Assembly: GCA_017416465.1 (NCBI GenBank)
Contig: JAFQCK010000003.1
Coordinates: 57,554 to 121,553 of the forward strand
DNA: 64,000 nt
Direction: 5' to 3'
Origin: Lachnospiraceae bacterium
GTDB taxonomy: Bacteria > Bacillota > Clostridia > Lachnospirales > Lachnospiraceae
The position numbers and the translations under genes are program-made. Every line of letters begins with the position of its first letter. The stretch's first letter is position 1. A model generated the notes under the pieces. That model did not search any database, was not told the origin of the DNA, and saw only the letters and a program-made list of their open reading frames with translations. Below are positions 1 to 64,000 of the stretch, one piece after another.

Positions 1-132
1 AAAAAAGATTCTTATTTTTTCCGCAATCTGATTTTCAAATTTAATAAGCTTTTTTTCATTTATAAATCCGATTATTACAAGAACAACCGCCAAAAACTCA
101 AAAAATGTTCTGATTATATCCCAAAATTCCAT
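1..132 (-). CDS. Small membrane protein, partial (N-terminal 44 aa in window)
   Basis: The frame opens with ATG at 132, only 3 bases after the stop of the upstream gene (136-339), behind an AAAGGA-type ribosome binding site. Residues 5-24 are strongly hydrophobic (FEFLAVVLVIIGF), then a charged stretch follows, so this is probably a single-pass membrane protein. It runs off the left edge of the window. Function is unknown. It belongs to the leftward small-gene module. Confidence 0.5.
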   Translation of the reverse strand, partial: MEFWDIIRTFFEFLAVVLVIIGFINEKKLIKFENQIAEKIRIFF

Positions 133-135
133 TTT

Positions 136-339
136 TTAATCATCCTTTTTATAATTTTTCAAAACTTTTTCACCTTGACAAATTCCGCCATATATAAAAA
201 ACTCTGTTATTATTGCCTCGGTGCAATCTTTATTTTTAATGATTTCGTTAAAATGTGATTCTATTTCATCAAAATTATTTGATTCTATACTTTCAAATTC
301 TCCGGTCATCATTTCAAATTCTAATCTGTATGTAGACAT
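136..339 (-). CDS. Hypothetical phage protein, 67 aa
   Basis: Unrecognised acidic protein. The start is placed at the internal ATG at 339 (MSTYRLEF) rather than the upstream ATG at 357, because GGAGG lies just upstream of 339. It is part of the leftward operon of small genes and shares their leader, a TTAACGGAGG-like box followed by an AAAATG start. No domain is recognised. Confidence 0.6.
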   Translation of the reverse strand: MSTYRLEFEMMTGEFESIESNNFDEIESHFNEIIKNKDCTEAIITEFFIYGGICQGEKVLKNYKKDD

Positions 340-349
340 TTTGCCTCCG

Positions 350-589
350 TTAATCAAGTAAACCGATTAAAACCCTTTTATATTTCATTATTTCCGCTGC
401 TTTTTCTCTGTTTCTGCTTTTTTCTATTCTGTACCAAGTTTTTAATATTAAATCAATTCTGATTATTATATTGTTTATGCTCTGTTTATCGTTGATGATT
501 TCATCAATATAATTTATATACTTTCCGCCTTTGTCGGTTCGTTCCATCCATTCCAAAACAGAACGCAATAAAACCAAATCAAAAAACAT
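350..589 (-). CDS. Hypothetical phage protein, 79 aa
   Basis: Unrecognised protein (MFFDLVLLRSVLEWM) with an AAGGAA ribosome binding site and ATG at 589. It looks mostly helical with mixed charge. It is separated from the next upstream gene (591-851) by 1 base, so the two are probably co-transcribed and translationally coupled. No function can be assigned. Confidence 0.58.
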   Translation of the reverse strand: MFFDLVLLRSVLEWMERTDKGGKYINYIDEIINDKQSINNIIIRIDLILKTWYRIEKSRNREKAAEIMKYKRVLIGLLD

Positions 590-590
590 T

Positions 591-851
591 TTATTCCTTC
601 TTTCTTATTCTTCCGCATTTCGTCATAACGCAACCATAAAGCCATCCCCTCAAATAGTGGATATTTTCGCAATATTGAATATATTCATTTTTCGCTTCTG
701 CTTTTTCTGATAAATAAATCAAAAAACTTTTATCTTTCTGTTTTAATATAATCGGCTCAATATTAAAATTGATAACAAATGAATTTAAATACCCTTTTAT
801 CGCTTCTTCTTCCGGCTCTGTTAATTTATAGCTATGTTTTGATACCTTCAT
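591..851 (-). CDS. Hypothetical phage protein, 86 aa
   Basis: ATG at 851 is preceded by GGAGGG. It is an unrecognised protein with an acidic N-terminal half and a Cys-containing C-terminus (YGCVMTKCGRIRKKE). It lies in the leftward small-gene operon, 22 bases after the gene at 874-1233. Function unknown. Confidence 0.58.
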   Translation of the reverse strand: MKVSKHSYKLTEPEEEAIKGYLNSFVINFNIEPIILKQKDKSFLIYLSEKAEAKNEYIQYCENIHYLRGWLYGCVMTKCGRIRKKE

Positions 852-873
852 TTTAACCCTCCATTTTTCCGGA

Positions 874-1233
874 TTAGCTCCAAATAAAACAAATTGCTTC
901 TATTTTTTCAAGCTCTTCTTCAATAGCTTTTAAATATTTTAATTCGCTTGTTTGCTGCCATTGTTCAACAAGATTTTTGATGATTTCAATATCAATTTTT
1001 GCACCGTCAAAAATATAGTTACAACAAAAATTATATAATTTTCTTTCTGAAGGCTTGAAAATGCCGTTTTTATCGTTAATCTTCAAACATATTGCTTCAG
1101 GGTGTTTTTTTGCGTATGCTTTTATCAAATTTATATTACTTGTGTTTAAATCATCATTAGCTTCCGGGCAACCGTTAAAAATATGATTTGTTACCGCTTC
1201 AATATTTGCTTTTAATTCAATGCTATTTTTCAT
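874..1233 (-). CDS. Hypothetical phage protein, 119 aa
   Basis: The start is set at ATG 1233 (MKNSIEL) because GGAGGG lies 6-10 bases upstream; an upstream in-frame ATG at 1251 would swallow this site. Its first 4 bases overlap the end of the gene at 1230-1559 (ATGA-type coupling). No known domain is seen. It belongs to the leftward module. Confidence 0.6.
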   Translation of the reverse strand: MKNSIELKANIEAVTNHIFNGCPEANDDLNTSNINLIKAYAKKHPEAICLKINDKNGIFKPSERKLYNFCCNYIFDGAKIDIEIIKNLVEQWQQTSELKYLKAIEEELEKIEAICFIWS

Positions 1234-1559
1234 TTTAAACCCTCCGCCCATTCAATCAAAATAATATCTTCTGTTTCGCCTGATTCATACAAAAGAACAT
1301 CTATTTTATTTTTTTGCATCCATTTAATTAATTGATTAGTTGAAAAATTTTTGTTATGTTTCTTGATTCTGATTTTTATTGAATATTCACCGTTAACCGC
1401 TGCCGAAGCCGTCACCGGTTTAATTTTATAAAAATAATAGTTTTTAATCGCTTTTTCTGTTGCTTTTGCGTGACTTTTATATGTTTTTTCAGTCAATTTA
1501 AATAACATCTTGCTTGACATAATTTTTTTATCTTTTAAAAAAGTAAAAATATTTTTCAT
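1230..1559 (-). CDS. Hypothetical phage protein, 109 aa
   Basis: A basic, Lys-rich N-terminal half (MKNIFTFLKDKKIM) is followed by a more acidic C-terminus ending in LIEWAEGLK. The ribosome binding site is GAGGGCGG before ATG 1559. It is coupled to the downstream gene by a 4-base overlap. The net positive charge might suit nucleic acid binding, but this is only inference; no domain is recognised. Confidence 0.58.
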   Translation of the reverse strand: MKNIFTFLKDKKIMSSKMLFKLTEKTYKSHAKATEKAIKNYYFYKIKPVTASAAVNGEYSIKIRIKKHNKNFSTNQLIKWMQKNKIDVLLYESGETEDIILIEWAEGLK

Positions 1560-1573
1560 ATTTTCCGCCCTCT

Positions 1574-1777
1574 TTACTTGTCATATAAATAATAATGTAT
1601 AAATGTATCAATAGTCATCGGATTTTCTAAAACATAATTATTAAACGGATGAATTAATTTGTTTTTTGTTTCAATCTCTATCAATCCATTTTTTAAAATG
1701 ATTCTATCTTCTCCGATTCTACATTCTCCCTTCTTTTCTAATCGTTCCAAAACCTTAAAACCGTGTGCAATATCCAT
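1574..1777 (-). CDS. Hypothetical phage protein, 67 aa
   Basis: ATG at 1777 has a GAGGT ribosome binding site, and a copy of the 18-bp repeated element lies 12 bases upstream of the start (1790-1807). The C-terminal half (PMTIDTFIHYYLYDK) is aromatic. Function unknown. Confidence 0.57.
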   Translation of the reverse strand: MDIAHGFKVLERLEKKGECRIGEDRIILKNGLIEIETKNKLIHPFNNYVLENPMTIDTFIHYYLYDK

Positions 1778-1789
1778 TTTAAAACCTCT

Positions 1790-1807
1790 ATTATTTATTT
1801 AGTTATT
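1790..1807 (-). promoter_or_regulatory. 18-bp repeated element, copy 1 (leftward)
   Basis: On the minus strand it reads AATAACTAAATAAATAAT, one mismatch from the consensus AATAAC[CT]AAnnAAATAAC. It overlaps the stop codon of the upstream gene and lies just before the ribosome binding site of the gene at 1574-1777. Confidence 0.55.
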
Positions 1808-2185
1808 TTTCAATTCTTCCGCCCTCATTGCTTCAAGCTCTTCAACAAGCGGATTAAAAACTGAATAATCCAAACCGTAATATTTTAACCATTTGTTCAG
1901 ATGGTCAAGTGTTGCGTATGTTACAGCCGGATAAAATGTATTTTCTATTGCCTGATTAGCAAAACGCAAAAACGCTTCACAAATCAAACTTTTGTTTGTT
2001 CGTTTTTTGTTTGTCAACAGATAATGCAGCTTGCTTCTTCCGTTGCCTCCGTTGGTGTGTCTGTATTCAATATCAAACACATTAAAAATCATATCGTTTA
2101 AATAACCGGTATTTATTTTGTTTGTTGCAGTATTTAAAAAATAACTGTTTAACGCTTCAAATGTTTTATTTTTATTTGTCATCAT
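1799..2185 (-). CDS. Hypothetical phage protein, 128 aa
   Basis: The N-terminus is Asn/Thr-rich (MMTNKNKTFEALNSYF) with GGGCGG as ribosome binding site; ATG 2182 is an equally good start. It includes HTNGGNGRSKLHYLL and a C-terminal acidic helix. No domain is recognised. Third or fourth gene of the leftward module, with its stop codon inside a repeat element. Confidence 0.58.
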   Translation of the reverse strand: MMTNKNKTFEALNSYFLNTATNKINTGYLNDMIFNVFDIEYRHTNGGNGRSKLHYLLTNKKRTNKSLICEAFLRFANQAIENTFYPAVTYATLDHLNKWLKYYGLDYSVFNPLVEELEAMRAEELKNN

Positions 2186-2217
2186 TTTGTTTTTCCGCCC
2201 TTCTTTTATTCTGTTGT

Positions 2218-2502
2218 TTAATATTTATCTGATTGAAATTTATAATATTTTTCATGTTCTAAAGCCTGATAATATGCTTCATTTAATTTATAATAACATT
2301 CGGCTTTTGTTCCTAAACTGAAGCTTATTTGTTTATAGCCTTCGTGCGTGTGTTTCTTTTCTGCATTATTATAAAAGTGTAAAATATAACTATATTTTCC
2401 ATACGCAAAATAAGGTTTGACTTCCGCAATAAATCCGGCTTCATTCAGATTTTCTTCAATTTCTGCCGCCCTGCATCGTAAATTATTTATTGTAACATTC
2501 AT
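2218..2502 (-). CDS. Hypothetical phage protein, 94 aa
   Basis: The start is placed at ATG 2502 (MNVTINNLRCRAAEI), which has GGAGG about 10 bases upstream; the longer frame up to 2577 would lack a ribosome binding site and overlap the gene upstream. Regularly spaced aromatic residues suggest a small alpha/beta fold. Unrecognised. Confidence 0.57.
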   Translation of the reverse strand: MNVTINNLRCRAAEIEENLNEAGFIAEVKPYFAYGKYSYILHFYNNAEKKHTHEGYKQISFSLGTKAECYYKLNEAYYQALEHEKYYKFQSDKY

Positions 2503-2518
2503 TTTGTTATATCCTCCG

Positions 2519-2860
2519 TTAGTTGTTTTTAAATACTGAATAAAATTCTGAATAATAAACTTCAAGCATAAAATCAAATGATAAACTAATCAATTTGTAA
2601 ATTTCATCAATATAATTATTAATATCTAATTCATTTGATTTAATTGACATTAAAGCTAATTTAATAACGGCTTCAGGGTATTTATGAAAAATTGCTCTAT
2701 TGTCTGCTTCATATATTGTAATTGTATTAAAAAAATCATTGATTGAATCATTAAAATTATTTTCGTTTACTTCGTCATAGTCGCCGCCGAGGACTCCCTT
2801 CTCGGTGTACTCATTGATTAAATAATTTTTGTATTCTCTAATTTCATTTGTCATAAACAT
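2519..2860 (-). CDS. Hypothetical phage protein, 113 aa
   Basis: ATG 2860 follows an AGAGAGG box; a second ATG six bases downstream is possible. It is an acidic, helix-rich protein with no recognised domain. The 18-bp element at 2887-2904 lies 26 bases upstream of the start, which suggests separate control within the leftward module. Confidence 0.57.
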   Translation of the reverse strand: MFMTNEIREYKNYLINEYTEKGVLGGDYDEVNENNFNDSINDFFNTITIYEADNRAIFHKYPEAVIKLALMSIKSNELDINNYIDEIYKLISLSFDFMLEVYYSEFYSVFKNN

Positions 2861-2886
2861 AATATAAAACCTCTCTTTATTGTACT

Positions 2887-2904
2887 GTTATTTTATTAGT
2901 TATT
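2887..2904 (-). promoter_or_regulatory. 18-bp repeated element, copy 2 (leftward)
   Basis: On the minus strand it reads AATAACTAATAAAATAAC. It lies between the 54-aa gene at 2904-3068 (touching its stop codon) and the gene at 2519-2860, 26 bases before the latter's ATG. Confidence 0.6.
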
Positions 2905-3068
2905 CAACAATAATAATATACTTCGTTTAATATTTCAGAATAAATTATATTATCTTCGTTTGTTACCTGCTGATTATAAATACAGTATTGAATACCACTA
3001 TAAAAAGATATACAGAGCATTAATATAATACTTGTAATTATAACCGTTATTTTGATATACTTTTTCAT
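2904..3068 (-). CDS. Small membrane protein, 54 aa
   Basis: A short gene with ATG at 3068, GAGGT ribosome binding site and TGA at 2904. After MKKYIK comes a hydrophobic stretch of about 16 residues (ITVIITSIILMLCISF), typical of one membrane helix or an uncleaved signal anchor, then an acidic, Tyr-rich tail. A repeat element at 3081-3098 lies 12 bases upstream. Function unknown; the size and layout fit a small phage membrane effector. Confidence 0.6.
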   Translation of the reverse strand: MKKYIKITVIITSIILMLCISFYSGIQYCIYNQQVTNEDNIIYSEILNEVYYYC

Positions 3069-3080
3069 TTTGTTACCTCT

Positions 3081-3098
3081 GTTATTTATTTAGTTATT
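3081..3098 (-). promoter_or_regulatory. 18-bp repeated element, copy 3 (leftward)
   Basis: On the minus strand it reads AATAACTAAATAAATAAC. It overlaps the stop codon of 3090-3419 and sits 12 bases upstream of the ATG of the 54-aa membrane protein. Confidence 0.62.
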
Positions 3099-3419
3099 TG
3101 CATTTAAATAATGAGCCGGGAACATTCGCCCTATATCTTCATAACTTGACAATATATGATATTTACTATTTATATAATTTTCAAATCCTGCCCGGAGGCA
3201 TGAAGCAATAGCATCAATATTATATTTATTGTTGTTACCGTATAATTTTATCATATCATTAATTGCACGGTGTATAATTGCATCCTTCTGAAACTGCATC
3301 GGCATTTTATTATAGGTATCAATATAATTTTTATAATTGCTGCAAGCTAAATTATATGCAATTTTCTGCTCTGCGGTGCATACCGTTAACGGAATATTTT
3401 TGATTTTATGATATTTCAT
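3090..3419 (-). CDS. Hypothetical phage protein, 109 aa
   Basis: The start is set at ATG 3419 (MKYHKIKNIP) behind GGAGG, not the upstream ATG at 3434. It contains basic and aromatic residues (LACSNYKNYIDTYNKM) and looks helical. Unrecognised. Its stop codon is embedded in a repeat element. Confidence 0.58.
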   Translation of the reverse strand: MKYHKIKNIPLTVCTAEQKIAYNLACSNYKNYIDTYNKMPMQFQKDAIIHRAINDMIKLYGNNNKYNIDAIASCLRAGFENYINSKYHILSSYEDIGRMFPAHYLNANN

Positions 3420-3434
3420 TTTGTTAACCTCCAT

Positions 3435-3674
3435 TTATTCATCATCATCAATAATTAAAATCGTAAATAAAGCACATTTATATATATCGCCTATTTTAGC
3501 AAATTCGCACCATTCAGCAGCATCAGAAGCAATAACATCTGCACAATGTAAAGTGTTATTATCATCAACTAAAAGTGATTTAATGATATTATATACTTTT
3601 TCAAAATCGCCTTCGTTGACATATCGTGTTATTGTACTGAATGAAGGTGTTATTGCATAATAAATTTTTTGCAT
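3435..3674 (-). CDS. Hypothetical phage protein, 79 aa, first gene of leftward module
   Basis: ATG 3674 with a TTAACGGAGG box. The protein ends in an acidic LIIDDDE tail. It is the promoter-proximal gene of the leftward operon, behind the promoter at 3724-3752 and a repeat element at 3696-3713. A first-gene position next to the divergent switch would suit a regulator, but no DNA-binding motif is visible. Function unknown. Confidence 0.58.
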   Translation of the reverse strand: MQKIYYAITPSFSTITRYVNEGDFEKVYNIIKSLLVDDNNTLHCADVIASDAAEWCEFAKIGDIYKCALFTILIIDDDE

Positions 3675-3695
3675 TTTGTGAAGCCTCCGTTAACT

Positions 3696-3713
3696 GTTAT
3701 TTAATGGGTTATT
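3696..3713 (-). promoter_or_regulatory. 18-bp repeated element, copy 4 (leftward)
   Basis: On the minus strand it reads AATAACCCATTAAATAAC. It starts about 10 bases downstream of the -10 box of the leftward promoter, so it covers the likely transcription start region, a usual place for an operator. Confidence 0.62.
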
Positions 3714-3723
3714 CATTGATATA

Positions 3724-3752
3724 ATAATAGCATATATTTTATGATTTGTCAA
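3724..3752 (-). promoter_or_regulatory. Leftward sigma-70-type promoter
   Basis: On the minus strand a perfect TTGACA (3752-3747) is separated by 17 bp from TATTAT (3729-3724). It faces the small-gene module at 3674 and leftward. Repeat elements flank it on both sides (3783-3800 and 3696-3713). Confidence 0.8.
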
Positions 3753-3782
3753 GTGTTTTTTTAAAAGTTTTTTATATTTTTT

Positions 3783-3800
3783 GTTATTTTTTTAGTTATT
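3783..3800 (-). promoter_or_regulatory. 18-bp repeated element, copy 5 (leftward)
   Basis: On the minus strand it reads AATAACTAAAAAAATAAC. It lies about 30 bp upstream of the -35 box of the leftward promoter. Confidence 0.58.
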
Positions 3801-4253
3801 TCTTTTGATTGAAAAATTGCTTTTATTAACGATTGATAAATGATGAATATATCAGAATACAGAAGTTTTTAACCTGCTGCAATATATAACAATAGTACAG
3901 AGCAGAAAACCGGATTATATAACCGTTTATTTATGTACGCTTTTTTATCTTTTGCAGACATAAAAACAACCGGTATATCAAAAGTATAAATAAATAGTGA
4001 TACCGGGTATATTTACATTTTTAAACCGGTTTATTTTTTTGATTTTTCGTAAAGTACATCTGCTCAAACCCTACACGCCCAACCCCCATCGATTCAATCG
4101 TTTTCCATTTCGTCAAACTCCCCTTATACCGCCCCTATTTAACATTTTGCAATATTTCATTTTAAGTCCCCTGAACCCTACCCTATTTAGCAAACACACG
4201 ATAAATCACACCTTTCAAATTAAAATCAATCAGATAGTAAAAAATTTTTGATA
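3801..4253. other. Long intergenic control region, C-rich on the plus strand
   Basis: No credible gene. The left half holds several short CCGG-centred boxes (near 3910, 3969, 4005 and 4023), some embedded in near-palindromes such as AAACCGGTTT. From about 4065 to 4195 the plus strand is strongly C-rich and G-poor (runs such as CAACCCCCATC), unlike its AT-rich surroundings. With divergent promoters on both sides it could be a replication origin or a regulator landing platform; nothing proves either. Confidence 0.4.
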
Positions 4254-4271
4254 AATAGCCAAAAAAATAAC
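4254..4271 (+). promoter_or_regulatory. 18-bp repeated element, copy 6 (rightward, variant)
   Basis: Reads AATAGCCAAAAAAATAAC, differing from the consensus by a G in the first half. It ends 9 bp before the -35 box of the rightward promoter at 4281. Confidence 0.55.
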
Positions 4272-4280
4272 ATATTATTA

Positions 4281-4309
4281 TTGACATTTGAGTATATTTA
4301 GTATATAAT
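4281..4309 (+). promoter_or_regulatory. Rightward sigma-70-type promoter for the recombinase-fold gene
   Basis: TTGACA at 4281-4286, a 17-bp spacer and TATAAT at 4304-4309 make a consensus promoter. Transcription would start near 4317 and run into the gene at 4399, passing another repeat element at 4357-4374. Confidence 0.85.
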
Positions 4310-4356
4310 ATAAGAGTAAAAACTATTGATATTTCAACGGTTTTTACTAATGGGTG

Positions 4357-4374
4357 TATAACCAAAAAAATAAC
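4357..4374 (+). promoter_or_regulatory. 18-bp repeated element, copy 7 (rightward)
   Basis: Reads TATAACCAAAAAAATAAC. It lies in the leader of the recombinase-fold gene, 24 bases before its ATG. Confidence 0.6.
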
Positions 4375-4398
4375 TTTTTATTAAAGGAGTAGACGATA

Positions 4399-5145
4399 AT
4401 GGATAATGCAGCAAGAATTTGTAATGATGCAACTATTATTTCTTTCGCACCTTATCTTCAGCGTAAGCAGGAACAGAACAAATTTAAAGTAGCAGCTCCG
4501 ATTATTGATGATAAATATTCAGAAACAAAGGTTAACCTGAAAACTCCGGTTGACCCCCTTACTAAAGAGGAATATAAAAAAATAAGAGATTACTTCTTTA
4601 ATAATGATGATTATTTTAAAACAATGCCAACTAACAGGCGAAATTATCTTTATGTTGTTCTTTCCATTAATTTAATGAGACGGTGCGGAGATATGGTAAA
4701 GCTGCGTGTATGTGATGTTCTTAACGAGGACGGTACTTTCAAGGAGCATATTATATTTAACCATGAAGAAAAGACCGGCAAGAGAGCAGTTGTATTACTG
4801 AACAGCAAATGTAAAGAAGCATTAACAGAATACTTTAATTTTATTAAGGTATATAATATGTCAGACTGGCTGTTTCAAAATTATAAGACGGGTGAATCTA
4901 TGACGGTGGGCGGTATGCGTAAGATGCTTCAGCGTACTTGTGAAAAACTCAATTTGGACATTCATATTGGAACACACTCTTTGAGAAAAACAATTCCGCA
5001 TATAGCTATTTCTAACAGTACAAATACCGAGGACGAAGTAATTGTGTCACAGCTTCTTAATCACGGCAGTATAAAAACTACCTATCATTATATTAAAAGA
5101 AACCAGCAGGAACTTGACGAGTTCGTGGAAAATAATGCTATTTAA
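4399..5145 (+). CDS. Tyrosine recombinase-fold protein (integrase or recombinase-fold repressor)
   Basis: The 248-aa protein carries the catalytic domain of the phage integrase/XerD family from about residue 50. Visible residues: R95 (in RRCGD), K125 (EKTGK), H193 and R196 (HSLRK), H222 (LNHGS) and the nucleophile Y231, so the active site looks complete. An arm- or core-binding domain of usual size is missing; the first 45 residues are short and unlike it. It is the first gene behind a consensus promoter and sits in a control region full of 18-bp elements. It may be an integrase or resolvase. Alternatively, as for MrpR of SPbeta (a recombinase-fold repressor), it may bind the dispersed element; intact catalytic residues argue for real recombinase activity. 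Confidence 0.82.
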   Translation: MDNAARICNDATIISFAPYLQRKQEQNKFKVAAPIIDDKYSETKVNLKTPVDPLTKEEYKKIRDYFFNNDDYFKTMPTNRRNYLYVVLSINLMRRCGDMVKLRVCDVLNEDGTFKEHIIFNHEEKTGKRAVVLLNSKCKEALTEYFNFIKVYNMSDWLFQNYKTGESMTVGGMRKMLQRTCEKLNLDIHIGTHSLRKTIPHIAISNSTNTEDEVIVSQLLNHGSIKTTYHYIKRNQQELDEFVENNAI

Positions 5146-5189
5146 ACTACTATAAATAGTTATACAATAGGGAAAGTAGATTATATTGT

Positions 5190-5368
5190 AACTTATTTAT
5201 GCTATCGCATAAACAAGTTATTATCAGCTTGCTACGCAACCTGATAAACTTAAAGTATTTATTGATAACGAATCAGTATGAAAAATAGCTATTCTAATGG
5301 CAGGTGTGACACTTTCCAAGTAGTATTACTATATAATAGTAGGGCGAAACAGATGTACCAAACGCCCT
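5190..5368 (+). other. Structured non-coding region with three inverted repeats
   Basis: The 287-bp gap after the recombinase gene holds a hairpin at 5190-5219 (13-base arms around TATC), a second at 5221-5247 (TTATCAG/CTGATAA arms) and a third at 5341-5368 (AGGGCG/CGCCCT). The first two are back to back, without a clear U-tract. They could be recombinase sites, a structured leader of the next gene, or weak terminators. No convincing gene is present. Confidence 0.5.
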
Positions 5369-5432
5369 TAATATAATAGATAACAATAAAGGCAAAAAGG
5401 TACACGCCTTATAGCGTAGAAAAATCGTTAGT

Positions 5433-6572
5433 TTGGGCGAAAATAGCAAAATCGAAGGGAATGATTTATTGCAAATAGAAAAGCGAAAGTATGACGAAAA
5501 AGAACTTGTATATATGTTATGTACTGATTCTCAAATAAAATCTTATGAGCAGAAAGATAGGTTTGTGGGCGGTAAACAACGGTCAATATTTTTAGATAAA
5601 TTATCACAGTATTGCGAATATGAATTTAATCAGCAAGAACGAACTTATTTAATCACAGATTTGTTTGAAGTTCCGAAAACTATCGCACAGGCTCGATTAC
5701 ACAAAGGAATATATCAATTTCTTGCACCGCTAATCCTCAATGAGATGATAAATAATCATGACGAGAATCATAAGGCAAGATTGACCATTTTTGATTTGGC
5801 AAAAAAAATAGCTATGGTTAATTCTAACTACGATTATATAAAATATAATATTGAACAGTCAGGCAAAGAACTTGAAATTCCTTTTTATGAGTTGTATGAA
5901 TATTTTAATAAAACAGATTTACAAATTGATGAATATTTGCGAAGGTGTATTAAATATTTAGCAAGCGAAAATTGTGTTATCGCAAATGAAGTTCATGTTA
6001 TTCAAACGGCTGAAATCGGTGTTGATATAAATAAGAATACGGTTGCTATTGTTAAAGAAAAAGATGTTCATACGGCTACTGACGAAGAAATGGATTTGTA
6101 TGCTCGTTTAGTTGAACAAGCAAGTAAAATATCCGGAGCAAGTACCAACTATGAACAATGGTATGGTAAAAACTCCAAAAACTTTAAAAAAGCATTAAAA
6201 CAATTGTTAAACGAAAACGGTATTGATTATGTTTGTCGTGGTTTTGAAATGTGGTATGTTGATTTAGATAAATGTAGACGTATGCTTGAGGATTATTCAG
6301 TAATACCATTATCAGAAAGGACAAAAATGCTTGGAGAACTTTTTAAATTGATTATAGACGAAAATGCAGAAAAAAGAGCTTCAAAAAATCCTCTTATTGA
6401 TAATGGTTATGTTGAACATTTTAAAACACTTTCTTCTTTAACGATTTTAAATAATTCTGAAGATGTGAGAAAAAAGTTTAAATATTGGAAATCTCAACCT
6501 GAAAGATTAATGAATAAGGCAAACAATTTTAACGTTGAATATACTGAAAAAACAAAAGTGGAGGATGTATAA
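5433..6572 (+). CDS. Hypothetical phage protein, up to 379 aa
   Basis: Unrecognised, largely helical protein. The frame opens with TTG at 5433, but TTG at 5469 behind GAAGGGA is a better supported start (367 aa). A segment around EQWYGKNSKNFKKALKQL is followed by a basic C-terminus. It is immediately followed by the UvrD/Rep-like helicase, whose ribosome binding site lies inside its end, so both are probably made together; a replication role is plausible but unproven. Confidence 0.6.
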   Translation: MGENSKIEGNDLLQIEKRKYDEKELVYMLCTDSQIKSYEQKDRFVGGKQRSIFLDKLSQYCEYEFNQQERTYLITDLFEVPKTIAQARLHKGIYQFLAPLILNEMINNHDENHKARLTIFDLAKKIAMVNSNYDYIKYNIEQSGKELEIPFYELYEYFNKTDLQIDEYLRRCIKYLASENCVIANEVHVIQTAEIGVDINKNTVAIVKEKDVHTATDEEMDLYARLVEQASKISGASTNYEQWYGKNSKNFKKALKQLLNENGIDYVCRGFEMWYVDLDKCRRMLEDYSVIPLSERTKMLGELFKLIIDENAEKRASKNPLIDNGYVEHFKTLSSLTILNNSEDVRKKFKYWKSQPERLMNKANNFNVEYTEKTKVEDV

Positions 6573-6573
6573 T

Positions 6574-8394
6574 TTGGAATTTAATGATAATCAAAAAGAA
6601 GCTATAAATTTTCATAAGGGGTGTTGTAATGTTATTGCTTCGGCAGGTTCGGGAAAGACTGGTGTTTTAGTTCATAGAATTAAAAATCTTGTTGAAAATT
6701 ATAATGTTGACCCACAGAGAATATTAGCTATTACTTTTAGTAAAAAAGCAAAAGAAAATATGGTGGAACGGTTAGAAAAATTACTGCCGGGTGTTTATAA
6801 TAATCTACATATTGACACTTTTCATTCATTTGGATATTCAATTATTCGCAAATTTAATAGAATTACATATAAAATTCTTGATGCGGATTGGAAAAAGAAT
6901 AAAATAATTGAAGATATTTATAAGGATATGTTTAAAGTTAGAGAAGTTGATGGCTGCACAATAGCAGAACTTGTTTCTTATATTTCTTATAAAAAGAATC
7001 TTCTTGAATTTCCAAACAAGAATTCCAGTGATATAAATGAGCAGATTTATTATCAATATGAAAAATTTAAAAAAGAAAATTATAATATTGATTTTGACGA
7101 TATGCTTACAATGTGTTATGAGATTTTAAGCAGTAATGAAAAAGCATTAGTTCATTGCCAAAATCAATTTGAGTTTATTTTGGCGGATGAAATGCAGGAT
7201 ACAAATAAGGCACAGTATGAAATAATTCGTTTAATCGCAGAAAAAAATAAAAACGTGTTTTTTGTAGATGACCCTTTGCAGTGTATTTATCAATGGCGTG
7301 GCTCTGATAATAAATATGTGTTAGATTTTGACTCTGAATGGGAAAATCCTAAAACGATTAATCTTAATTGTAATTATCGTAGCAGTAGAGATATAGTTAC
7401 TTTGGCAAATAAATTTGCTACAACAATTCCTGAATCCCAGCATAAGAATTATGTTGAAAGCATATCCAACAAAGATAATATAGAGAGTCCACATTATAAA
7501 ATATATGTCGATGAAAAAGATGAAGCAAATCAAATTGCAAAAGTTATTGAAGAATTAGTTGTAGTTAACGATTGTAAATATAGTGATATTGCAATTTTAG
7601 CAAGAACAAATGCTCAGCTTGTTAATTTTGAATCTGCAATGCACAAAAAATCAATTCCCTACTATATTGTCGATGGTGCTGCATTTGTTGAGAGAAAAGA
7701 AATAAAACTAATATTGTCTTATTTAAAACTTTCAAGTGATTTGAATGATGAAGAATCATTTAATTATATTTATAATCGTCCAAATCGTTTTTTGGGAAAG
7801 CAATTTTTGAACGATGTAAAAAAAGAAGCAATCAGACAAAATATTTCAATGTATTTTGCTATGCATACACCTGTTGCTAAAAATTTTAAATATTCTTTTG
7901 GCGTAAGAGAAATAGCAGATGTCATCAACACATTGCGAAACAAAAAAGATTGGTCAGTTAAAGATAAAATAGCTTATCTACGCAATAGACTTAATATAGA
8001 TGCATATGTATCTGGCGAGGTTTCAGACGATAACAATTCATTAGACAAAATAGATAATTTAAATACGCTTGAAAATATAGCAGAAGATTATATATCTACT
8101 GAAGAATTTGTAGATTATATGTCTAAACTTGTAGTTAAAAATAAAGAAACAGATAATGCAGTTAAACTGATGACAATTCATAAATCTAAAGGATTGGAAT
8201 TTCCTGTAGTTTTTATTGTTGGTGTAAATGAAGGACTACTCCCCCATCATAGAAATGAAAATATAGATGAAGAAAGACGATTGATGTATGTTGCAATAAC
8301 GAGAGCTGAAGAAAAATTGTATATATCATCAACATATCAATATGGACATTCAGCAAGTAATCCGAGCGTTTTTATTGATGAATTATTTAGTTGA
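6574..8394 (+). CDS. UvrD/Rep-type superfamily 1 DNA helicase
   Basis: The 606-aa protein shows the SF1A helicase motifs in order: Q-motif (NDNQKEAINF), Walker A (SAGSGKT), motif Ia (AITFSKKA), motif II (ILADEMQDTN), motif III (CIYQWRGSD), motif IV/V (MTIHKSKGLEFPVVF) and motif VI (YVAITRAEEKLY). Members unwind DNA 3' to 5' using ATP, in repair or rolling-circle/phage replication. The TTG start at 6574 is chosen because GGAGG (6560-6564) is correctly spaced and the previous gene stops at 6572. Length is slightly below bacterial UvrD/PcrA. A copy of the 18-bp element follows its stop. Confidence 0.9.
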   Translation: MEFNDNQKEAINFHKGCCNVIASAGSGKTGVLVHRIKNLVENYNVDPQRILAITFSKKAKENMVERLEKLLPGVYNNLHIDTFHSFGYSIIRKFNRITYKILDADWKKNKIIEDIYKDMFKVREVDGCTIAELVSYISYKKNLLEFPNKNSSDINEQIYYQYEKFKKENYNIDFDDMLTMCYEILSSNEKALVHCQNQFEFILADEMQDTNKAQYEIIRLIAEKNKNVFFVDDPLQCIYQWRGSDNKYVLDFDSEWENPKTINLNCNYRSSRDIVTLANKFATTIPESQHKNYVESISNKDNIESPHYKIYVDEKDEANQIAKVIEELVVVNDCKYSDIAILARTNAQLVNFESAMHKKSIPYYIVDGAAFVERKEIKLILSYLKLSSDLNDEESFNYIYNRPNRFLGKQFLNDVKKEAIRQNISMYFAMHTPVAKNFKYSFGVREIADVINTLRNKKDWSVKDKIAYLRNRLNIDAYVSGEVSDDNNSLDKIDNLNTLENIAEDYISTEEFVDYMSKLVVKNKETDNAVKLMTIHKSKGLEFPVVFIVGVNEGLLPHHRNENIDEERRLMYVAITRAEEKLYISSTYQYGHSASNPSVFIDELFS

Positions 8395-8411
8395 ATAACC
8401 AATAAAATAAC
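8394..8411 (+). promoter_or_regulatory. 18-bp repeated element, copy 8 (rightward)
   Basis: Reads AATAACCAATAAAATAAC, overlapping the last base of the helicase stop codon and ending 20 bases before the ATG of the next gene at 8432. Confidence 0.62.
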
Positions 8412-8431
8412 ATTTTAAGAAAGGAATGAAA

Positions 8432-8632
8432 ATGGATAATAAAAACTTAAAAATTTGCCCACACAATTGTTACTGGTATGAGCAATGTCGTTGTAAAAAA
8501 ATATGTGAAGATTTTACTCCGATAATTTTATCGGACGATGATATATCCGATGATTTATTAAAAGAACATAAATACGAATGCCGAGAAGAATTTTTTGAAA
8601 TTCTTGAGGAAGAAGAATATTTTGATAATTAA
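8432..8632 (+). CDS. Cys-rich acidic protein, 66 aa
   Basis: Start at ATG 8432 (second ATG) because AAAGGA is then 7 bases upstream. The N-terminal part has Cys residues arranged CPHNC-x5-QCRC-x3-C, a possible metal-binding site; the C-terminus is very acidic (FEILEEEEYFDN). It lies between the helicase and the cysteine desulfurase and could be an acceptor or partner of the latter, which is speculation. Confidence 0.6.
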   Translation: MDNKNLKICPHNCYWYEQCRCKKICEDFTPIILSDDDISDDLLKEHKYECREEFFEILEEEEYFDN

Positions 8633-8654
8633 AAAAGAAAGTAGAGGTAATAAA

Positions 8655-9833
8655 ATGATTTATTTAGATAATGCTGCATCAACTCCGCCTATGAATTATT
8701 TACATAAATTCATAAATGACGATTTAAATTTATATGGCAATCCGAGTAGCATTCATAAAGCAGGTGTAAAGTCTAAAAGAAAGCTCGAAGCTTATAGAAG
8801 AAGTATTTTAAATTTTTTATTTAATACAAACGAAGGTAATGTAATTTTTACATCAGGTGGAACAGAATCAAATAATCTTGCTCTGTTTGGTTTGTCTGAA
8901 TACTTGCAGAGTATTAATAAAACTACAATCATAACATCAAAAATCGAACATTCATCAATTTTTAATGCTTGTAAGGCTTTAGAAAAAAGAGGTTTTAAAG
9001 TTATATATATGCCTGTTTGTTATGATGGTAGAGTTGATATTGAAGAGCTTGATAAAACTATGCAGGAAAACAAAGACACTTTGGGACTTGTTTCTATTCA
9101 GATGGTAAATAGTGAAATAGGTACAATTCAGGCATTTAATGATATTGGTGATTTGTGCGAAGAATATGGTGTTCTGTTTCATACGGATGCAGTACAGGCT
9201 GTAGGTCATATTGATATAGATGTAAATAAAAGCAAAATTTCGTTAATGTCAATCAGCGGTCATAAATTTCATGCAATTAAAGGTATAGGTGCTTTATATG
9301 TTCGAGATACAAAAATGTTGAAATCTATTTTGTATGGCGGAGAACAGGAATTTGGTATCCGTCCCGGTACGGAAAATGTATTAGGAGCAGGAACTATGTG
9401 TCATGTTTTGGCTGATGTTTGTAATTGGTTGCAAATTTGTAAACATAACGAATATTGTAAAACACTTCAGCAGAAATTTTTAAACGTTCTGAATGAAACT
9501 ATGAATATTCCTTATCAGATTAATTCAGATGGTGGTATTCCAAACATTATTAATATTAGTATTCCTAAAGTTGAAGGAACGGCTTTGGCTATGTTATTAA
9601 ACGAAAAAGGTATTTGTGTTTCAACTGGTTCTGCTTGTAATTCAAACACTCTTGAACCTTCAAGAGTATTAACTGCAATTGGTCTCCCTGATGAGTTGGC
9701 TTTATGTAGTATTAGAGTTTCGTTTTCGTTTTTAAATACCGTAGATGAATTGGCGAATGCTGCAATTGCAATTGCCACTGAATCGCAGAAACTTTATGAG
9801 GTGTCAAATGTTCAAAAGAATAAAAAGAAATAA
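8655..9833 (+). CDS. Cysteine desulfurase (NifS/IscS class)
   Basis: The 392-aa protein is a complete aminotransferase class V cysteine desulfurase, a PLP enzyme that moves sulfur from L-cysteine to an active-site cysteine as persulfide. Visible: start YLDNAASTPP, ESNNLAL, the PLP lysine K204 in SGHKFHA, RPGTEN, and the catalytic C328 in GSACNS. It starts at ATG 8655 with an AGAGGT box. The class can feed tRNA thiolation, Fe-S assembly or DNA phosphorothioation. None of the dnd/ssp partners are present in the window. Phage copies are uncommon, and the acceptor is unknown. Confidence 0.9.
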   Translation: MIYLDNAASTPPMNYLHKFINDDLNLYGNPSSIHKAGVKSKRKLEAYRRSILNFLFNTNEGNVIFTSGGTESNNLALFGLSEYLQSINKTTIITSKIEHSSIFNACKALEKRGFKVIYMPVCYDGRVDIEELDKTMQENKDTLGLVSIQMVNSEIGTIQAFNDIGDLCEEYGVLFHTDAVQAVGHIDIDVNKSKISLMSISGHKFHAIKGIGALYVRDTKMLKSILYGGEQEFGIRPGTENVLGAGTMCHVLADVCNWLQICKHNEYCKTLQQKFLNVLNETMNIPYQINSDGGIPNIINISIPKVEGTALAMLLNEKGICVSTGSACNSNTLEPSRVLTAIGLPDELALCSIRVSFSFLNTVDELANAAIAIATESQKLYEVSNVQKNKKK

Positions 9834-9996
9834 AACATATGCCGAAGATTTTATTGGGAAATTTCCTAATTGTCAAAGATGTAAGTTAGGTTTGCCCGTA
9901 AGTTTGTGGTGCAATATCTATAATAACGGAAAATGTAATCAGGCAAATAATCCATATAAACAGTGTAAAGATTGTTGGAAACAGAGTATGAAATAA
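9808..9996 (+). CDS. Cys-rich small protein, 62 aa
   Basis: ATG 9808 with GAGGTG upstream, overlapping the end of the desulfurase gene by 26 bases in another frame. Cysteines occur as CQRC, C, C, CKDC, consistent with a zinc-binding knuckle. Tight coupling to the desulfurase suggests a shared transcript. Function unknown. Confidence 0.6.
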   Translation: MFKRIKRNKTYAEDFIGKFPNCQRCKLGLPVSLWCNIYNNGKCNQANNPYKQCKDCWKQSMK

Positions 9997-10008
9997 GGAG
10001 TGATATAA

Positions 10009-10215
10009 ATGTCAAATAACAAGATAAACTGTATTTATTTTGAAAGTGGCAAGTCGAAAGGATACACTTGTCATTGTTTACGAGATAATAGTTATCGTCA
10101 TAATTGTCCTTGTAAATTTTTCAAACCTACTCTAAAAGAGAGAATTCACCGGAAAATGTGGGGGGGCAATTCTTATGATGAAAAATTATATAGTTGTTCC
10201 CGGAAGAATAAATAA
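10009..10215 (+). CDS. Cys-rich small protein, 68 aa
   Basis: ATG 10009 is preceded by AAGGAG. Cysteines at CIYF, CHC and NCPCKFF resemble the short zinc-knuckle proteins found nearby in this phage. The C-terminal half is basic. Unrecognised. Confidence 0.6.
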   Translation: MSNNKINCIYFESGKSKGYTCHCLRDNSYRHNCPCKFFKPTLKERIHRKMWGGNSYDEKLYSCSRKNK

Positions 10216-10250
10216 AAAAATAAATAGAATTTTTAAAAAAGGAGAAGATT

Positions 10251-10718
10251 ATGTCCGATGAAAAATACATAAAATGTTCAGATGCTATAGATTTAATTGA
10301 AAGCTTTTCTATATGGGCTGGAACAAAGGCTTCTTTAGGTGCTTACCAAAAATCAATAAGAGGGTTGCAAAACCTTCCTGTTGCCAATGTGGTTGAAATA
10401 CCTAACAGTGGCATTGGAAATTTATCCGATGGTTATCATACATTTAATGAACTTTATCATCACAGAGCCATATTATTTTCAGTAATTTGTAATGCCAATC
10501 CAGAGAAAGCATGGAAAAGCAAATTACACGATACGGGCGATATGTTTGATGGAATGTTTATTGTGGGAATTGAAACACCTGAAGGACAGGCTACATATCA
10601 TTATGCTATTGAACCTTATTGGAATATGTTCAAAATCAAAGAACTTGATTATGCTCCAAAATGGGACGGACACACTTCCGATGATGCAATTAAAAGAATT
10701 CAAAGTTTAGGAAATTGA
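10251..10718 (+). CDS. Phage protein with a WDGHT motif, 155 aa
   Basis: ATG 10251 with AAAAAGGAG. The segment HYAIEPYWNMFKIKEL followed by WDGHTSDDAIKRI resembles a family common in Clostridia phages (recognised from pattern, function not known to me). The N-terminal 50 residues are more variable. A strong terminator follows at 10733-10799, so it closes a transcription unit. Confidence 0.65.
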   Translation: MSDEKYIKCSDAIDLIESFSIWAGTKASLGAYQKSIRGLQNLPVANVVEIPNSGIGNLSDGYHTFNELYHHRAILFSVICNANPEKAWKSKLHDTGDMFDGMFIVGIETPEGQATYHYAIEPYWNMFKIKELDYAPKWDGHTSDDAIKRIQSLGN

Positions 10719-10732
10719 AAATATATAAAAAG

Positions 10733-10799
10733 ATGATAAGTTGGTCATTGTTTTAAAATGAAACAACATTCATTCTTATGACTACTTATCATTTTTTTA
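10733..10799 (+). terminator. Intrinsic terminator
   Basis: Long hairpin with ATGATAAG.../...CTTATCAT outer arms and GTCAT/ATGAC inner arms, followed by TTTTTTT. It ends the unit closing with the WDGHT-motif gene. Confidence 0.8.
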
Positions 10800-10817
10800 A
10801 ATGTAAGGAGTTATTTT

Positions 10818-11078
10818 ATGTCGAATAAGTATCATGTGGGCTGTGGAATTAGTAACATTTATGCCGGCATACTTAATAAATCTGGTGATAAATGGGTAGA
10901 AAAAACCGAATGTACCGATGAAGCGATAAATACTGTAAGGGATTATATGACTTTTGATTTGTTGGGTAGTTTGGAAAATCCCCAGCAGAAAACAGGTGCA
11001 TATATATGGAAATTAAAAAATGGTCAAACAGTTGAATTGAGAATAAGTATCAAAGATGAGGTGAAAATCAATGAGTGA
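10818..11078 (+). CDS. Hypothetical phage protein, 86 aa
   Basis: ATG 10818 behind AAGGAG. It has a beta-rich look (GAYIWKLKNGQTVELRIS) and no recognised domain. It overlaps the next gene by 8 bases. It opens a run of genes coupled by overlaps up to 15461. Confidence 0.6.
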   Translation: MSNKYHVGCGISNIYAGILNKSGDKWVEKTECTDEAINTVRDYMTFDLLGSLENPQQKTGAYIWKLKNGQTVELRISIKDEVKINE

Positions 11079-11316
11079 TTGCGAACATATCATCGGTATG
11101 TTAAATGATTATGAGGATACCGATATTATTACACTTCAGGAACTTAAACTACATATCGAAAACATGAAACGGTACAGAATGAGGTTTGCAGCACGATTTT
11201 ATACACTTGAACAATATGCAGATGAGCGAATAAATACTGATTTAACACAGTTTGATTATTGCCCTATGTGCGGAGAAAAGATTGATTGGAACGCAATCAA
11301 AAGGAGTGAGGGTTGA
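11071..11316 (+). CDS. Zinc-ribbon-ended phage protein, 81 aa
   Basis: Helical N-terminal two thirds, then CPMCGEKIDW, half of a zinc ribbon. Starts inside the upstream gene (8-base overlap) and its stop overlaps the next ATG by one base. Function unknown; such zinc-tailed proteins are common in Clostridia phages. Confidence 0.62.
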   Translation: MSDCEHIIGMLNDYEDTDIITLQELKLHIENMKRYRMRFAARFYTLEQYADERINTDLTQFDYCPMCGEKIDWNAIKRSEG

Positions 11317-11516
11317 TGAAGTGTCCCAAATGTAAAAGTGAAAACGGGTTTTATAGCAAGGGTACTTTTATACAATATTATGATAGCGATTTAGACCCAG
11401 AAGGATATGGTAGCAAAACAGAAGGAAATATGCTTTATTGTTGTGATTGTCATAGCAGATTTAAAGAAAAAACTCTGATAAAGCATTTGAAAAGGAGTGA
11501 TAACAATGTCGAATAA
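11316..11516 (+). CDS. Zinc-ribbon protein, 66 aa
   Basis: Begins MKCPKCKSENGFY and carries a second CCDCHSRF pair, making a four-cysteine zinc ribbon. ATG 11316 shares its first base with the upstream stop (TGATG arrangement). Might bind nucleic acid; no partner can be named. Confidence 0.65.
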   Translation: MKCPKCKSENGFYSKGTFIQYYDSDLDPEGYGSKTEGNMLYCCDCHSRFKEKTLIKHLKRSDNNVE

Positions 11517-11715
11517 ATGGATAAATGTTAAGGATAGATTACCTAATAATTTTGAAACAGTTTTGGCTTTTTGCAAAGATGGTGGAATGTTTGTAGGTAG
11601 ACATACACCTTGGGATAGATGGGAAATTTGGACTGCAATGAAATCAACAAGAATTGTGTCAAGAACTGTTACTCATTGGATGTCTTTACCCGAATCACCG
11701 AAGGAGAGTAAATAA
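11506..11715 (+). CDS. DUF551-like phage protein, 69 aa
   Basis: The pattern WINVKDRLPNNFETVLAFC and C-terminal VTHWMSLPESP matches the DUF551 family of small phage proteins (family knowledge, function unknown). ATG 11506 is used because AAAGGAG lies 8 bases upstream. Confidence 0.75.
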   Translation: MSNKWINVKDRLPNNFETVLAFCKDGGMFVGRHTPWDRWEIWTAMKSTRIVSRTVTHWMSLPESPKESK

Positions 11716-12089
11716 TGTCAAATGAAAAAGATAAATTAATAGAACTTTTAAAAGATACTTTGCACGAATGGGAATGTGATGTGCAATTTGAAACAATTTC
11801 TGAAATTGCTGACCACCTTTTAGCAAACGGTGTAATTGTACCGCCCTGCAAGGTGGGAGATACGGTGTATAAGGTTAGTTTTGTATATAAAACCGTTACA
11901 CAGTTAAAGGTTGAAGGGTTTATTTACAATTTGGCTTCTTGGAAAGTACATTGTACGCATTTAGTGCCTTCTTGGTTAGGTAATCAAAAAGAGCATATTT
12001 ATATTTCATTTTCGTCATTCGGCAAAAACGCTTTTCTCGACTATAAAAAAGCGGAACAAGTGTTAAAGGAGTATAAAAATAATGGTTGA
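11715..12089 (+). CDS. Conserved phage protein, 124 aa
   Basis: Contains IADHLLANGVIVPPCKVGDT, a stretch typical of a widespread Clostridia phage family of unknown function, followed by a beta-rich part. ATG overlaps the preceding stop (TAATG). AAGGAG precedes it. Confidence 0.68.
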   Translation: MSNEKDKLIELLKDTLHEWECDVQFETISEIADHLLANGVIVPPCKVGDTVYKVSFVYKTVTQLKVEGFIYNLASWKVHCTHLVPSWLGNQKEHIYISFSSFGKNAFLDYKKAEQVLKEYKNNG

Positions 12090-12702
12090 TAAGAAATTAA
12101 CTGGTAATGAAATTATAAAAGTTTTAGAATGTTGCAGCAAAAGAGCAATTTATGAAGATTGTCCTGTTGGATGTCCGATGTATCAGTTTGATGGTGATTG
12201 TTTTGATTTGATACAAAAAGATATTCTTGAATTTATTAACAATTTACAAGCTGAAAATGAAGCCCTTATCGCAGGGCAGGAAACATTGCAAGCTCATATC
12301 TCAAATCAGAACAAAGAGATAAGCAGGCTTACTCTTCTTGCAAAGCTTGGAAAAAAGAGAGCTGACGATTACAGAGCTATGCGAGATAGAGCCTTGAAAG
12401 CGGAAGCAGAGCTTGAAAAGCTAAAAGAAGCAAGTGAAGAGGCTGTTAGTTGTTTTCATCGTATGGAGAGTCTTTATAACATTAAGTGTATGGAACTAAA
12501 GGTTGCCAAAGCCGAAGCAACCAAAGAGTTTGCGGAGAGGTTGAATACAACACTTGCAGGATATGAAATTTGTTTTATTGAAAATCAAGATTGGAGTGCC
12601 AGAAATACAATTCAGCAAATTTCAGCCGAAATTTACAACCTTGTAAAAGAAATGACAGAGCCTTCGCTTCTTGACAAGAAATTCGGGGGCGATGCGGTAT
12701 GA
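12082..12702 (+). CDS. Coiled-coil phage protein, 206 aa
   Basis: An N-terminal Cys-rich module (LECCSKRAIYEDCPVGCPM) is followed by a coiled coil from about residue 55 to 150 (LQAENEALIAGQETLQ and onwards). Phage proteins with this layout are common and uncharacterised. Overlaps both neighbours by a few bases. Confidence 0.65.
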   Translation: MVDKKLTGNEIIKVLECCSKRAIYEDCPVGCPMYQFDGDCFDLIQKDILEFINNLQAENEALIAGQETLQAHISNQNKEISRLTLLAKLGKKRADDYRAMRDRALKAEAELEKLKEASEEAVSCFHRMESLYNIKCMELKVAKAEATKEFAERLNTTLAGYEICFIENQDWSARNTIQQISAEIYNLVKEMTEPSLLDKKFGGDAV

Positions 12703-13268
12703 AGAAAATCCCTACATTATTCGAGAGAATTTTTGAGAATCACAAAGTTGTCGGAATAAAAGCCGAAGCTCATGAAGGTATAGAATGGGTGTTTAAAGGT
12801 GAGGGGTATGCAACCGAAAAGATTGACGGGGCTTGCTGTGCGATAATCGATGGAAAGTTTTATAAGAGATACGATGCGAAGAACGGCAAGAAAGCTCCCG
12901 AAGGTGCGATACCTTGTTGCGACCCCGACCCGATTACCGGACATCATCCGCACTGGGTAAGGGTGGACCCGTTTAACCCGGCAGACAAATGGTTTGTTGA
13001 AGCTTATAAAAACACACCTTTGAAGGGCGATGCTGACGGAACATATGAAGCGGTAGGCGTACATTTCAACGGAAACCCGTACCATTTAACAGGCGATACG
13101 CTTATTCCGCACGGACATCTTCTTATTGACCCGATAAGAAGCTTTGAAGGAATAAAGGACTATTTGAAAGAGCATTACATTGAGGGCATCGTTTTTTGGA
13201 AAAACGGTGAACCTCAATGCAAAATTAAAAGGTCGGACTTCGGCTTTAAGTGGGGTGATGCGGAATGA
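12699..13268 (+). CDS. RNA ligase-like nucleotidyltransferase (DUF5565/RLIG1-like)
   Basis: The 189-aa protein shows the ligase/capping nucleotidyltransferase motif I KxDG with K41 (TEKIDG) as probable AMP-accepting lysine, a later motif EGIVFWK and a terminal CKIKRSDFGFKW that fits motif V. The arrangement matches the DUF5565 family, whose human member C12orf29 (RLIG1) is an RNA ligase (family knowledge). It could repair tRNAs cut by host anti-phage nucleases. Start ATG overlaps the previous stop (ATGA). The gene is noticeably more GC-rich than its neighbours, which suggests separate acquisition. Confidence 0.75.
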   Translation: MKKIPTLFERIFENHKVVGIKAEAHEGIEWVFKGEGYATEKIDGACCAIIDGKFYKRYDAKNGKKAPEGAIPCCDPDPITGHHPHWVRVDPFNPADKWFVEAYKNTPLKGDADGTYEAVGVHFNGNPYHLTGDTLIPHGHLLIDPIRSFEGIKDYLKEHYIEGIVFWKNGEPQCKIKRSDFGFKWGDAE

Positions 13269-13438
13269 AAATCATATATGATGATTTACCCGAATTTGCA
13301 GAAGTCAGATTGAGATGTGAAAACACACGACATAAAGGTATGTGCGAATATTGTCCGTTTTTTGATAGGTGTCAAACAGATGATAATGAGAATTTGCATA
13401 TTATGTGTTGCGAGTTTGAAAAGGCGGGTGAGGGTTGA
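13265..13438 (+). CDS. Cys-rich small protein, 57 aa
   Basis: ATG 13265 overlaps the ligase stop (ATGA), and its TGA overlaps the next ATG. Cysteines: CEYCPFFDRC and a final MCCEF. A possible metal-binding protein. Continuous coupling on both sides supports it being a real gene despite its size. Confidence 0.62.
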   Translation: MKIIYDDLPEFAEVRLRCENTRHKGMCEYCPFFDRCQTDDNENLHIMCCEFEKAGEG

Positions 13439-13782
13439 TGGCTTGTAACTGTCAACACAATCGTGAATCAATTAACGATGGCAAAGAAGTTATTGCCATA
13501 TTACGAGAACTGTTCATTAAACGAATGACAGTTGATAGCGACCATAATGACCGTAGAAGAAAAGACTATAATCAAGCGATATTTCATTACGAAGATGATG
13601 ACCAAGTTGAATTTTGGAATAAAGATTGTGAGAAATATGGTTTACCCAAGAAAAAATATGGTCAAACATACCCGGTGTGGTCAGAGATAGATATGGATAT
13701 GGTCTTACGATGCTTTGACGATGCTGCAAAAGATTGGCGAAAGACTTGGTGTGATGTTGAGAACTGCACACGAAAGGAGTGA
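13438..13782 (+). CDS. Hypothetical phage protein, 114 aa
   Basis: Starts MACNCQHN at ATG 13438 behind a GAGGG box; contains a basic segment (DHNDRRRKDYNQ) and an aromatic, acidic centre. No domain recognised. Coupled to the preceding gene by a one-base stop/start overlap. Confidence 0.6.
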   Translation: MACNCQHNRESINDGKEVIAILRELFIKRMTVDSDHNDRRRKDYNQAIFHYEDDDQVEFWNKDCEKYGLPKKKYGQTYPVWSEIDMDMVLRCFDDAAKDWRKTWCDVENCTRKE

Positions 13783-13787
13783 CAACA

Positions 13788-13982
13788 ATGCCAAATGAAC
13801 GAAACATATTCAATGAAGCTAAGGTTGCAGAAATAAGTCTTTTTGATTGTCTTACCGAAAAGCAGAAAGCAAGAGCAAGACGAAAAGGTTTGAGGTCTAT
13901 AAAGTTAGATAGATTTCTTGACAAGTTGCCGATTTCACAAAAGATTGCGGATGTGATTCGTGATATTTATTGGAGGTGTTAA
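13788..13982 (+). CDS. Hypothetical phage protein, 64 aa
   Basis: ATG 13788 with AAAGGAG upstream. Central basic region KQKARARRKGLRS, helical. Could bind nucleic acid; not recognised. Confidence 0.57.
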   Translation: MPNERNIFNEAKVAEISLFDCLTEKQKARARRKGLRSIKLDRFLDKLPISQKIADVIRDIYWRC

Positions 13983-13984
13983 CA

Positions 13985-14080
13985 ATGGCTGATTTGATTT
14001 TATGCCTTATCATTCTTACTGTGCCGTGGTTTATTGCGATTATTAACGCCAACTATAAAGGAGAGTGTGACAATGGCTGA
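13985..14080 (+). CDS. Very small membrane protein, 31 aa
   Basis: ATG 13985 sits 8 bases after GGAGG (GGAGGTGTTAAC) and the frame ends at TGA 14080, overlapping the next gene. Residues 4-21 (LILCLIILTVPWFIAII) form one membrane helix. Good ribosome binding site and coupling support it being expressed. Function unknown. Confidence 0.5.
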   Translation: MADLILCLIILTVPWFIAIINANYKGECDNG

Positions 14081-14489
14081 ATACATAGAATTGTCGGCAC
14101 AAGAAAAATCCGTTCTTACAAAACAGGAAGAAGAAAAACAGTATTGGTTTGATTGGTTAAAACAACTCAGAACAACCAAAGAATATCCAATCAAGGAAAC
14201 TGCGGTTGATAACTTCTTGCGTGGATATGGTGAAGCGGTACAGTATATGTTGAGTGTCAATGAACAGTTGCTTCTTAAATCTGCCGATGTGGTTGAGGTT
14301 GTTCACGGACACAATGAAACATCTATGCACCCTGTTGATGAATTTTTATGTTCGGTATGTGGTTTTTGTTGTGTCGATTATACCGAAACAAAATATAATG
14401 AAGATGGCGATTATGAATATTCTTGTGAATGTGAATTTGATTATTGCCCGAAATGCGGTGCGAAAATGGACGAAAAGAAGGGTGATTGA
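14073..14489 (+). CDS. Zinc-ribbon-ended phage protein, 138 aa
   Basis: ATG 14073 (MAEYIEL) behind AAGGAGAG. Helical N-terminus, then at about residues 90-132 SVCGFCC and CPKCGAKM, a four-cysteine zinc ribbon typical of Clostridia phage accessory proteins. Function unknown. Confidence 0.62.
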   Translation: MAEYIELSAQEKSVLTKQEEEKQYWFDWLKQLRTTKEYPIKETAVDNFLRGYGEAVQYMLSVNEQLLLKSADVVEVVHGHNETSMHPVDEFLCSVCGFCCVDYTETKYNEDGDYEYSCECEFDYCPKCGAKMDEKKGD

Positions 14490-14744
14490 ATGACTTGTAA
14501 AAATTGTATTAGTTATGACAAATGTTCTGCTTTAAAAATTGATTTTGCATATTCAGCAAATCCAAATCATATTTGTAAATATTTCAAAAATAAAAATAAA
14601 TATGTTGAGGTTGTGAGGTGCGAAAATTGCAAATATTGGGATGATGGAAGATGTGAGAGTATCAAAAACGGACTAATAAGAGAATATACATCTTCCGATG
14701 ATTTTTGTAGCTATGGAGAAAGGCGGTGTGATAATGAAAATTAA
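14490..14744 (+). CDS. Cys-rich phage protein, 84 aa
   Basis: Two Cys-rich halves: CKNCISYDKC and VVRCENCKYW, ending DDFCSYGER. The second half resembles a family widely found in Firmicutes phages next to DUF551 proteins (function unknown). The stop of the previous gene and this ATG are adjacent. Confidence 0.65.
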   Translation: MTCKNCISYDKCSALKIDFAYSANPNHICKYFKNKNKYVEVVRCENCKYWDDGRCESIKNGLIREYTSSDDFCSYGERRCDNEN

Positions 14745-15105
14745 TCGTTATCAGATTAAAGAAAGTGTGACACTTGAAACACTTTTGAAATATCGTTTTA
14801 TGAAACATATTTCACCAGCAACTTATATTTACAAAGATGCAATTTACACAAGAAATGTTTCTCTATATGACGATATTGAATTATATATCGGGTTTCCTGA
14901 AGATTTGTCAAGATGGAATGATTTTGATTATGTTTTGGTAATAGATGACCAGTTTGGTCAGCCTTATACACCTTTTTATAATTATTTAAATGGCAAATGT
15001 AAGGAATTTCCATATTTACAAAAAGTCATTAAAGAATATAACAGAGTAATGGATTCTTTTGATTTTTTACAAAAATCAGAATCAAAGAAAGGAAAATGTT
15101 TATGA
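14734..15105 (+). CDS. Hypothetical phage protein, 123 aa
   Basis: ATG 14734 (MKINRYQI) behind AAAGGCGG; overlaps the previous gene by 11 bases. A mixed alpha/beta protein with an aromatic centre (DFDYVLVIDDQFGQPY). Not recognised. Confidence 0.58.
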   Translation: MKINRYQIKESVTLETLLKYRFMKHISPATYIYKDAIYTRNVSLYDDIELYIGFPEDLSRWNDFDYVLVIDDQFGQPYTPFYNYLNGKCKEFPYLQKVIKEYNRVMDSFDFLQKSESKKGKCL

Positions 15106-15461
15106 ATTGTAAAATATGTGGAAAAGAAATTGCCGAAAGCAGATATATAACAGATGTTTTATGCAGTGAAAATTGTTTTGAAAAGAATTTTTGGAATGAG
15201 ATTATTGCTGAAAGAGATAAATACATAATTATAAACAATACTTGTTATCGTGATGGTGGAAAAACGCCCGGCAATTATTTTAAAGGATTTGGTGGCAGAC
15301 GATTCTATATAAGATTTTTTGATGGCAGAGAAATCACAACTGATAATTTATGGTGTCAAGGTGATATTCCTGAAGAATATCAGAACACATTAAAAAATGA
15401 AGCCGAATTTTATTATCCGGAAGAAAAATTAATAAAAACTAAAGGCGGTGCAAATCATTAA
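15102..15461 (+). CDS. Zinc-finger-headed phage protein, 119 aa
   Basis: Begins MNCKICGKEIAES and has a second pair at VLCSENC, making an N-terminal treble-clef-like zinc finger; the rest is beta-rich. ATG 15102 chosen for spacing from AAAGGAAA. Its end overlaps the polymerase-like gene by 14 bases. Confidence 0.6.
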   Translation: MNCKICGKEIAESRYITDVLCSENCFEKNFWNEIIAERDKYIIINNTCYRDGGKTPGNYFKGFGGRRFYIRFFDGREITTDNLWCQGDIPEEYQNTLKNEAEFYYPEEKLIKTKGGANH

Positions 15462-18351
15462 TACTAATGCAGTCTATATTCCTTCAGTAGATGGAAAAGA
15501 TTTATTTATATCTAATAATTATAAAGATAGTAATTTGAATGGATATAATTTAAAAAATAAAAATGGTGATTATAATTTATCAAAATTCATTAATACTTTA
15601 GATTTCAGTTTGGATTTGATTAAATTACGAGAAATTTATGAAAAAGTTTATAGGCGAAGAGACTTTTCATTTTTTAAAAATCATAAAGAATTCACACAAA
15701 GAGTTATTAATGTCACTTTTAAATATTCAAATAAAGAATTTAACAAATTAAAAACTGATACATATATTAAATTTGGTTATATGGTTTCTGATGAAGATTT
15801 TTCTGATTGTGTCTGTATTCGAGACGGAGAATTGGTTGGTATCCGTATTAATGAAACTGTTAACTCCCCTATTTCAAATGAATTATTGGGTAAATATTTT
15901 TATTTTGATGATGGTGTATATAAGGCTCGAACAAATATTACAACTCTTAATTCTGTTGCAAATATTCGAGAAGAATTATATAAAAACGGCTTTATATGTA
16001 ATGGTATAAAATATGTTCGTTTCAAACGAAGTTCTGGTTCAAGTCGAGTTGGTAAGTGTTTGTTTATTGATGAAAAACTCTATTATAGAATGCACAAATG
16101 GGAAATGTGCGGAATAAAAGTTAAAAATGGAAGTGATATAGATTTAGCTTCATTAGAGCCTTATATAGCTCTTACATTAAGCAGCATTATTGATGTAATT
16201 CACATTAACCCTGAGAATATACTTGTTGTAGATGATTATAGTAGTGTTTTCACTGATAAAGTAGTTGCAACAAGATTAATTGAAGGTCGTTTGCAAACCA
16301 AACCGGAAACTGTTGAAATAACAAATAAGATTTGGGACGGACAATCTCTTATGGATATTAGTCTGTTTGGTAAATATTCAGATAAAGGAATGTTATTGCT
16401 TCGCTCACGATTCTTCAAGTCTTGTTGTTTTAATGCAAATATTCAAAAGTGGTTTGCTGATAATGGAATTACGGATGTTAAACAGTTAAATGGTTATACA
16501 AGAGCAACTAAAATAGAAGATGTTAAGCTAATTACTACGCCAAGTTCTATTAAATATTTAAAGTTTGGCACTTTGGAAAAATGGTTTGATACTATGGAGT
16601 CTGTTTTTGGAATTGTAAAGCACGAAAAACCTACTCACTTTTTTGATGGAAGAATGGTTCAAACTCATTATCAACTTATTAATACATTACAAATGACACC
16701 TAAAGAAGTTGAGCTATTAGTTAAACCATCATTGGATTATGCGAGAATGATAAAAACTGACCCAGCAATTTTAAGACATCAGATAAGTTATTCTTATCAA
16801 TCTCCCGATGATTTTTTTTATACTAAAGCCATAACATCGAAAAATGATATTATATATAAAATGTTGGGTATTAATGATAAATTTGCAAACACAAAATTGT
16901 ATTGTCAATTTAGAGATAATTTAATAAAATCGTTTTTAAAAAATCTTCGTTGTGGACATATTTTAGTAAAAGGAAACTATAGCACATTATGCGGTAATCC
17001 TATTGAAATGCTAAAACAAGCAATCGGAGCATTTGACGGAAGTACGGTTATTGAAACCAATACGGTACATAGTATTAATTTCGATAATAATGTTGATATT
17101 CTTGGTTCGAGGAGTCCTCATGTTACTATAGGTAATATTCTTTTAACTAAAAATATTTTAAGAGAAGAAATAACCAAGTATATGAATCCGACAAGAGAAA
17201 TAATTTATATAAATAGTATATGTGATAATATATTAGAAAGATTATCTGGTGCTGATTTTGATTCCGATACAATTCTTCTTACGGATAATAAAATATTAAT
17301 TAATGCTGCTAAACGAAATTATAATAATTTTCCTGTTCCAACAAAACTGGTTGAGTCTATAAACATAAATAGAAAATATACATCAGAACAACAGGCAGAT
17401 TTAGATGTAAAGACAAGTGTTAATAAGATAGGAGAAATTATTAATTTATCGCAAGAGTTAAATTCTTTATTGTGGAATAGGATAAATAACGGAGAATCAA
17501 TAGATGGTGTCATGGATTTATATTGCGATATTGCTCAATTAGATGTTATGAGTAATTTGGAAATTGACTCTGCAAAAAGAGAAAATCCAGCTAATAACAC
17601 CTATGAATTACAGTGTCTTAAACAAAAATATGACCAAAGAGATAATAAAAATCGACACATTAGACCTTTGTTTTTTAAATATATCGATGGATATAAAGGA
17701 TATAGAGATGATTACCATATTTATCGAGAAGATGATGAGGGTTTTATAAAATGTTGCGTAATTGATAGATATGGTGAAGCTCTTCAATATAAAAAAGATT
17801 CGGAAGATATAATACATATTGAAAGAGGCAGAATGTCATATCAAAAATACGAAACAGCAATGGATTATTTACAATTAAGTATCAATAAGTTTAGAACTTG
17901 TCGTTTATCCAAAAAAGAATTATTAACATTTTCAGAATGTTTAATATCAATAAATGATTTATGTGGATATATAAAATATCCACAAGTGGAAAAAATTATT
18001 GAAACTATTCGAGATTGTAAACATAGAATATCGGTTATTTGGAGCAACGAAAACGAATTGTCAAATAGAAAAAAGAGAGAAGTTGCACAAGATATTCGTC
18101 AAGAATGTATTGATTATATTTCCTCTTTAATAATTGGGCAAAAAACTATGCGTTATTTATTGAGTTTGATTGATAAAAAAGAATATTCTGATATTTCTAA
18201 ATTTCTATTTGATACATTGTTTGGTACAGCAAATAATTCTTTTTATGAATTAATTGAAAGTAGTAAAAATAACATATATCGTCTTGAAGAAGCGAAAAAT
18301 GGAAATATTAAAATATATGATTTTAGTTATAATAAAATAATTAATGATTAA
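15448..18351 (+). CDS. YonO-like two-barrel RNA polymerase (predicted)
   Basis: The 967-aa protein carries features of the single-chain polymerases with two double-psi beta barrels (YonO of SPbeta, distant kin of QDE-1 and of bacterial beta/beta'). D603-F-D-S-D607 fits the metal-binding DxDxD signature; about 45 residues earlier lies GSRSPHVTIGN, and a lysine-containing VKGNYSTLCGNP segment lies near residues 510-522, matching the first barrel. The canonical DFDGD has S in place of G. A GTG start at 15448 follows AAAGG closely, so the exact start is unsure. Expected role: transcription of phage late genes by a polymerase independent of host sigma. It lies just before the phosphoesterase/HU/terminase cluster, as yonO does in SPbeta. 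Confidence 0.75.
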   Translation: MQIINTNAVYIPSVDGKDLFISNNYKDSNLNGYNLKNKNGDYNLSKFINTLDFSLDLIKLREIYEKVYRRRDFSFFKNHKEFTQRVINVTFKYSNKEFNKLKTDTYIKFGYMVSDEDFSDCVCIRDGELVGIRINETVNSPISNELLGKYFYFDDGVYKARTNITTLNSVANIREELYKNGFICNGIKYVRFKRSSGSSRVGKCLFIDEKLYYRMHKWEMCGIKVKNGSDIDLASLEPYIALTLSSIIDVIHINPENILVVDDYSSVFTDKVVATRLIEGRLQTKPETVEITNKIWDGQSLMDISLFGKYSDKGMLLLRSRFFKSCCFNANIQKWFADNGITDVKQLNGYTRATKIEDVKLITTPSSIKYLKFGTLEKWFDTMESVFGIVKHEKPTHFFDGRMVQTHYQLINTLQMTPKEVELLVKPSLDYARMIKTDPAILRHQISYSYQSPDDFFYTKAITSKNDIIYKMLGINDKFANTKLYCQFRDNLIKSFLKNLRCGHILVKGNYSTLCGNPIEMLKQAIGAFDGSTVIETNTVHSINFDNNVDILGSRSPHVTIGNILLTKNILREEITKYMNPTREIIYINSICDNILERLSGADFDSDTILLTDNKILINAAKRNYNNFPVPTKLVESININRKYTSEQQADLDVKTSVNKIGEIINLSQELNSLLWNRINNGESIDGVMDLYCDIAQLDVMSNLEIDSAKRENPANNTYELQCLKQKYDQRDNKNRHIRPLFFKYIDGYKGYRDDYHIYREDDEGFIKCCVIDRYGEALQYKKDSEDIIHIERGRMSYQKYETAMDYLQLSINKFRTCRLSKKELLTFSECLISINDLCGYIKYPQVEKIIETIRDCKHRISVIWSNENELSNRKKREVAQDIRQECIDYISSLIIGQKTMRYLLSLIDKKEYSDISKFLFDTLFGTANNSFYELIESSKNNIYRLEEAKNGNIKIYDFSYNKIIND

Positions 18352-18495
18352 AACTTACAATTTTTAGCGGTTTTCGGTCACTTTCAATAAATTATAAACT
18401 TTTAAAATGTGCGATAAATCGTTATTATTAAAAGTTAATTAAAAAGGTCATAAGGGAATAGAACTTCCCAAATTTAATGTAAAGGAATGAAATAA

Positions 18496-18702
18496 GTGAT
18501 TTTAATTACCAAGCAGGAATCAGAGGTAATAAGAGCAAGATATCCAAAGGCAGATATTGTGAGAACTTGTATTCAGAAAAGTAAACGTCACAAGTATTAT
18601 ATGCCGGAAAGAGTTTGTTTTTTAAACTTGATTAAGGATACAAATGCAAAAGCCGCTGAAATTCTTAATGAAAAGAAGAATCAGCGTGAATTTTCTTACT
18701 AA
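18496..18702 (+). CDS. Hypothetical phage protein, 68 aa
   Basis: GTG start (MILITKQESEVIRARYP) behind AAAGGAATG. Basic, with a QKSKRHKYYMPE stretch. This layout is seen in many Firmicutes phages (pattern recognition, no function known). Its stop overlaps a repeat element. The 144 bp before it hold no gene. Confidence 0.62.
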   Translation: MILITKQESEVIRARYPKADIVRTCIQKSKRHKYYMPERVCFLNLIKDTNAKAAEILNEKKNQREFSY

Positions 18703-18718
18703 TAACCAAGTAAATAAC
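18701..18718 (+). promoter_or_regulatory. 18-bp repeated element, copy 9 (rightward)
   Basis: Reads AATAACCAAGTAAATAAC, identical to the copy at 20407. It ends 21 bases before the ATG at 18740. No good -35/-10 pair accompanies it. Confidence 0.65.
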
Positions 18719-18739
18719 TTTTGAAGGGAGTGATATACG

Positions 18740-18925
18740 ATGATTAATAATTTTTTGTGCGATAAGTGTTCTCATTATTCGGTATGTGAAAAATTAAAGC
18801 CTCTTATGAAATTTCACGATTCTGCCAAGAAGGATTTGCTGATTACCCTTAATATGGAAGAATGTTTGGATTTTGAATCTGATACTACAGATAGAGATTC
18901 GGAGGTAGATACAGATGATAAATAA
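18740..18925 (+). CDS. Cys-containing acidic protein, 61 aa
   Basis: ATG 18740 with GAAGGGAG. Starts MINNFLCDKCSHYSVCEKL, a possible metal-binding start, then a very acidic tail (DTTDRDSEVDTDDK). Directly downstream of a repeat element and 14 bases before the phosphoesterase gene. Confidence 0.58.
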   Translation: MINNFLCDKCSHYSVCEKLKPLMKFHDSAKKDLLITLNMEECLDFESDTTDRDSEVDTDDK

Positions 18926-18939
18926 ATGGGGGCGATTTT

Positions 18940-19911
18940 ATGGTAGAAATTCATAAGCTGCCCAATGAAACCGATTTTGAATATAAGCTTCGGCTTTGTA
19001 AAGCAAAGATTAATAAAGAAATAGATTTAGAGTGGCAAGAAATTGTAGATTTATTAGGATTGGATGTTCATTATGACCACTTGCGAAAAACAGCATATGG
19101 TTTAATTGAGTATGATAATTATTTACATAGCGAAGAAGGCGTTGCAACTCGAATTTTATCTATTTCAGATTTACATATTCCATTTCAAAAACCTATTGAG
19201 ACTTTTAAAGATTATCAAAATAGAGTAGATATTTTGCAGATTAATGGTGATGTTAGTGATTGTCAGGCGATTTCTAAATTTCCCAAGGTTTATAGAATCA
19301 GTCCAATGGAAGAGTTGATAAAAACAAGACAATATTTGATTGAACTTATTGAATATTTAAAGCCAAAATCAGTTATTGTTAATTATGGCAATCACGATTT
19401 AAGATTTCAAAACTATTTTGCCCGTACTTTGGATACTGATTTGCTTGAACTTATGCCTAAAACATCATTAGAATTGATTTTCGAGGATGGATTTAGACAT
19501 TATGATAAGAGAGAAAAAACTAAAATTGAATATGAAGCTCTTAATAAAGTTTTAACCAATGTTGATATTCAATATATAGATAATTGGTATTGTAAAATTG
19601 GCAATACAATTTTTTGTCATCCTCTTGCTTTTTCAGGTCAGCCTATGAAAACATCGGAAAATGCAATGAATTTCTTTCGTAATGAAGGATTTCAGTTTAA
19701 TTCTTTAGTTATGGCACACACACATCGAATTGGAGAATATTCTATAGGTAATACAACTTTGTATGAACAGGGTTGTTGTTGCGAAACAAAACAAAATAAT
19801 TATAGTGATGGTAGATTGACAAAATCTCAAAAAGAAGGGTTTATTTATATTTCGCAAGATTCTAATGGGGATATTATTAGAAATAAAACATTTTTAGTAC
19901 AATTAAATTAA
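18940..19911 (+). CDS. Calcineurin-like metallophosphoesterase
   Basis: The 323-aa protein shows the dimetal phosphoesterase motifs: SDLH (motif I), NGDVSD (II), YGNHD (III), CHP (IV) and AHTH (V). Such enzymes hydrolyse phosphodiesters or phosphomonoesters of nucleic acids or nucleotides; the substrate is not predictable here. An N-terminal 70-residue extension is helical. SPbeta carries a comparable gene near its polymerase and terminase (family knowledge). ATG 18940 follows a GGGGGCG box. Confidence 0.85.
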   Translation: MVEIHKLPNETDFEYKLRLCKAKINKEIDLEWQEIVDLLGLDVHYDHLRKTAYGLIEYDNYLHSEEGVATRILSISDLHIPFQKPIETFKDYQNRVDILQINGDVSDCQAISKFPKVYRISPMEELIKTRQYLIELIEYLKPKSVIVNYGNHDLRFQNYFARTLDTDLLELMPKTSLELIFEDGFRHYDKREKTKIEYEALNKVLTNVDIQYIDNWYCKIGNTIFCHPLAFSGQPMKTSENAMNFFRNEGFQFNSLVMAHTHRIGEYSIGNTTLYEQGCCCETKQNNYSDGRLTKSQKEGFIYISQDSNGDIIRNKTFLVQLN

Positions 19912-19945
19912 ATGAGATGTAAAAACAATATGATAAGAGGTATAA

Positions 19946-20227
19946 ATGAATAGACAAGAGCTGATTAAAAGGATTTCTGAACAAACCGGAGAATATCAGT
20001 GTGATGTTAAGAGAGTTATTGAATCTTATGAAGATAATATAATTTCAGAATTATTGAACGGTGGAAATGTTCATCTTCATGGATTTATAACATTATTTGT
20101 AAAAGAGAGTTCGGAAAAAAATTATATAAATCCTATGACAAAACAACAAAAGATTTTACCTCCTACTAAAAAAATAAGAGTAAAAGTAAGTGATAAAATC
20201 AATAGACAAATTGAAGATAATTGTTAA
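19946..20227 (+). CDS. HU-like DNA-binding protein
   Basis: The 93-aa protein matches HU/IHF: N-terminal helices (MNRQELIKRISEQTG), GGNVHLHGFITLFVKE, then a beta-arm in which the usual RNPQTG is YINPMTKQ. HU-like proteins bend and coat DNA. It ends the unit before the tRNA cluster; SPbeta also has an HU-like gene beside its polymerase. Confidence 0.85.
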   Translation: MNRQELIKRISEQTGEYQCDVKRVIESYEDNIISELLNGGNVHLHGFITLFVKESSEKNYINPMTKQQKILPPTKKIRVKVSDKINRQIEDNC

Positions 20228-20245
20228 GGATTAAAAAAGACTGAA

Positions 20246-20277
20246 TGTGTAGCAAAAGTATTTTTGCTTTTGCTACA
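20246..20277 (+). terminator. Strong hairpin after the HU gene
   Basis: Arms GTGTAGCAAAAG and CTTTTGCTACAC are perfectly complementary. A U-tract is lacking, so it may be an RNA-stabilising or processing hairpin just upstream of tRNA-Gln rather than a classic terminator. Confidence 0.55.
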
Positions 20278-20287
20278 CTGAATATAC

Positions 20288-20362
20288 TGGGGCGTTGCCA
20301 AGCGGTAAGGCACGGGACTTTGACTCCCGCACTCGCTGGTTCAAATCCAGCCGTCCCAGCCA
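20288..20362 (+). tRNA. tRNA-Gln (UUG)
   Basis: Acceptor arms TGGGGCG/CGTCCCA, anticodon loop CTTTGAC (anticodon TTG), T-loop TTCAAAT and encoded CCA. 75 bases. First gene of the phage tRNA cluster. Confidence 0.93.
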
Positions 20363-20380
20363 GATTTTTTAAAAAAACTA

Positions 20381-20409
20381 TTGACTTCTAAAAATTATTG
20401 ATGTATAAT
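20381..20409 (+). promoter_or_regulatory. Sigma-70-type promoter inside the tRNA cluster
   Basis: TTGACT at 20381-20386, 17-bp spacer, TATAAT at 20404-20409. The -10 box runs directly into the 18-bp element (20407-20424), so a protein bound there would block this promoter. Confidence 0.75.
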
Positions 20410-20424
20410 AACCAAGTAAATAAC
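20407..20424 (+). promoter_or_regulatory. 18-bp repeated element, copy 10, fused to a -10 box
   Basis: Reads AATAACCAAGTAAATAAC, sharing its first three bases with the -10 TATAAT. The next gene is tRNA-Gly at 20431, so the element cannot be a translation signal. Confidence 0.68.
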
Positions 20425-20430
20425 AGTTAT

Positions 20431-20505
20431 GCAAACATAGTGTTAGCGGTAGCACACCTGCCTTCCAAGCAGGTAGGGTGAGTTCGAGTCTCATTGTTTG
20501 CTCCA
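20431..20505 (+). tRNA. tRNA-Gly (UCC)
   Basis: Acceptor arms GCAAACA/TGTTTGC, anticodon loop CTTCCAA (anticodon TCC), T-loop TTCGAGT and encoded CCA. 75 bases. Confidence 0.93.
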
Positions 20506-20645
20506 TAGAATTATTTTTAACAGAATTGTTGAGCTTCTTTTATATAAAAACAATGTAACCGAATGATAAGCGATTTTTATATAAATGATGCAAAAGATAT
20601 GTTAAAATAATTCAATTGCACCTTTGCGGGTCTTATAAATATGTG

Positions 20646-20739
20646 AGAGTAATGGAAATATAAATAGAGACAAGAGCGTTGTATTGAGAGTGTTATTGAC
20701 ATTCCCATAGTTACCCTTATTAGAACGCTCCATTACTCT
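20646..20739 (+). ncRNA. Long imperfect hairpin between tRNA genes (possible ncRNA)
   Basis: Outer arms AGAGTAATGG (20646-20655) and CCATTACTCT (20730-20739) and inner arms GAGCGTT (20674-20680) and AACGCTC (20724-20730) pair, with an 18-base bulge on the 5' side only. No gene is seen in 20506-20755. Could be a structured RNA or a processing element; no family is recognised. Confidence 0.4.
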
Positions 20740-20755
20740 TACGGCAATTAAATAT

Positions 20756-20842
20756 GCTGGTGTGGTGAAATCGGCAGACACAAGGGACTTAAAATCCCTC
20801 GGTGGCAACACCGTACCGGTTCAAGTCCGGTCACCAGCACCA
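20756..20842 (+). tRNA. tRNA-Leu (UAA)
   Basis: Class II tRNA with long variable arm, acceptor arms GCTGGTG/CACCAGC, anticodon loop CTTAAAA (anticodon TAA), encoded CCA. 87 bases; three bases separate it from the next tRNA. Confidence 0.94.
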
Positions 20843-20845
20843 TAT

Positions 20846-20932
20846 GCCGGTGTGATGGAATTGGCAGACGTACCAGACTCAAAATCTGGTGGTAGCGATA
20901 CCGTGCGGGTTCGACCCCCGCCACCGGCACCA
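20846..20932 (+). tRNA. tRNA-Leu (CAA)
   Basis: Class II tRNA, acceptor arms GCCGGTG/CACCGGC, anticodon loop CTCAAAA (anticodon CAA), encoded CCA. 87 bases. Confidence 0.94.
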
Positions 20933-21015
20933 AATTTTATCAAACTTAAAAGGGTCGTATTAGCCAAATATATAATTGAAAAGTAATCAACACCTTTGTT
21001 AAGTTGATAAATATT

Positions 21016-21074
21016 AGGATTGTTTGGCTTTCGAGCAGGCAATCCTTTAGATTTTCGCAACCCATATAGGTTGC
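21016..21074 (+). ncRNA. Two stem-loops between tRNA genes
   Basis: AGGATTG/CAATCCT arms enclose an inner GCT-TTCG-AGC tetraloop stem (21016-21046). A second hairpin GCAACC/GGTTGC follows at 21057-21074. The 200-bp gap 20933-21132 has no gene. It may be a small structured RNA ending at the terminator 21082-21114. Confidence 0.4.
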
Positions 21075-21081
21075 AAAACGG

Positions 21082-21114
21082 AAATGCAACCCATAGAGGT
21101 TGCATTTTTTGTTT
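21082..21114 (+). terminator. Intrinsic terminator
   Basis: AAATGCAACC/GGTTGCATTT arms followed by TTTTG. The loop and arm sequence echo the GCAACC hairpin just upstream. It separates the tRNA-Leu pair from the last tRNA and the packaging genes. Confidence 0.82.
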
Positions 21115-21132
21115 ACATTAATTTTATTATAT

Positions 21133-21207
21133 TGCGGAGTGGAGGAGTGGTTTCCTTGCTGGGTTCATAACCCAGAGACACCGGTTCAAATCCGGTCTCC
21201 GCACCCA
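21133..21207 (+). tRNA. Initiator-like tRNA-Met (CAU)
   Basis: Anticodon loop TTCATAA with anticodon CAT. The anticodon stem ends in three G:C pairs (GGG/CCC) and the D-stem has A11:U24, both initiator features. The 5' base is T facing A at 72, instead of the usual mismatched C1/A72 of bacterial fMet, and base 73 is C. CCA is encoded. An elongator Met or lysidine-type Ile2 cannot be fully excluded. Confidence 0.75.
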
Positions 21208-21237
21208 TTTAAAAAATTATTAAAGTGAGGTGGCAGT

Positions 21238-22320
21238 ATGCCCAAAAAAACAAGTGGTAAAAAAACTGCCACTAAAAAGAAGCTTTGTTGTTCGTGTGAC
21301 AAAGAAAAACAAATAATTTATTTTTATCGCAGTTATAATCCTCTTCATTCAGATGGTTATATTCCTATGTGTAAAGATTGTATTAAACAAGCTTGTTATG
21401 ATGAGGATAATGATGATGTCGATTTAAACAAATTGAAAAATATATTACGACAACTTGATAGACCTTTTATTATGAAATATTACCGTAGTGCTGTTAATCA
21501 ATATGAAAAAAGTTATGGCGGTAAAAATGTTCCTACAAAACATCGATTAGAAATTGTGGGTTATTATTTTAAAAATATTCAAACATTGCCTCAAATCAGA
21601 GGATTAAATTGGGAACAGGGTTTAGTTTATAATGATAATGATGATGTTATCGTTTCTTCAGATATTATTAAGGAAACAAGAAATGATTCGGAACTTGTTT
21701 ATCGTTTGCCTGATGATGATTTTCAAGTTACTAATGAACTTATTGCTTTATTTGGCGAAGGATATAGTGCTAAAGAATATAAAGCAATGAAAACTAAATA
21801 TGATTTCTTGAAACAAAATTATCCAAGTTTAACAAATCTTCATGTTGAAGCATTGGTAAATTATGTTCGTCTTAAAGTAAAAGAAGAATTTGCAATTGCT
21901 AAAGGAAATATTTCTGAAGCCAAAAGTTGGGGTGAACAAGCTCAAAAGGCAGCCGAAAAAGCAAAAATTAATCCTAATCAGTTGAGTCAAAAAGATTTGC
22001 AAGGAGGATTAAATAGCTATTCTGACCTTTTTAAAGCTGTAGAGCAAGCAGTTGATATCATTCCTATTTTACCACAGTTTAAATATAGACCTAATGATGC
22101 ACCAGATTTTATAATTTGGTGTTTTATTAATTATATTAGACGATTGGAAGATAAACCCGAATGTTCTTATGCAGATGTTTATCGTTTTTATGATGATAGA
22201 AAGGCTGAATATATCAGTCAATACGGAGACCCATATGGTATTTTCACAGAAGATACTACTTTGAACAACCGTGAAAAAATCACTCAATTTATAAAAATAC
22301 CTCAAGAAGAAGGTGATTAA
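21238..22320 (+). CDS. Probable terminase small subunit with N-terminal zinc finger
   Basis: 360-aa protein immediately upstream of the large terminase (stop and next ATG adjacent). Basic N-terminus (KKTSGKKTATKKK), then a four-cysteine finger CCSCDK ... CKDC, a DNA-recognition look, followed by a helical region. Position and zinc finger fit the DNA-recognition subunit of Clostridia phages; sequence similarity to classical TerS cannot be judged. ATG follows GAGGTGG. Confidence 0.6.
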   Translation: MPKKTSGKKTATKKKLCCSCDKEKQIIYFYRSYNPLHSDGYIPMCKDCIKQACYDEDNDDVDLNKLKNILRQLDRPFIMKYYRSAVNQYEKSYGGKNVPTKHRLEIVGYYFKNIQTLPQIRGLNWEQGLVYNDNDDVIVSSDIIKETRNDSELVYRLPDDDFQVTNELIALFGEGYSAKEYKAMKTKYDFLKQNYPSLTNLHVEALVNYVRLKVKEEFAIAKGNISEAKSWGEQAQKAAEKAKINPNQLSQKDLQGGLNSYSDLFKAVEQAVDIIPILPQFKYRPNDAPDFIIWCFINYIRRLEDKPECSYADVYRFYDDRKAEYISQYGDPYGIFTEDTTLNNREKITQFIKIPQEEGD

Positions 22321-24018
22321 ATGAGTGATTTAAAGAATGATACTAATTTAGTTTTAAAAGATGAGGATTTATCATCATTTGAAAAAAATTTAGATAAGTA
22401 TATTTATTTATCAAGTTGGGCTTTATGGTATCCTGACCTTTTTTTAGATATGAATTCACCAAAAGAAGGCGGAATTAAATTACATTTAGACCAACGAATA
22501 TTTTTACGATGTGCTACTCGTTTTTTCAGTATGTATGGTTGTTTTCCAAGAGGATACGGTAAAACATTTGATGAAGTTTTGGCAATGTTTATTGTTGCAA
22601 TTAGATATCCAAACATCGAACTTTCATTGACTGCACAAACAAAGGAAAACGCAGCATTGCTTTTAAAGGACAAATATAATGAAATAGTTCGTTATTATCC
22701 TTTTATGGAAAATGAAATTATTAAAAGTAGTTTTTCAAAAGGCGATGCGTTAATTGTTTTCTTAAATGGTTCAAAAATAGATAATTTAGCAAATGCACAG
22801 AGTTCAAAAGGACAGCGTAGAAAAAGAATAAATATTGAAGAATCTGCGTTGATGGACAATGTTACTTTTGAAGATGCTTTAAAACCTATAGTTGAGGTTG
22901 GCAGATTAACTTGTGGTAAATTAGCAATTCAAAATCCCGAAGAATTAAATCAGCAAATTCATTTTTTTACAACTCCTTCATATCGTGGAAGTGACGAATA
23001 TCAAAGAAGTTTAAATATGATAAATAATATGGTCGATTTAAAGGGTGATATAGTAATTGGTTCTGATTGGATGTTGCCTTGTTGGTATGGACGTGGTTCA
23101 TCTAAAAGTACAATATTAAAAAAGAAGAGCGAAATGTCACCTATTGCTTTTGATATGAACTATGGCGGGTCGTGGACAGGAACTACATCAGGAGCTTTGG
23201 TTAATGTTCATAAATTAATGGCTCGTAGAACTTTAACTGAACCTATATTTGGTATTCAAAATGATGATGACGAGTTTTATATTGCCGTTGATGTTGCTCG
23301 TTCTGAAAAGAAAACCAACAACCAATCATCTATAGCTATAGGAAAAGTTATTCGGAGTGCTGATAGAAGAATAATAGATGTTCAGTTAGTAAATATGATA
23401 CATATGTCTAACACATTAAAGTTTTCTACACAGGCTTGTATTGTTAAAAAAACTAAAGAAAAATATAGAGCAAAAATGGTTATCGTGGATGGTAATGGTT
23501 TAGGTGCGGGTTTGGTTGATGAACTAATGAGAGAAAACCATGACCCGGTTACAAATATTACTTATCCATGTTGGGACACAACTAACACAACAGCAGAGCC
23601 GGAAGTTGAAGGTGCTGAAAAATGTTTGTATGATTTAAAGGCTCAAACAGACCAAAGTGTTATTATTTCAACTTTTATAAATATGATAGACAGTGATAAA
23701 TTTCATTTTTTGGAAAAACGCAATGGCGGAGATTATGAAATTCAATCTGATGCAGATATTGATTTAAAGGTTATGCCTTATGTGCAACAAGAACTCTTTT
23801 TCCAAGAAGTAAACAATCTTAAACTTATTCAAAAGGGAAAGAGATTGTCAATTGAAAAGGTCGCTACTGGTTTTGATAAAGACCGTTTTTCAGCAGTATC
23901 ATATTTATTATATTATATTGACAAATATCAAGGTGTTTTTAGAAAAGAAGAAAAATTTGATGCAAAATCTTTTGCTCGAAAGATGCAACGAGTAAATCAT
24001 AGACCGAGAATGTTTTAA
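22321..24018 (+). CDS. terL: Terminase large subunit
   Basis: The 565-aa packaging motor has an N-terminal ATPase with Walker A FPRGYGKT (about residue 77) and Walker B RINIEESAL, then a C-terminal RNase H-like nuclease with acidic residues in FYIAVDVARS, MVIVDGNG and a late DRFSAVSY. It cuts concatemers and pumps DNA into proheads through the portal encoded next. Length is normal for the family. Confidence 0.9.
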   Translation: MSDLKNDTNLVLKDEDLSSFEKNLDKYIYLSSWALWYPDLFLDMNSPKEGGIKLHLDQRIFLRCATRFFSMYGCFPRGYGKTFDEVLAMFIVAIRYPNIELSLTAQTKENAALLLKDKYNEIVRYYPFMENEIIKSSFSKGDALIVFLNGSKIDNLANAQSSKGQRRKRINIEESALMDNVTFEDALKPIVEVGRLTCGKLAIQNPEELNQQIHFFTTPSYRGSDEYQRSLNMINNMVDLKGDIVIGSDWMLPCWYGRGSSKSTILKKKSEMSPIAFDMNYGGSWTGTTSGALVNVHKLMARRTLTEPIFGIQNDDDEFYIAVDVARSEKKTNNQSSIAIGKVIRSADRRIIDVQLVNMIHMSNTLKFSTQACIVKKTKEKYRAKMVIVDGNGLGAGLVDELMRENHDPVTNITYPCWDTTNTTAEPEVEGAEKCLYDLKAQTDQSVIISTFINMIDSDKFHFLEKRNGGDYEIQSDADIDLKVMPYVQQELFFQEVNNLKLIQKGKRLSIEKVATGFDKDRFSAVSYLLYYIDKYQGVFRKEEKFDAKSFARKMQRVNHRPRMF

Positions 24019-24032
24019 GAGGAGGTGAAAAA

Positions 24033-25562
24033 ATGCAGACAGTTCGTAAAACTATATATTCTAAAGAACAACATGAAAAAGATTTACAGAGTATTAAGAA
24101 TACAGAAAATGGAAAATCCCCTCTTGATTTGTCTGTTTTTAAAAGGCTAATGACTTATGATTTATGTTCTAATACAAATATTTTAGAAGATTACAAAATA
24201 GGTCGTTATCGTTTAGAAGATATAAATAAAGCATTAATGAATCCACGATATTATTCTAAAATTTTAGTGGACACAAGTGATTATTTAATGAATACATCAT
24301 CGTTTTATATGAGAATTAATAACTATTTTGCTAAAATGGGATTATTTAATTTTCGTATAGATACATATGATTTGCAATCATGTGAAAGTGAAAAAATTTT
24401 AGAACATTATCGTAAAGATTATTTACGCATATGTAGTCAAATTGAGAAAATGAATTTAAAACATGAATTTTCTAAAATCATGTCTGTATTGCCCTCACAA
24501 GATATTTTCTATGGATTGATATTTGAGGATAATACAGATTTTTTTATTGTTAAAATTCCTTATAAATTGTGTCAAATTGTTCAAATACAAGATGGTGTTT
24601 ATAATTACAGAATAAATTTATCTGCTATTGAAGTATTAGATATTGACAGCTATCCTGTTTATTTAAAACAAGCTTATTTGGATTATAAAATGAAGCAAAA
24701 TTATTTGGATGGATATTATATTCCTCCAGCAGATAAACAAATTTGCATAAAACTAAATGAACATCTCTCTTATCCTTTGCCGTTAATGATTATGTTGGCA
24801 AGGGATATTTTTGATATTGATTTATATAAGAAATTAAAACTTCAAAAAGCAAGAGTTGATAACTATAAAGCAATTGTTGTTGAAATTCCGATTGATAAAT
24901 CATCGGTAGACAAACCGCTTTTAACTGAAGAAACTATAATGACATTCGCAGAAACTAATAAAGCCAATATGCCTGATGATGTTGGTTTAATTCACACTTT
25001 AGGCTCGGCTGAAGCAATTAGTTTTAAAGATAATACAAATAATACAAATAATTTGAGTGATGCTATTGGGAATTTATATGATGCATCGGGTACACCATCT
25101 CAATTATTTAATGGAACAAGTAGTGGTTCTTCTTTAAAACTTTCCATTGAAAACGATGCTGCTTTTGTTTATCAACTTTATCGTCAATTTGAGCGATATA
25201 TGAATCGTTTTATTAAGTTAAGGAAATTTAACAGTAAAAATTATAAATTTAAATTTAGAATTCAAGATTCAACGGTATTTAATCAAGAAAGTATATCGAA
25301 TTCTTATTTAAAAGCGGCAGAACATGGCATACCAGCTAAAATTGATTATGCGGTGTCTTTAGGAATATCACAAAATTGTTTTGTCGGAAATTTATATACA
25401 GAAAATGTTTTATTAAAATTGCATGAAAAACTCATTCCTTTGCCCACATCCTATACTTTGTCATCAGAAGATGTAGGTAGACCTACAAATGATAGTAGTG
25501 GTAAAGAATTAAGTGATTCTGGTCAACAAACAGCAGACAATGATTCTAATGCAAAAAGATGA
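24033..25562 (+). CDS. Portal protein
   Basis: 509-aa protein directly after the terminase, with AGGAGGTG before ATG 24033. The size, position and late segment (SDAIGNLYDASGTPSQLFNG) fit a siphophage portal of the SPP1/SPbeta type. The portal ring forms the DNA channel at one capsid vertex. The C-terminal tail is Ser/Asn-rich. A terminator hairpin uses the last codons. Confidence 0.75.
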   Translation: MQTVRKTIYSKEQHEKDLQSIKNTENGKSPLDLSVFKRLMTYDLCSNTNILEDYKIGRYRLEDINKALMNPRYYSKILVDTSDYLMNTSSFYMRINNYFAKMGLFNFRIDTYDLQSCESEKILEHYRKDYLRICSQIEKMNLKHEFSKIMSVLPSQDIFYGLIFEDNTDFFIVKIPYKLCQIVQIQDGVYNYRINLSAIEVLDIDSYPVYLKQAYLDYKMKQNYLDGYYIPPADKQICIKLNEHLSYPLPLMIMLARDIFDIDLYKKLKLQKARVDNYKAIVVEIPIDKSSVDKPLLTEETIMTFAETNKANMPDDVGLIHTLGSAEAISFKDNTNNTNNLSDAIGNLYDASGTPSQLFNGTSSGSSLKLSIENDAAFVYQLYRQFERYMNRFIKLRKFNSKNYKFKFRIQDSTVFNQESISNSYLKAAEHGIPAKIDYAVSLGISQNCFVGNLYTENVLLKLHEKLIPLPTSYTLSSEDVGRPTNDSSGKELSDSGQQTADNDSNAKR

Positions 25563-25578
25563 TTGTCTGTTGTTTTTT
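25531..25578 (+). terminator. Terminator overlapping the portal stop
   Basis: CAGCAGACAAT and ATTGTCTGTTG arms pair (one G:U) and are followed by TTTTTT. It lies inside the late cluster between portal and protease, so it would attenuate rather than end late transcription. Confidence 0.65.
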
Positions 25579-25607
25579 ATATAACTGTGGAAAGGAGGTA
25601 AAAAGAG

Positions 25608-27038
25608 TTGAGTATAAAACAAAAAAGGAAGTTGCCTGTAACATTTACTGTTAACGATTTTGTTGATATCAATGATTCTCGTTTTCTTGCTATAACAATA
25701 GATGTTTTACATACTGGATTAAATTTTAATGGAACAATTTTTGAAAAAGATATTGTAGATGCTTGTGCAGATAGTATTAAAAACACTCCCATATTAGGCT
25801 ATATAGTTTCAAATGTTAATGGTGATAAAGATTTTGAAGGTCATGAATATAAAACAATTCAAACTGAAGATGGTGAAATAGAAGTCTATGCTGGTTCTGC
25901 TTATGGTGTAATACCTGAAAGCTGTAATTACAGATGGATTAAGAAAACATCGTCTGATGGAATAGAGCGTGAATATTTTCAGGTAGATGGATTGTTGTGG
26001 ACAAAATTTAATGATTCTATTTCTATTTTTGAAAGAGATGAAATCAAACCTCAATCTATGGAATTAGAGGTTGAAACTATTGAGTGTGAAGAATTGGAAG
26101 ATGGAACGATAAAGATATTGAATTTCAAATTTGATGGTTGTTGTTTGTTATCAAGTTCAGATAGTTCAATTGAACCTGCAATGATTGATAGTGTAGCAGC
26201 ACCTCTTTATACAATTAGTTCTATTACAAAAGAAATCAAAGATAAATTAAACACATATTTTAGTTATCAAAATAAAAATGCAAAAGAAAAAGGAGGAATA
26301 AAGATGCCTACACCTAATCTTAATTATGCTTTGAATGTTATGGAAAAGCTTGACGAAATTAGAGCTTTGCTTGATGAACATAGATATGTTGATAAGTGGG
26401 GTTACGAATGTGGTCGTTATCATTTATTAGACATTCAGGGTGAAGAAATCATTGTAACAGATAGAAAAGACCACTATAGAATTTTTGGTATTACATATTC
26501 TGTAGAGGGTGACAAAATTACAATTAATTTTGATTCGCAGAAGCGAAAGAAAACACAGTATGTTGACTTTGTTGAGACAAACGAGGGCAGTATTGATGTG
26601 AATTTTGAAAAGATTGTTTCTGATGTTGCTGATTATATGCAAGAGCAGAACGCAGCAATTTCGCAGGAGAAAGAAACAGCTATTGCTGATTTCACTAAAA
26701 CCAAGGCTGAATATGATGAAATCAAACCTAAATATGATGCTTATGTATTAGAAGAACAAAAGCGTGAAAAGGAAGCTACAGAGGCGGCTAAAGATTTAGA
26801 GTTTACAAAGTTTGATAAACATCTTTCAGATAATGAAAATTATCAGAAGCTCAAAACAGATAGAGCAAAGTATACATTACAAGAAATTCGCAACGAATGT
26901 TCTTTGATGTTTACTGCAAAAAATTTAAGTCTTGATTATACAAACACCACAAACAAGGATTCTTTAACAGCAAATATTCCTTCGGAAAAGACCGATGTTG
27001 AGATTAATCCTCGTTATGGTGTTATGGATACAAAATAA
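25608..27038 (+). CDS. Capsid maturation protease-scaffold fusion
   Basis: 476-aa protein, TTG start behind AAAGGAGG. The N-terminal 200 residues (FLAITIDVLHTG, TPILGYIVSNVNGDKDFEGHE) resemble phage prohead protease or capsid-assembly proteins by position and pattern. The C-terminal half from residue 233 is highly charged and coiled-coil (SQEKETAIADFTKTKAEYDE), as expected for scaffold. A second ribosome binding site and ATG at 26304 produce the scaffold alone. Catalytic residues of the protease could not be assigned with confidence. Confidence 0.65.
   Translation: MSIKQKRKLPVTFTVNDFVDINDSRFLAITIDVLHTGLNFNGTIFEKDIVDACADSIKNTPILGYIVSNVNGDKDFEGHEYKTIQTEDGEIEVYAGSAYGVIPESCNYRWIKKTSSDGIEREYFQVDGLLWTKFNDSISIFERDEIKPQSMELEVETIECEELEDGTIKILNFKFDGCCLLSSSDSSIEPAMIDSVAAPLYTISSITKEIKDKLNTYFSYQNKNAKEKGGIKMPTPNLNYALNVMEKLDEIRALLDEHRYVDKWGYECGRYHLLDIQGEEIIVTDRKDHYRIFGITYSVEGDKITINFDSQKRKKTQYVDFVETNEGSIDVNFEKIVSDVADYMQEQNAAISQEKETAIADFTKTKAEYDEIKPKYDAYVLEEQKREKEATEAAKDLEFTKFDKHLSDNENYQKLKTDRAKYTLQEIRNECSLMFTAKNLSLDYTNTTNKDSLTANIPSEKTDVEINPRYGVMDTK
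26304..27038 (+). CDS. Nested in-frame scaffolding protein (internal start)
   Basis: Inside the preceding gene, AAAAAGGAGG at 26287-26296 is followed by ATG 26304 in the same frame, giving a 244-aa product starting MPTPNLNYALNVMEKLDE. Its C-terminal half is a charged coiled coil typical of scaffolds. This reproduces the logic of lambda C/Nu3, where a protease gene contains an internal start for scaffold (established). The strength of the site supports real use. Confidence 0.7.
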   Translation: MPTPNLNYALNVMEKLDEIRALLDEHRYVDKWGYECGRYHLLDIQGEEIIVTDRKDHYRIFGITYSVEGDKITINFDSQKRKKTQYVDFVETNEGSIDVNFEKIVSDVADYMQEQNAAISQEKETAIADFTKTKAEYDEIKPKYDAYVLEEQKREKEATEAAKDLEFTKFDKHLSDNENYQKLKTDRAKYTLQEIRNECSLMFTAKNLSLDYTNTTNKDSLTANIPSEKTDVEINPRYGVMDTK

Positions 27039-27059
27039 TTGAAAGAGAGGTAAAAAAAT

Positions 27060-27668
27060 ATGGATAAGAATTACACAGTTGTTGAAACTTCAAAGCTTGT
27101 TGCCACACATGGCGGTGGACATAATTATGATTTGATTGCCGATGTTGATATTGAAAATGGTCATATTGGCTTTGTTGGTGAGCTTGCGGAAAGCGTTGAC
27201 GGTCAGCAGACTTATGAGTTTGGTACATTTAGTGCCGAAACCATTGGCAAGAAGAAGGCAATTTTGGTTGCTAATCCTGAATGGGATTATGATGAAGGCA
27301 AGAGAATTAATCAGGCTTTGTATAATTATGTAAATAAGGCTGCTATTCCCTTTAGAGGTTATGACTTGATTGCAGGAGACGTATATGCTGTTTCAGAAGG
27401 TGCTTTTGATGTAAGTGGCGTTGATGAAATTAAAAAGAATCAGTATTTAGTTTTGGCAGAAGGTCAGACAACCCTCAAGGTTGTTGCTACAGAAGCCGAA
27501 ACAGAAGGTGCAGGTTTTGTTGCAAGAATTGAAGGTCAGGCAAAGAGAAATTGGGGCTGGAACGCTAAATCAGGTAAAACATATGGTAGACCTTCCATTG
27601 TTTATTTCGTACATATTTTAAGAAACGATATTGTTGATACTGCAACTGCTGCAAGTGTTGACGAATAA
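27060..27668 (+). CDS. Probable head decoration protein
   Basis: 202-aa protein between scaffold and major capsid protein, the usual place of decoration proteins. Beta-rich, Gly-rich sequence (HGGGHNYDLIADVDIENG) and codon choice typical of an abundant protein. AGAGAGGT precedes ATG 27060. Exact family not recognised. Confidence 0.6.
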   Translation: MDKNYTVVETSKLVATHGGGHNYDLIADVDIENGHIGFVGELAESVDGQQTYEFGTFSAETIGKKKAILVANPEWDYDEGKRINQALYNYVNKAAIPFRGYDLIAGDVYAVSEGAFDVSGVDEIKKNQYLVLAEGQTTLKVVATEAETEGAGFVARIEGQAKRNWGWNAKSGKTYGRPSIVYFVHILRNDIVDTATAASVDE

Positions 27669-27703
27669 TTTTAGAAGTTAAAAGAAAGTGAGGGTAAATA
27701 ATT

Positions 27704-28774
27704 ATGGCTTGTGATATGAGAAGAATTGCTAATTTGACTAAGGCAAAGCAAGAATTGGTCGCTATGGGTATTGACCATTATACAGGCGATTTGAAGGATT
27801 ATGTTGCTGATAATGTTAAGACAGATGCTAAAAGCGTAGATGACCAGATTAGAAACAGAATTAAGAATGATGTAATGAACGGTGCAGAGTTTGATTATCG
27901 TTCATTTAGAAAGTACAAGAATGATATTTACGAAGTTTTAGAAGTAACTCTCGACCAGACCCTTCCCGAAGGCTGGAATGATAATGAATTCTTTAATCGT
28001 TATGTTGAAACTATCCGTGTTGACTTGGGCGATATTAATGAATTCTATTCTGAAAATAACAGTTTGCTTACTGTTTCAAAATTTGCCGGTAATCATTGGG
28101 ATACTATTCGTGAGCGTTTTGACATTGGAACATCATTTAGCATTCCTACTGGTTGGTATGATGTTCATTTTTATAACGAATTTGAGCGTTTTATGAAGGG
28201 CGTAGATAGCTGGATTAAGCTGATTGATAAGGCTCGTAAGTCTTTCTTACAGTTCTTCCAGAATGCTGCTTATGTTGCATTCTCCAATTTAGGCGATGAA
28301 CTTCCCGAAGGATTTGTTGGTAACGGTGCATTGATATCAGATACAGAAAAGGATGCATTTTTAGAAATTGCAGACAGGGTTGCTACTGACACTGGTAAGA
28401 AGGTTACTTTTGTAGGTTCAGTACAGGCTCTTCGTAAGCTTCAGGGCAAGATTGAGGATAATTGGATTCCCGAATCATTGAGAGAAGAAAGAGCAAAGAA
28501 TGGTGTTATTTCAACATATGAAGGATATGAGCTTCTTGTTCTTCCCCAAGTTTTCAAGGCTGGAACATTTGATTTCGAGCTTTCAACCGATAAGATTTTG
28601 ATGGTTGCAAGTAATGCAAAGCCCATTAAGTTTGTATTTGAAGGCAAGAGCAGAATGAAGGAAATTGATTCAAATACTACTAACCAAGACCAGACTCTTG
28701 AAGGTCAGATTCAGGTAAAAGCCGGTATGGGCGTAGCTGTTGACGAACTTTTTGGTTGCTGGACACTTGCGTAA
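27704..28774 (+). CDS. Major capsid protein
   Basis: 356-aa protein in the standard position after protease/scaffold, with smooth, highly expressed codon use. The segment FKYVNDI-like N-terminal helix region, AFLEIADRVATDTGKKVTFVG and GYELLVLPQVFKAGTF fit HK97-fold capsid proteins. It builds the icosahedral shell. ATG 27704. Confidence 0.78.
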   Translation: MACDMRRIANLTKAKQELVAMGIDHYTGDLKDYVADNVKTDAKSVDDQIRNRIKNDVMNGAEFDYRSFRKYKNDIYEVLEVTLDQTLPEGWNDNEFFNRYVETIRVDLGDINEFYSENNSLLTVSKFAGNHWDTIRERFDIGTSFSIPTGWYDVHFYNEFERFMKGVDSWIKLIDKARKSFLQFFQNAAYVAFSNLGDELPEGFVGNGALISDTEKDAFLEIADRVATDTGKKVTFVGSVQALRKLQGKIEDNWIPESLREERAKNGVISTYEGYELLVLPQVFKAGTFDFELSTDKILMVASNAKPIKFVFEGKSRMKEIDSNTTNQDQTLEGQIQVKAGMGVAVDELFGCWTLA

Positions 28775-28806
28775 AATACGCAAAATAATTAAAAGGAGTG
28801 ATTTGC

Positions 28807-29283
28807 GTGTCACAGAACATTGATGTAACTGCGACTGCAAAAACAATTAAGGATTCTGATAAGATTGTTGTAAAATCACTTAAACCCAATGTTTATTATA
28901 CTTGTCCTAAAACAATGGATACTTTTATTTGGGCGGAGGTCGGAGAAGTACAATCAATGACATTCGCTCAAATAAAGCTTATGAAAAATAAACATAAGGG
29001 ATATTTTACAAAAAAGATGTTGTACCCTCAAAATGAGGCGGCAATTGAAAAATTAGGACTTAATAAGATTTTTGCAATAAAATTTGAACGAAAAGATTGG
29101 CAAGTTTTGTTTGGTAATAATGTTGAAGAAGCAAGAGAGAAAATTGGTTTTGTTCCTGCTTCAGAAAGAGCAGCTTTTATTAAGAAAGTTGAAAATTATG
29201 TCAAGCAAGGCAGAATTGTTAATATTAAGATTATCAAATTGCTTGAAAAAGAATTTGATGTTGAATTGATGAGTTTGGTGTAA
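28807..29283 (+). CDS. Head/neck-associated hypothetical protein, 158 aa
   Basis: GTG 28807 is 8 bases after AAGGAG. The N-terminus (TIKDSDKIVVKSLKPNVYYTCPKT) is beta-like, the rest helical with KK-rich segments. Follows the capsid gene, so probably a neck or capsid-completion protein. A short TTGCGT/ACGCAA hairpin precedes it. Confidence 0.55.
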   Translation: MSQNIDVTATAKTIKDSDKIVVKSLKPNVYYTCPKTMDTFIWAEVGEVQSMTFAQIKLMKNKHKGYFTKKMLYPQNEAAIEKLGLNKIFAIKFERKDWQVLFGNNVEEAREKIGFVPASERAAFIKKVENYVKQGRIVNIKIIKLLEKEFDVELMSLV

Positions 29284-29298
29284 TGGGGGTGTCCTAAA

Positions 29299-29712
29299 AT
29301 GGGTACTCCGTATACTGTTTTATATGATAGTGTATTGTCCAAAATCAAGGATTACGATTTTTTGAATTTAAAAGAAGATGTTGTTTATAGTATTTTACAT
29401 GATTATATTCGTCCGGCAATTGTTTCATTTCGTATTTGTAAAGTTGATTTGTCTAATCGTAATGAAAAAGGATTTAATATAACTTTAAATGATACGGAAA
29501 TTGAAATTTTATCGAACTATATGGTTATAAATTATTTAGATAGCAATTATATTCGTGTTCCATTGGCATTAAAACAAACATTATCCAGTAAAGATTTTAA
29601 TGCTTTTTCTCCTGCTAATCAATTAGATAAAATGATGGCGGTTAGAAATAAATATTTGGCTGATAATGAGACATTACTATCACGATATTCATGGATAAAG
29701 AGAAAAAATTAA
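29299..29712 (+). CDS. Probable head-tail connector, 137 aa
   Basis: Helical protein (YSILHDYIRPAIVSF) of the size and position of gp6/Ad1-type adaptors binding below the portal. ATG 29299 behind GGGGGTG. No decisive motif. Confidence 0.55.
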   Translation: MGTPYTVLYDSVLSKIKDYDFLNLKEDVVYSILHDYIRPAIVSFRICKVDLSNRNEKGFNITLNDTEIEILSNYMVINYLDSNYIRVPLALKQTLSSKDFNAFSPANQLDKMMAVRNKYLADNETLLSRYSWIKRKN

Positions 29713-29730
29713 ATAAAGGAGGGGTTGTTT

Positions 29731-30486
29731 GTGAGTGGGTATGAAAATTTTTTATTAAGAATGAATGCTTGTGGAAATACGCTGCGAGAAGAACATATTG
29801 AAAATAGTAAAATGTTGTTAAATATGACATTTACAGATGACCCTTCGTATATACCTGAAGGGGTTAAAGTTTGGTATTCTGATAGAATTATTCATCCTCG
29901 GATTTATGATTATAAATGGAAATCAACAACACCTTTTCAGGCAACAATTCAAACTCTTATTAACGAACCCTTTTATCTCGGTGATGTAGTTCCTTGGGGC
30001 AAGGACAACGGTTACTGGATGGTTGTAGGCGTAAATAATCTACATGGAATCAATTGGGAAGGTGTATTACAATATTGTAATTATCGAATTAAATTTATTT
30101 CTCCTTTAAACGGTGAAATAAGAGAATATCCAATTAGTATGATTAACGCTACTCAATATGGAACTGGCGAAGAATATAAGAATTTAATTTCTATAGGTTC
30201 GGCAGCACATATTGTTTATTTATCTTGTGATGAACATACTGTTTTGTTAAATAATGGCTTTAGATTTTTGTTAGATAAAAACACACAAAAACCTACTGCA
30301 TATAGATTAACACAAGTGGATTCAACGAGTTTTGCAAATGATAAAGGTGGTTATTTAAGATTGTCTGTTTTAGAAGAACAATTTAATCCTAAAACTGATA
30401 ATGCTGAAAAAATGATTGCAGATTTTTACGAAGATATTGTAGGAAATAATACAGAAGTGATTATTGATGAAACGAAGTGGCTTTAA
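29731..30486 (+). CDS. Neck/head-completion protein, 251 aa
   Basis: GTG 29731 is placed 6 bases after GGAGGGG. Contains beta-rich segments such as PEGVKVWYSDRIIHPR and WMVVGVNNLHG. Its position between connector and tail terminator fits a stopper or head-tail joining protein. Family not recognised. Confidence 0.55.
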   Translation: MSGYENFLLRMNACGNTLREEHIENSKMLLNMTFTDDPSYIPEGVKVWYSDRIIHPRIYDYKWKSTTPFQATIQTLINEPFYLGDVVPWGKDNGYWMVVGVNNLHGINWEGVLQYCNYRIKFISPLNGEIREYPISMINATQYGTGEEYKNLISIGSAAHIVYLSCDEHTVLLNNGFRFLLDKNTQKPTAYRLTQVDSTSFANDKGGYLRLSVLEEQFNPKTDNAEKMIADFYEDIVGNNTEVIIDETKWL

Positions 30487-30498
30487 GGTGGTGAGAAA

Positions 30499-30978
30499 GT
30501 GGCGTATTTAAAAGAAATAACTGAATATCGAGCAGAAATAATGAAAATTTTATGTTCTGACCCAAAAATTGTTGAGTTATTAACAGATAAAAAAGATAGA
30601 ACCATTCCTAATAGAAAATTAATGTATACACAGATATTTCCTTATGCACATACTCCAGAAACCACACAAAAAGCTACTACTTATATTTGTTTTAGATTAA
30701 CTGTACCCAGAGTAGATAATAAGACTTATAAAAATATTAGTATTACATTTTATATTTTTACTCATCAAAGTTTAATTAGAACAACTGACGGACTTCGTTT
30801 TGATTTAATTGGCGAAGCTATAGATGGACTATTTAATGGCAAACGAGGTTTAGGTTTAGGTCGAGTTGAGTTAAATGGTATGGATGATATATCTCCAGCC
30901 GACAAATATCATGGAATATCTCTTGAATATGTGGTTTCAGAATATAATCGTCCTACTATTAATGGTAAGGGGCGGTAA
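30499..30978 (+). CDS. Probable tail terminator/completion protein, 159 aa
   Basis: GTG start behind GGTGGTGAG. The protein has the look of tail-terminator proteins (TTYICFRLTVPRVDNKTYKNI, a beta-sheet, and a C-terminal GLGLGRVELNG). Located just before tail genes. Assignment by position. Confidence 0.55.
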   Translation: MAYLKEITEYRAEIMKILCSDPKIVELLTDKKDRTIPNRKLMYTQIFPYAHTPETTQKATTYICFRLTVPRVDNKTYKNISITFYIFTHQSLIRTTDGLRFDLIGEAIDGLFNGKRGLGLGRVELNGMDDISPADKYHGISLEYVVSEYNRPTINGKGR

Positions 30979-30980
30979 CA

Positions 30981-31712
30981 TTGACTAATACTCAAAGTTT
31001 AATGAGAACAAACCAATATCGTATAGACGATACGATATCAATATATGTTCCTACAATTGGAGAAATATATGATTACGGTGAAGATGAGTATTACAATATT
31101 GTTCAATTATTAACGTCAGTTCCTTATGATTTGATGGTACAGTTTGATGATGTGGGAGTAGATTATGAGACGGTAACAGAAGTGCAATTATTTTTTACAA
31201 TGTTAGAAAAATTGTGTATCTCAAAAGTAGATTTATCAATCATTTTTAAAGATTTTGATATTTATAATTATCGCATTGCCGAAAATGTTAATGATAAAGA
31301 AATAGTTATGTTAAATCCGAAAAACATGGATTATAAAATAACTAAAGAAAAACAAGTCTTGATAAGTAATGCTATAAGAAAAATACATTTCTGGAAAAAA
31401 ACAGAAAGTAAAGCTGGTAATGACGAAGCAAAAGAATACTTAATTGAAAGAAATAGAAAAAAGCAAAGAATAGCCGCAAGAAAAGGACACCGTTCTTTTT
31501 TAGATGAATCTATTATTAAATTGGTAAACACCGAAGAATTTAAATACAATTATGAAGAATGCATGGATTTAAGTATATATAAGTTTAATGCCAGCTTGCA
31601 ACAAATTCCTAAAAAGAAAAATTGGGAACAGACAATGAATGGTGCTTATTTTGGCACTGTTGATTTAAGTAAATTAGATATAGAAAAAATACATTGGATG
31701 TCATCTATATGA
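30981..31712 (+). CDS. Tail-region hypothetical protein, 243 aa
   Basis: TTG start at 30981, 6 bases after GGGGCGG. Acidic first half, basic RNRKKQRIAARKGHRS in the second. No recognised domain. Its stop lies in a terminator hairpin just before the tail tube gene. Confidence 0.55.
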   Translation: MTNTQSLMRTNQYRIDDTISIYVPTIGEIYDYGEDEYYNIVQLLTSVPYDLMVQFDDVGVDYETVTEVQLFFTMLEKLCISKVDLSIIFKDFDIYNYRIAENVNDKEIVMLNPKNMDYKITKEKQVLISNAIRKIHFWKKTESKAGNDEAKEYLIERNRKKQRIAARKGHRSFLDESIIKLVNTEEFKYNYEECMDLSIYKFNASLQQIPKKKNWEQTMNGAYFGTVDLSKLDIEKIHWMSSI

Positions 31713-31722
31713 CATCTTTTTT
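31697..31722 (+). terminator. Terminator/attenuator before the tail tube gene
   Basis: GATGTCA and TGACATC arms around CTATA, then TTTTTT. The stop codon of the upstream gene lies within it. Confidence 0.7.
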
Positions 31723-31740
31723 ATTTAAGGAGGTAGAAAT

Positions 31741-32583
31741 ATGGTTAACGTAAATGACCTTTCAATTAAGAGTCTGGAAACACTTATGACGTTTGGCGTT
31801 AATGGCGGTTCATTTAGATTTGAATTAGACGAATTGCAGAATACAACTCTTGCTAATACGGAAGAAAAGACTAATCAGACAGGTCGTAATGGTCGCACTA
31901 TCGGTACATTAAAGAAGAACAAGGCTGTGACTGTTTCTGGTACAAGTGGTATGGTTTCTCTTGGTTTGATGGAAGCTCAGGTTGGTAGTACCGCAGAATC
32001 AAAGGAAACAACTGTTAAATATCCTGATTATGTTACAGTCGTATCAGAAACTACAGGAGAAGGAGAAAGTGCCGTTACCACAGTTTATGCTCTTTCGAGC
32101 TATGCGGCTGTTGGTACTGCTGGTAACGAAATCGGAACTATTTACGTCAAAGATAGCAACGGAATTGTTACAAAGACATTGAAGCAAGATTCAAGTGCAT
32201 CTGCTGCTGGAAAGTTTGCTTATAATCCTGCCGATAAGAAGATTACTTTCTATACCAATGATGTTAAGGAAGGTGATAATCTTACTTTCTATTACAAGCG
32301 TAAGATTTCAGCCGATGCTGTTATTACAAACTATTCAGATAATTTCTCTGAAACACTTGAGGTTTATGTTGATTTCATTGCCGAAGATAAGTGTAAGAAC
32401 GAATATCATGGTCAGATTTTTATGCCTTATGCTGATTTTTCAGGTAATTTTGACCTTGCTTTGGGCGGAGACCAGACTACCCATGCTTTTGAAGCAACAA
32501 GTATTGCTTCAGCTTGTGGTAACAAGAAATCAAAGCTTTGGGATATTACTATTTTTGGTGCAAATGTTGAAGATGCTGCTTAA
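31741..32583 (+). CDS. Major tail (tube) protein
   Basis: 280-aa protein with an AAGGAGG ribosome binding site and codon use of an abundant protein. The N-terminus (FGVNGGSFRFELDELQNTTL) and the C-terminal EVYVDFIAEDKCKNEYHGQI resemble Firmicutes siphophage tube proteins; a middle insertion around KYPDYVTVVSETTGEGES looks like an added surface domain. Forms stacked hexamers around the tape measure. Confidence 0.7.
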   Translation: MVNVNDLSIKSLETLMTFGVNGGSFRFELDELQNTTLANTEEKTNQTGRNGRTIGTLKKNKAVTVSGTSGMVSLGLMEAQVGSTAESKETTVKYPDYVTVVSETTGEGESAVTTVYALSSYAAVGTAGNEIGTIYVKDSNGIVTKTLKQDSSASAAGKFAYNPADKKITFYTNDVKEGDNLTFYYKRKISADAVITNYSDNFSETLEVYVDFIAEDKCKNEYHGQIFMPYADFSGNFDLALGGDQTTHAFEATSIASACGNKKSKLWDITIFGANVEDAA

Positions 32584-32600
32584 TAAGGAGATGAATTATT

Positions 32601-32831
32601 ATGCGTAATATTACTGAACCTTGTAGAGTTTGTGGTAAACCTTTTGTTCCCTGTGGAAAAAGTTCGGCAGAAATAGGTGCTTTTAATTATAGAGAAGTAT
32701 CTTGTTCTCCGGATTGTGGACAAATTTATTTGCAACGAGTTATAAACGCTCGTCAGCCCAAAACAGTAGAAGACATTGCAACAGAAGTTACTAAAAATAG
32801 TAAAAAAGTAGCCAAGAAGCAGACTAAATAA
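32601..32831 (+). CDS. Zinc-finger small protein, 76 aa
   Basis: Four cysteines in CRVCGKPF-x-PC and SCSPDCG form a zinc finger; the tail is Lys-rich (KKVAKKQTK). AAGGAG before ATG 32601. Positioned after the tail tube gene and followed by a terminator. Function unknown. Confidence 0.6.
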   Translation: MRNITEPCRVCGKPFVPCGKSSAEIGAFNYREVSCSPDCGQIYLQRVINARQPKTVEDIATEVTKNSKKVAKKQTK

Positions 32832-32839
32832 TTGAAAAT

Positions 32840-32882
32840 GGGGAGGATGGGAATTTAATATATTCTCTCCTCCCCTATTTTT
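32840..32882 (+). terminator. Intrinsic terminator
   Basis: GGGGAGGA and TCCTCCCC arms followed by TATTTTTTT. Same style as the terminator at 59293-59338. The next gene begins at its U-tract. Confidence 0.82.
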
Positions 32883-33469
32883 TGGATGGTGATTTTATTA
32901 ATAAATTATATTTAGTATCAGAAATACCGCCTTCAGTAAATCATTATTTGGCTTATAGAGCTATTATGAAAAATGGAAAACCTGTAGCTATAAGTTATAA
33001 AACTGCTGAAGCGAATAAATATCAGAAAAATTTTATTAAGTATGTAAAACAAGAAATAAAAAAACAAGAATGGAGTTTAATTCCTAATAGTGTTCAGCAT
33101 TTTTATGTTGATGCTATTTTTTATTTTCCTCGTACTGATATGGATGCTAACAATTATTGGAAAGTATTATTAGATGCTATAACAGACACAAAATCAATAT
33201 GGTTGGATGATAATGTTACTTGTGAAAGAGTTCAAGGAATTTATTATGATTTAGATAATCCGAGAATTGAACTTGTAATTTCACCTGTAGAATACATAGG
33301 CATATTTGAAAATAAATCTCAATTAGAAAATTTTAAATCTAATTGCATCGGTTGTAATAGATACAAACGAAATTGTAGCATTTTACGAAATGCCATAAAC
33401 GGCAAGATACAGAGCGAAATCAATAATTATAATTGTAAAAAATTTAAAGCAATAAAAATTAAGGAGTAA
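32882..33469 (+). CDS. RusA-like Holliday junction resolvase
   Basis: The 195-aa protein has the RusA pattern: IPPSVNHYL, the acidic cluster FYFPRTDMDANNYWKVLLDAI, WLDDNVTCERVQGIYYD. RusA dimers cut four-way junctions during recombination or replication. A C-terminal Cys-rich extension (CIGCNRYKRNC) is unusual. The TTG start at 32882 lacks a good ribosome binding site, being next to a terminator, so the real start is uncertain. A resolvase inside the tail cluster is out of place. Confidence 0.82.
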   Translation: MDGDFINKLYLVSEIPPSVNHYLAYRAIMKNGKPVAISYKTAEANKYQKNFIKYVKQEIKKQEWSLIPNSVQHFYVDAIFYFPRTDMDANNYWKVLLDAITDTKSIWLDDNVTCERVQGIYYDLDNPRIELVISPVEYIGIFENKSQLENFKSNCIGCNRYKRNCSILRNAINGKIQSEINNYNCKKFKAIKIKE

Positions 33470-33474
33470 TGATT

Positions 33475-34113
33475 ATGACTAAAAAAGATTTGTCGGCATA
33501 TTTGGAATGCTTTGAAAATAGAGAATATGAAATTATTAAAATAAAATTTAATGAAAAAGCATTTGAAATTAAATTAAAAACTTTTATGACAATTGATGAA
33601 ACAAGCACTTTCATTGACCGAGTTGTAAACGGTTGTTTTGATAGTGATGATGATTATAGACCTGAATATATTGAACCGATTTTTCATGTAACTCTGTTAC
33701 AAATGCTTACAAATGTTCCTGTTTTCACAAAAAAGATGGAGAGTTTGGAAAATAACGCAAAAATAGTTGTGGTTGATATCGAAAAGAGTTATCGACTTGC
33801 ATTGAATTTGAAATTATGGGAAAAAGATTGTGGTTCATTTAGAACTTTATATTCAACATTGTGGGATTTAGTAAATGAAAAGCTTAAATTTCAAAAGCAG
33901 AGAGTTTTATCTGGAGAAAGAAAAACTCTTGAAAAAACAAGAGAAGATATTGAAACAGGCATTGCTTTGATAAATAGCGTGGGAAACAAGTTAAATGAAA
34001 CAATTCTTAATCCAGATAAGGAAAACATTTTTGAAACCATGTCAAATTTTTCAAAAAGAATAGATAATGTTTCAGATAAGGATTTAATTAACTATTTAAT
34101 GTCTGGCAAATAA
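33475..34113 (+). CDS. Probable tail assembly chaperone, 212 aa
   Basis: Acidic, helical protein between tube and tape measure, the position of gpG-type chaperones that bind the tape measure during assembly. The N-terminal half (FEIKLKTFMTIDETSTFIDRVV) fits. ATG 33475 is preferred over 33469 for spacing from AAGGAG. No frameshift extension could be found by eye. Confidence 0.6.
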   Translation: MTKKDLSAYLECFENREYEIIKIKFNEKAFEIKLKTFMTIDETSTFIDRVVNGCFDSDDDYRPEYIEPIFHVTLLQMLTNVPVFTKKMESLENNAKIVVVDIEKSYRLALNLKLWEKDCGSFRTLYSTLWDLVNEKLKFQKQRVLSGERKTLEKTREDIETGIALINSVGNKLNETILNPDKENIFETMSNFSKRIDNVSDKDLINYLMSGK

Positions 34114-34116
34114 TTG

Positions 34117-34145
34117 TTGCTTCATAATTCTTCTTATGGTACAAT
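34117..34145 (+). promoter_or_regulatory. Promoter of the 34172 moron gene
   Basis: TTGCTT (34117-34122), 17 bp spacer and TACAAT (34140-34145) with an extended TG at 34137-34138. It starts 3 bases after the stop of the chaperone gene. Confidence 0.72.
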
Positions 34146-34171
34146 AAATTAAAAATTTAAGGAGAATTATT

Positions 34172-34972
34172 ATGTCTTTTGTTTTTGCTATAGGTTTTAC
34201 CATATTATTTATTATAAGTATTTTTAATCTTTCTTCTCGGTTATCAAATCCCGTTTTTGGTATCGAAAGAAAAAAAGATATTAAGAATCTTATCAAAAAA
34301 ATATCTATTATAGGTTTAATTGGTTGTTTTTTATCTTGGTTATTATTTTATTTATGGGAATATAAGATAACTTCATGTTCTTTTGTTGTTTTATTATTCC
34401 TAATTTTAGGTTCTATTGGTTGTTTTTTGGCTATGCTTTTTTTATGGGCAGTATCTCCAAATGAATCTATTGTTAAAAATAAAGAGAAAACTGATAGAAA
34501 TAAAAAATTATTAGATGATTTTCTTAATCAGTATACTATTGAAAAAATTAAAACGATTAAAAATATAAATTTTGCAATATGTTCAAAAGATAACACATTA
34601 TTAATATACGAAAATTTATCTATAACGAATAATAATTTAAAATATGAAGCAATTCCTTTTAATTCAATAATTGAATGCGAAATTATTGAAGATAATTCTA
34701 CTATAATGAAAAGTGGATTAAATAGAGCAATTGTAGGTGCTGCAATAGCAGGAACTACAGGAGCGATTATTGGTGTTGCTACGAGAAAAACAACCGATGT
34801 TGTTAATAATTTAAGTATTCGCATTATCACAAATGAAGTATTGAATCCGCATCATGAGATTAAATTTGTAACTGAAACTATGAATAGAAATTCAGATGAA
34901 TATAAACAAATATATAATGATGTTCAAGAAATCTATTCTTCAGTGATTGCTATTATAGATTCAAATAAATAA
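34172..34972 (+). CDS. Membrane protein, phage moron (266 aa)
   Basis: Three membrane helices are predicted: near the start (FVFAIGFTILFIISIFNL), around residues 47-65 and around 68-90. The cytoplasmic part (residues 115-260) has a PH-like beta pattern and a glycine-zipper helix AIVGAAIAGTTGAIIGVATR. It has its own promoter and terminator and interrupts the tail operon, the definition of a moron expressed in lysogens. A role in superinfection exclusion or host envelope change is plausible; not recognised further. Confidence 0.7.
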   Translation: MSFVFAIGFTILFIISIFNLSSRLSNPVFGIERKKDIKNLIKKISIIGLIGCFLSWLLFYLWEYKITSCSFVVLLFLILGSIGCFLAMLFLWAVSPNESIVKNKEKTDRNKKLLDDFLNQYTIEKIKTIKNINFAICSKDNTLLIYENLSITNNNLKYEAIPFNSIIECEIIEDNSTIMKSGLNRAIVGAAIAGTTGAIIGVATRKTTDVVNNLSIRIITNEVLNPHHEIKFVTETMNRNSDEYKQIYNDVQEIYSSVIAIIDSNK

Positions 34973-34983
34973 TTTAAAACTAT

Positions 34984-35019
34984 AAAGAGAGTAGAGGAAA
35001 TTCCTCTACTCTCTTTTTT
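34984..35019 (+). terminator. Terminator of the moron gene
   Basis: AAGAGAGTAGAGGAA and its perfect complement around ATT, followed by TTTTTT. Strong intrinsic terminator. Confidence 0.9.
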
Positions 35020-35036
35020 GTATTTTGGAGGATAAA

Positions 35037-35486
35037 ATGATAGATAAAAATTTCATATCCAAAATTGATATTATGAAAATTAAAGCTCCATCTGGTTTAA
35101 CATATGCACAAGAACTTGTAAATGCGGCTAATTTACTTTCAGAATGTATACAGAACAGAATAAATCGTGGCAGTATGCAAAATTCTATTTCAACAGCAGA
35201 TATAGCAGATATAAAAATAGTGGGTAATAAGATGACTGTAACTTTAACAATTGAAAATTCAATTCGCCCTTCGTTATTTAATAAGTGGAATAAATCAAAT
35301 GCAAATGTTTTTTGGTTGTTAAATGATGGTTATAAAGTAAAAAAGGATGTTTGGTTTAAAAATATTCCTAATTTTGGTTATAGAGTTGCAGAACATTTTG
35401 TAGAAGAGGGTATTAAAGATTTTAACTCTAAAAATTCTTTAGGAATAGAAATAGAAGTTATTAGACCTTTACACTACTATGGTTAA
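35037..35486 (+). CDS. Tail/neck hypothetical protein, 149 aa
   Basis: ATG 35037 follows TTGGAGG. Segments such as NVFWLLNDGYKVKKDVWF and GYRVAEHFVEEGIKDF recall gp10-like head-tail or tail-completion proteins. Placed between the moron and the tape measure. Family uncertain. Confidence 0.55.
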   Translation: MIDKNFISKIDIMKIKAPSGLTYAQELVNAANLLSECIQNRINRGSMQNSISTADIADIKIVGNKMTVTLTIENSIRPSLFNKWNKSNANVFWLLNDGYKVKKDVWFKNIPNFGYRVAEHFVEEGIKDFNSKNSLGIEIEVIRPLHYYG

Positions 35487-35516
35487 TAAATAATTTTTTA
35501 TATTGGAGGTGATGTT

Positions 35517-38500
35517 ATGGCAAATGTTGATGGTCAAATTATTCTTGGTTTAAATATAAATGCAACAGCGGCTAATATTCAATCCGGAATTAACCAAATA
35601 ATCAAAAATTCAAAAATTCAGCAAATTGTATTAAAGGCTGCTATTGAAAAATCAGAAACCGAGAAGTCTGTTAATGATTTGGTTCAAAGAATCAATAAAA
35701 AAACTGTAAAATTAGGTGTTGAAGTTAATACTAAAGATGTTAGAAATATTTTGTCGGAACAACAAAAGATAGCCTCCACCCAAGATACTTTAAATAGACA
35801 AATGCGTGAATATCGCAGTATTGCTAAAGATGTTGGTATTACATTAAACAAAAGCACTTGGAATACATTTAACCATGCCATTAAAACACAAGATTTTTCA
35901 AAAGCAAAAATAATTATAAAATCAGCTAAAACACAAATTGACGATTTTAATAAATCAGTAAAAGCAATGAATTCAGACACTTCCATTTCTGGAAGTGTCT
36001 CTTCTATTATTAAGCAATTTAATAAATTAAATAATGTTAGTGATGAAACACGAAACCGAATTAATTTGTTAAAAGCAAATATGAAGCAGTTTGAAACGGC
36101 AGATTCTACTAAAGCAAAACTGGGTGCTTATAATAGATTAAAAACAACAATAGAATTATTAAAAACTGAATTGAGCCAATTACAAGCTACAGAGCAAGCT
36201 TTTGGTTCATTTGATAATTTAAACAATAGAATAGACAATTTACAAAACATTACTAAAGGAAATGCTTCTTTATTGGCAAATGAGGGTAATGAAGCAAGTA
36301 CAATAGTTTCTAATATAGACGAGATTATTAATAGATATTCTCAACTACAAACGAAAATAGAAAACTTAAAAAGTCAAGGTCTTTTAGAAGATGACCCTGA
36401 TTTTCAAAAGGTAATAAATGAATCTCAACAATTAGAAAAAGAATTAGCAAATATTGAACGACAAACAAAAGCTTTTGGTTCATATGAGGCTTTTTCTAAA
36501 TTTAATAAAAGTATTACTGAAGCAGTTAGTAAAACAGAAGAATTGGGTACAAAATGGAGTGCTTTTAAAGGAAACTCAACATTAAATGCTCAATATGATG
36601 ATTTATTATCTAAATCTAAAAATATTTCGTCACCGAAGGAACTTGCTGCATATAATGCCGAATTAGCGAAATTTAAGGCGAATGTTAAAAGTGCAGGATT
36701 GGATACGTTATCTTTTGGTGATAAATTAAAAAATGCATTTAAAAATTTCTCATATTTCTTTAGTGCAAGTAGAATGATTTATGAGGTTATTGAAGGCATT
36801 CAAAAACTAATTGAAAATGTATCAGAACTTGATTCAGCTATGGTTGAATTAAGGAAAGTTACTGATGCATCTGAAAATGAACTTATATCATTTTTGGAAA
36901 ACGCAGAAAAAAGGGCAGTAAAATTAGGTACTACTGTTACTGATTTAGTAAATGCTACAGCAGATTTTAGTAGATTAGGATATTCCTTAAAAGACTCAAC
37001 AACATTGGGTGAAGTTGCAACAATTTACGCTAATGTTGGTGATGATGTTGAAAGTGTTGACCAAGCAACATCAAGTCTTATTTCTACTATGAAAGGTTTT
37101 AATATTGAAGCATCAAATGCAGAGACAATTATTGATAAATTAAATGAAGTTGGTAATAATTTTGCTATTTCATCAGGTGGTATTGGTGATGCTTTACAAA
37201 GGTCAGCAGCAGCATTAAGTAATGCCGGTAACTCAATTGATGAATCAATTGGTTTGATAGTGGCGGCAAACAATGTAATTCAAGACCCTGAAACTGTGGG
37301 AACAATGTGGAAAACAGTTGCTATGCGTATAAGAGGTGCAAAGACTGAACTTGAAGAGGCTGGTCTTGAAACTGACTATATGGCTGAAAGTACCTCAAAA
37401 TTAAGAGATACTATTTTAGGTATTACAAATATTGATGGTGGCGGAGGATTTGATATTCTTACTGACACCGGAGCATTTAAATCTACATATGATATCATTC
37501 TCGGAATAGGAGAAGTTTGGGAAAAGCTCGGAGAAACTGACCCTATTGGTCAAGCCGCATTGTTGGAATTGCTTGCAGGTAAAAGACAAGGTAACGCTCT
37601 TGCAGCAGCATTAACTAATATTAGTGATATGACTGCGGCATTTGAAACTTCCATAAATTCTGCTGGTTCTGCGGCACAAGAATACGAAGTTTGGTTAAAT
37701 AGTATTGAGGCAAAAACGCAACAATTTAAAGCTTCTTTTGAAGTGTTATCGTCTACTTTGGTTAGTGATAATTTCATAAAAAACATTCTTGATAGTGGAA
37801 CAGATATTATTTCGTTTATTGATAAATTAATAAACAGTATGGGTGGATTAACAAATACCATTGCACTTTTTAGCGTTGCCATTATGGCTTTGAATTTTGG
37901 TAATACTGTTAAAATGTTTTCGTCTTTTTGGACGAGTTTAAAAAAAGGATTTGGTCTTTTCCCTAAAATAACAAGTGGAATTGATTCATTAAAGTGTGCT
38001 TTTATGTATGCCGGAGAAGCTTCTGGTGGAGCTACTGCTAAATTTAAAACTTTCTTTTCTACTTTAAGTGGCGGAGCTGCTACTATGTCTATAGTAACTG
38101 CTGCTATTATGGCTTTAGTTGCCGTTATTGGAATAGCAGTTATGGCTTATAAAAATTGGCAAGAAAAAATAGAAGAACAAAGACAAGCCGCCCAAGAAGC
38201 AGCACAGACATATCAAGAAAGTGCTGATTCTGTTGATGAATATAAAAATAAAATAACAGAATTACGAAAAGAAATAGATTCTGGCAATTTATCGGAAGAA
38301 GAAGCTTATAATAAACGGCAGGAATTAATTAATATTCAAGAATCTCTTATTGAAATGTTTGGAGAAGAAGCTGCTGGTATTAATTTGGTTACAGGTGAAA
38401 TCAACAAACAAATTGATGCTCTTGATAGATTGTCTAAAGAACAATGGAAAGCTTTTAATAGAGAAAACGATGAAGCTATAAACCGTGCCGTATCTTCTAT

Positions 38501-41500
38501 AACAAATGGTAATTCTACAATAGCTTTTAGTACAAGCCAAATTAAAGGATATAGTAAAAATGGCAGAACAGAAGAAAATCCTGAATTTCATGATGAAATT
38601 GCAACAGAATATTTTAATCAAATTCAAAATGCTGTTGCAGGAATTGAATTTAAATTCCCAGCCTATTCATCTTCTGCGGATGTTGTTTTACCAGAGTTTG
38701 ATAACATTTATGAAGCCAAAGAAGCATATGAAGAGTTGTATGATGTAACCGATAATTATATTAAAATGCTTGAAAAGAATGGCGAAGATGCTACTGCTTA
38801 TGAAAGCTATCTTGATAGTTTAAGAGATAAAATCTTATCTTTAAAAACTACCATTGAAGAAAACGAAGAAACTTTTAATGCTTATGCTGAAGGACAGTTA
38901 TTATATGGTGAGGCATATAATAAAATTTGGAGTAAGGTTTTAGCGGCACAAAAAGAATATGATGAGGCAGTTCTTTCGGGTGATAGTCAAGCAATACAAG
39001 ATGCAGTAAAGAAAATGAATGCTGCTGAAGCTGAATTTGGAAAATTAAATGTTGATGATGAAGCAGTTGCTCTATATGCCGAAGATTATTTTGAAAAATT
39101 CAATGCAGAAACAAAAAAACATAAAGCAACAATTGAATTATCAACTGACAATAATAAAATCAAAAATTTAGCACAAAATGCTGTTAAAACTTTTAAAGAT
39201 GAGTCTGGTAAAGTTGATTTACATTCTGTTTTAAATGTTGGAACAGAATATGAGAATCTTTCAGATGGGGCTAAACGCAATAAAATTTTAACCGAAGAAG
39301 AACAGGCTTATGTTGAATTAAAATATGCTGCCAATGAATATGGTGTAAGTGTTGAAGATTTATTGGTAATTTTAGATGAGTTAGGATATGTTGAACTTGA
39401 TGTTGCCGATGCAACAGATGATTTAGGAAGCTCTATTGATAGTCTTTCTGATTCCATATCTAAATTAGATTCAATGTCTGATTTAGGCGAAACAATGAAT
39501 TCTATTATTGGTTCACTTAAAGACGGAGATGGATTACAATTTGGTGATTTAAAATCTCTTTCTGAACAAATGACAGAATTAGGTTTGTCTACTGACGAAT
39601 ATCTTGAAAAACTTTTAGATGCTGGTGATTCTGCTGATGAAGTTCAAAATGTTTTTGCTGAAATCACTAATGAATTGATTTCTCAAAAAGTTGCTTCGGG
39701 CGAATTAACTGAAGCAGATGAGCAAATATTAGCTGTTTGGTTAGAATCAATTGGTGTTGCTAATGCTGCTAAAATTGCTCACGAGGCTTTAGCTGTTGAT
39801 AAAAATGCCGTAGCGGAAGCGGAAGTAAAACTTGCTAATGTTACTGAAGGTACTATATCAACAGTTTATAAAGAAATTGGGGCTATGATGTCAGAGCAAG
39901 GTGTTACACAGGCAACAAAGCAAAAATTGTTTGAGTTAGCACTTCAGAAATTAAGAGTAAATGAAAATGAAATTGTAACAAGTTCGGATATTGAACAATT
40001 AATTGCACTTGCTGATGCCGCAGGAGCAACGGCTGCATCTTTAGAAAACTTATCAAAGGCTAAAGCTTTATATTCTCAGGCTGAAGAATACGATGAATAT
40101 TTTAAAAATGCAACAGACCCAAGAGGTAAATCTGCTGCAAATAGTATGGCAAATTATTATAGAGAGCAAGCAGATGCTTTAGTAAATAAACCTATTGAGT
40201 ACGAAAAAATCAATCCAGATGATTTTATCATTACTCCTACCGGAAATGGGTCAGGCGGTTCAAGTGGTAGTGGTAAAGATGCGAATTTAGATGCTTGGGA
40301 AAAACTTGTTAAACAAAAGAAACATCTCGTTGAAACAGACCAGATGACACAAGAGCAATATTATGATTGGTTGCGTTCTGAATATAAGTCTCATTTATCA
40401 GATACAGAAAAATATGCTGATGAATTAATGTCTATTGAAAAAGAACTTTATGATTGGGAAAAACAGCGAATTCAAGCCAGCATAGATGATGAATTAGCTG
40501 TTTTAGATAATCAAAAAGCTAAAGGATTAATTTCGGAAGAAGAATATTTTAAAAAATTAGATGAATTATATTCTGACGGTTATTCTAATTTACAACAAGC
40601 AGTTGAAGAACACAATCTTTATGGTGTTGATAATACAGAAAGATTGCAAGCAGAAACAGAATTTCTTGAAAAAGTAAAAGATGCTCATAATTCTGCTTAT
40701 GATGCTGAAAGACAAGCTTTAGACCATAAACTTGCAATGAACCTTATTTCCGAGGAACAATATCTTATTGAGTTGCAGAGACTTTATGACCAATATTATA
40801 AGGGTCAAGATATGTATTCCGAAGAAGCAATGGAGATTGAAGAAGAACTTTATGATAAACGAGTTGAGCTTGTTGAAAAGTGGGCACAAGCAGCAGTTGA
40901 TGCTATCAATGAAATTACAGAAGCAACAGAAGGTATGGTTGATGCTATTGCTCAATTAATTGAAGGTAGTATTGACACCAATGAAGAAAACTTTAATCTT
41001 GAAAAACAACTGTTAGACCATGCTTTAGCAATGAATTATATTTCAGAAAAAGATTATTATAATTCGTTAGAAAAGTTATATCAAAAATACTTTAAAGACA
41101 AAAATCTCTATATGGAACAATATTGGGAAAATCAAGAAGCAGTTTATCAATATGAACAAGATGCTCTTGAGGATTCTGCAAGTGCCATCGAAGATATTCA
41201 TGCTAAAGTTGTCGAAATGATAAAAGCTGAACACGAAGAAGCTATTGATGCTATTGAGGAAACAAAAGACGAATATTTAGATTTGATAGAAATTCGCCGC
41301 AAAGCTCTTGAGGAGTTTAAGAGTGATGAAGATTATGAAAAAGAAAGAAGCGATAAGCTTTCGTCTATTGCTGAATTGCAAAGACAACTTAATGCACTTT
41401 CTTATGATACTTCCGCAGCAGGTGTTGCCAAATATAAAGAGGTTTATGCTCAACTTAAAGAAGCCGAAGAAGAATTGGCTGAATTCGAGCGTGAACGTTC

Positions 41501-42485
41501 TTATGAGGTAATGAATAATCAGCTTGATAATGAAGAGACTGCAATAGAAACAAAGTATGATGACAAAATAGCTGAACACGAAGCTTTTCTTGATAATAAC
41601 GAGGCATTAGTTGAAGAGGCATGGGCAAGGTTAAATGATAAAAATAATGATTTATATAATCAGCTTATTGATTATAATAAAAAGTATTCCACATCAATTG
41701 CTGACGATGTAACTGGTTCTTGGGAAAAAGCTACCGAGGCTTTACAGAAGTATTCAGATGCTAAAGCTGGATATAAAGATATTGTTGGTAATATTGGTAA
41801 ATCGGGAATGACCGATGAAGAATATAAACAATTCCAAGGAACTACCGAAGGCAAGCAAATTTATAATTGGATTAAAGTCGCATTAGATTTTGCAGGTTCA
41901 ATGATAAGTGTTGGTGCTGGTTTATTAAGCGGATTTATGGGTATTGCCGGAAGCTTAATGGGCGGCACAGGCGGTAGCTTTTTAAGTATGGGGTCTGGTG
42001 TAGTTGGTTCTGTTGCTGGGCTTGCATCGGGAGTATTGGGTGTGCTTGGCGGTTTTGCAACAGGCACGGATTATGTATCTAAAACCGGTTGGTATCGTAC
42101 AGACGAATTAGGAAATGAATTCAAATTTGTCAAAGATAATCAAGGCAACCAATATAGATTTTTAACAGAAGGTTCAAAAGTTGTTGATGCAAAAACAACA
42201 GACAACTTTATGAAACTTGTTAGAAGTCCTGAATTATTTGCAAATACGATTAAGAATCAAATTTTATCTGAAATTGATGCTACTCGTTCAATTAGTAATG
42301 TTGTTGATTCGAGTTCTAAAGAAATAAATATGACCAATGAATTTTTTATTCAAAGTAATAACCCGCAAGAAGTTGCTTCTGAAATCGAGAAGATGATGCC
42401 CAAAATTATAAATCGTACCATTAATAGTATGGTTAATGGCGTAAGCAATATGGGCGTAAAGCGAAAAATACAACACACATATTGA
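35517..42485 (+). CDS. Tail tape measure protein, 2322 aa
   Basis: Very long protein with an N-terminal coiled coil (about 1-430), a conserved region with YFFSASRMIYEVIEGI and a Gly/Ala-rich segment, membrane-like helices at about 775-795 and 850-880, and a C-terminal GAGLLSGFMGIAGSLMGG glycine stretch followed by TGTDYVSKTGWYRTDE. Around residues 1590-1885 a unit with ISEEQYLIELQRLYDQYY occurs in four diverged copies. At the usual 0.15 nm per residue, the tail would be roughly 350 nm, as in SPbeta (inference). Confidence 0.88.
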   Translation: MANVDGQIILGLNINATAANIQSGINQIIKNSKIQQIVLKAAIEKSETEKSVNDLVQRINKKTVKLGVEVNTKDVRNILSEQQKIASTQDTLNRQMREYRSIAKDVGITLNKSTWNTFNHAIKTQDFSKAKIIIKSAKTQIDDFNKSVKAMNSDTSISGSVSSIIKQFNKLNNVSDETRNRINLLKANMKQFETADSTKAKLGAYNRLKTTIELLKTELSQLQATEQAFGSFDNLNNRIDNLQNITKGNASLLANEGNEASTIVSNIDEIINRYSQLQTKIENLKSQGLLEDDPDFQKVINESQQLEKELANIERQTKAFGSYEAFSKFNKSITEAVSKTEELGTKWSAFKGNSTLNAQYDDLLSKSKNISSPKELAAYNAELAKFKANVKSAGLDTLSFGDKLKNAFKNFSYFFSASRMIYEVIEGIQKLIENVSELDSAMVELRKVTDASENELISFLENAEKRAVKLGTTVTDLVNATADFSRLGYSLKDSTTLGEVATIYANVGDDVESVDQATSSLISTMKGFNIEASNAETIIDKLNEVGNNFAISSGGIGDALQRSAAALSNAGNSIDESIGLIVAANNVIQDPETVGTMWKTVAMRIRGAKTELEEAGLETDYMAESTSKLRDTILGITNIDGGGGFDILTDTGAFKSTYDIILGIGEVWEKLGETDPIGQAALLELLAGKRQGNALAAALTNISDMTAAFETSINSAGSAAQEYEVWLNSIEAKTQQFKASFEVLSSTLVSDNFIKNILDSGTDIISFIDKLINSMGGLTNTIALFSVAIMALNFGNTVKMFSSFWTSLKKGFGLFPKITSGIDSLKCAFMYAGEASGGATAKFKTFFSTLSGGAATMSIVTAAIMALVAVIGIAVMAYKNWQEKIEEQRQAAQEAAQTYQESADSVDEYKNKITELRKEIDSGNLSEEEAYNKRQELINIQESLIEMFGEEAAGINLVTGEINKQIDALDRLSKEQWKAFNRENDEAINRAVSSITNGNSTIAFSTSQIKGYSKNGRTEENPEFHDEIATEYFNQIQNAVAGIEFKFPAYSSSADVVLPEFDNIYEAKEAYEELYDVTDNYIKMLEKNGEDATAYESYLDSLRDKILSLKTTIEENEETFNAYAEGQLLYGEAYNKIWSKVLAAQKEYDEAVLSGDSQAIQDAVKKMNAAEAEFGKLNVDDEAVALYAEDYFEKFNAETKKHKATIELSTDNNKIKNLAQNAVKTFKDESGKVDLHSVLNVGTEYENLSDGAKRNKILTEEEQAYVELKYAANEYGVSVEDLLVILDELGYVELDVADATDDLGSSIDSLSDSISKLDSMSDLGETMNSIIGSLKDGDGLQFGDLKSLSEQMTELGLSTDEYLEKLLDAGDSADEVQNVFAEITNELISQKVASGELTEADEQILAVWLESIGVANAAKIAHEALAVDKNAVAEAEVKLANVTEGTISTVYKEIGAMMSEQGVTQATKQKLFELALQKLRVNENEIVTSSDIEQLIALADAAGATAASLENLSKAKALYSQAEEYDEYFKNATDPRGKSAANSMANYYREQADALVNKPIEYEKINPDDFIITPTGNGSGGSSGSGKDANLDAWEKLVKQKKHLVETDQMTQEQYYDWLRSEYKSHLSDTEKYADELMSIEKELYDWEKQRIQASIDDELAVLDNQKAKGLISEEEYFKKLDELYSDGYSNLQQAVEEHNLYGVDNTERLQAETEFLEKVKDAHNSAYDAERQALDHKLAMNLISEEQYLIELQRLYDQYYKGQDMYSEEAMEIEEELYDKRVELVEKWAQAAVDAINEITEATEGMVDAIAQLIEGSIDTNEENFNLEKQLLDHALAMNYISEKDYYNSLEKLYQKYFKDKNLYMEQYWENQEAVYQYEQDALEDSASAIEDIHAKVVEMIKAEHEEAIDAIEETKDEYLDLIEIRRKALEEFKSDEDYEKERSDKLSSIAELQRQLNALSYDTSAAGVAKYKEVYAQLKEAEEELAEFERERSYEVMNNQLDNEETAIETKYDDKIAEHEAFLDNNEALVEEAWARLNDKNNDLYNQLIDYNKKYSTSIADDVTGSWEKATEALQKYSDAKAGYKDIVGNIGKSGMTDEEYKQFQGTTEGKQIYNWIKVALDFAGSMISVGAGLLSGFMGIAGSLMGGTGGSFLSMGSGVVGSVAGLASGVLGVLGGFATGTDYVSKTGWYRTDELGNEFKFVKDNQGNQYRFLTEGSKVVDAKTTDNFMKLVRSPELFANTIKNQILSEIDATRSISNVVDSSSKEINMTNEFFIQSNNPQEVASEIEKMMPKIINRTINSMVNGVSNMGVKRKIQHTY

Positions 42486-42490
42486 TTTAT

Positions 42491-42520
42491 GAACCGCTCT
42501 ACTTTAGGGCGGTTCTATCA
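42491..42520 (+). terminator. Terminator after the tape measure
   Basis: GAACCGCTCT and AGGGCGGTTC arms, followed by a short T-rich stretch. Moderate strength. Confidence 0.6.
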
Positions 42521-42542
42521 TTATTATGAGGAGGTGAAATGA

Positions 42543-43442
42543 TTGTATATTTCAGAAATACCTTTCACTTATAATGGACAACAATCGTATCTTTATGGTC
42601 TAAGATTTGCTTGGGTGAATCAAAGCCCTGACACAATCATGGCTTCTTCAAAAGATTATAAATTTATAAAAAATAGAACACATAATAATTTTATTATTTC
42701 AAAGACGAGATATGAGAATCCATTACAATTTGATGCAGAAATAATATCAGATAGAGTTTTGAAAGAACCTGAAGTAAGAAGAATATATAAATTATTTTTT
42801 AATAGCAACACATTTGAAGAGTTGTCTATTCCAACAGGCGGCTTTGAAAAAATTAATCTTAATTGTGTGATGATTAACCCTGAAAGAATAGAGGGTGGCA
42901 TAGGTAATGATTTTGGTGTTGTGGGTTTTAAATGTACGATTATTTGTGATTCACCGTGGGGATGGACGGAAGAAAAAACAATTGAACCTATGATAACTGT
43001 AGTAGGTGTAGATAATAATTTCTGTAATTTTATTATAAATAATACCTCAGATTCTTTGGATTATATATATCCCGAGGTATCGTTTAAAATACCGAGTGCT
43101 GAAAATTGCTCTGTTGGCACAAGAACTGAATTTGCTGATTACTGTGTTTCATGTGGATTAAAGAAAAATTGTAGAGAATCCATAGATGTTCCACTAAAAG
43201 CAATGATTATAAATGAAACAGATAATTTAAGTCGCTCAATCTGCGTGTCAGCACAGGAAGGAATGGAGAGAACGGTCGTTATGAACCCCTCATTAGGTAC
43301 AATAAAAGACGATTATCGAGATAGCCTTATATCACACTCAAACAAATGCTTCATAAGACTACTTCCGGGCGAAAATGTGTTTTATGCGGAAAACATTAAT
43401 TGGATTAGATTTAAATTTAAGGAGGCGAGAGCTTTAGTATGA
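42543..43442 (+). CDS. Distal tail protein (Dit-like)
   Basis: 299-aa protein between tape measure and baseplate, start TTG 42543 with GGAGGTG 6 bases upstream. The N-terminus FTYNGQQSYLYGLRFAWVN and later IYKLFFNSNTFEELSIP fit the Dit/Sipho-tail family that forms the hub ring. A CVSCGLKKNC pair lies in the second half. Confidence 0.7.
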   Translation: MYISEIPFTYNGQQSYLYGLRFAWVNQSPDTIMASSKDYKFIKNRTHNNFIISKTRYENPLQFDAEIISDRVLKEPEVRRIYKLFFNSNTFEELSIPTGGFEKINLNCVMINPERIEGGIGNDFGVVGFKCTIICDSPWGWTEEKTIEPMITVVGVDNNFCNFIINNTSDSLDYIYPEVSFKIPSAENCSVGTRTEFADYCVSCGLKKNCRESIDVPLKAMIINETDNLSRSICVSAQEGMERTVVMNPSLGTIKDDYRDSLISHSNKCFIRLLPGENVFYAENINWIRFKFKEARALV

Positions 43443-46400
43443 TTTATAATTTTGACTACTATAAACGATATGAGAAACCTACTATAACTCTTTGCAGTCC
43501 TGATGATACTGAATACGGTTTAGTTATGAATGCAGAAGGATTTAACATTAACATCTGCTTTAGTAATGTTTCCGATATTTCATATACAATTAATTATGAC
43601 CCCAGCTCCGAAGCAGATAACGAGATTTATGATAAACATATTAAACGCAGACAGGTTCACGTAGCGGGAGTAGGATATTTTATTATAGATAGCGTTGTAG
43701 AAAATGAAGATGATGAGAAGAAATATAAACAGATAAACGCTAAATCCTGTGAATCCGAGCTTAATAATATTGCAATGCCCTTTATCGAAGGAACATATCA
43801 ATTATATAAAACGGAGAATTTTGGTGGCAATGCAACAGGAGGAGATATAGTTTCAAGAGAGGACGAATATCTGAATGAAAACTGCATTTTATACGAAATT
43901 ATGCGTACCATTCCTTCTTGGACTCTTGACTGTCAATCAGATTTTATTGATAAAGAAAAATATATAGAACTTGCCGAAAAATTCAGAACATTTGAGATAA
44001 GCGATGCAACAATTTATTCTTTTCTTAAAAACGAGATACAAGACGAGTATGAATGTTTTGTTGATTTTGATATTGAAAATCGTAAAATCAGAATAAGAAC
44101 CTATGACGATGTTTTTGAAGAATTAGATGCAATCATTTCAAAGAGTAATATTCTTAATTCTTGCGAAATTACATCTACTGCTGAAAGTAGTGTAAATAGT
44201 TTAAAAATAGAAGGTACATCTGGAATAAATGTAGGCTCTTGCAACCCTATGGGAGGCAATATAATATATAATTTTGATACAGATATTAATTCAGGGCTTA
44301 TTGAGGGAGTATTAAAAGATGCCTTACTATATTGGAAATCAAAAGTTGATGAGATTGAAAATAACGGTATTTTATACAAACCATCTTCAGGTGTTGGGAA
44401 ATTATATAATGTTGATACTTCAACCTTTGATGCGTGGCTCGATTTTCCTGAGAATTTGTCGGAATGTAAATCTAATCTGCTCAATAATATAGCAGACGGG
44501 AAAATTTCTAATGTAACAGACGAATTATCTGAGATTATCGCAAGTTTTAAAAACAAGGAATTCTATATAGCAGAAATTGACGGTCTGATTGAAAAAATTA
44601 CAGAAAAAGGTAGTGATACAGATGCTATTATTGGGAGTATTTCAAATGTTTTCACTGAAATATTATTTGAAAAATATCAACTACTTCCTACATCAAATAT
44701 TTTCACACAAATTAAAACCGAGAAAAGAGTACAACTCTCCGAATTAAACAGACAAATATTATACGCTACAGAACTAAAAAATGAAGTTGAAAGTTATAAT
44801 ACAACATTATCGTCTGGATATCTTGAAGGATACGAAGCACAACTCGAAGCATTAAACACAACTGTTATAGAAGATGGAGATAATTCGGAAGAAAAAAAAT
44901 TATTAGAAGAGAATAAAAAAACGGTACAACACCTTATTGATTTGGTAAAAGCCGAAATTTCTTCTTACGATAAACTCCTTACAACAATCGGTTCAGTTAT
45001 TGAGGCGTTGAATGCTTATGTTGAGAGTGTTTGTAATTCTTGTCAGTTCGTTACCGCCTTTGATGAGTACATAAGAAACAATAGCATCACAGGTATAACG
45101 GGAGATAAGTTATATGCAAATCTTATAAGATACATCAAACAACAGTCATACAATGATGAAACAATTATAGCTACAGATGCAATGACATTTGATGAGAAAT
45201 TTCAACAAGAAACAGACTTGTATGATAAATCAAAAGATATTCTTGCTAAAGCAAGTGAGAACGGTTTTGAGGTAAAGGCAAGTGCTGAATCATTTCTTTT
45301 CTCATCTGAATTTGAAGAATTGATTAGAAGGTTAAGTATATACTCTGCTTTATACATTGAACTACCTAACGGTGATGTTCCGCTATTCCACTTACTTAAA
45401 ATTTCGGTTAACTATGACGAAAACGAATGTGAATTTACTTTCGGAAATAAAATGAGACTTTCAGACCCCGCCGCAATCTTTAGCGATTTGCAAAAAACAG
45501 CCACAACTGCTGCGAGTATTGTAGCTTCAGAACGTATTGAGTGGGGAATAAGCAATGAAAAAATCAATGAGCTAATTCGTCAAAAAAATATGGATATAGA
45601 TACCACATTCAGAGCAATGTCAAACTCTATAAACGATACTACGATGGGTAGTTTCGGATTTAAGTGTTTTGCTCGTGATGCAGAGGGGAATCCTTCTCAC
45701 GGAATATGGGCAGCTAATGGTGTCATGATGTTTATGGACGAGACACAAATTCCTAAGACGGCAATAGGCAGAATAATTCGTAGTGATGGCACCGTTGATT
45801 ACGGTTTTTACGGACAATCCATTTTAGCTAATACAGTTACAGCCGACAAAATTGTAGCGGGAGCCTTAATTAAAGGAACTAATTATATTAAGAACGGAGC
45901 CTTTGAATCAGTTAATGCAGAAAAGCTAACTTCTACAACAACAGTCGCAGGTAAAGACTGCCTTGTGGGGTGGATTGGTTTTAATAATGTTAACACCAGA
46001 GAACCCGAGTTTAATGTCGGACTTTATTCTGCAGGAACTGCGGGTAGATGTGTTCGTTTATATAAACCTAACAATAGTAGCACTCCGGGATATATTTATT
46101 CATCTGAAGCTATTATGCTACAAGCTGGTACTTATGTGGTTAGTTACGACTTATCTCGTGCGTTAAATAATTATCCCAGTTCTAATAGTTTTATGCTTGA
46201 TAAAGTAGGCATCCTAATCGGCTCGGAAAAGAACGAAGGGAATATTGCTAATGCGGTTGCTTCTTTGTGTAAGGTAAGCAACGAGTATTCGGTGAAATTC
46301 AATCAAAGCAACAATGCATTTAGAGGAGCGAGATATTATAAGAAATTTATAATAGACTCTCCAGTTTCAGTTATTATTACAATAACAAATCAGAATCTCA

Positions 46401-47614
46401 ATTATGCTTATTTTGATAATGTTATGCTTGAACGAGCAGAAGTTCCTAACGAATACACACCGCACATTTCGGAAACATACGCACAATACACCACCATTGA
46501 TGACCGAGGAGTAAATATTTACAATGGTAAACTAAACATATTCAATAATAATGGTGATGCTGTTTTTAAAGCTGACGATTATGGTAATCTTGAAATCACA
46601 GGAAAAATCACTGCTGAAAGTGGAGGCAAAATTGGTAATTGGCTAATTGAAACACGAACCGGCAGGAAGTCAGATAAAAAATCGACTAATAGTGCATGCT
46701 TATTAGTATCAACTAATAATAGTGACGGATTTTCGGTAGGTTTAAATCCTACTGCTGATGTTTATGTGGGAAGTAACTTTACACAATCAATTCCCGCAAT
46801 CTATGCTGGTAGCGTTGATTGGAAAGGAGAAAGCCCATTTGTCTCTTGCAGTTTTCGTGTTATGCATGACGGCAGTATGTATACACAAAAAGGTCGTATT
46901 GGCGGGTGGGATATCTCAGACAAATCTTTAATTAAAACAGATAAAAAGACAGGTATGTCAACTGATAATAATCATCCTGCGTTTTGGGCTGGATTTAACG
47001 GTTCGAGTCTGGAAAAGTACGCAGATAATACCAAATTTTATGTCACTCAGGATGGTGACCTTTTTGCAAAAAAAATAGAACTTGCAAACGATGGAGTGCT
47101 ACAAACTTCGATTACTTGTAAAGATATAAACGGAAACGAATATAAAAGACATTTAAAAATTAGCGGTGACTCAATAGAGTTTACAGATAATAATAGTAGC
47201 TTTTACTCTGGAATTTTTTTTGCATCATCAGGTAAAAATTTCTGGGAATCTCTTCTACGAAAAGAAGATGGAGGCTCCGACATAGCAATAGCCGGTTCGT
47301 CCAAAATATTATTCGGCACACGTCCCAATAACAGTTGGACGGCACTTTGCGAAATAGAGCATTCTATTAGCAATAAAGTATTTGATTATTTTTATCTAAA
47401 ACCATGTACTGGAGTGCTTGATAGAGCTATGTTAGGAAGTGCGACTAATCCTTGGACTGACATATGGGTTAAAGGAAAATTTGGAATACCTATACAATTA
47501 TCAGCAATCATACAGGCTATTAGTACCACCATCGCAGAACTACCGGTAATTGGAGCAAGAACAATATATATAAGTAATTTAGCTTTATATGGAATTACAA
47601 ACTTAATCTCATAA
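43439..47614 (+). CDS. Tail-tip/baseplate protein (Tal-like), 1391 aa
   Basis: Starts inside the Dit gene (4-base overlap). The N-terminal 350 residues resemble tail-tip lysozyme/prophage endopeptidase proteins (HVAGVGYFIIDSVVENEDD, NEIQDEYECFVDFDIENRKI). A central helical coil (about 470-560) and C-terminal beta-rich fibre parts with two GRIGGWDIS/GKIGNWLIE-type repeats follow. It would form the tail tip and contact the host. No peptidase motif is obvious. Confidence 0.72.
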   Translation: MIYNFDYYKRYEKPTITLCSPDDTEYGLVMNAEGFNINICFSNVSDISYTINYDPSSEADNEIYDKHIKRRQVHVAGVGYFIIDSVVENEDDEKKYKQINAKSCESELNNIAMPFIEGTYQLYKTENFGGNATGGDIVSREDEYLNENCILYEIMRTIPSWTLDCQSDFIDKEKYIELAEKFRTFEISDATIYSFLKNEIQDEYECFVDFDIENRKIRIRTYDDVFEELDAIISKSNILNSCEITSTAESSVNSLKIEGTSGINVGSCNPMGGNIIYNFDTDINSGLIEGVLKDALLYWKSKVDEIENNGILYKPSSGVGKLYNVDTSTFDAWLDFPENLSECKSNLLNNIADGKISNVTDELSEIIASFKNKEFYIAEIDGLIEKITEKGSDTDAIIGSISNVFTEILFEKYQLLPTSNIFTQIKTEKRVQLSELNRQILYATELKNEVESYNTTLSSGYLEGYEAQLEALNTTVIEDGDNSEEKKLLEENKKTVQHLIDLVKAEISSYDKLLTTIGSVIEALNAYVESVCNSCQFVTAFDEYIRNNSITGITGDKLYANLIRYIKQQSYNDETIIATDAMTFDEKFQQETDLYDKSKDILAKASENGFEVKASAESFLFSSEFEELIRRLSIYSALYIELPNGDVPLFHLLKISVNYDENECEFTFGNKMRLSDPAAIFSDLQKTATTAASIVASERIEWGISNEKINELIRQKNMDIDTTFRAMSNSINDTTMGSFGFKCFARDAEGNPSHGIWAANGVMMFMDETQIPKTAIGRIIRSDGTVDYGFYGQSILANTVTADKIVAGALIKGTNYIKNGAFESVNAEKLTSTTTVAGKDCLVGWIGFNNVNTREPEFNVGLYSAGTAGRCVRLYKPNNSSTPGYIYSSEAIMLQAGTYVVSYDLSRALNNYPSSNSFMLDKVGILIGSEKNEGNIANAVASLCKVSNEYSVKFNQSNNAFRGARYYKKFIIDSPVSVIITITNQNLNYAYFDNVMLERAEVPNEYTPHISETYAQYTTIDDRGVNIYNGKLNIFNNNGDAVFKADDYGNLEITGKITAESGGKIGNWLIETRTGRKSDKKSTNSACLLVSTNNSDGFSVGLNPTADVYVGSNFTQSIPAIYAGSVDWKGESPFVSCSFRVMHDGSMYTQKGRIGGWDISDKSLIKTDKKTGMSTDNNHPAFWAGFNGSSLEKYADNTKFYVTQDGDLFAKKIELANDGVLQTSITCKDINGNEYKRHLKISGDSIEFTDNNSSFYSGIFFASSGKNFWESLLRKEDGGSDIAIAGSSKILFGTRPNNSWTALCEIEHSISNKVFDYFYLKPCTGVLDRAMLGSATNPWTDIWVKGKFGIPIQLSAIIQAISTTIAELPVIGARTIYISNLALYGITNLIS

Positions 47615-47633
47615 TAAATAAGGAGAAATTAGA

Positions 47634-47990
47634 ATGAAAATTTTTGATGTTATTAATGCGAAAAACATTTTAGACGATATCTCGCAAAACAAAGAAATAC
47701 CCACGAAAATTGCATATAAAATATATTTAATGCTTTCTAAACTTAGTCCAAGTTTAAAATTTTTTGAACAAAAAAGAAGTGAGGCATTTGAAAAATATGG
47801 CGTTCAAGAGGGCGAAACAATTATAATTCCAGCAGAGTATAAAGAAGAATTTATGTCTTTGCTTAATGAGATTGGTGAATTTGAATGTGAAGAAGAAATT
47901 GAAAAGATTGACATAAACCTTGATATTAATTTAGGTATATCTCCGTCTGATTTCGCATTACTTGAACCATTTTTCAACTTTGTTGAATAA
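47634..47990 (+). CDS. Baseplate-region hypothetical protein, 118 aa
   Basis: ATG 47634 behind AAGGAG. Helical N-terminus and a very acidic C-terminal half (CEEEIEKIDINLDINLG). Size and position fit lactococcal-type DUF1617 proteins, but this is uncertain. Ends just before a terminator. Confidence 0.55.
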   Translation: MKIFDVINAKNILDDISQNKEIPTKIAYKIYLMLSKLSPSLKFFEQKRSEAFEKYGVQEGETIIIPAEYKEEFMSLLNEIGEFECEEEIEKIDINLDINLGISPSDFALLEPFFNFVE

Positions 47991-48002
47991 TAAAAATTAT
48001 TA

Positions 48003-48032
48003 GCCACCCGTTGTTTCGGGTGGCGTTCTTAT
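48003..48032 (+). terminator. Terminator before the fibre genes
   Basis: GCCACCCG and CGGGTGGC arms followed by GTTCTTATT. Strong stem, weak U-tract. Confidence 0.65.
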
Positions 48033-48053
48033 TAAATCGGAGGTGATTAACTA

Positions 48054-48839
48054 ATGGCTGAAATTATACATAAACTATCTTTCGATTTTTCTGAATACAA
48101 ATCATCAAATGTTGTTTTTTTAGATGAAAATAGCACGGAAGATATTCTTGAGGTATCTTTTTATAGCAACGGCTTTCCTTTTTTAATCTCTTCTTACGAG
48201 GCTACTTTGCATATAGATATTACAGAAACCGAGGTTATATGTGGAGCGTATTTAGTTGAGGGTAACACAGCTAAATTTAGACTGAGAAGGAGTTTTGATT
48301 TTGTAGACGAATGGACTTTGTGCGAAGTTCAGCTTGGTGCATTAGGCGGAAATGCAAAAGAAATATTTGCAACACAAAATTTTCTTATTTATCTTGAAAA
48401 AACAGATTCGAATATTGAATATGATAAAACCGGAAATTATCTAACAAGGTCAGATATTGAAAAGATAAAGACTTTCGATACTCTTCGTCTTATCAAAATG
48501 CCCGATGCAATATCATATCCAAACGGCACAATAGTTCAGTATATTGGGGATGATACCGAAGATTACACAACAGGATATTTTTATCAAACTCAACACATAT
48601 CATCGACTTTTGCAGTATGGCGACAAAAGAACGTACAACCAGCTCTTACTGCAACAGGTACAGACTTGTTAAATCATAATAATTTTAACAATCGTAACTC
48701 TCCGTTTCAACATCCTATAAGAGCAATTAGTTATTTAAACGAAACACTAAATTATTTTGCAAACAGTGAATTGTCATCTAACGATATTGATGAAATAATT
48801 AGCGAAATTGAAGTAGCGGTTAGTGAGGTGTATGAATAA
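48054..48839 (+). CDS. Baseplate upper protein-like (BppU-like), 261 aa
   Basis: The N-terminal 120 residues (FSEYKSSNVVFLDENSTEDI, ATLHIDITETEVICGAYL) follow the pattern of BppU N-terminal domains that attach fibres to the hub. The C-terminal half includes a GYFYQTQHISSTFAVW beta module. Stop overlaps the next ATG (TAATG). Confidence 0.62.
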   Translation: MAEIIHKLSFDFSEYKSSNVVFLDENSTEDILEVSFYSNGFPFLISSYEATLHIDITETEVICGAYLVEGNTAKFRLRRSFDFVDEWTLCEVQLGALGGNAKEIFATQNFLIYLEKTDSNIEYDKTGNYLTRSDIEKIKTFDTLRLIKMPDAISYPNGTIVQYIGDDTEDYTTGYFYQTQHISSTFAVWRQKNVQPALTATGTDLLNHNNFNNRNSPFQHPIRAISYLNETLNYFANSELSSNDIDEIISEIEVAVSEVYE

Positions 48840-49543
48840 TGAGTACAGAAACTAATCAGAACGAGACTCTTTTACTCCCAGAGGGCGTTCTCGAATCTGA
48901 GCAAACAATTTTTAGCAAAAATCAATATTTAGGCAAAGAGGGAGTAAAACGATTATGGGAACGTATTCTGGATAAATTCGTTATAAAAGAAGCAGGAAAG
49001 GGTTTGTCAAGCAACGATTATACTGACGAAGAAAAGGAGAAACTCGCTTCTTTTACTGGTGCTGGTTTTGAATTGCCTAACGCAACAACCGAGGTCTTAG
49101 GCGGAATAAAGGTAGGTGCGGGTCTCGCCATTACCGAAGATGGTGTATTATCCGCAACAGGAAGTGGCGGTGTTGCAGATTCAATATCTTGGGGTAACAT
49201 TCTCGATAAACCAGAAATCCCAGACGAGGCTGCAGATATTGGTGCGATTGCCATCTCAAAACTTGGACAGCCTAACGGAGTAGCAATATTAGACGATAAC
49301 GGAATGGTGGATATGTCTCAACTTCCGGTTATGAGTAGTATCGAAGAAGGATATATGAGTGACAACATTTTTTATAATGATTATGACGGCAAGGAAGTCG
49401 TTCCTTCTTCGAATACAATATATATAGATATATACACGGATATATCTTATCGACACAACGGCTCTGAGTATATTCAGATAACATCGGCTGATATAAAAAC
49501 AATAACAAATGAAGAAATCGATAATATCATAGGGGGTGAGTAA
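48839..49543 (+). CDS. Tail fibre/baseplate protein, 234 aa
   Basis: Contains the phage fibre pattern ATTEVLGGIKVGAGLAITEDG, then DSISWGNILDKPEIP, typical of trimeric fibre shafts, and a helical start. Adjacent to enzyme-tipped fibres. Function: structural attachment to host surface polymers. Confidence 0.68.
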   Translation: MSTETNQNETLLLPEGVLESEQTIFSKNQYLGKEGVKRLWERILDKFVIKEAGKGLSSNDYTDEEKEKLASFTGAGFELPNATTEVLGGIKVGAGLAITEDGVLSATGSGGVADSISWGNILDKPEIPDEAADIGAIAISKLGQPNGVAILDDNGMVDMSQLPVMSSIEEGYMSDNIFYNDYDGKEVVPSSNTIYIDIYTDISYRHNGSEYIQITSADIKTITNEEIDNIIGGE

Positions 49544-49544
49544 T

Positions 49545-52157
49545 ATGGCTAAATCTTTACTTGATAATGTAGGGCTTAAATATTTTTGGCAGAAAATCAA
49601 AAGCATTCTTGATGAGAAAGCAGATAAATCTGATATACCAGATATTAGCGTAAAAACAGATGATGTAAACGAATATGTTCTTACGATATCAGACCAAAAC
49701 GGAGTTATCGAAACACCTAATTTAAAAGCATCGTCTGCTGTATATGTTGGCTCTGATGAGGTTATACCCGACAATTATTATATTCAAATCGACCCCGAGG
49801 GAGAAGCCATAGAAATGCAAATATCTCCTTATTTCGCAGACAATATAGAAGAATTAGAAAAACATGGTGAAACAGACAAGCTATATGTATTACCCGACGG
49901 TTATATTTATGCCTATACTAAGACCACAGAAACCAAAAAAGTTTACGATAATTTGGCTGACACAACAAGCACTGATTGGATTAAGGGGTATAGATTATCA
50001 AACTCATCGGGAACTACAGAGGCTTCTGGCTATAGTATAACCAACTTTATTCCTTGCAGCCTTGATGATTTTATTTATATTAAAAATTGCCCCAAACTCA
50101 CCCAAGGCTATGCGTTGATGTATTATGACGAATCTAAAATGCGTATAGGGTTACTATATCCAAATATTGACTATGTTACTAATATAGAGGATTTAGGAAT
50201 AGAAGGTAACTATTATTATGATTCTGAGAGTGGCATAAGTATAATCAATGCAGGCAGATATATCAATGAGACCAGCGGTATAAATAATGTTTATACCGAT
50301 ACAGCTTATATAAGGCTTAGCATACCAACTGAAGCCGACGATGTAATTATTACTGTTAACCAAGAGATTATTGAAGAAGATATAGAAGTTACTTCATATC
50401 GATGGATGAATACAGATGTTAAATTTATAACATCAGATATTGATAAAACTGCGGTACAAAATATTATTCAGAACGAAATTCATAACAACATTTCTTCTAT
50501 GCAGGTAGAGCTTGATTTTGCTAATTCCATTGAAGATTGTGTTGATGAAGGTAAAGTATATATACTACCAGATGGATTTATTTATAAATACGGAGAGTTA
50601 GAAACAGAGGTAGTACATAACGCATACGACCCGAGCACTGCAAAGTTTAACTATCGATTAAGCTCGTCAGGTGCAGAAGTTTTTATTAACGGAGGTCTAC
50701 TCCTTGATTATATTGAGCAATCATATGACCCCGATTGTGTTGTGACTATAAGCGGAATTGAAAAATTAATATCTAACTATAGCAGTGTTTTTGTTGTTGA
50801 TTTCTTTGATAAATCTAAAAACCGTATTGCTGGAGCTCAGTGTGTAAATAATGACTATGAAATTTATGTTTCTACCGATGAAAAACAGTTACCTATATCC
50901 TTTAATATTTTTAAACCAACAGAGTCGTTTGACGGAATAGAGAATGTTGGATATGTTCGTATAAAGCTGGGAATAACCTCTGTTGATACGTCAATTTCCG
51001 CAGAAGATTGTGAGGGTTTAGTAGTCAACTTTTCTACAAAAAACGGATTAATTACAAATACGGGGTGGATAAACACCAATCATGCTTTTGCTCCGGCAGA
51101 CTACGAATACTTAGTAAACGAGCTCAAAGATGAAGTGAAAGTCCATAAGGAACGAATTGCAGTTCTTGAAAGCGTTTATTTTGATAACGGAACAGGTGGC
51201 ATTCCCGAAGAATGGGGAGAGGCTGTTGATAAATGCATCACAGATGTTAAAACTAATCAAGCCGGCAAAGACTGTGTGACTTTTGCGTTCTTCTCTGATA
51301 ACCACCAAAGAAACGGTTACTCTGGTTTGTTGATTTCTAAAATAATGAAAGAGTGCGGCATTCCGTATTGTTTTTATGGTGGAGACACAATTTCAAGTGG
51401 ATATCTCAATGAAGATAAGATGATAGCACAAGACAAGGCTTTCGACAATATAATGTCCCATATTCCTTACGGCAGATTTTGTAGAGCGGTCGGCAACCAT
51501 GATGGATATTGGAATGACAATGAAGTTAAAGGCTTCTATTCTCGGTCACAAATATATGAATTATTCCTACGAGAAGAAGGGATATCTCAAAACAAGCATT
51601 TTGGAAACGACGGTACATACTACTATATTGATGATATTGTAAGCAAGGTTCGCTTTATTGTTCTTAATACAAACGGAGATAACGGTGAAGAGAATGTAGA
51701 TGACATACAGCTTTCTTGGTTACAAAATACAGCACTATCGTTTAACGAAGAGGGCTGGGAAGTAGTTATTATTTCTCATCATCCTATCTCAAATCATTAT
51801 CATTCTAATATATCTAATGCTTCCGAGGTAATTTCGATAGTTATTAACTCGGGGGTTAAGATTATTGGCTGGTTTAGTGGTCATATTCACAGGGATAGAA
51901 TTTACACTCATTCGGCGGTAAATAGCGGCGATGGTGTCGAAGGCTCGGATGGAGATGAACTTGGATTTACTCAGATAACAATTACATCTGACCATACCGC
52001 AATTGCATATGACGATGCGACAAAGCACGCCGCAGATGGTAGTATCGAAAGTCACGCAATAGACTTCGTAACAATTAACAAAAATACTGGTATGGTAAAT
52101 ATAACACGACTTGGAATCGGAGACAGCAGAAGTTATCAATATAAGGAGGTGATATAA
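49545..52157 (+). CDS. Tail fibre with C-terminal calcineurin-like phosphoesterase, 870 aa
   Basis: ATG 49545 lies behind AGGGGGTG. Two diverged copies of a beta module carrying KLYVLPDGYIYAY and KVYILPDGFIYKY lie at about residues 110-300 and 330-520. The C-terminal 300 residues hold an intact metallophosphoesterase: SDNH, GGDTIS, GNHDGYW, SHHP and SGHIHRD. It would be displayed at the tail tip and could cleave phosphodiesters of teichoic acids or similar surface polymers (inference). Fibre with this domain fused is unusual but known in other phages as a principle (surface depolymerases). Confidence 0.85.
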   Translation: MAKSLLDNVGLKYFWQKIKSILDEKADKSDIPDISVKTDDVNEYVLTISDQNGVIETPNLKASSAVYVGSDEVIPDNYYIQIDPEGEAIEMQISPYFADNIEELEKHGETDKLYVLPDGYIYAYTKTTETKKVYDNLADTTSTDWIKGYRLSNSSGTTEASGYSITNFIPCSLDDFIYIKNCPKLTQGYALMYYDESKMRIGLLYPNIDYVTNIEDLGIEGNYYYDSESGISIINAGRYINETSGINNVYTDTAYIRLSIPTEADDVIITVNQEIIEEDIEVTSYRWMNTDVKFITSDIDKTAVQNIIQNEIHNNISSMQVELDFANSIEDCVDEGKVYILPDGFIYKYGELETEVVHNAYDPSTAKFNYRLSSSGAEVFINGGLLLDYIEQSYDPDCVVTISGIEKLISNYSSVFVVDFFDKSKNRIAGAQCVNNDYEIYVSTDEKQLPISFNIFKPTESFDGIENVGYVRIKLGITSVDTSISAEDCEGLVVNFSTKNGLITNTGWINTNHAFAPADYEYLVNELKDEVKVHKERIAVLESVYFDNGTGGIPEEWGEAVDKCITDVKTNQAGKDCVTFAFFSDNHQRNGYSGLLISKIMKECGIPYCFYGGDTISSGYLNEDKMIAQDKAFDNIMSHIPYGRFCRAVGNHDGYWNDNEVKGFYSRSQIYELFLREEGISQNKHFGNDGTYYYIDDIVSKVRFIVLNTNGDNGEENVDDIQLSWLQNTALSFNEEGWEVVIISHHPISNHYHSNISNASEVISIVINSGVKIIGWFSGHIHRDRIYTHSAVNSGDGVEGSDGDELGFTQITITSDHTAIAYDDATKHAADGSIESHAIDFVTINKNTGMVNITRLGIGDSRSYQYKEVI

Positions 52158-54116
52158 ATGGCTACAGTATTAAGAATCAGAGACAAAGACGGTAATATGG
52201 TTGATGTTCCCGCTATTCGTGGCAGAGACGGCAAAAACGGAAAGAGTGGGGTTTACGTTGGTTCAGGTGATATGCCAGATGATTGTAATGTGCAAATAGA
52301 TATATCTGGCGAAATATTAACCAAAGAAGAGCTAATGGGCATTCCTGGTGATAGCTATGTTTTAACTGATTCGGATAAATTAGAGATTGCTGAAATGATA
52401 AATGAGGCAACAATTATTGAAGCACCTAAAGTTGTTAATAGTATTAGCGAAATGACGGATACCAACAAGAGTTATGTTTTAACTTCTACAGGAACGGTTT
52501 GGTCAAATACGAAGGTAAAAGTTGAAACCGAAAAGTATATCGAGGAATCTGTAATATCATCGTCTGGAAACGAGGCATATATAGATAAATGTGTGTCAAC
52601 CGCTGTTGGTTTTATATCGAATAAGACCGGTTATGTAACATCTCCCTTTATAGATTTACTCAAATACAGTGATGATTCTACTAATGTTAAATCTGTAGAA
52701 ATCTCATTGAATGGTAACAAACAATGGATTTATGAAAATTCATCTACAGCACCAGCATATACAAGAGTTGGTATATATAGCGAAGAAATGGAGCAATTAA
52801 AATTAATTAGCAATTTAGCTATATCTACATGGAAAGAGTTTGTCCCAGATAGTATAGCGATAAATGGTACAGTGGCAACTATAAAAATAACACTGCCGTA
52901 TGAAGGTAGTGATGATAAAATTGCTAAGTATATCCATTTTTCAACGGAAGGTACTGAGTGGACAGACGGAGATATTACTGTTAAATACACGATTGTCGAA
53001 TCTTCTTATGGTGCAACTGAATGGCAGGATACGGGTCTTAAATGTTTAACGATTGGCAACGGAGACTCAGATATAAATAGTTCTGAATTTAATTTGATGA
53101 ATCCGAGCGTTAAAGAATTTATGGAAACTGATGATTATGACAGTAATGACTACAGCTATACACATATAGTAGCTTTGTCTGGTAGCGACTATTTCAGAAA
53201 AGATTTACCTCTACCTATCCGTATTAGTTGGAAAGACGATTCTGCGGTTGCCTACACTGTATCAATTAATACTTTGAGAGGCGTTTTAAACACTGGAATG
53301 AAAATTTACTACACAGAGAACAATTCTATCTCTATTTACAATTTAATTCCGGGTAAAACATATTATTATAAAGTACATGGGTTGTATGCAGATTCAAGTA
53401 AAAGACTAATAAAAAGTGGTAACTTCATAACTGTTGGAAAAACCAGAATGTTAAACATAGAAGGCGTTCAAAACGTGCGTGATATCGGCGGATATAAAGT
53501 AGATGATAATGGTGCTGCCAAGACAATTAAATATGGGATGATTTATAGAGGTAGCTGTATGGACGAGGCTGTATCAAGCAATCTAAAAATTACGGACTCT
53601 GGTCGAGTGGAGTTATTGACACAGGTTGGTGTTAAATCAGACCTTGATTTGAGATACGGGATTAACGAAAGTGCTTTGGGTAGTGGAGTAGATTTCAAAT
53701 GTGTAGCTTATAGTAGCTATGCGAACGCTGTGGATACTACAGAACAAAGAGTTTTGTTCAAAGAGATTTTTGATTATATCCTGAAACAACTTACTGACAA
53801 AAAGCCTGTATATGTTCACTGTCAGGGCGGATGTGATAGAACGGGAACACTAATCACTATTCTTATCGGATTGCTTGGTGTAAGCGAGAGTGATTTAGCG
53901 AAAGAGTACGAGTTAAGCTCGATGTCCAATATTGGTAAGAAGTCGAGAACCAGAATAACATCAAACCCCAGCGGGTACAACTATAAGGGTTTGATTGAAT
54001 CAATAAAAACTTTTTCGGGAGAAACTCTTACAGAAAAATTAATGTCTTTTGCCGAGACTTGCGGTATTACTTCCGAGGAAATTGATAATTTTAAGATGTT
54101 AATGCTCGAAGAATAA
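52158..54116 (+). CDS. Tail fibre with C-terminal tyrosine phosphatase-like domain, 652 aa
   Basis: The N-terminus (RIRDKDGNMVDVPAIRGRDG) is shared with the following fibre protein, followed by one copy of the beta module found in the preceding gene. The C-terminal 210 residues are a PTP3-type phosphatase: NVRDIGGYKVDD, DLDLRYG, and the P-loop HCQGGCDRTG with nucleophile C555 and R561. A phosphatase on a virion fibre could act on phosphorylated cell-surface groups; substrate unknown. Confidence 0.82.
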   Translation: MATVLRIRDKDGNMVDVPAIRGRDGKNGKSGVYVGSGDMPDDCNVQIDISGEILTKEELMGIPGDSYVLTDSDKLEIAEMINEATIIEAPKVVNSISEMTDTNKSYVLTSTGTVWSNTKVKVETEKYIEESVISSSGNEAYIDKCVSTAVGFISNKTGYVTSPFIDLLKYSDDSTNVKSVEISLNGNKQWIYENSSTAPAYTRVGIYSEEMEQLKLISNLAISTWKEFVPDSIAINGTVATIKITLPYEGSDDKIAKYIHFSTEGTEWTDGDITVKYTIVESSYGATEWQDTGLKCLTIGNGDSDINSSEFNLMNPSVKEFMETDDYDSNDYSYTHIVALSGSDYFRKDLPLPIRISWKDDSAVAYTVSINTLRGVLNTGMKIYYTENNSISIYNLIPGKTYYYKVHGLYADSSKRLIKSGNFITVGKTRMLNIEGVQNVRDIGGYKVDDNGAAKTIKYGMIYRGSCMDEAVSSNLKITDSGRVELLTQVGVKSDLDLRYGINESALGSGVDFKCVAYSSYANAVDTTEQRVLFKEIFDYILKQLTDKKPVYVHCQGGCDRTGTLITILIGLLGVSESDLAKEYELSSMSNIGKKSRTRITSNPSGYNYKGLIESIKTFSGETLTEKLMSFAETCGITSEEIDNFKMLMLEE

Positions 54117-54133
54117 TGAAAGGAGTCTGAGTT

Positions 54134-55096
54134 ATGGCAGTTTTAAAAATAAGAGATGAGAATGGAAATATTATTGGGATTCCTGCATTAAAGGGCGACA
54201 ACGGCAAATCGGCTTATGAAATTGCGGTTGATAAAGGTTTTGAAGGAACAGAAGAAGAGTGGCTTGAAAGTTTAAAAGGTGCTGGTGGCGGAAATGTAGA
54301 CATAACTGAGGAAATAGACCCAACTGTTCCAGACTGGGCAAAACAAAAAGAAAAGCCCTCATACGCAGCAAACGAAATCGAATACTCTACTGTTATTTCC
54401 GAAGATATTAATGATGTAGGCGAAGCTCTTGATGTTTTAGTGGAAGCTGTCAATAGTGCGGGTGCTACGATTGATGACATCTATAATAATTTCGCTCGAA
54501 AGGACGATATACCTACCACCGCAGAAGATGTAGGTGCACTTCCTGACACCACAGTAATACCAACTAAAACAAGTCAGCTTGAAAACGATAATGGTTATGT
54601 CGTAGATGGTCTATATAACCTCAATCCGAGAAAAAAGATTTTGGATGGAAATAAGCATCAAATAGATTATGTTGTTGTTGGAAACACCATATGCGTAGGT
54701 TTATGGATTGACCCTTCGGATGAAACCGTGAATATTGACCCGAATTATGAGGAGGGATATAACCCCAACTCTGACCCAAACTACAACCCATATGATGTCA
54801 ATAATCAATGTAAAACACCTGACGAAAAGATAATTCCAGATAACGCTATCATTACTAATATTGAGTTTTATGTGGAAAATATGGAGAAATTTGTCTCTAT
54901 CGAGGATGTAAGAAAAACAGACAAATTCAATTATGTTAACTACATGGGAAAATTTCATAGACCATATCAAGATAACGACAATACAGGTATGTATATTATC
55001 GCTGAAATATGGGTATCAGCCTTGAATTACCTTACAGATGCTATAGGAACATATGGCGTAGGTGCTGTTGTTATCACTTATTATTTAGATGAATAA
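54134..55096 (+). CDS. Tail fibre protein, 320 aa
   Basis: Shares with its upstream neighbour the start VLKIRDENGNIIGIPALKG, then carries SAYEIAVDKGFEGTEEEWL, a segment very common in Firmicutes phage fibres. C-terminal beta-rich region without enzyme domain. AAAGGAG precedes ATG. Confidence 0.72.
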   Translation: MAVLKIRDENGNIIGIPALKGDNGKSAYEIAVDKGFEGTEEEWLESLKGAGGGNVDITEEIDPTVPDWAKQKEKPSYAANEIEYSTVISEDINDVGEALDVLVEAVNSAGATIDDIYNNFARKDDIPTTAEDVGALPDTTVIPTKTSQLENDNGYVVDGLYNLNPRKKILDGNKHQIDYVVVGNTICVGLWIDPSDETVNIDPNYEEGYNPNSDPNYNPYDVNNQCKTPDEKIIPDNAIITNIEFYVENMEKFVSIEDVRKTDKFNYVNYMGKFHRPYQDNDNTGMYIIAEIWVSALNYLTDAIGTYGVGAVVITYYLDE

Positions 55097-55104
55097 ATAT
55101 ATTG

Positions 55105-55135
55105 AGGTCGCTCTATCGAGTGGCTTATTTTATTA
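55105..55135 (+). terminator. Weak terminator after the fibre gene
   Basis: GGTCGCTC/GAGTGGCT arms with G:U pairs, followed by TTATTTTATT. Confidence 0.45.
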
Positions 55136-55150
55136 TAAGGAGGAAATCGT

Positions 55151-55489
55151 ATGAAAACAAAAGTTATGCATGTAACAAGTGACAACGGATATATTTCAAT
55201 TAACAACCCCGATATAGGTAAAATCACATTTTATGCAAAGCTTCCTAAATGTGCTGTTATTAAGACAGTGAAAATTAATGATATGTTTCTCGAAGATATT
55301 CTTGTTGACAAGAAGATTGAATATTACAGAAAGCATATGGACGGAGATATGAGAATGCTTGGAACAGCCGATTTCGGCAACGCTCTTTTTGAGAATGAAT
55401 GGCTAAAAGACTTTGTATTTAAAGTCGATAATTTTGTTATTCAAGAATTTGATGTATATTACGAAGAAGAGGCTGTTATCGAAGTTTAA
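55151..55489 (+). CDS. Hypothetical phage protein, 112 aa
   Basis: ATG 55151 behind AAGGAGG. Beta-rich (KTKVMHVTSDNGYISINNP) with a charged centre (YRKHMDGDMRMLG). Between fibres and lysis genes; could be a fibre accessory or chaperone. Unrecognised. Confidence 0.58.
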   Translation: MKTKVMHVTSDNGYISINNPDIGKITFYAKLPKCAVIKTVKINDMFLEDILVDKKIEYYRKHMDGDMRMLGTADFGNALFENEWLKDFVFKVDNFVIQEFDVYYEEEAVIEV

Positions 55490-55539
55490 TATCAATGTGA
55501 TAAATCGTCATAAAGTATATAAAAAAAGGAGAATAAAAC

Positions 55540-55653
55540 ATGGATTTCATTGTAGAATTTTTAAATCAGTTTATTTATCATTCACTTGAATTAGTGAGAA
55601 CTATTGGTGATTTTGCCGGATATCTTTCGGAAATTCATTTTCCTGTAGTTTGA
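55540..55653 (+). CDS. Very small hydrophobic protein, 37 aa
   Basis: ATG 55540 follows AAAAAGGAG. The product MDFIVEFLNQFIYHSLELVR is amphipathic or membrane-associated. It sits just before a terminator and the lysis genes. Function unknown; a small lysis-associated protein is possible. Confidence 0.5.
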   Translation: MDFIVEFLNQFIYHSLELVRTIGDFAGYLSEIHFPVV

Positions 55654-55661
55654 TATGAAAC

Positions 55662-55696
55662 AAAGAACCAGTCCGAAAGGATTGGTTCTTTTATTT
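55662..55696 (+). terminator. Terminator before the lysis genes
   Basis: AAAGAACCAGTCC and GGATTGGTTCTTT arms around GAAA, then TTATTTT. The tetraloop and long stem make it strong. Confidence 0.85.
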
Positions 55697-55710
55697 TGGA
55701 GGTGATAATT

Positions 55711-56079
55711 ATGTCCGAAAGTATTTTAGAAATATTAGGAGGACTCGGTATAGGTACAGCTATTACCGGTTTTGTTGTTTGGCTTATAAAAGAATATATA
55801 AAAAGCAAACGAACACAAAAAGAAGAAAAAATCAAACAAGAAGAACAAGCTTGTGAACAAAAAGAAAAAGAATTAATGGAATTTCGTTGTATGCAGATGA
55901 AGGTAATAAGTGCTTGTGTAATTTTAAGTGAAGCAACTGCAAGAGCAGTTCAAAGAATACCGGATGCAAAATGCAATGGTGATATGCACAAGGCTTTAAA
56001 TTCAACGGAAGAAATTAAAAATGAATTGGATAATTTTATGTCCAGTCGAGGTATGAATCATCTTTTTGGTGGGCAGTAA
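55711..56079 (+). CDS. Single-pass membrane protein with coiled coil, 122 aa
   Basis: ATG 55711 behind GGAGGTG. One N-terminal membrane helix (GLGIGTAITGFVVWLI), then a charged coiled coil (KSKRTQKEEKIKQEEQA). The layout (anchor plus coiled coil) in front of the holin resembles lysis accessory proteins. Unrecognised. Confidence 0.62.
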   Translation: MSESILEILGGLGIGTAITGFVVWLIKEYIKSKRTQKEEKIKQEEQACEQKEKELMEFRCMQMKVISACVILSEATARAVQRIPDAKCNGDMHKALNSTEEIKNELDNFMSSRGMNHLFGGQ

Positions 56080-56089
56080 AGGCGGTTTT

Positions 56090-56431
56090 ATGAAAAAGTT
56101 TATTAACGCCTGTATTATTCGTTATCGAAAATGGAAGAAGAAAAAAGAAGCTGATTCAAACAGTATTTTAAATTGGCTTTGGGAATTTAGTAAAAAAGTC
56201 GTTATTTTTGTTACGCTTTGTTATTTCATACAGTGCATTTATATCACCGTTATGATAAACACCGTTCCTGATAGTGCTGTATTATCCACTCTTGTTACAG
56301 AATCCAATGAAACATTTAGAGTGATAATTGGCGGTTATTTATTAAAATCGGGAATTGAAAATGCGGTAAAAATTAAAACCGCAAAAATAGCGAAAAAACA
56401 TGATTTAAACATTGAAGGGAGTTATGAATAA
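56090..56431 (+). CDS. Membrane protein, 113 aa
   Basis: ATG 56090 (MKKFINACIIRYRKWKKKK) with AAAGGCGG. Basic N-terminus, membrane helix at about 38-57 (VVIFVTLCYFIQCIYITVMI) and a second hydrophobic stretch. Last base shared with the holin start (TAATG). Possible holin-associated protein (anti-holin). Confidence 0.6.
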   Translation: MKKFINACIIRYRKWKKKKEADSNSILNWLWEFSKKVVIFVTLCYFIQCIYITVMINTVPDSAVLSTLVTESNETFRVIIGGYLLKSGIENAVKIKTAKIAKKHDLNIEGSYE

Positions 56432-56754
56432 TGGCTAATTGGTATTGGTATGTTGCAATCGCAGCAGGTGTATTAGTAATTGGTTTTGCAGTATATAAAA
56501 TTTTTGGCATTGACAAAATTAGAGAATGGCTTTTAATTGCCGTTAGTAAAGCAGAAGAAAAATATGGTAGTGGAACAGGTAAGCTTAAACTTGTTTATGT
56601 TTATGATATGTTTATTGAAAAATTTCCTAAATTGCAAGCAATTGTACCTTATGTTCTTTTTTCACATCTTGTTGACCAAGCTTTGGTGGCAATGAGAAAG
56701 ATGCTTGAAAACGAAAAAATTGCAGAGATTTTATCAAAGAAAGGCGTGGAATAA
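56431..56754 (+). CDS. Holin (LLH-like)
   Basis: 107 aa: N-terminal membrane helix (WYWYVAIAAGVLVIGFAVY), then AVSKAEEKYGSGTGKLKLVYV, the signature seen in LLH-family phage holins. It would permeabilise the membrane at the end of infection. Directly precedes the endolysin gene. Confidence 0.75.
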   Translation: MANWYWYVAIAAGVLVIGFAVYKIFGIDKIREWLLIAVSKAEEKYGSGTGKLKLVYVYDMFIEKFPKLQAIVPYVLFSHLVDQALVAMRKMLENEKIAEILSKKGVE

Positions 56755-56756
56755 AT

Positions 56757-57641
56757 ATGGCAAACATCATTAATCCTAAAAATAGTGTCTTAAAACGAGG
56801 ATATCATAGAATGACATTGGATTTTGGTAATACATATTCAAACGGTTCTTTTCATAAAGGATGTGATTTTACAGGAAATACTTCTGTAGATGATGGTTAT
56901 GACTATGTAGTTGCTGTAGCCGATGGTATAGTTACGAGTTGTCAAAATACAATTGGCGGAGTTGTAAAAGATACAGGTACAGCAGGTATGGGTAATTATG
57001 TTTATATAGAACATGATAATGGTTATAGAAGTAGATATCAACATATGAAAAAGGGTTCTGTAACGGTCAAGAAAGGTGATAAGGTTAAAGCTGGACAAGT
57101 TATCGGATATATTGGAAACACAGGAAATAGTACAGGTAGACATCTTCATTTTGATATTTCTGCGACTGGCAAAGTGGCTGGTGGTACATATATTGCATCC
57201 CAGAATAGAACATATTTTGACCCTAAACCTTATATAAAAGGTACAAAAACTTTGTCAAAAAATACTGCAACTGCGACAGTTAAGAAGAGTGTTTCAGAAA
57301 TTGCCAAAGATATTATTAATGGTGTTGGTGAATGGAAAAACTGTAACGGAACAGCAAGAAAGACTAAACTTGAATCAATGGGTTATAGCTACTCAGAAGT
57401 TCAAGCTGAAATTAACAAACAACTCAAAACAGGTTTAAAATATTATCCTAAATACGAGGGTAAATCAACACAGATTGACATTGTACTGAAGGATATCGGT
57501 GTTCCTACTAAATATTACGGAAGCTGGTCAAAGAGAAAGCCCATTGCTAAGGCTAATGGTATTAGTACATATGTTGGAACATCTAAGCAGAATGAAAAAC
57601 TTGTAAATCTTGCAAAACAGGGTAAATTAATTAGACCTTAA
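56757..57641 (+). CDS. Endolysin: M23 peptidase with CW_7-like wall-binding domain
   Basis: 294 aa. The N-terminal LytM/M23 domain has HKGCD (H33, D37) and HLHFD (H129, H131), the zinc and catalytic residues for cutting peptidoglycan cross-bridges. Residues about 185-222 (VSEIAKDIINGVGEWKN ... GYSYSEVQAEINK) match the Cpl-7-type CW_7 wall-binding repeat, one copy, and a further C-terminal basic region follows. Released by the holin encoded just before. Confidence 0.85.
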   Translation: MANIINPKNSVLKRGYHRMTLDFGNTYSNGSFHKGCDFTGNTSVDDGYDYVVAVADGIVTSCQNTIGGVVKDTGTAGMGNYVYIEHDNGYRSRYQHMKKGSVTVKKGDKVKAGQVIGYIGNTGNSTGRHLHFDISATGKVAGGTYIASQNRTYFDPKPYIKGTKTLSKNTATATVKKSVSEIAKDIINGVGEWKNCNGTARKTKLESMGYSYSEVQAEINKQLKTGLKYYPKYEGKSTQIDIVLKDIGVPTKYYGSWSKRKPIAKANGISTYVGTSKQNEKLVNLAKQGKLIRP

Positions 57642-57648
57642 ACTTGAA

Positions 57649-57680
57649 AGGGTTGTTTATTAATAAACAATCCTTAATTT
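57649..57680 (+). terminator. Terminator after the endolysin
   Basis: Near-perfect palindrome GGGTTGTTTATTAATAAACAATCC followed by TTAATTT. Likely ends the late cluster. Confidence 0.6.
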
Positions 57681-57696
57681 GAATTAATTTGTTTGT

Positions 57697-57868
57697 GATA
57701 AAAATCTAATTTTATCGTAAATTAGACTGGTGATGAAGATTCAGGCTGTTTCAAGATGCAATTTGTTTCTGAGCTTTCAATGGGTTATATGTTAACCGCA
57801 ACTTGAATAGGATAAATTCCGAAAGAAAACATTTATAGGCAGAGTAAAAACTCTGCCTATTTTTTTGT
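57697..57868 (+). ncRNA. Non-coding stretch ending in a strong terminator (possible small RNA)
   Basis: The 403-bp gap 57642-58044 has no credible gene. A small GATAAAA/TTTTATC hairpin near 57697-57716 is followed by about 110 bases of unassigned sequence and then a strong terminator, ATAGGCAGAGT/ACTCTGCCTAT plus TTTTTT (57835-57868). A terminator with no preceding gene after the endolysin terminator suggests a small transcript; no clear promoter found. Confidence 0.4.
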
Positions 57869-57916
57869 TGATATTTTTATATAAGGGTGAAAATGGGTAT
57901 TATAGGAAATAAATGG

Positions 57917-57945
57917 TTGACAAAGGGGAAATTATGCTGTAAAAT
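57917..57945 (+). promoter_or_regulatory. Promoter of the lysogenic ImmA unit
   Basis: TTGACA at 57917-57922, 17-bp spacer and TAAAAT at 57940-57945. It precedes the ImmA gene by about 100 bases. No copy of the 18-bp element is seen here, which fits expression in the lysogen. Confidence 0.78.
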
Positions 57946-58044
57946 TAAGATGTAAAATCAGTTTATCCTTCAGTATTAGACGTTATCTTCTTTATTTCAA
58001 TGATAAAATAATCATATTATCATTGATTATTGGAGGAGATTGTT

Positions 58045-58665
58045 TTGTTAAACAAAAGAGAACAATTAAACAAAGGAATGGAATGGGATAAAATGTGTAA
58101 AAAATTAAAAGAGATAAGTGGTAAGACACCAGAAGAGATTTTAAAATTTTGTGGACAAGAAAACAGAATACCAATTGATATTATGGATATAATATTTAAA
58201 TTAGGTATTATTTTAAATGAAACTGATTTTACGGAGATTGAACAATCACAAGACTTTGAATGTTGTGGAAACATTTTAGGAGCAGTTTATACAGAAGGAG
58301 ATGATTTAAATATTTGTTATCAAAAGCAGTCAGGAGAAATTAAATTAAAGTCACAAATAGAACATAGAAAAAGATTTACTCTCGCACATGAACTTGCTCA
58401 TTGTTGTTTAGACATGAATCCAGATGCACAGGATTATCACTTAGAGTTTAGAACAGACCAATTGCAGAGTGATAATAAAAAAGAGTACAACGCAAATGTT
58501 TTTGCAGGACAATTATTGATACCAACCAAATCGCTACTTTCTGTATATTATAGATTAGAAGTTCCTTCTTTAGAATTTCTTGCAAATTTATTTAATGTGT
58601 CAAAAAAAGTAATGATTGCAAGGTTGAATTATTTAAAATTACCATTTTTTTCAGATAATGAATAA
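58045..58665 (+). CDS. ImmA/IrrE-family metallopeptidase
   Basis: 206 aa with HELAH zinc motif (H115, E116, H119) in FTLAHELAHCCLDMN and the family's later segment EYNANVFAGQLLIP. Members cleave phage repressors and trigger induction (ImmA of ICEBs1) or act in stress signalling. TTG 58045 is chosen because GGAGGAG lies 6 bases upstream. No helix-turn-helix repressor is next to it, unlike the usual ImmR/ImmA pair, so its target is elsewhere in the genome. Confidence 0.85.
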   Translation: MLNKREQLNKGMEWDKMCKKLKEISGKTPEEILKFCGQENRIPIDIMDIIFKLGIILNETDFTEIEQSQDFECCGNILGAVYTEGDDLNICYQKQSGEIKLKSQIEHRKRFTLAHELAHCCLDMNPDAQDYHLEFRTDQLQSDNKKEYNANVFAGQLLIPTKSLLSVYYRLEVPSLEFLANLFNVSKKVMIARLNYLKLPFFSDNE

Positions 58666-58688
58666 AAATATTTAGGAGTTAACAAATC

Positions 58689-59240
58689 ATGTCAGACAAT
58701 AATAAAACGCAACCGCAAGATACCTCTGGAAATAATTCACCACAAGAGAACAACAAAAGAAGTATTATTGATAAATTAAAAAAGGGGTCTAAACCCGTTG
58801 ATGTTTCGCCTGAGAGTGAAAACAAAGAAGGTTCACTTCAATCTGGATATACTCCCGATGAAGTAAAACAAAAAATAGATGATTATAATAAGAATGCAAG
58901 ACCAAAAGTTTTGTTAGAACATTTAGCTCCTCAATTAGTAGATAACGAAAAACAAAAAAGAAAATTAAAAACAAAATTACTTTTTTATATAAAAATAATG
59001 ATTGCTGTTCAAATAGCATTGATTGCAATTCCTGTTATTTTTATGTCGTTATCTGTTTTTGTTAAATGGGAACATATAAATAATATAGATATTGCAGTTT
59101 TAGAGGTTTTTTGTTCTTTTCTTAAATATTATATTTCAGTGATTATAGCAGAGTTTGTTGCTATGTTGTTTTTTATTGTAAAGTATATTTTTGATAAATC
59201 TATTTCAGACCTTGTTAAAGATTTTAAAAAAGATGATTAA
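58689..59240 (+). CDS. Two-helix membrane protein, 183 aa
   Basis: Hydrophilic N-terminal 95 residues with Asn/Gln/Pro (MSDNNKTQPQDTSGNNSPQE), then two membrane helices (IMIAVQIALIAIPVIFMSL and YYISVIIAEFVAMLFFIVKY). Same transcript as ImmA, ended by a strong terminator. Likely expressed in the lysogen; superinfection exclusion is possible. Unrecognised. Confidence 0.65.
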   Translation: MSDNNKTQPQDTSGNNSPQENNKRSIIDKLKKGSKPVDVSPESENKEGSLQSGYTPDEVKQKIDDYNKNARPKVLLEHLAPQLVDNEKQKRKLKTKLLFYIKIMIAVQIALIAIPVIFMSLSVFVKWEHINNIDIAVLEVFCSFLKYYISVIIAEFVAMLFFIVKYIFDKSISDLVKDFKKDD

Positions 59241-59292
59241 ATACCAAACATATTTTTAAGTATATTACTTTGAATTATAGTTAAATAAATCA

Positions 59293-59338
59293 AGGGGAGT
59301 GAATGTATGTTATTATACATTCCTCCCCTATTTTTTTG
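59293..59338 (+). terminator. Terminator at the right prophage edge
   Basis: AGGGGAG-T-GAATGTATG and its complement, followed by TATTTTTTT. It closes the ImmA unit about 20 bases before the truncated host gene. Confidence 0.88.
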
Positions 59339-59356
59339 ATTCAGTTTTCATTGTCA

Positions 59357-59385
59357 TCATTGATAATCATATTCGTGAGTTTCCA
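59357..59385. other. Right prophage-host junction (attachment site region)
   Basis: The oligoendopeptidase reading frame stops being family-like after METHE; the last four codons and the stop come from the phage side. The crossover therefore lies near 59365-59385. The core repeat cannot be defined because the left junction is outside the window. Confidence 0.6.
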
Positions 59386-60520
59386 TGCCCGTAGGATAAT
59401 CAGGCTCAGCGAATTTGAACATATAATCCGCAGCAAGTGCGTGACCGAATTCGTGGGTGATAACGTCAATATCTCCGCTTGTACCGTTGAAGTTTGCAAG
59501 GATAAACGGCTGCTTGTATTTTGCGAAAGTTGTGCAGTAGCCGCCGCCGAATTTGCCGTCACGGGCTTCAACATCAAAGGCTTCGGCATCAAGCATTCTC
59601 TGCATAAAATCGCCGATTTCAGGCTTCATATCGTGATACATTTTGAGTGCGTTCTCAAAGATTGCAGGAGTGTCTATAACGGGTCTGGGCATTTCACCCG
59701 TAACGCTGATTGCATCGTCATAATACATTATTTTATCGAGATTTAATCTGTTGCGGATTCTTTCTTTTAACTCTGCAACAGCGGGAACGATATCGGTTTC
59801 AACACTCTTTCTGAATGCAGCAACCATTTTTTCGTCATAGTCTACCCTGCCCATTCTGTAATAGCCGAGTTCAACAAAGTTTTTGTAGCCGAGCTTGCGG
59901 GCTATTTGTGTTCTGATTTTAACAAGACCGTCGAAGATTTCGTCGAATGTTTCGGCATTCGCTTCCATCGTTTTGCCGATTGCTTCTGCGGCTTTCTTTC
60001 TTATGTCACGACTGTCATCTTCTAATTTACCCCTCAAAACGGAGAGGGGCATTTTTTCGCCCTCAAACTCAAAGGCAAGCTCACCCATAAACTTTGAGTA
60101 GCGTGTGACGAGTGCATTTTCAGCCTGCAAATCCTCAATTACTTCAGGTGAAAAAGTTTTGAGTGACATCTCAAAGCCCTTGAAAACTCTGGGATTTATA
60201 AGTTTTTCCGCATCGGCTCTGTAGGGTGAATCAAGCATCGCCTTTTTGTATTCGTTCTCAATCTCGGAGAAAAGCGGCATTGCGTTATCGTAATAATCCA
60301 TCTCCGCATTGTAGAATTCATCCCTCGTGTTGAGAGTAAAACGGCAATTCGCAAGTGATGCGGCAGTATCAACATCTTCGCTGATTTTGTTGTATTCATC
60401 CCTTGCAGATTTCAAATCCTCTGCAGATTTTGCCGCCCTGATTTTTGCAATTATCTTTTCAGCCTGCTCTTTGAACTTCTCAACAGTAATTCGCTGATAC
60501 GGCATTTCGGAAACTTTCAT
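59357..60520 (-). pseudogene. M3 family oligoendopeptidase, truncated by prophage
   Basis: 387 residues remain of a family usually about 560 aa. The N-terminal helical part is intact and the frame reaches the zinc motif HEFGH (TSGDIDVITHEFGHALAAD), then ends soon after METHE, where related enzymes continue EVHSMSMEF. The third zinc ligand region and the C-terminal half are missing, so this fragment should be inactive. The 3' part probably lies left of the prophage. It has its own promoter and an AAGGAGAG ribosome binding site. GC content is host-like. Confidence 0.82.
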
Positions 60521-60550
60521 TATAACTCTCCTTCTGTTTATAACATTTAT

Positions 60551-60580
60551 ATTATACTATGGAATGAATGACAAATACAA
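60551..60580 (-). promoter_or_regulatory. Promoter of the oligoendopeptidase gene
   Basis: On the minus strand TTGTAT, 18-bp spacer and TATAAT, ending about 31 bp before the ATG at 60520. Confidence 0.62.
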
Positions 60581-60664
60581 TAGTGTTTTTTAAGAATTCA
60601 GTTTTCATGTGGCAGCAAAACATTTACGGTTAAACCTGATTATATAAAATCCTATAAATTTTTG

Positions 60665-60692
60665 TTGACTTGTAATTTTTAGATATTATAAT
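60665..60692 (+). promoter_or_regulatory. Promoter of the GH36 gene
   Basis: TTGACT at 60665-60670, 16-bp spacer, TATAAT at 60687-60692, 48 bp before the ATG at 60741. Confidence 0.65.
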
Positions 60693-60740
60693 ATTAATTA
60701 TATCAACTGAATTAAATTCTGTACCTGCGAGGTAATCTCA

Positions 60741-63200
60741 ATGAAAAAATTAAAAAATAAAAGCATTCCCGAAAGCATATTAACAACCGTTTTTATCGGA
60801 CTTTTAATTTACGCTGCATATTCATTATGGTATATTTTTTACGGAAAAGACAGTGCACCGGATGTTCATTTATATACTGTTCTTTCCGGCTCAGCTTTGG
60901 GTTGGTTTATTATAATGTTTATTCAGTCTGTATTCAAAAATGCAGGATGGCCGGTAAAGCTCGTTGCGTTTCTGGCAGGCAACGGCTTATTTCAGGGACT
61001 GATCTGGGGATTTAACAGCAAGCTCAATCCGACCTCACTTGACAACGGTGTTGTTATAACAAAAACATTTTCGGTTACCTTTGCAATTTCCGCATTTCTT
61101 CTTCTTATCTCTTTCATAATAAGAGCGAAGGAAAAACATAAAACGCTCAATACTATTCTCGCAATTGTATATTTTGCCGTTTCATGCGGCGGACTTTATA
61201 TTTTCAATCATGAAAACATTAAAGCACTTGAATATAAAAAGGAAATAGAATTTGAAACTGTCAGTGCAGATGAAATGAACATTTCAGCTGAAGAAAACAA
61301 GCTCTGTTCTGATTGGTATGCAAACAATTTGTATTCCGAAATAAGTGCATATCCCTTCACATTCACGGTTGACGGCAAAAAGTTCAATCCTGCAGAATGG
61401 AACACGGAATTTATAAAATCAAGCAATGATGCGAAAGATTACCGAGGCGGTAATACTGGATATATTATCTTTTCAAGCGATAAATATAAGCTTGAAGTTA
61501 AAGTTGAAGCAACTGAATTCAGCAATAACGCTACATGTCAATGGACAGTTTACATCAAAAACACCGGCTCGCAAAACTCAGGAGTTATCAGCGATTTTTA
61601 TGCTCTTGACTCCTCATTTACGACCGGTGATGCCGAGCTTTATTATTCAATGGGCAGCGATACCGCAGCAAGTGATTTTTCACTTATCAAGAAGAATTTG
61701 TCTTCTTTCACAAAAAAATTCTCGGGTTCCGACGGTAAGCCGACTGAAAAATATCTTCCGTATTTCAATATCAACGGAAAAGATTACGGAATGATACTCG
61801 GCATAGGCTGGACCGGTCAATGGGCAGCCGAATTATCCGGAAAAGACAGCTCAACAAACATATCAGTCAAGCAGGAAAATCTTGAGGCATATCTTCTTCC
61901 CGGCGAAGAAATCCGTTCCCCTCTTGTTTCGCTCAGCTTCTACAAAAACAGTAATCCCCTCAAAGGATTCAATCTTTTCAGAGAATGGATAATGAGCTGT
62001 GTTTATCCGGAAAACATCACCCAAAACCACTATACCGTTATGGAAATTGCAGGTCCGATGTCAACAAGAACCTCAGATGAAATTATCGGAATCCTTGACA
62101 ATACAAAAGAATCTGTTTTTGCTCAGACCGATGCTTTCTGGATGGATGCAGGCTGGTATAAATATAACGAAGGCTGGCATGACGGTGTCGGCAACTGGAC
62201 TGTTGACACTTCAAGATATGATAACGGTATTTCCGAGCTTTCGGAATATGCGGCCAAGAAAGGACTCGGTCATGTTCTCTGGTATGAACCCGAAAGAGTA
62301 TTTCCCGGAACACAATTCCATAATACGGGCTCACAGCATGAAGAATGGCTGATCTACGGCAGCGACGACAATATTATGTGGAATCTTGCAAATGAAGATG
62401 CCTTCAACTATTACTGTGAATATCTTCTTAACTCACTTAAAGAAAACGGAGTAACCGTTTACCGTCAGGATTTCAATTTTGCTCCTCTTGAATACTGGAA
62501 AAAAGCCGATGCCGAATTCTATGACGGAAGAAACGGTATATGCGAAAACCATTATGTCACAAATCTCTACAGATATCTTGATTATCTCTGTGAAAATATT
62601 GAAGGTCTTATAATTGACAACTGTGCATCAGGCGGTAAAAGACTCGATCTTGAAATGACCTTCAGAAGCATTCCGTTCTGGAGAAGTGATTATAACTGCT
62701 CCGAGCACTACGATCTTTTTGAGGCAACACAATCACATACCTACGGAATATCTTTCTGGCTCCCCATTTCTGGAAGTGCACTCAACATGCGCAGCGAATA
62801 TTCATTAAGATCGGATATAATGCCTCTCATGCTTATGGATTTCTTCGCAAACACCGCTCCTCATTTTAATCTCCATGAGGATCAAAGAGCATTAATGACA
62901 TATAACTATTATCCGATTGATTTCGGAAGCTTTGACAAGGATGAAATGCACGCAATGCAGTTTTCTTCAAAAGACGGACTTTCCGGCACGGCTTTGATTT
63001 ATAAGAGACCCGAGGTTTCCGAAAAAGAATATACCGTAAAGCTTAACGGATTGGTACCTGAACAAACTTATACCGTATATGATATTGATACTCCCGAAGC
63101 AGTTCACAGTATTACGGGTAAAGACCTTATGAATGAAGGATTTACGATTGATCTCCCTGAGGAAGAAAAAGCAATTATATTAATGTTCAACGCTCAATAA
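60741..63200 (+). CDS. Membrane-anchored GH36-type alpha-galactosidase
   Basis: 819 aa. About 165 N-terminal residues form five membrane helices (e.g. TVFIGLLIYAAYSLWYIFYG, LLLISFIIRAKEKHK). The rest is a GH36 catalytic part: WMDAGWYKYNEGWHD, GLGHVLWYEPERV, nucleophile D577 in YRQDFN, IDNCASGGKRLDLE and acid/base D650 in FWRSDYN. It would remove alpha-galactosyl groups from plant or mucin oligosaccharides outside the membrane. The fusion to a multi-helix membrane domain is unusual for GH36, which is normally soluble. Host gene, GC-richer than the phage; single gene with its own promoter and a terminator after it. Confidence 0.86.
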   Translation: MKKLKNKSIPESILTTVFIGLLIYAAYSLWYIFYGKDSAPDVHLYTVLSGSALGWFIIMFIQSVFKNAGWPVKLVAFLAGNGLFQGLIWGFNSKLNPTSLDNGVVITKTFSVTFAISAFLLLISFIIRAKEKHKTLNTILAIVYFAVSCGGLYIFNHENIKALEYKKEIEFETVSADEMNISAEENKLCSDWYANNLYSEISAYPFTFTVDGKKFNPAEWNTEFIKSSNDAKDYRGGNTGYIIFSSDKYKLEVKVEATEFSNNATCQWTVYIKNTGSQNSGVISDFYALDSSFTTGDAELYYSMGSDTAASDFSLIKKNLSSFTKKFSGSDGKPTEKYLPYFNINGKDYGMILGIGWTGQWAAELSGKDSSTNISVKQENLEAYLLPGEEIRSPLVSLSFYKNSNPLKGFNLFREWIMSCVYPENITQNHYTVMEIAGPMSTRTSDEIIGILDNTKESVFAQTDAFWMDAGWYKYNEGWHDGVGNWTVDTSRYDNGISELSEYAAKKGLGHVLWYEPERVFPGTQFHNTGSQHEEWLIYGSDDNIMWNLANEDAFNYYCEYLLNSLKENGVTVYRQDFNFAPLEYWKKADAEFYDGRNGICENHYVTNLYRYLDYLCENIEGLIIDNCASGGKRLDLEMTFRSIPFWRSDYNCSEHYDLFEATQSHTYGISFWLPISGSALNMRSEYSLRSDIMPLMLMDFFANTAPHFNLHEDQRALMTYNYYPIDFGSFDKDEMHAMQFSSKDGLSGTALIYKRPEVSEKEYTVKLNGLVPEQTYTVYDIDTPEAVHSITGKDLMNEGFTIDLPEEEKAIILMFNAQ

Positions 63201-63214
63201 TTTCTTTCATGCAA

Positions 63215-63251
63215 AACCGGACCCTGCATCACGCATGTGCAAGGTCCGGTT
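63215..63251. terminator. Bidirectional terminator
   Basis: AACCGGACCCTGCA and TGCAAGGTCCGGTT arms, T-rich on both sides. Serves the GH36 gene and the minus-strand remnants. Confidence 0.72.
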
Positions 63252-63255
63252 ATAT

Positions 63256-63530
63256 TTATAATTCTATTGTTTGACCTGATGAAATGCGGTTCAGATTTTT
63301 CATATGATGCTTCATAAAATCATATTGCTCTTCACCTGTGCAATGACATGTAAAAAATACCGTTTCATAAGAATCAAGCTTTTCAGCGTGTTTTATAAGC
63401 TTTTCATCAAGCGGATATTTCGAATAATGAAATCCGCCTATAAGAATATCCGGCTTAAAAATATTACATATATTTATTATTCCTTTGTGAGAACATCCGC
63501 TGAACAGTATTCATTGTCAAGCTGGAATAT
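63256..63530 (-). pseudogene. C-terminal fragment of an MBL-fold hydrolase
   Basis: On the minus strand a frame ending at 63256 reads LFSGCSHKGIINIC, PDILIGGFHYSKYPLDE and TVFFTCHCTGEEQYDFM, ending RISSGQTIEL. This is the C-terminal third of a metallo-beta-lactamase fold hydrolase of the dihydropterin-aminobenzene-phosphate synthase-like group. The N-terminal domain with HxHxDH is absent; upstream the sequence changes frame into an SGNH hydrolase start. Confidence 0.68.
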
Positions 63531-63761
63531 AAGGTCTTCACTTGTGGAGCCGGGAACGGCATGATTTGAATATCCGTAACCGTTAGTATCTGCAACTATT
63601 TTGCCGTAACAAGCTTCCTGCGGATTTTTCAGACCTGAACCGTATGCAATTGAATCACCAAGAACAACATAAAAATTATTTGTTTCCTCGGCATGAACGC
63701 AGACAAAAACAGAACATATAATAATTACCATCACTAAAACAAACGATGTAAATCTTTTCAA
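63477..63761 (-). pseudogene. N-terminal fragment of an SGNH/GDSL hydrolase with signal peptide
   Basis: 94 residues: signal peptide (MKRFTSFVLVMVIIICSVFVCVHA), then YVVLGDSIAYGSGL with the catalytic serine block I and HAVPGSTSEDLIFQL (block II). Blocks III and V are missing. The frame ends shortly after running into the MBL-hydrolase fragment. Looks like a deletion fusion of two genes. Confidence 0.68.
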
Positions 63762-63887
63762 ACCGATAACCTGCCTTTCAATAAGAATTATATCATTAAT
63801 TGTTCATTAGTCAATAGAATTACACTTAACGGATAATACACTGTCGGTCGCCTGTTCTCCCCGCTCGCATCGCATTCCACAAAATCA

Positions 63888-63961
63888 CAAACCACCGGTT
63901 GAACCGGTGGTTTGACTAACCCCTAAAAGGGGTTGATACAGGCTTAGCCCCTGGAAGGGGC
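63888..63961. repeat. Three consecutive palindromes (REP- or IS200/IS605-end-like)
   Basis: CAAACCACCGG-TTGAA-CCGGTGGTTTG (63888-63914), AACCCC/GGGGTT (63918-63934) and GCCCC/GGGGC (63947-63961) follow each other in an intergenic region. Such hairpin arrays resemble REP elements or the subterminal palindromes of IS200/IS605. No transposase is visible before the window ends. Confidence 0.6.
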
Positions 63962-64000
63962 GTTGAAGGTTTAGCAGCGCATTACAATCACTGGCAGCCG

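Follow-up and report, generated by a model that had tools for sequence, protein, structure and literature searches.

The question raised by this locus is what reads an 18-bp element that recurs along the 64,000-nucleotide stretch analysed here (the window), which corresponds to positions 57554-121553 of a 121,553-bp contig (C11) with an SPβ-like prophage. A first-pass annotation had reported ten copies of the element and considered two explanations, operators of a phage repressor or promoters of a phage-encoded RNA polymerase. All ten were recovered at the same coordinates and strands, each with 0-1 mismatch to AATAACYAANNAAATAAC, against 0.04 copies expected from dinucleotide shuffles; with up to 3 mismatches the window contains 24 copies, against 8.7 expected. 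We propose that the element represents operators, and probably also roadblocks, of a putative MrpR-type repressor encoded on the same prophage at C11:25822-26787, whose specificity appears to change together with the sites, and from the sequence evidence we give this reading a probability of roughly 85%.

On the minus strand, the copy at 1790-1807 (one mismatch) is located within a leftward operon, over the stop codon of the upstream ORF and 12 bp from the next start. The copies at 2887-2904 and 3081-3098 match the consensus exactly and precede start codons by 26 and 12 bp, respectively, while those at 3696-3713 (start 21 bp on) and 3783-3800 lie just 3' and upstream, respectively, of a sigma-70-like promoter of the leftward operon (TTGACA-N17-TATTAT, 3724-3752, minus strand). 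On the plus strand, the copy at 4254-4271 is immediately 5' of the -35 box of the sigma-70-like promoter of the rightward operon (TTGACA-N17-TATAAT, 4281-4309, plus strand), and the copy at 4357-4374 is followed after 24 bp by the start of a gene for a recombinase-fold protein. Exact consensus copies are found at 8394-8411 and 18701-18718, with starts 20 and 21 bp on. The last copy (20407-20424) overlaps the -10 box of a sigma-70-like promoter ahead of tRNA-Gly (TTGACT-N17-TATAAT, 20381-20409, plus strand; -35 at 20381-20386, perfect -10 at 20404-20409), as had been noticed before. The spacing described earlier, mostly 12-26 bp before the start, holds for seven of the ten copies, the exceptions being 3783 (108 bp), 4254 (127 bp) and 20407, which precedes the tRNA. 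The description of all copies as intergenic is nearly correct, but in the strict sense those at 1790, 2887, 3081, 8394 and 18701 extend over the final 1-9 bases of the upstream ORF.

The copies had also been described as confined to the left 21 kb and absent from the structural genes. At up to one mismatch there is indeed no copy beyond window position 20424, in the part with the structural genes, but the confinement is otherwise an effect of the window edge, as copies run leftward to C11:6035. A scan of the whole 3.7-Mb genome at the same threshold found 21 copies on C11, of which the window holds about half, and 2 elsewhere; the reversed pattern gave 6. The median distance from a site to the downstream start in C11 is 26 bp. 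A set of C11 sites anchored on ATAAC comprises 22 members, 18 of them also among the 21 that the pattern recovers; 45746, 59343 (window 1790) and 61807 (window 4254) are missing from it, and 7461, 23721, 45400 and 52613 are additional, three of these four being inside genes.

A scan of relatives, which the first-pass annotation had suggested, did not find the exact sequence (up to one mismatch) in 20 related records, some of them fragments, because the relatives carry their own versions of the element. Seven long records of related phages contain 18-33 copies each of such a version. Between versions ATAAC is constant and the remainder varies, also in unanchored de novo searches; in the copy count of the long records and in the site mapping between G107 and G115 the ATAAC anchor was imposed, so that there the constancy is built in. 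De novo, the element leads the repeat families of the window, L035, L038, L043, L045, L081, L083, L084, L087, L091 and L096, and is second in L086. It ranks lower in L082 (5 copies) and L089 (1 anchored copy), which yield no firm version, and falls outside the top four families in L094, where a pattern scan yet finds ten copies. In the more distant L046, L047, L049 and L051 no such element is among the top six families, and three versions tried with up to 2 mismatches do not occur in L046-L049, L051 and L052; in MT835469 the copies (8) do not outnumber those of the control (9), and no element is claimed for it. Phages with different versions carry their sites in the same places with homologous flanks (15 sites of G107 were mapped onto 13 distinct partners in G115, as two G107 sites can share one), and the genes common to such phages have a median identity of 85%.

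Direction, promoter context and correlations were counted in the eight phages with at least 60 kb (C11, G115, G100, G105, G107, G101, G116 and G097), with genes called by simple ORF rules; G098, MT835469, SPβ, L138, L139, L142 and L145 were kept outside these counts. Of 132 tandem contexts, 126 have the site pointing along transcription, which extends the orientation with the downstream gene reported for the window. A good sigma-70 promoter (at least 10 matches) is close by for 47 of the 184 sites, and 23 of these fill the spacer between the -35 and -10 boxes exactly; the other 137 are without such a promoter, in agreement with the earlier statement that most copies have none of their own. By analogy, these promoterless sites resemble the stoperators of mycobacteriophages. 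Sites directly ahead of tRNA genes occur in the window, L038, L043 and L045.

Among 45 gene families of the eight phages, the one whose divergence follows the site best (r 0.84) is that of C11:25822-26787, located 31 kb left of the window. The C11 protein matches phrog_5830, the family of MrpR, at 1.4e-5 and over nearly its full length; with a six-homologue profile it was the first of 525 ORFs, and the profile comparison gave 96.7. Two weaker tests did not detect its kinship to MrpR, and the identity between MrpR and the G100 orthologue is 17%. The G100 and G115 orthologues are 45% identical, against 78% for G100 and G107. The alignment shows the Arg of HxxR intact but other residues in place of its His and of the first Arg, and a fold search with an orthologue, covering only residues 1-112 (the N-terminal domain), groups it with the core-binding domains of integrases. 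The gene has one site directly 5' of its own promoter and another just 3' of its end, and it adjoins an XRE/ImmA-like pair. The reading of the element as operators of a phage repressor is supported, and the likely reader is this second, apparently degenerate recombinase-fold protein, encoded outside the window.

The binder suggested in the first-pass annotation was instead the tyrosine-recombinase-fold protein encoded behind two sites in the window (4399-5145, plus strand), which retains its catalytic residues and has phrog_216 as its best PHROG. Its fold class is the expected one, its own promoter has a site on either side, and its divergence seemed in keeping with the site version among the first 13 phages compared, but the Flintibacter locus L083 encodes a 98% identical recombinase and carries a different version, after which we abandoned this protein as the MrpR counterpart. 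Its correlation with the sites is r 0.50 (partial 0.13), and phrog_216, which SPβ YopP also matches, is not the PHROG of MrpR; the suggestion is probably wrong, and we consider this protein very unlikely to be the reader. The neighbouring 379-aa protein (5433-6572) was rejected as a reader: it is 99% identical between L083 and L038 despite their different sites (r 0.49, partial 0.12). A 222-aa protein (C11:26852-27520), whose gene directly adjoins that of the candidate repressor, follows the sites with r 0.66 (partial 0.62), but it has no DNA-binding family in PHROGs or Pfam, and its step (G100-G115 64%, against 74% to G107) is small beside the 45 and 78% of the repressor. That it reads the element, alone or in a complex with the MrpR relative, is unlikely; it might co-evolve with the repressor as its partner or antagonist. 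The second-highest partial correlation (0.67) belongs to a family of small Cys-rich proteins (window 8426-8632; G100 orthologue 49062-49331), which might bind DNA, e.g. as zinc fingers. However, their cysteines are the only reason to expect this, the proteins are 64-91 aa long with no Pfam family in the three of three members tried, and the identity of 61% to G115 against 75% to G107 and G101 is a smaller step than that of the repressor, which makes them extremely improbable readers.

The promoter hypothesis concerns the YonO-like single-chain RNA polymerase of the phage (phrog_8308, 15448-18351, plus strand). The mostly gene-directed orientation and the lack of good sigma-70 promoters at most sites would fit it, and PMC5467207 does not settle the promoter sequence of YonO. 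However, in the eight phages the divergence of the polymerase does not track the sites (r 0.03, partial -0.21). Site versions differ between phages whose polymerases are 90% identical, and phages whose polymerases are 67% identical have the same version. Moreover, many sites are inside or upstream of sigma-70 promoters, and the structural genes of the window have no sites at up to one mismatch, though YonO is reported to serve the late genes, including structural genes, in SPβ (PMC5467207). The promoter assignment is not supported and appears highly improbable. As improbable is a signal in the mRNA leader, acting on translation or RNA stability, which the short distance to the start and the position just before the ribosome-binding site might suggest: copies within the -35/-10 spacer or upstream of the -35 box are not transcribed from that promoter, and the copies directly before tRNA genes also speak against it.

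For the preferred reading, operators of the MrpR relative, the family of sites, their directions and positions and a repressor candidate whose divergence follows them best allow a mechanism to be sketched. The repressor would bind each asymmetric site of 17-18 bp, probably as a single molecule that grips the DNA with both its domains. Where a site is within or next to a sigma-70 promoter, the bound repressor would block initiation, and at the many sites with no recognisable promoter, often within operons immediately ahead of the ribosome-binding site, it may stall the elongating RNA polymerase. In the lysogen, early and middle genes would thus be silenced, including the recombinase gene, the helicase operon and the tRNAs of the window, and induction would release them.

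For a master repressor that serves about twenty scattered sites, change should be difficult, as each site has to follow. With sites and repressor changing jointly, the simultaneous rewiring of an entire set of switches becomes accessible to study, and since the natural series offers different versions in the same places with homologous flanks, the order and mechanism of the switch become directly testable, and stepwise drift can be separated from recombination of many sites. The series further suggests that sequence may suffice to predict the immunity groups of such large prophages, and it supplies matched pairs of repressor and site for structural work on how the fold of MrpR and SroF reads DNA.

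The closest known counterpart is the set of SPBRE elements bound by MrpR (YopR), which acts as master repressor in the Bacillus phage SPβ (PMC10516654, PMC8612738). Common features are the repressor family phrog_5830 and multiple asymmetric A-rich sites that precede early or middle genes and point the same way as the gene, outside the structural block, some of which fill the 17-bp promoter spacer; a recombinase fold that has lost catalytic residues is probably shared as well. Unlike in SPβ, the candidate repressor is only distantly similar to MrpR, its gene lies beside the XRE/ImmA-like pair with no AimR homologue detected on the contig by phmmer, most sites are without a good promoter, and their number is about twice as high (21, against ten ChAP peaks reported for SPβ). 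The site sequence also differs, AATAACYAANNAAATAAC here and AAATACAAANAATATGTATA as derived for SPBRE, but phage phi3T, which has an MrpR homologue, likewise departs from the SPBRE sequence, and therefore we do not treat the latter as defining the family. SroF, the repressor of phi3T according to PDB entries 9rd5 and 9rgl, comes from a Bacillus phage, and the phi3T element is of another sequence than the one described here; among the literature matches listed, none describes the DNA that SroF recognises, which is no proof of absence.

The L5-clade mycobacteriophages are reported to have 20-30 asymmetric, transcription-directed stoperators, most of them outside promoters (PMC6550527, PMC9283540). 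The phages studied here likewise have 18-33 oriented asymmetric sites each, some in promoters and most away from them, and, as reported for L5 relatives, the motif changes between phages together with the repressor. In contrast, the L5 repressor comprises an HTH and a Stoperator domain, whereas our candidate has a predicted recombinase fold, resembles MrpR by profile and belongs to another phage group; the elongation block was proposed from experiments for L5, while here direction and position suggest it. With somewhat less than even confidence, we propose that MrpR-type repression is a second, independently evolved stoperator system, in which one recombinase-fold monomer would hold an asymmetric site by its constant ATAAC half and its variable half. 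With about 20-30 such sites in each genome, it would stop RNA polymerase both at initiation and during elongation, and whole prophages would switch immunity type by joint change of repressor and sites while their shared genes remain at a median identity of 85%, as may likewise be the case for SPβ and phi3T.

The first-pass annotation had listed ten copies of an 18-bp directed repeat with ATAAC between positions 1790 and 20424 of the window, and exactly these ten match AATAACYAANNAAATAAC there with at most one mismatch (0.04 expected), with none at this threshold among the structural genes, which include the portal gene and others for the virion. On C11, a contig of 121,553 bp and one of 172 contigs of a 3.7-Mb genome, the window occupies the right-hand portion (57554-121553). 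All 13 exact copies in the genome lie on C11, as do 21 of the 23 copies with at most one mismatch, spanning 6035-77977; the reversed-pattern control on the same genome gives 6 matches. The ten-copy observation is thereby confirmed and enlarged. The exact element (at most one mismatch) is absent from 20 related records; relatives have their own versions instead. Near relatives possess a different yet alignable element, usually the top repeat family in an unanchored repeat search, which yielded ATAACAAGAAATACAA in phage locus L043 and ATAACGGTTTAATCAA in L038; further loci have ATAACCAGAAATGCAA, ATAACCATAAATRCAA and ATAACAACATTTATAAT. All versions have ATAAC, and the 12 positions after it vary. 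The eight long phage records contain 22 (C11), 18, 20, 33, 21, 22, 26 and 22 copies.

Analysis of these 184 sites, based on our own gene calls, places 157 between genes and 27 within frames, some of the latter surely being chance matches. Where both neighbouring genes are co-directional (n=132), 126 sites point with transcription and 6 against it, while 18 sites have divergent and 7 have convergent neighbours, although these are not independent events, as related phages have sites in common. A promoter with at least 10 of 12 matches lies close to 47 of the 184 sites; the opposite strand gives only 9 of 184, and positions in front of ribosome-binding sites, used as a further control, 0-6%. Twenty-three of the 47 start right after the -35 hexamer and occupy the whole 17-bp spacer; the site at C11:42104 also fills a spacer, with a one-base shift. 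No such promoter lies close to the remaining 137 sites, many of which are found between two operon genes, just before the ribosome-binding site. Site positions are conserved among related phages: the recombinase gene in C11, L038, L045 and L081 is preceded by two sites spaced 99-103 bp, the first upstream of the -35 and the second in front of the ribosome-binding site. In L038, L043 and L045 a tRNA-Glu gene likewise has two, of which one lies within a promoter spacer and the other immediately precedes the gene, while C11 has just one, at the -10 of a tRNA-Gly promoter.

The prophage resembles Bacillus phage SPβ. The 967-aa protein at 15448-18351, a member of phrog_8308 (matched among 14 control genomes in Bacillus subtilis only), is a distant relative of the single-chain RNA polymerase YonO of SPβ, and a YonN-like protein is encoded nearby. 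In loci L039, L044 and L045 the polymerase gene has seemingly been exchanged between phages independently of the genes to its left. A serine-recombinase domain (C11:5469-5927) lies in a 520-aa frame, probably the integrase, which marks the prophage's left end; this role is therefore unlikely for the tyrosine-recombinase-fold protein of the window (4399-5145). The region 3801-4253, which separates two divergent operons, is apparently non-coding, and relatives likewise have a gap there, in which the few frames are small and doubtful. Related phages retain both proteins encoded at 6535-9833, a UvrD-type helicase and, after it, a class-V aminotransferase that resembles a cysteine desulfurase. We also found an RNA-ligase-1-like protein (12699-13268, Pfam 1.3e-7) and five tRNA genes (20288-21207), possibly pointing to tRNA repair, and, to the left of the window, a member of the Thg1 family of tRNAHis guanylyltransferases (C11:36193-37053, minus strand, Pfam 6.5e-32), whose gene is preceded by a site.

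In SPβ the recombinase-fold repressor MrpR (YopR) is described as binding SPBRE elements before ten genes (PMC10516654). The pattern AAATACAAANAATATGTATA, which we derived from the upstream regions of seven MrpR-bound genes, is oriented with the gene in all seven, and of 15 SPβ places inspected by eye, four or five also have SPBRE filling the promoter spacer. Given this system and the SPβ-like setting, we took a repressor as the first hypothesis, the annotation having offered either repressor operators or promoters of the phage polymerase. The second alternative is not supported: polymerases 90% identical occur with different versions (L041-L043 and L050 versus L044/L045), whereas L039 and L044/L045 have a common version though their polymerases are 67% identical; the polymerase is therefore not the reader. 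The recombinase-fold protein of the window, named as the binder and at first plausible, is contradicted by locus L083 of Flintibacter muris, whose recombinase shares 98% identity with the L045 protein but whose site differs; 15 of the 16 genomic matches to the L083 version (at most one mismatch) lie on the prophage contig. A 379-aa neighbour fares no better, its L083 copy being 99% identical to that of L038, again with a different site.

The L083 contradiction led us to compare entire phages. Phage record G100 has 62 genes in common with G115 (the L083 prophage) and with phages of the same version as G100; a single one was an outlier, with 45% identity to G115 versus 78% to the same-version phages (medians 85% and 85%). 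In C11 the orthologous frame, of 321 aa, lies outside the window at C11:25822-26787. In eight phages and 45 gene families, this family ranks first, its divergence tracking that of the site most closely (r 0.84, partial r 0.83), and it replaces the window recombinase (r 0.50, partial 0.13) as the candidate binder, while polymerase divergence ignores the site (r 0.03, partial -0.21); we relied on rank rather than a P value, given the small number of phages and the non-independence of pairwise values. Behind it come a Cys-rich small protein (r 0.62, partial 0.67) and a 222-aa protein encoded next to the candidate repressor (r 0.66, partial 0.62). The latter (C11:26852-27520, minus strand), which co-diverges with the sites, may be a partner or antagonist of the repressor. 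Two small Cys-rich proteins are encoded immediately behind sites (8426-8632 and 18740-18925); orthologues of the former diverge rapidly between phages, partly tracking the site, and the three members of this family that were tried match no Pfam family. Of the two alternatives in the annotation, repressor operators are supported.

The sites appear to have been switched in place. When G107 is compared with G115, which has a different version, 15 of its 21 sites can be placed in homologous context, on 13 distinct G115 sites; the flanks are 76-95% identical, while the sites themselves have 4-8 differences in 17 positions. For G100 and G107, which share a version, 16 of 20 sites map, with flanks 75-94% identical and 0-4 differences, the constancy of ATAAC being built into both comparisons by the anchoring of the site sets. 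SPβ and phi3T appear to be a parallel case of switched repressor and sites. The phi3T repressor, the protein of PDB 9rd5 and 9rgl (SroF in the entry titles), is 29.5% identical to MrpR, and SPBRE (at most two mismatches) occurs once in 78 kb of phi3T versus 11 times in 74 kb of SPβ. It is largely replaced by a directed element close to TAAGAATCAAAATAAAAT, with 34 copies (at most three mismatches) in the examined 78 kb (L146, 50001-99000, and L147). For seven of the ten ChAP genes phi3T has an annotated orthologue; inspected by eye, yonP, yonT, aimR, yorE, yorZ and yosX have the TAAGAATCAAAATAAAAT-type element and yorM retains SPBRE. A literature search of limited scope found no paper on the DNA site of SroF.

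At promoters, bound repressor would act by simple occlusion, and at directed promoterless sites it would probably stop elongation. The closest precedent for the latter is the stoperators of L5-clade mycobacteriophages, described as sets of 20-30 asymmetric sites that point with transcription and mostly lie away from promoters; their sequence varies with the repressor, a monomer with two DNA-binding domains reported to stop elongation (PMC6550527, PMC9283540). MrpR is likewise described as monomeric in solution and as having two domains, one core-binding and one catalytic-like (PMC10516654), and by analogy the C11 candidate probably acts like a stoperator repressor as a two-domain monomer that stops elongation. 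Unlike the L5-clade proteins, it is not in the Cluster A repressor family. The kind of system is already known from MrpR/SPBRE; new as a variant are the lineage, the number and promoterless placement of the sites, and the co-ordinated switching of repressor with sites.
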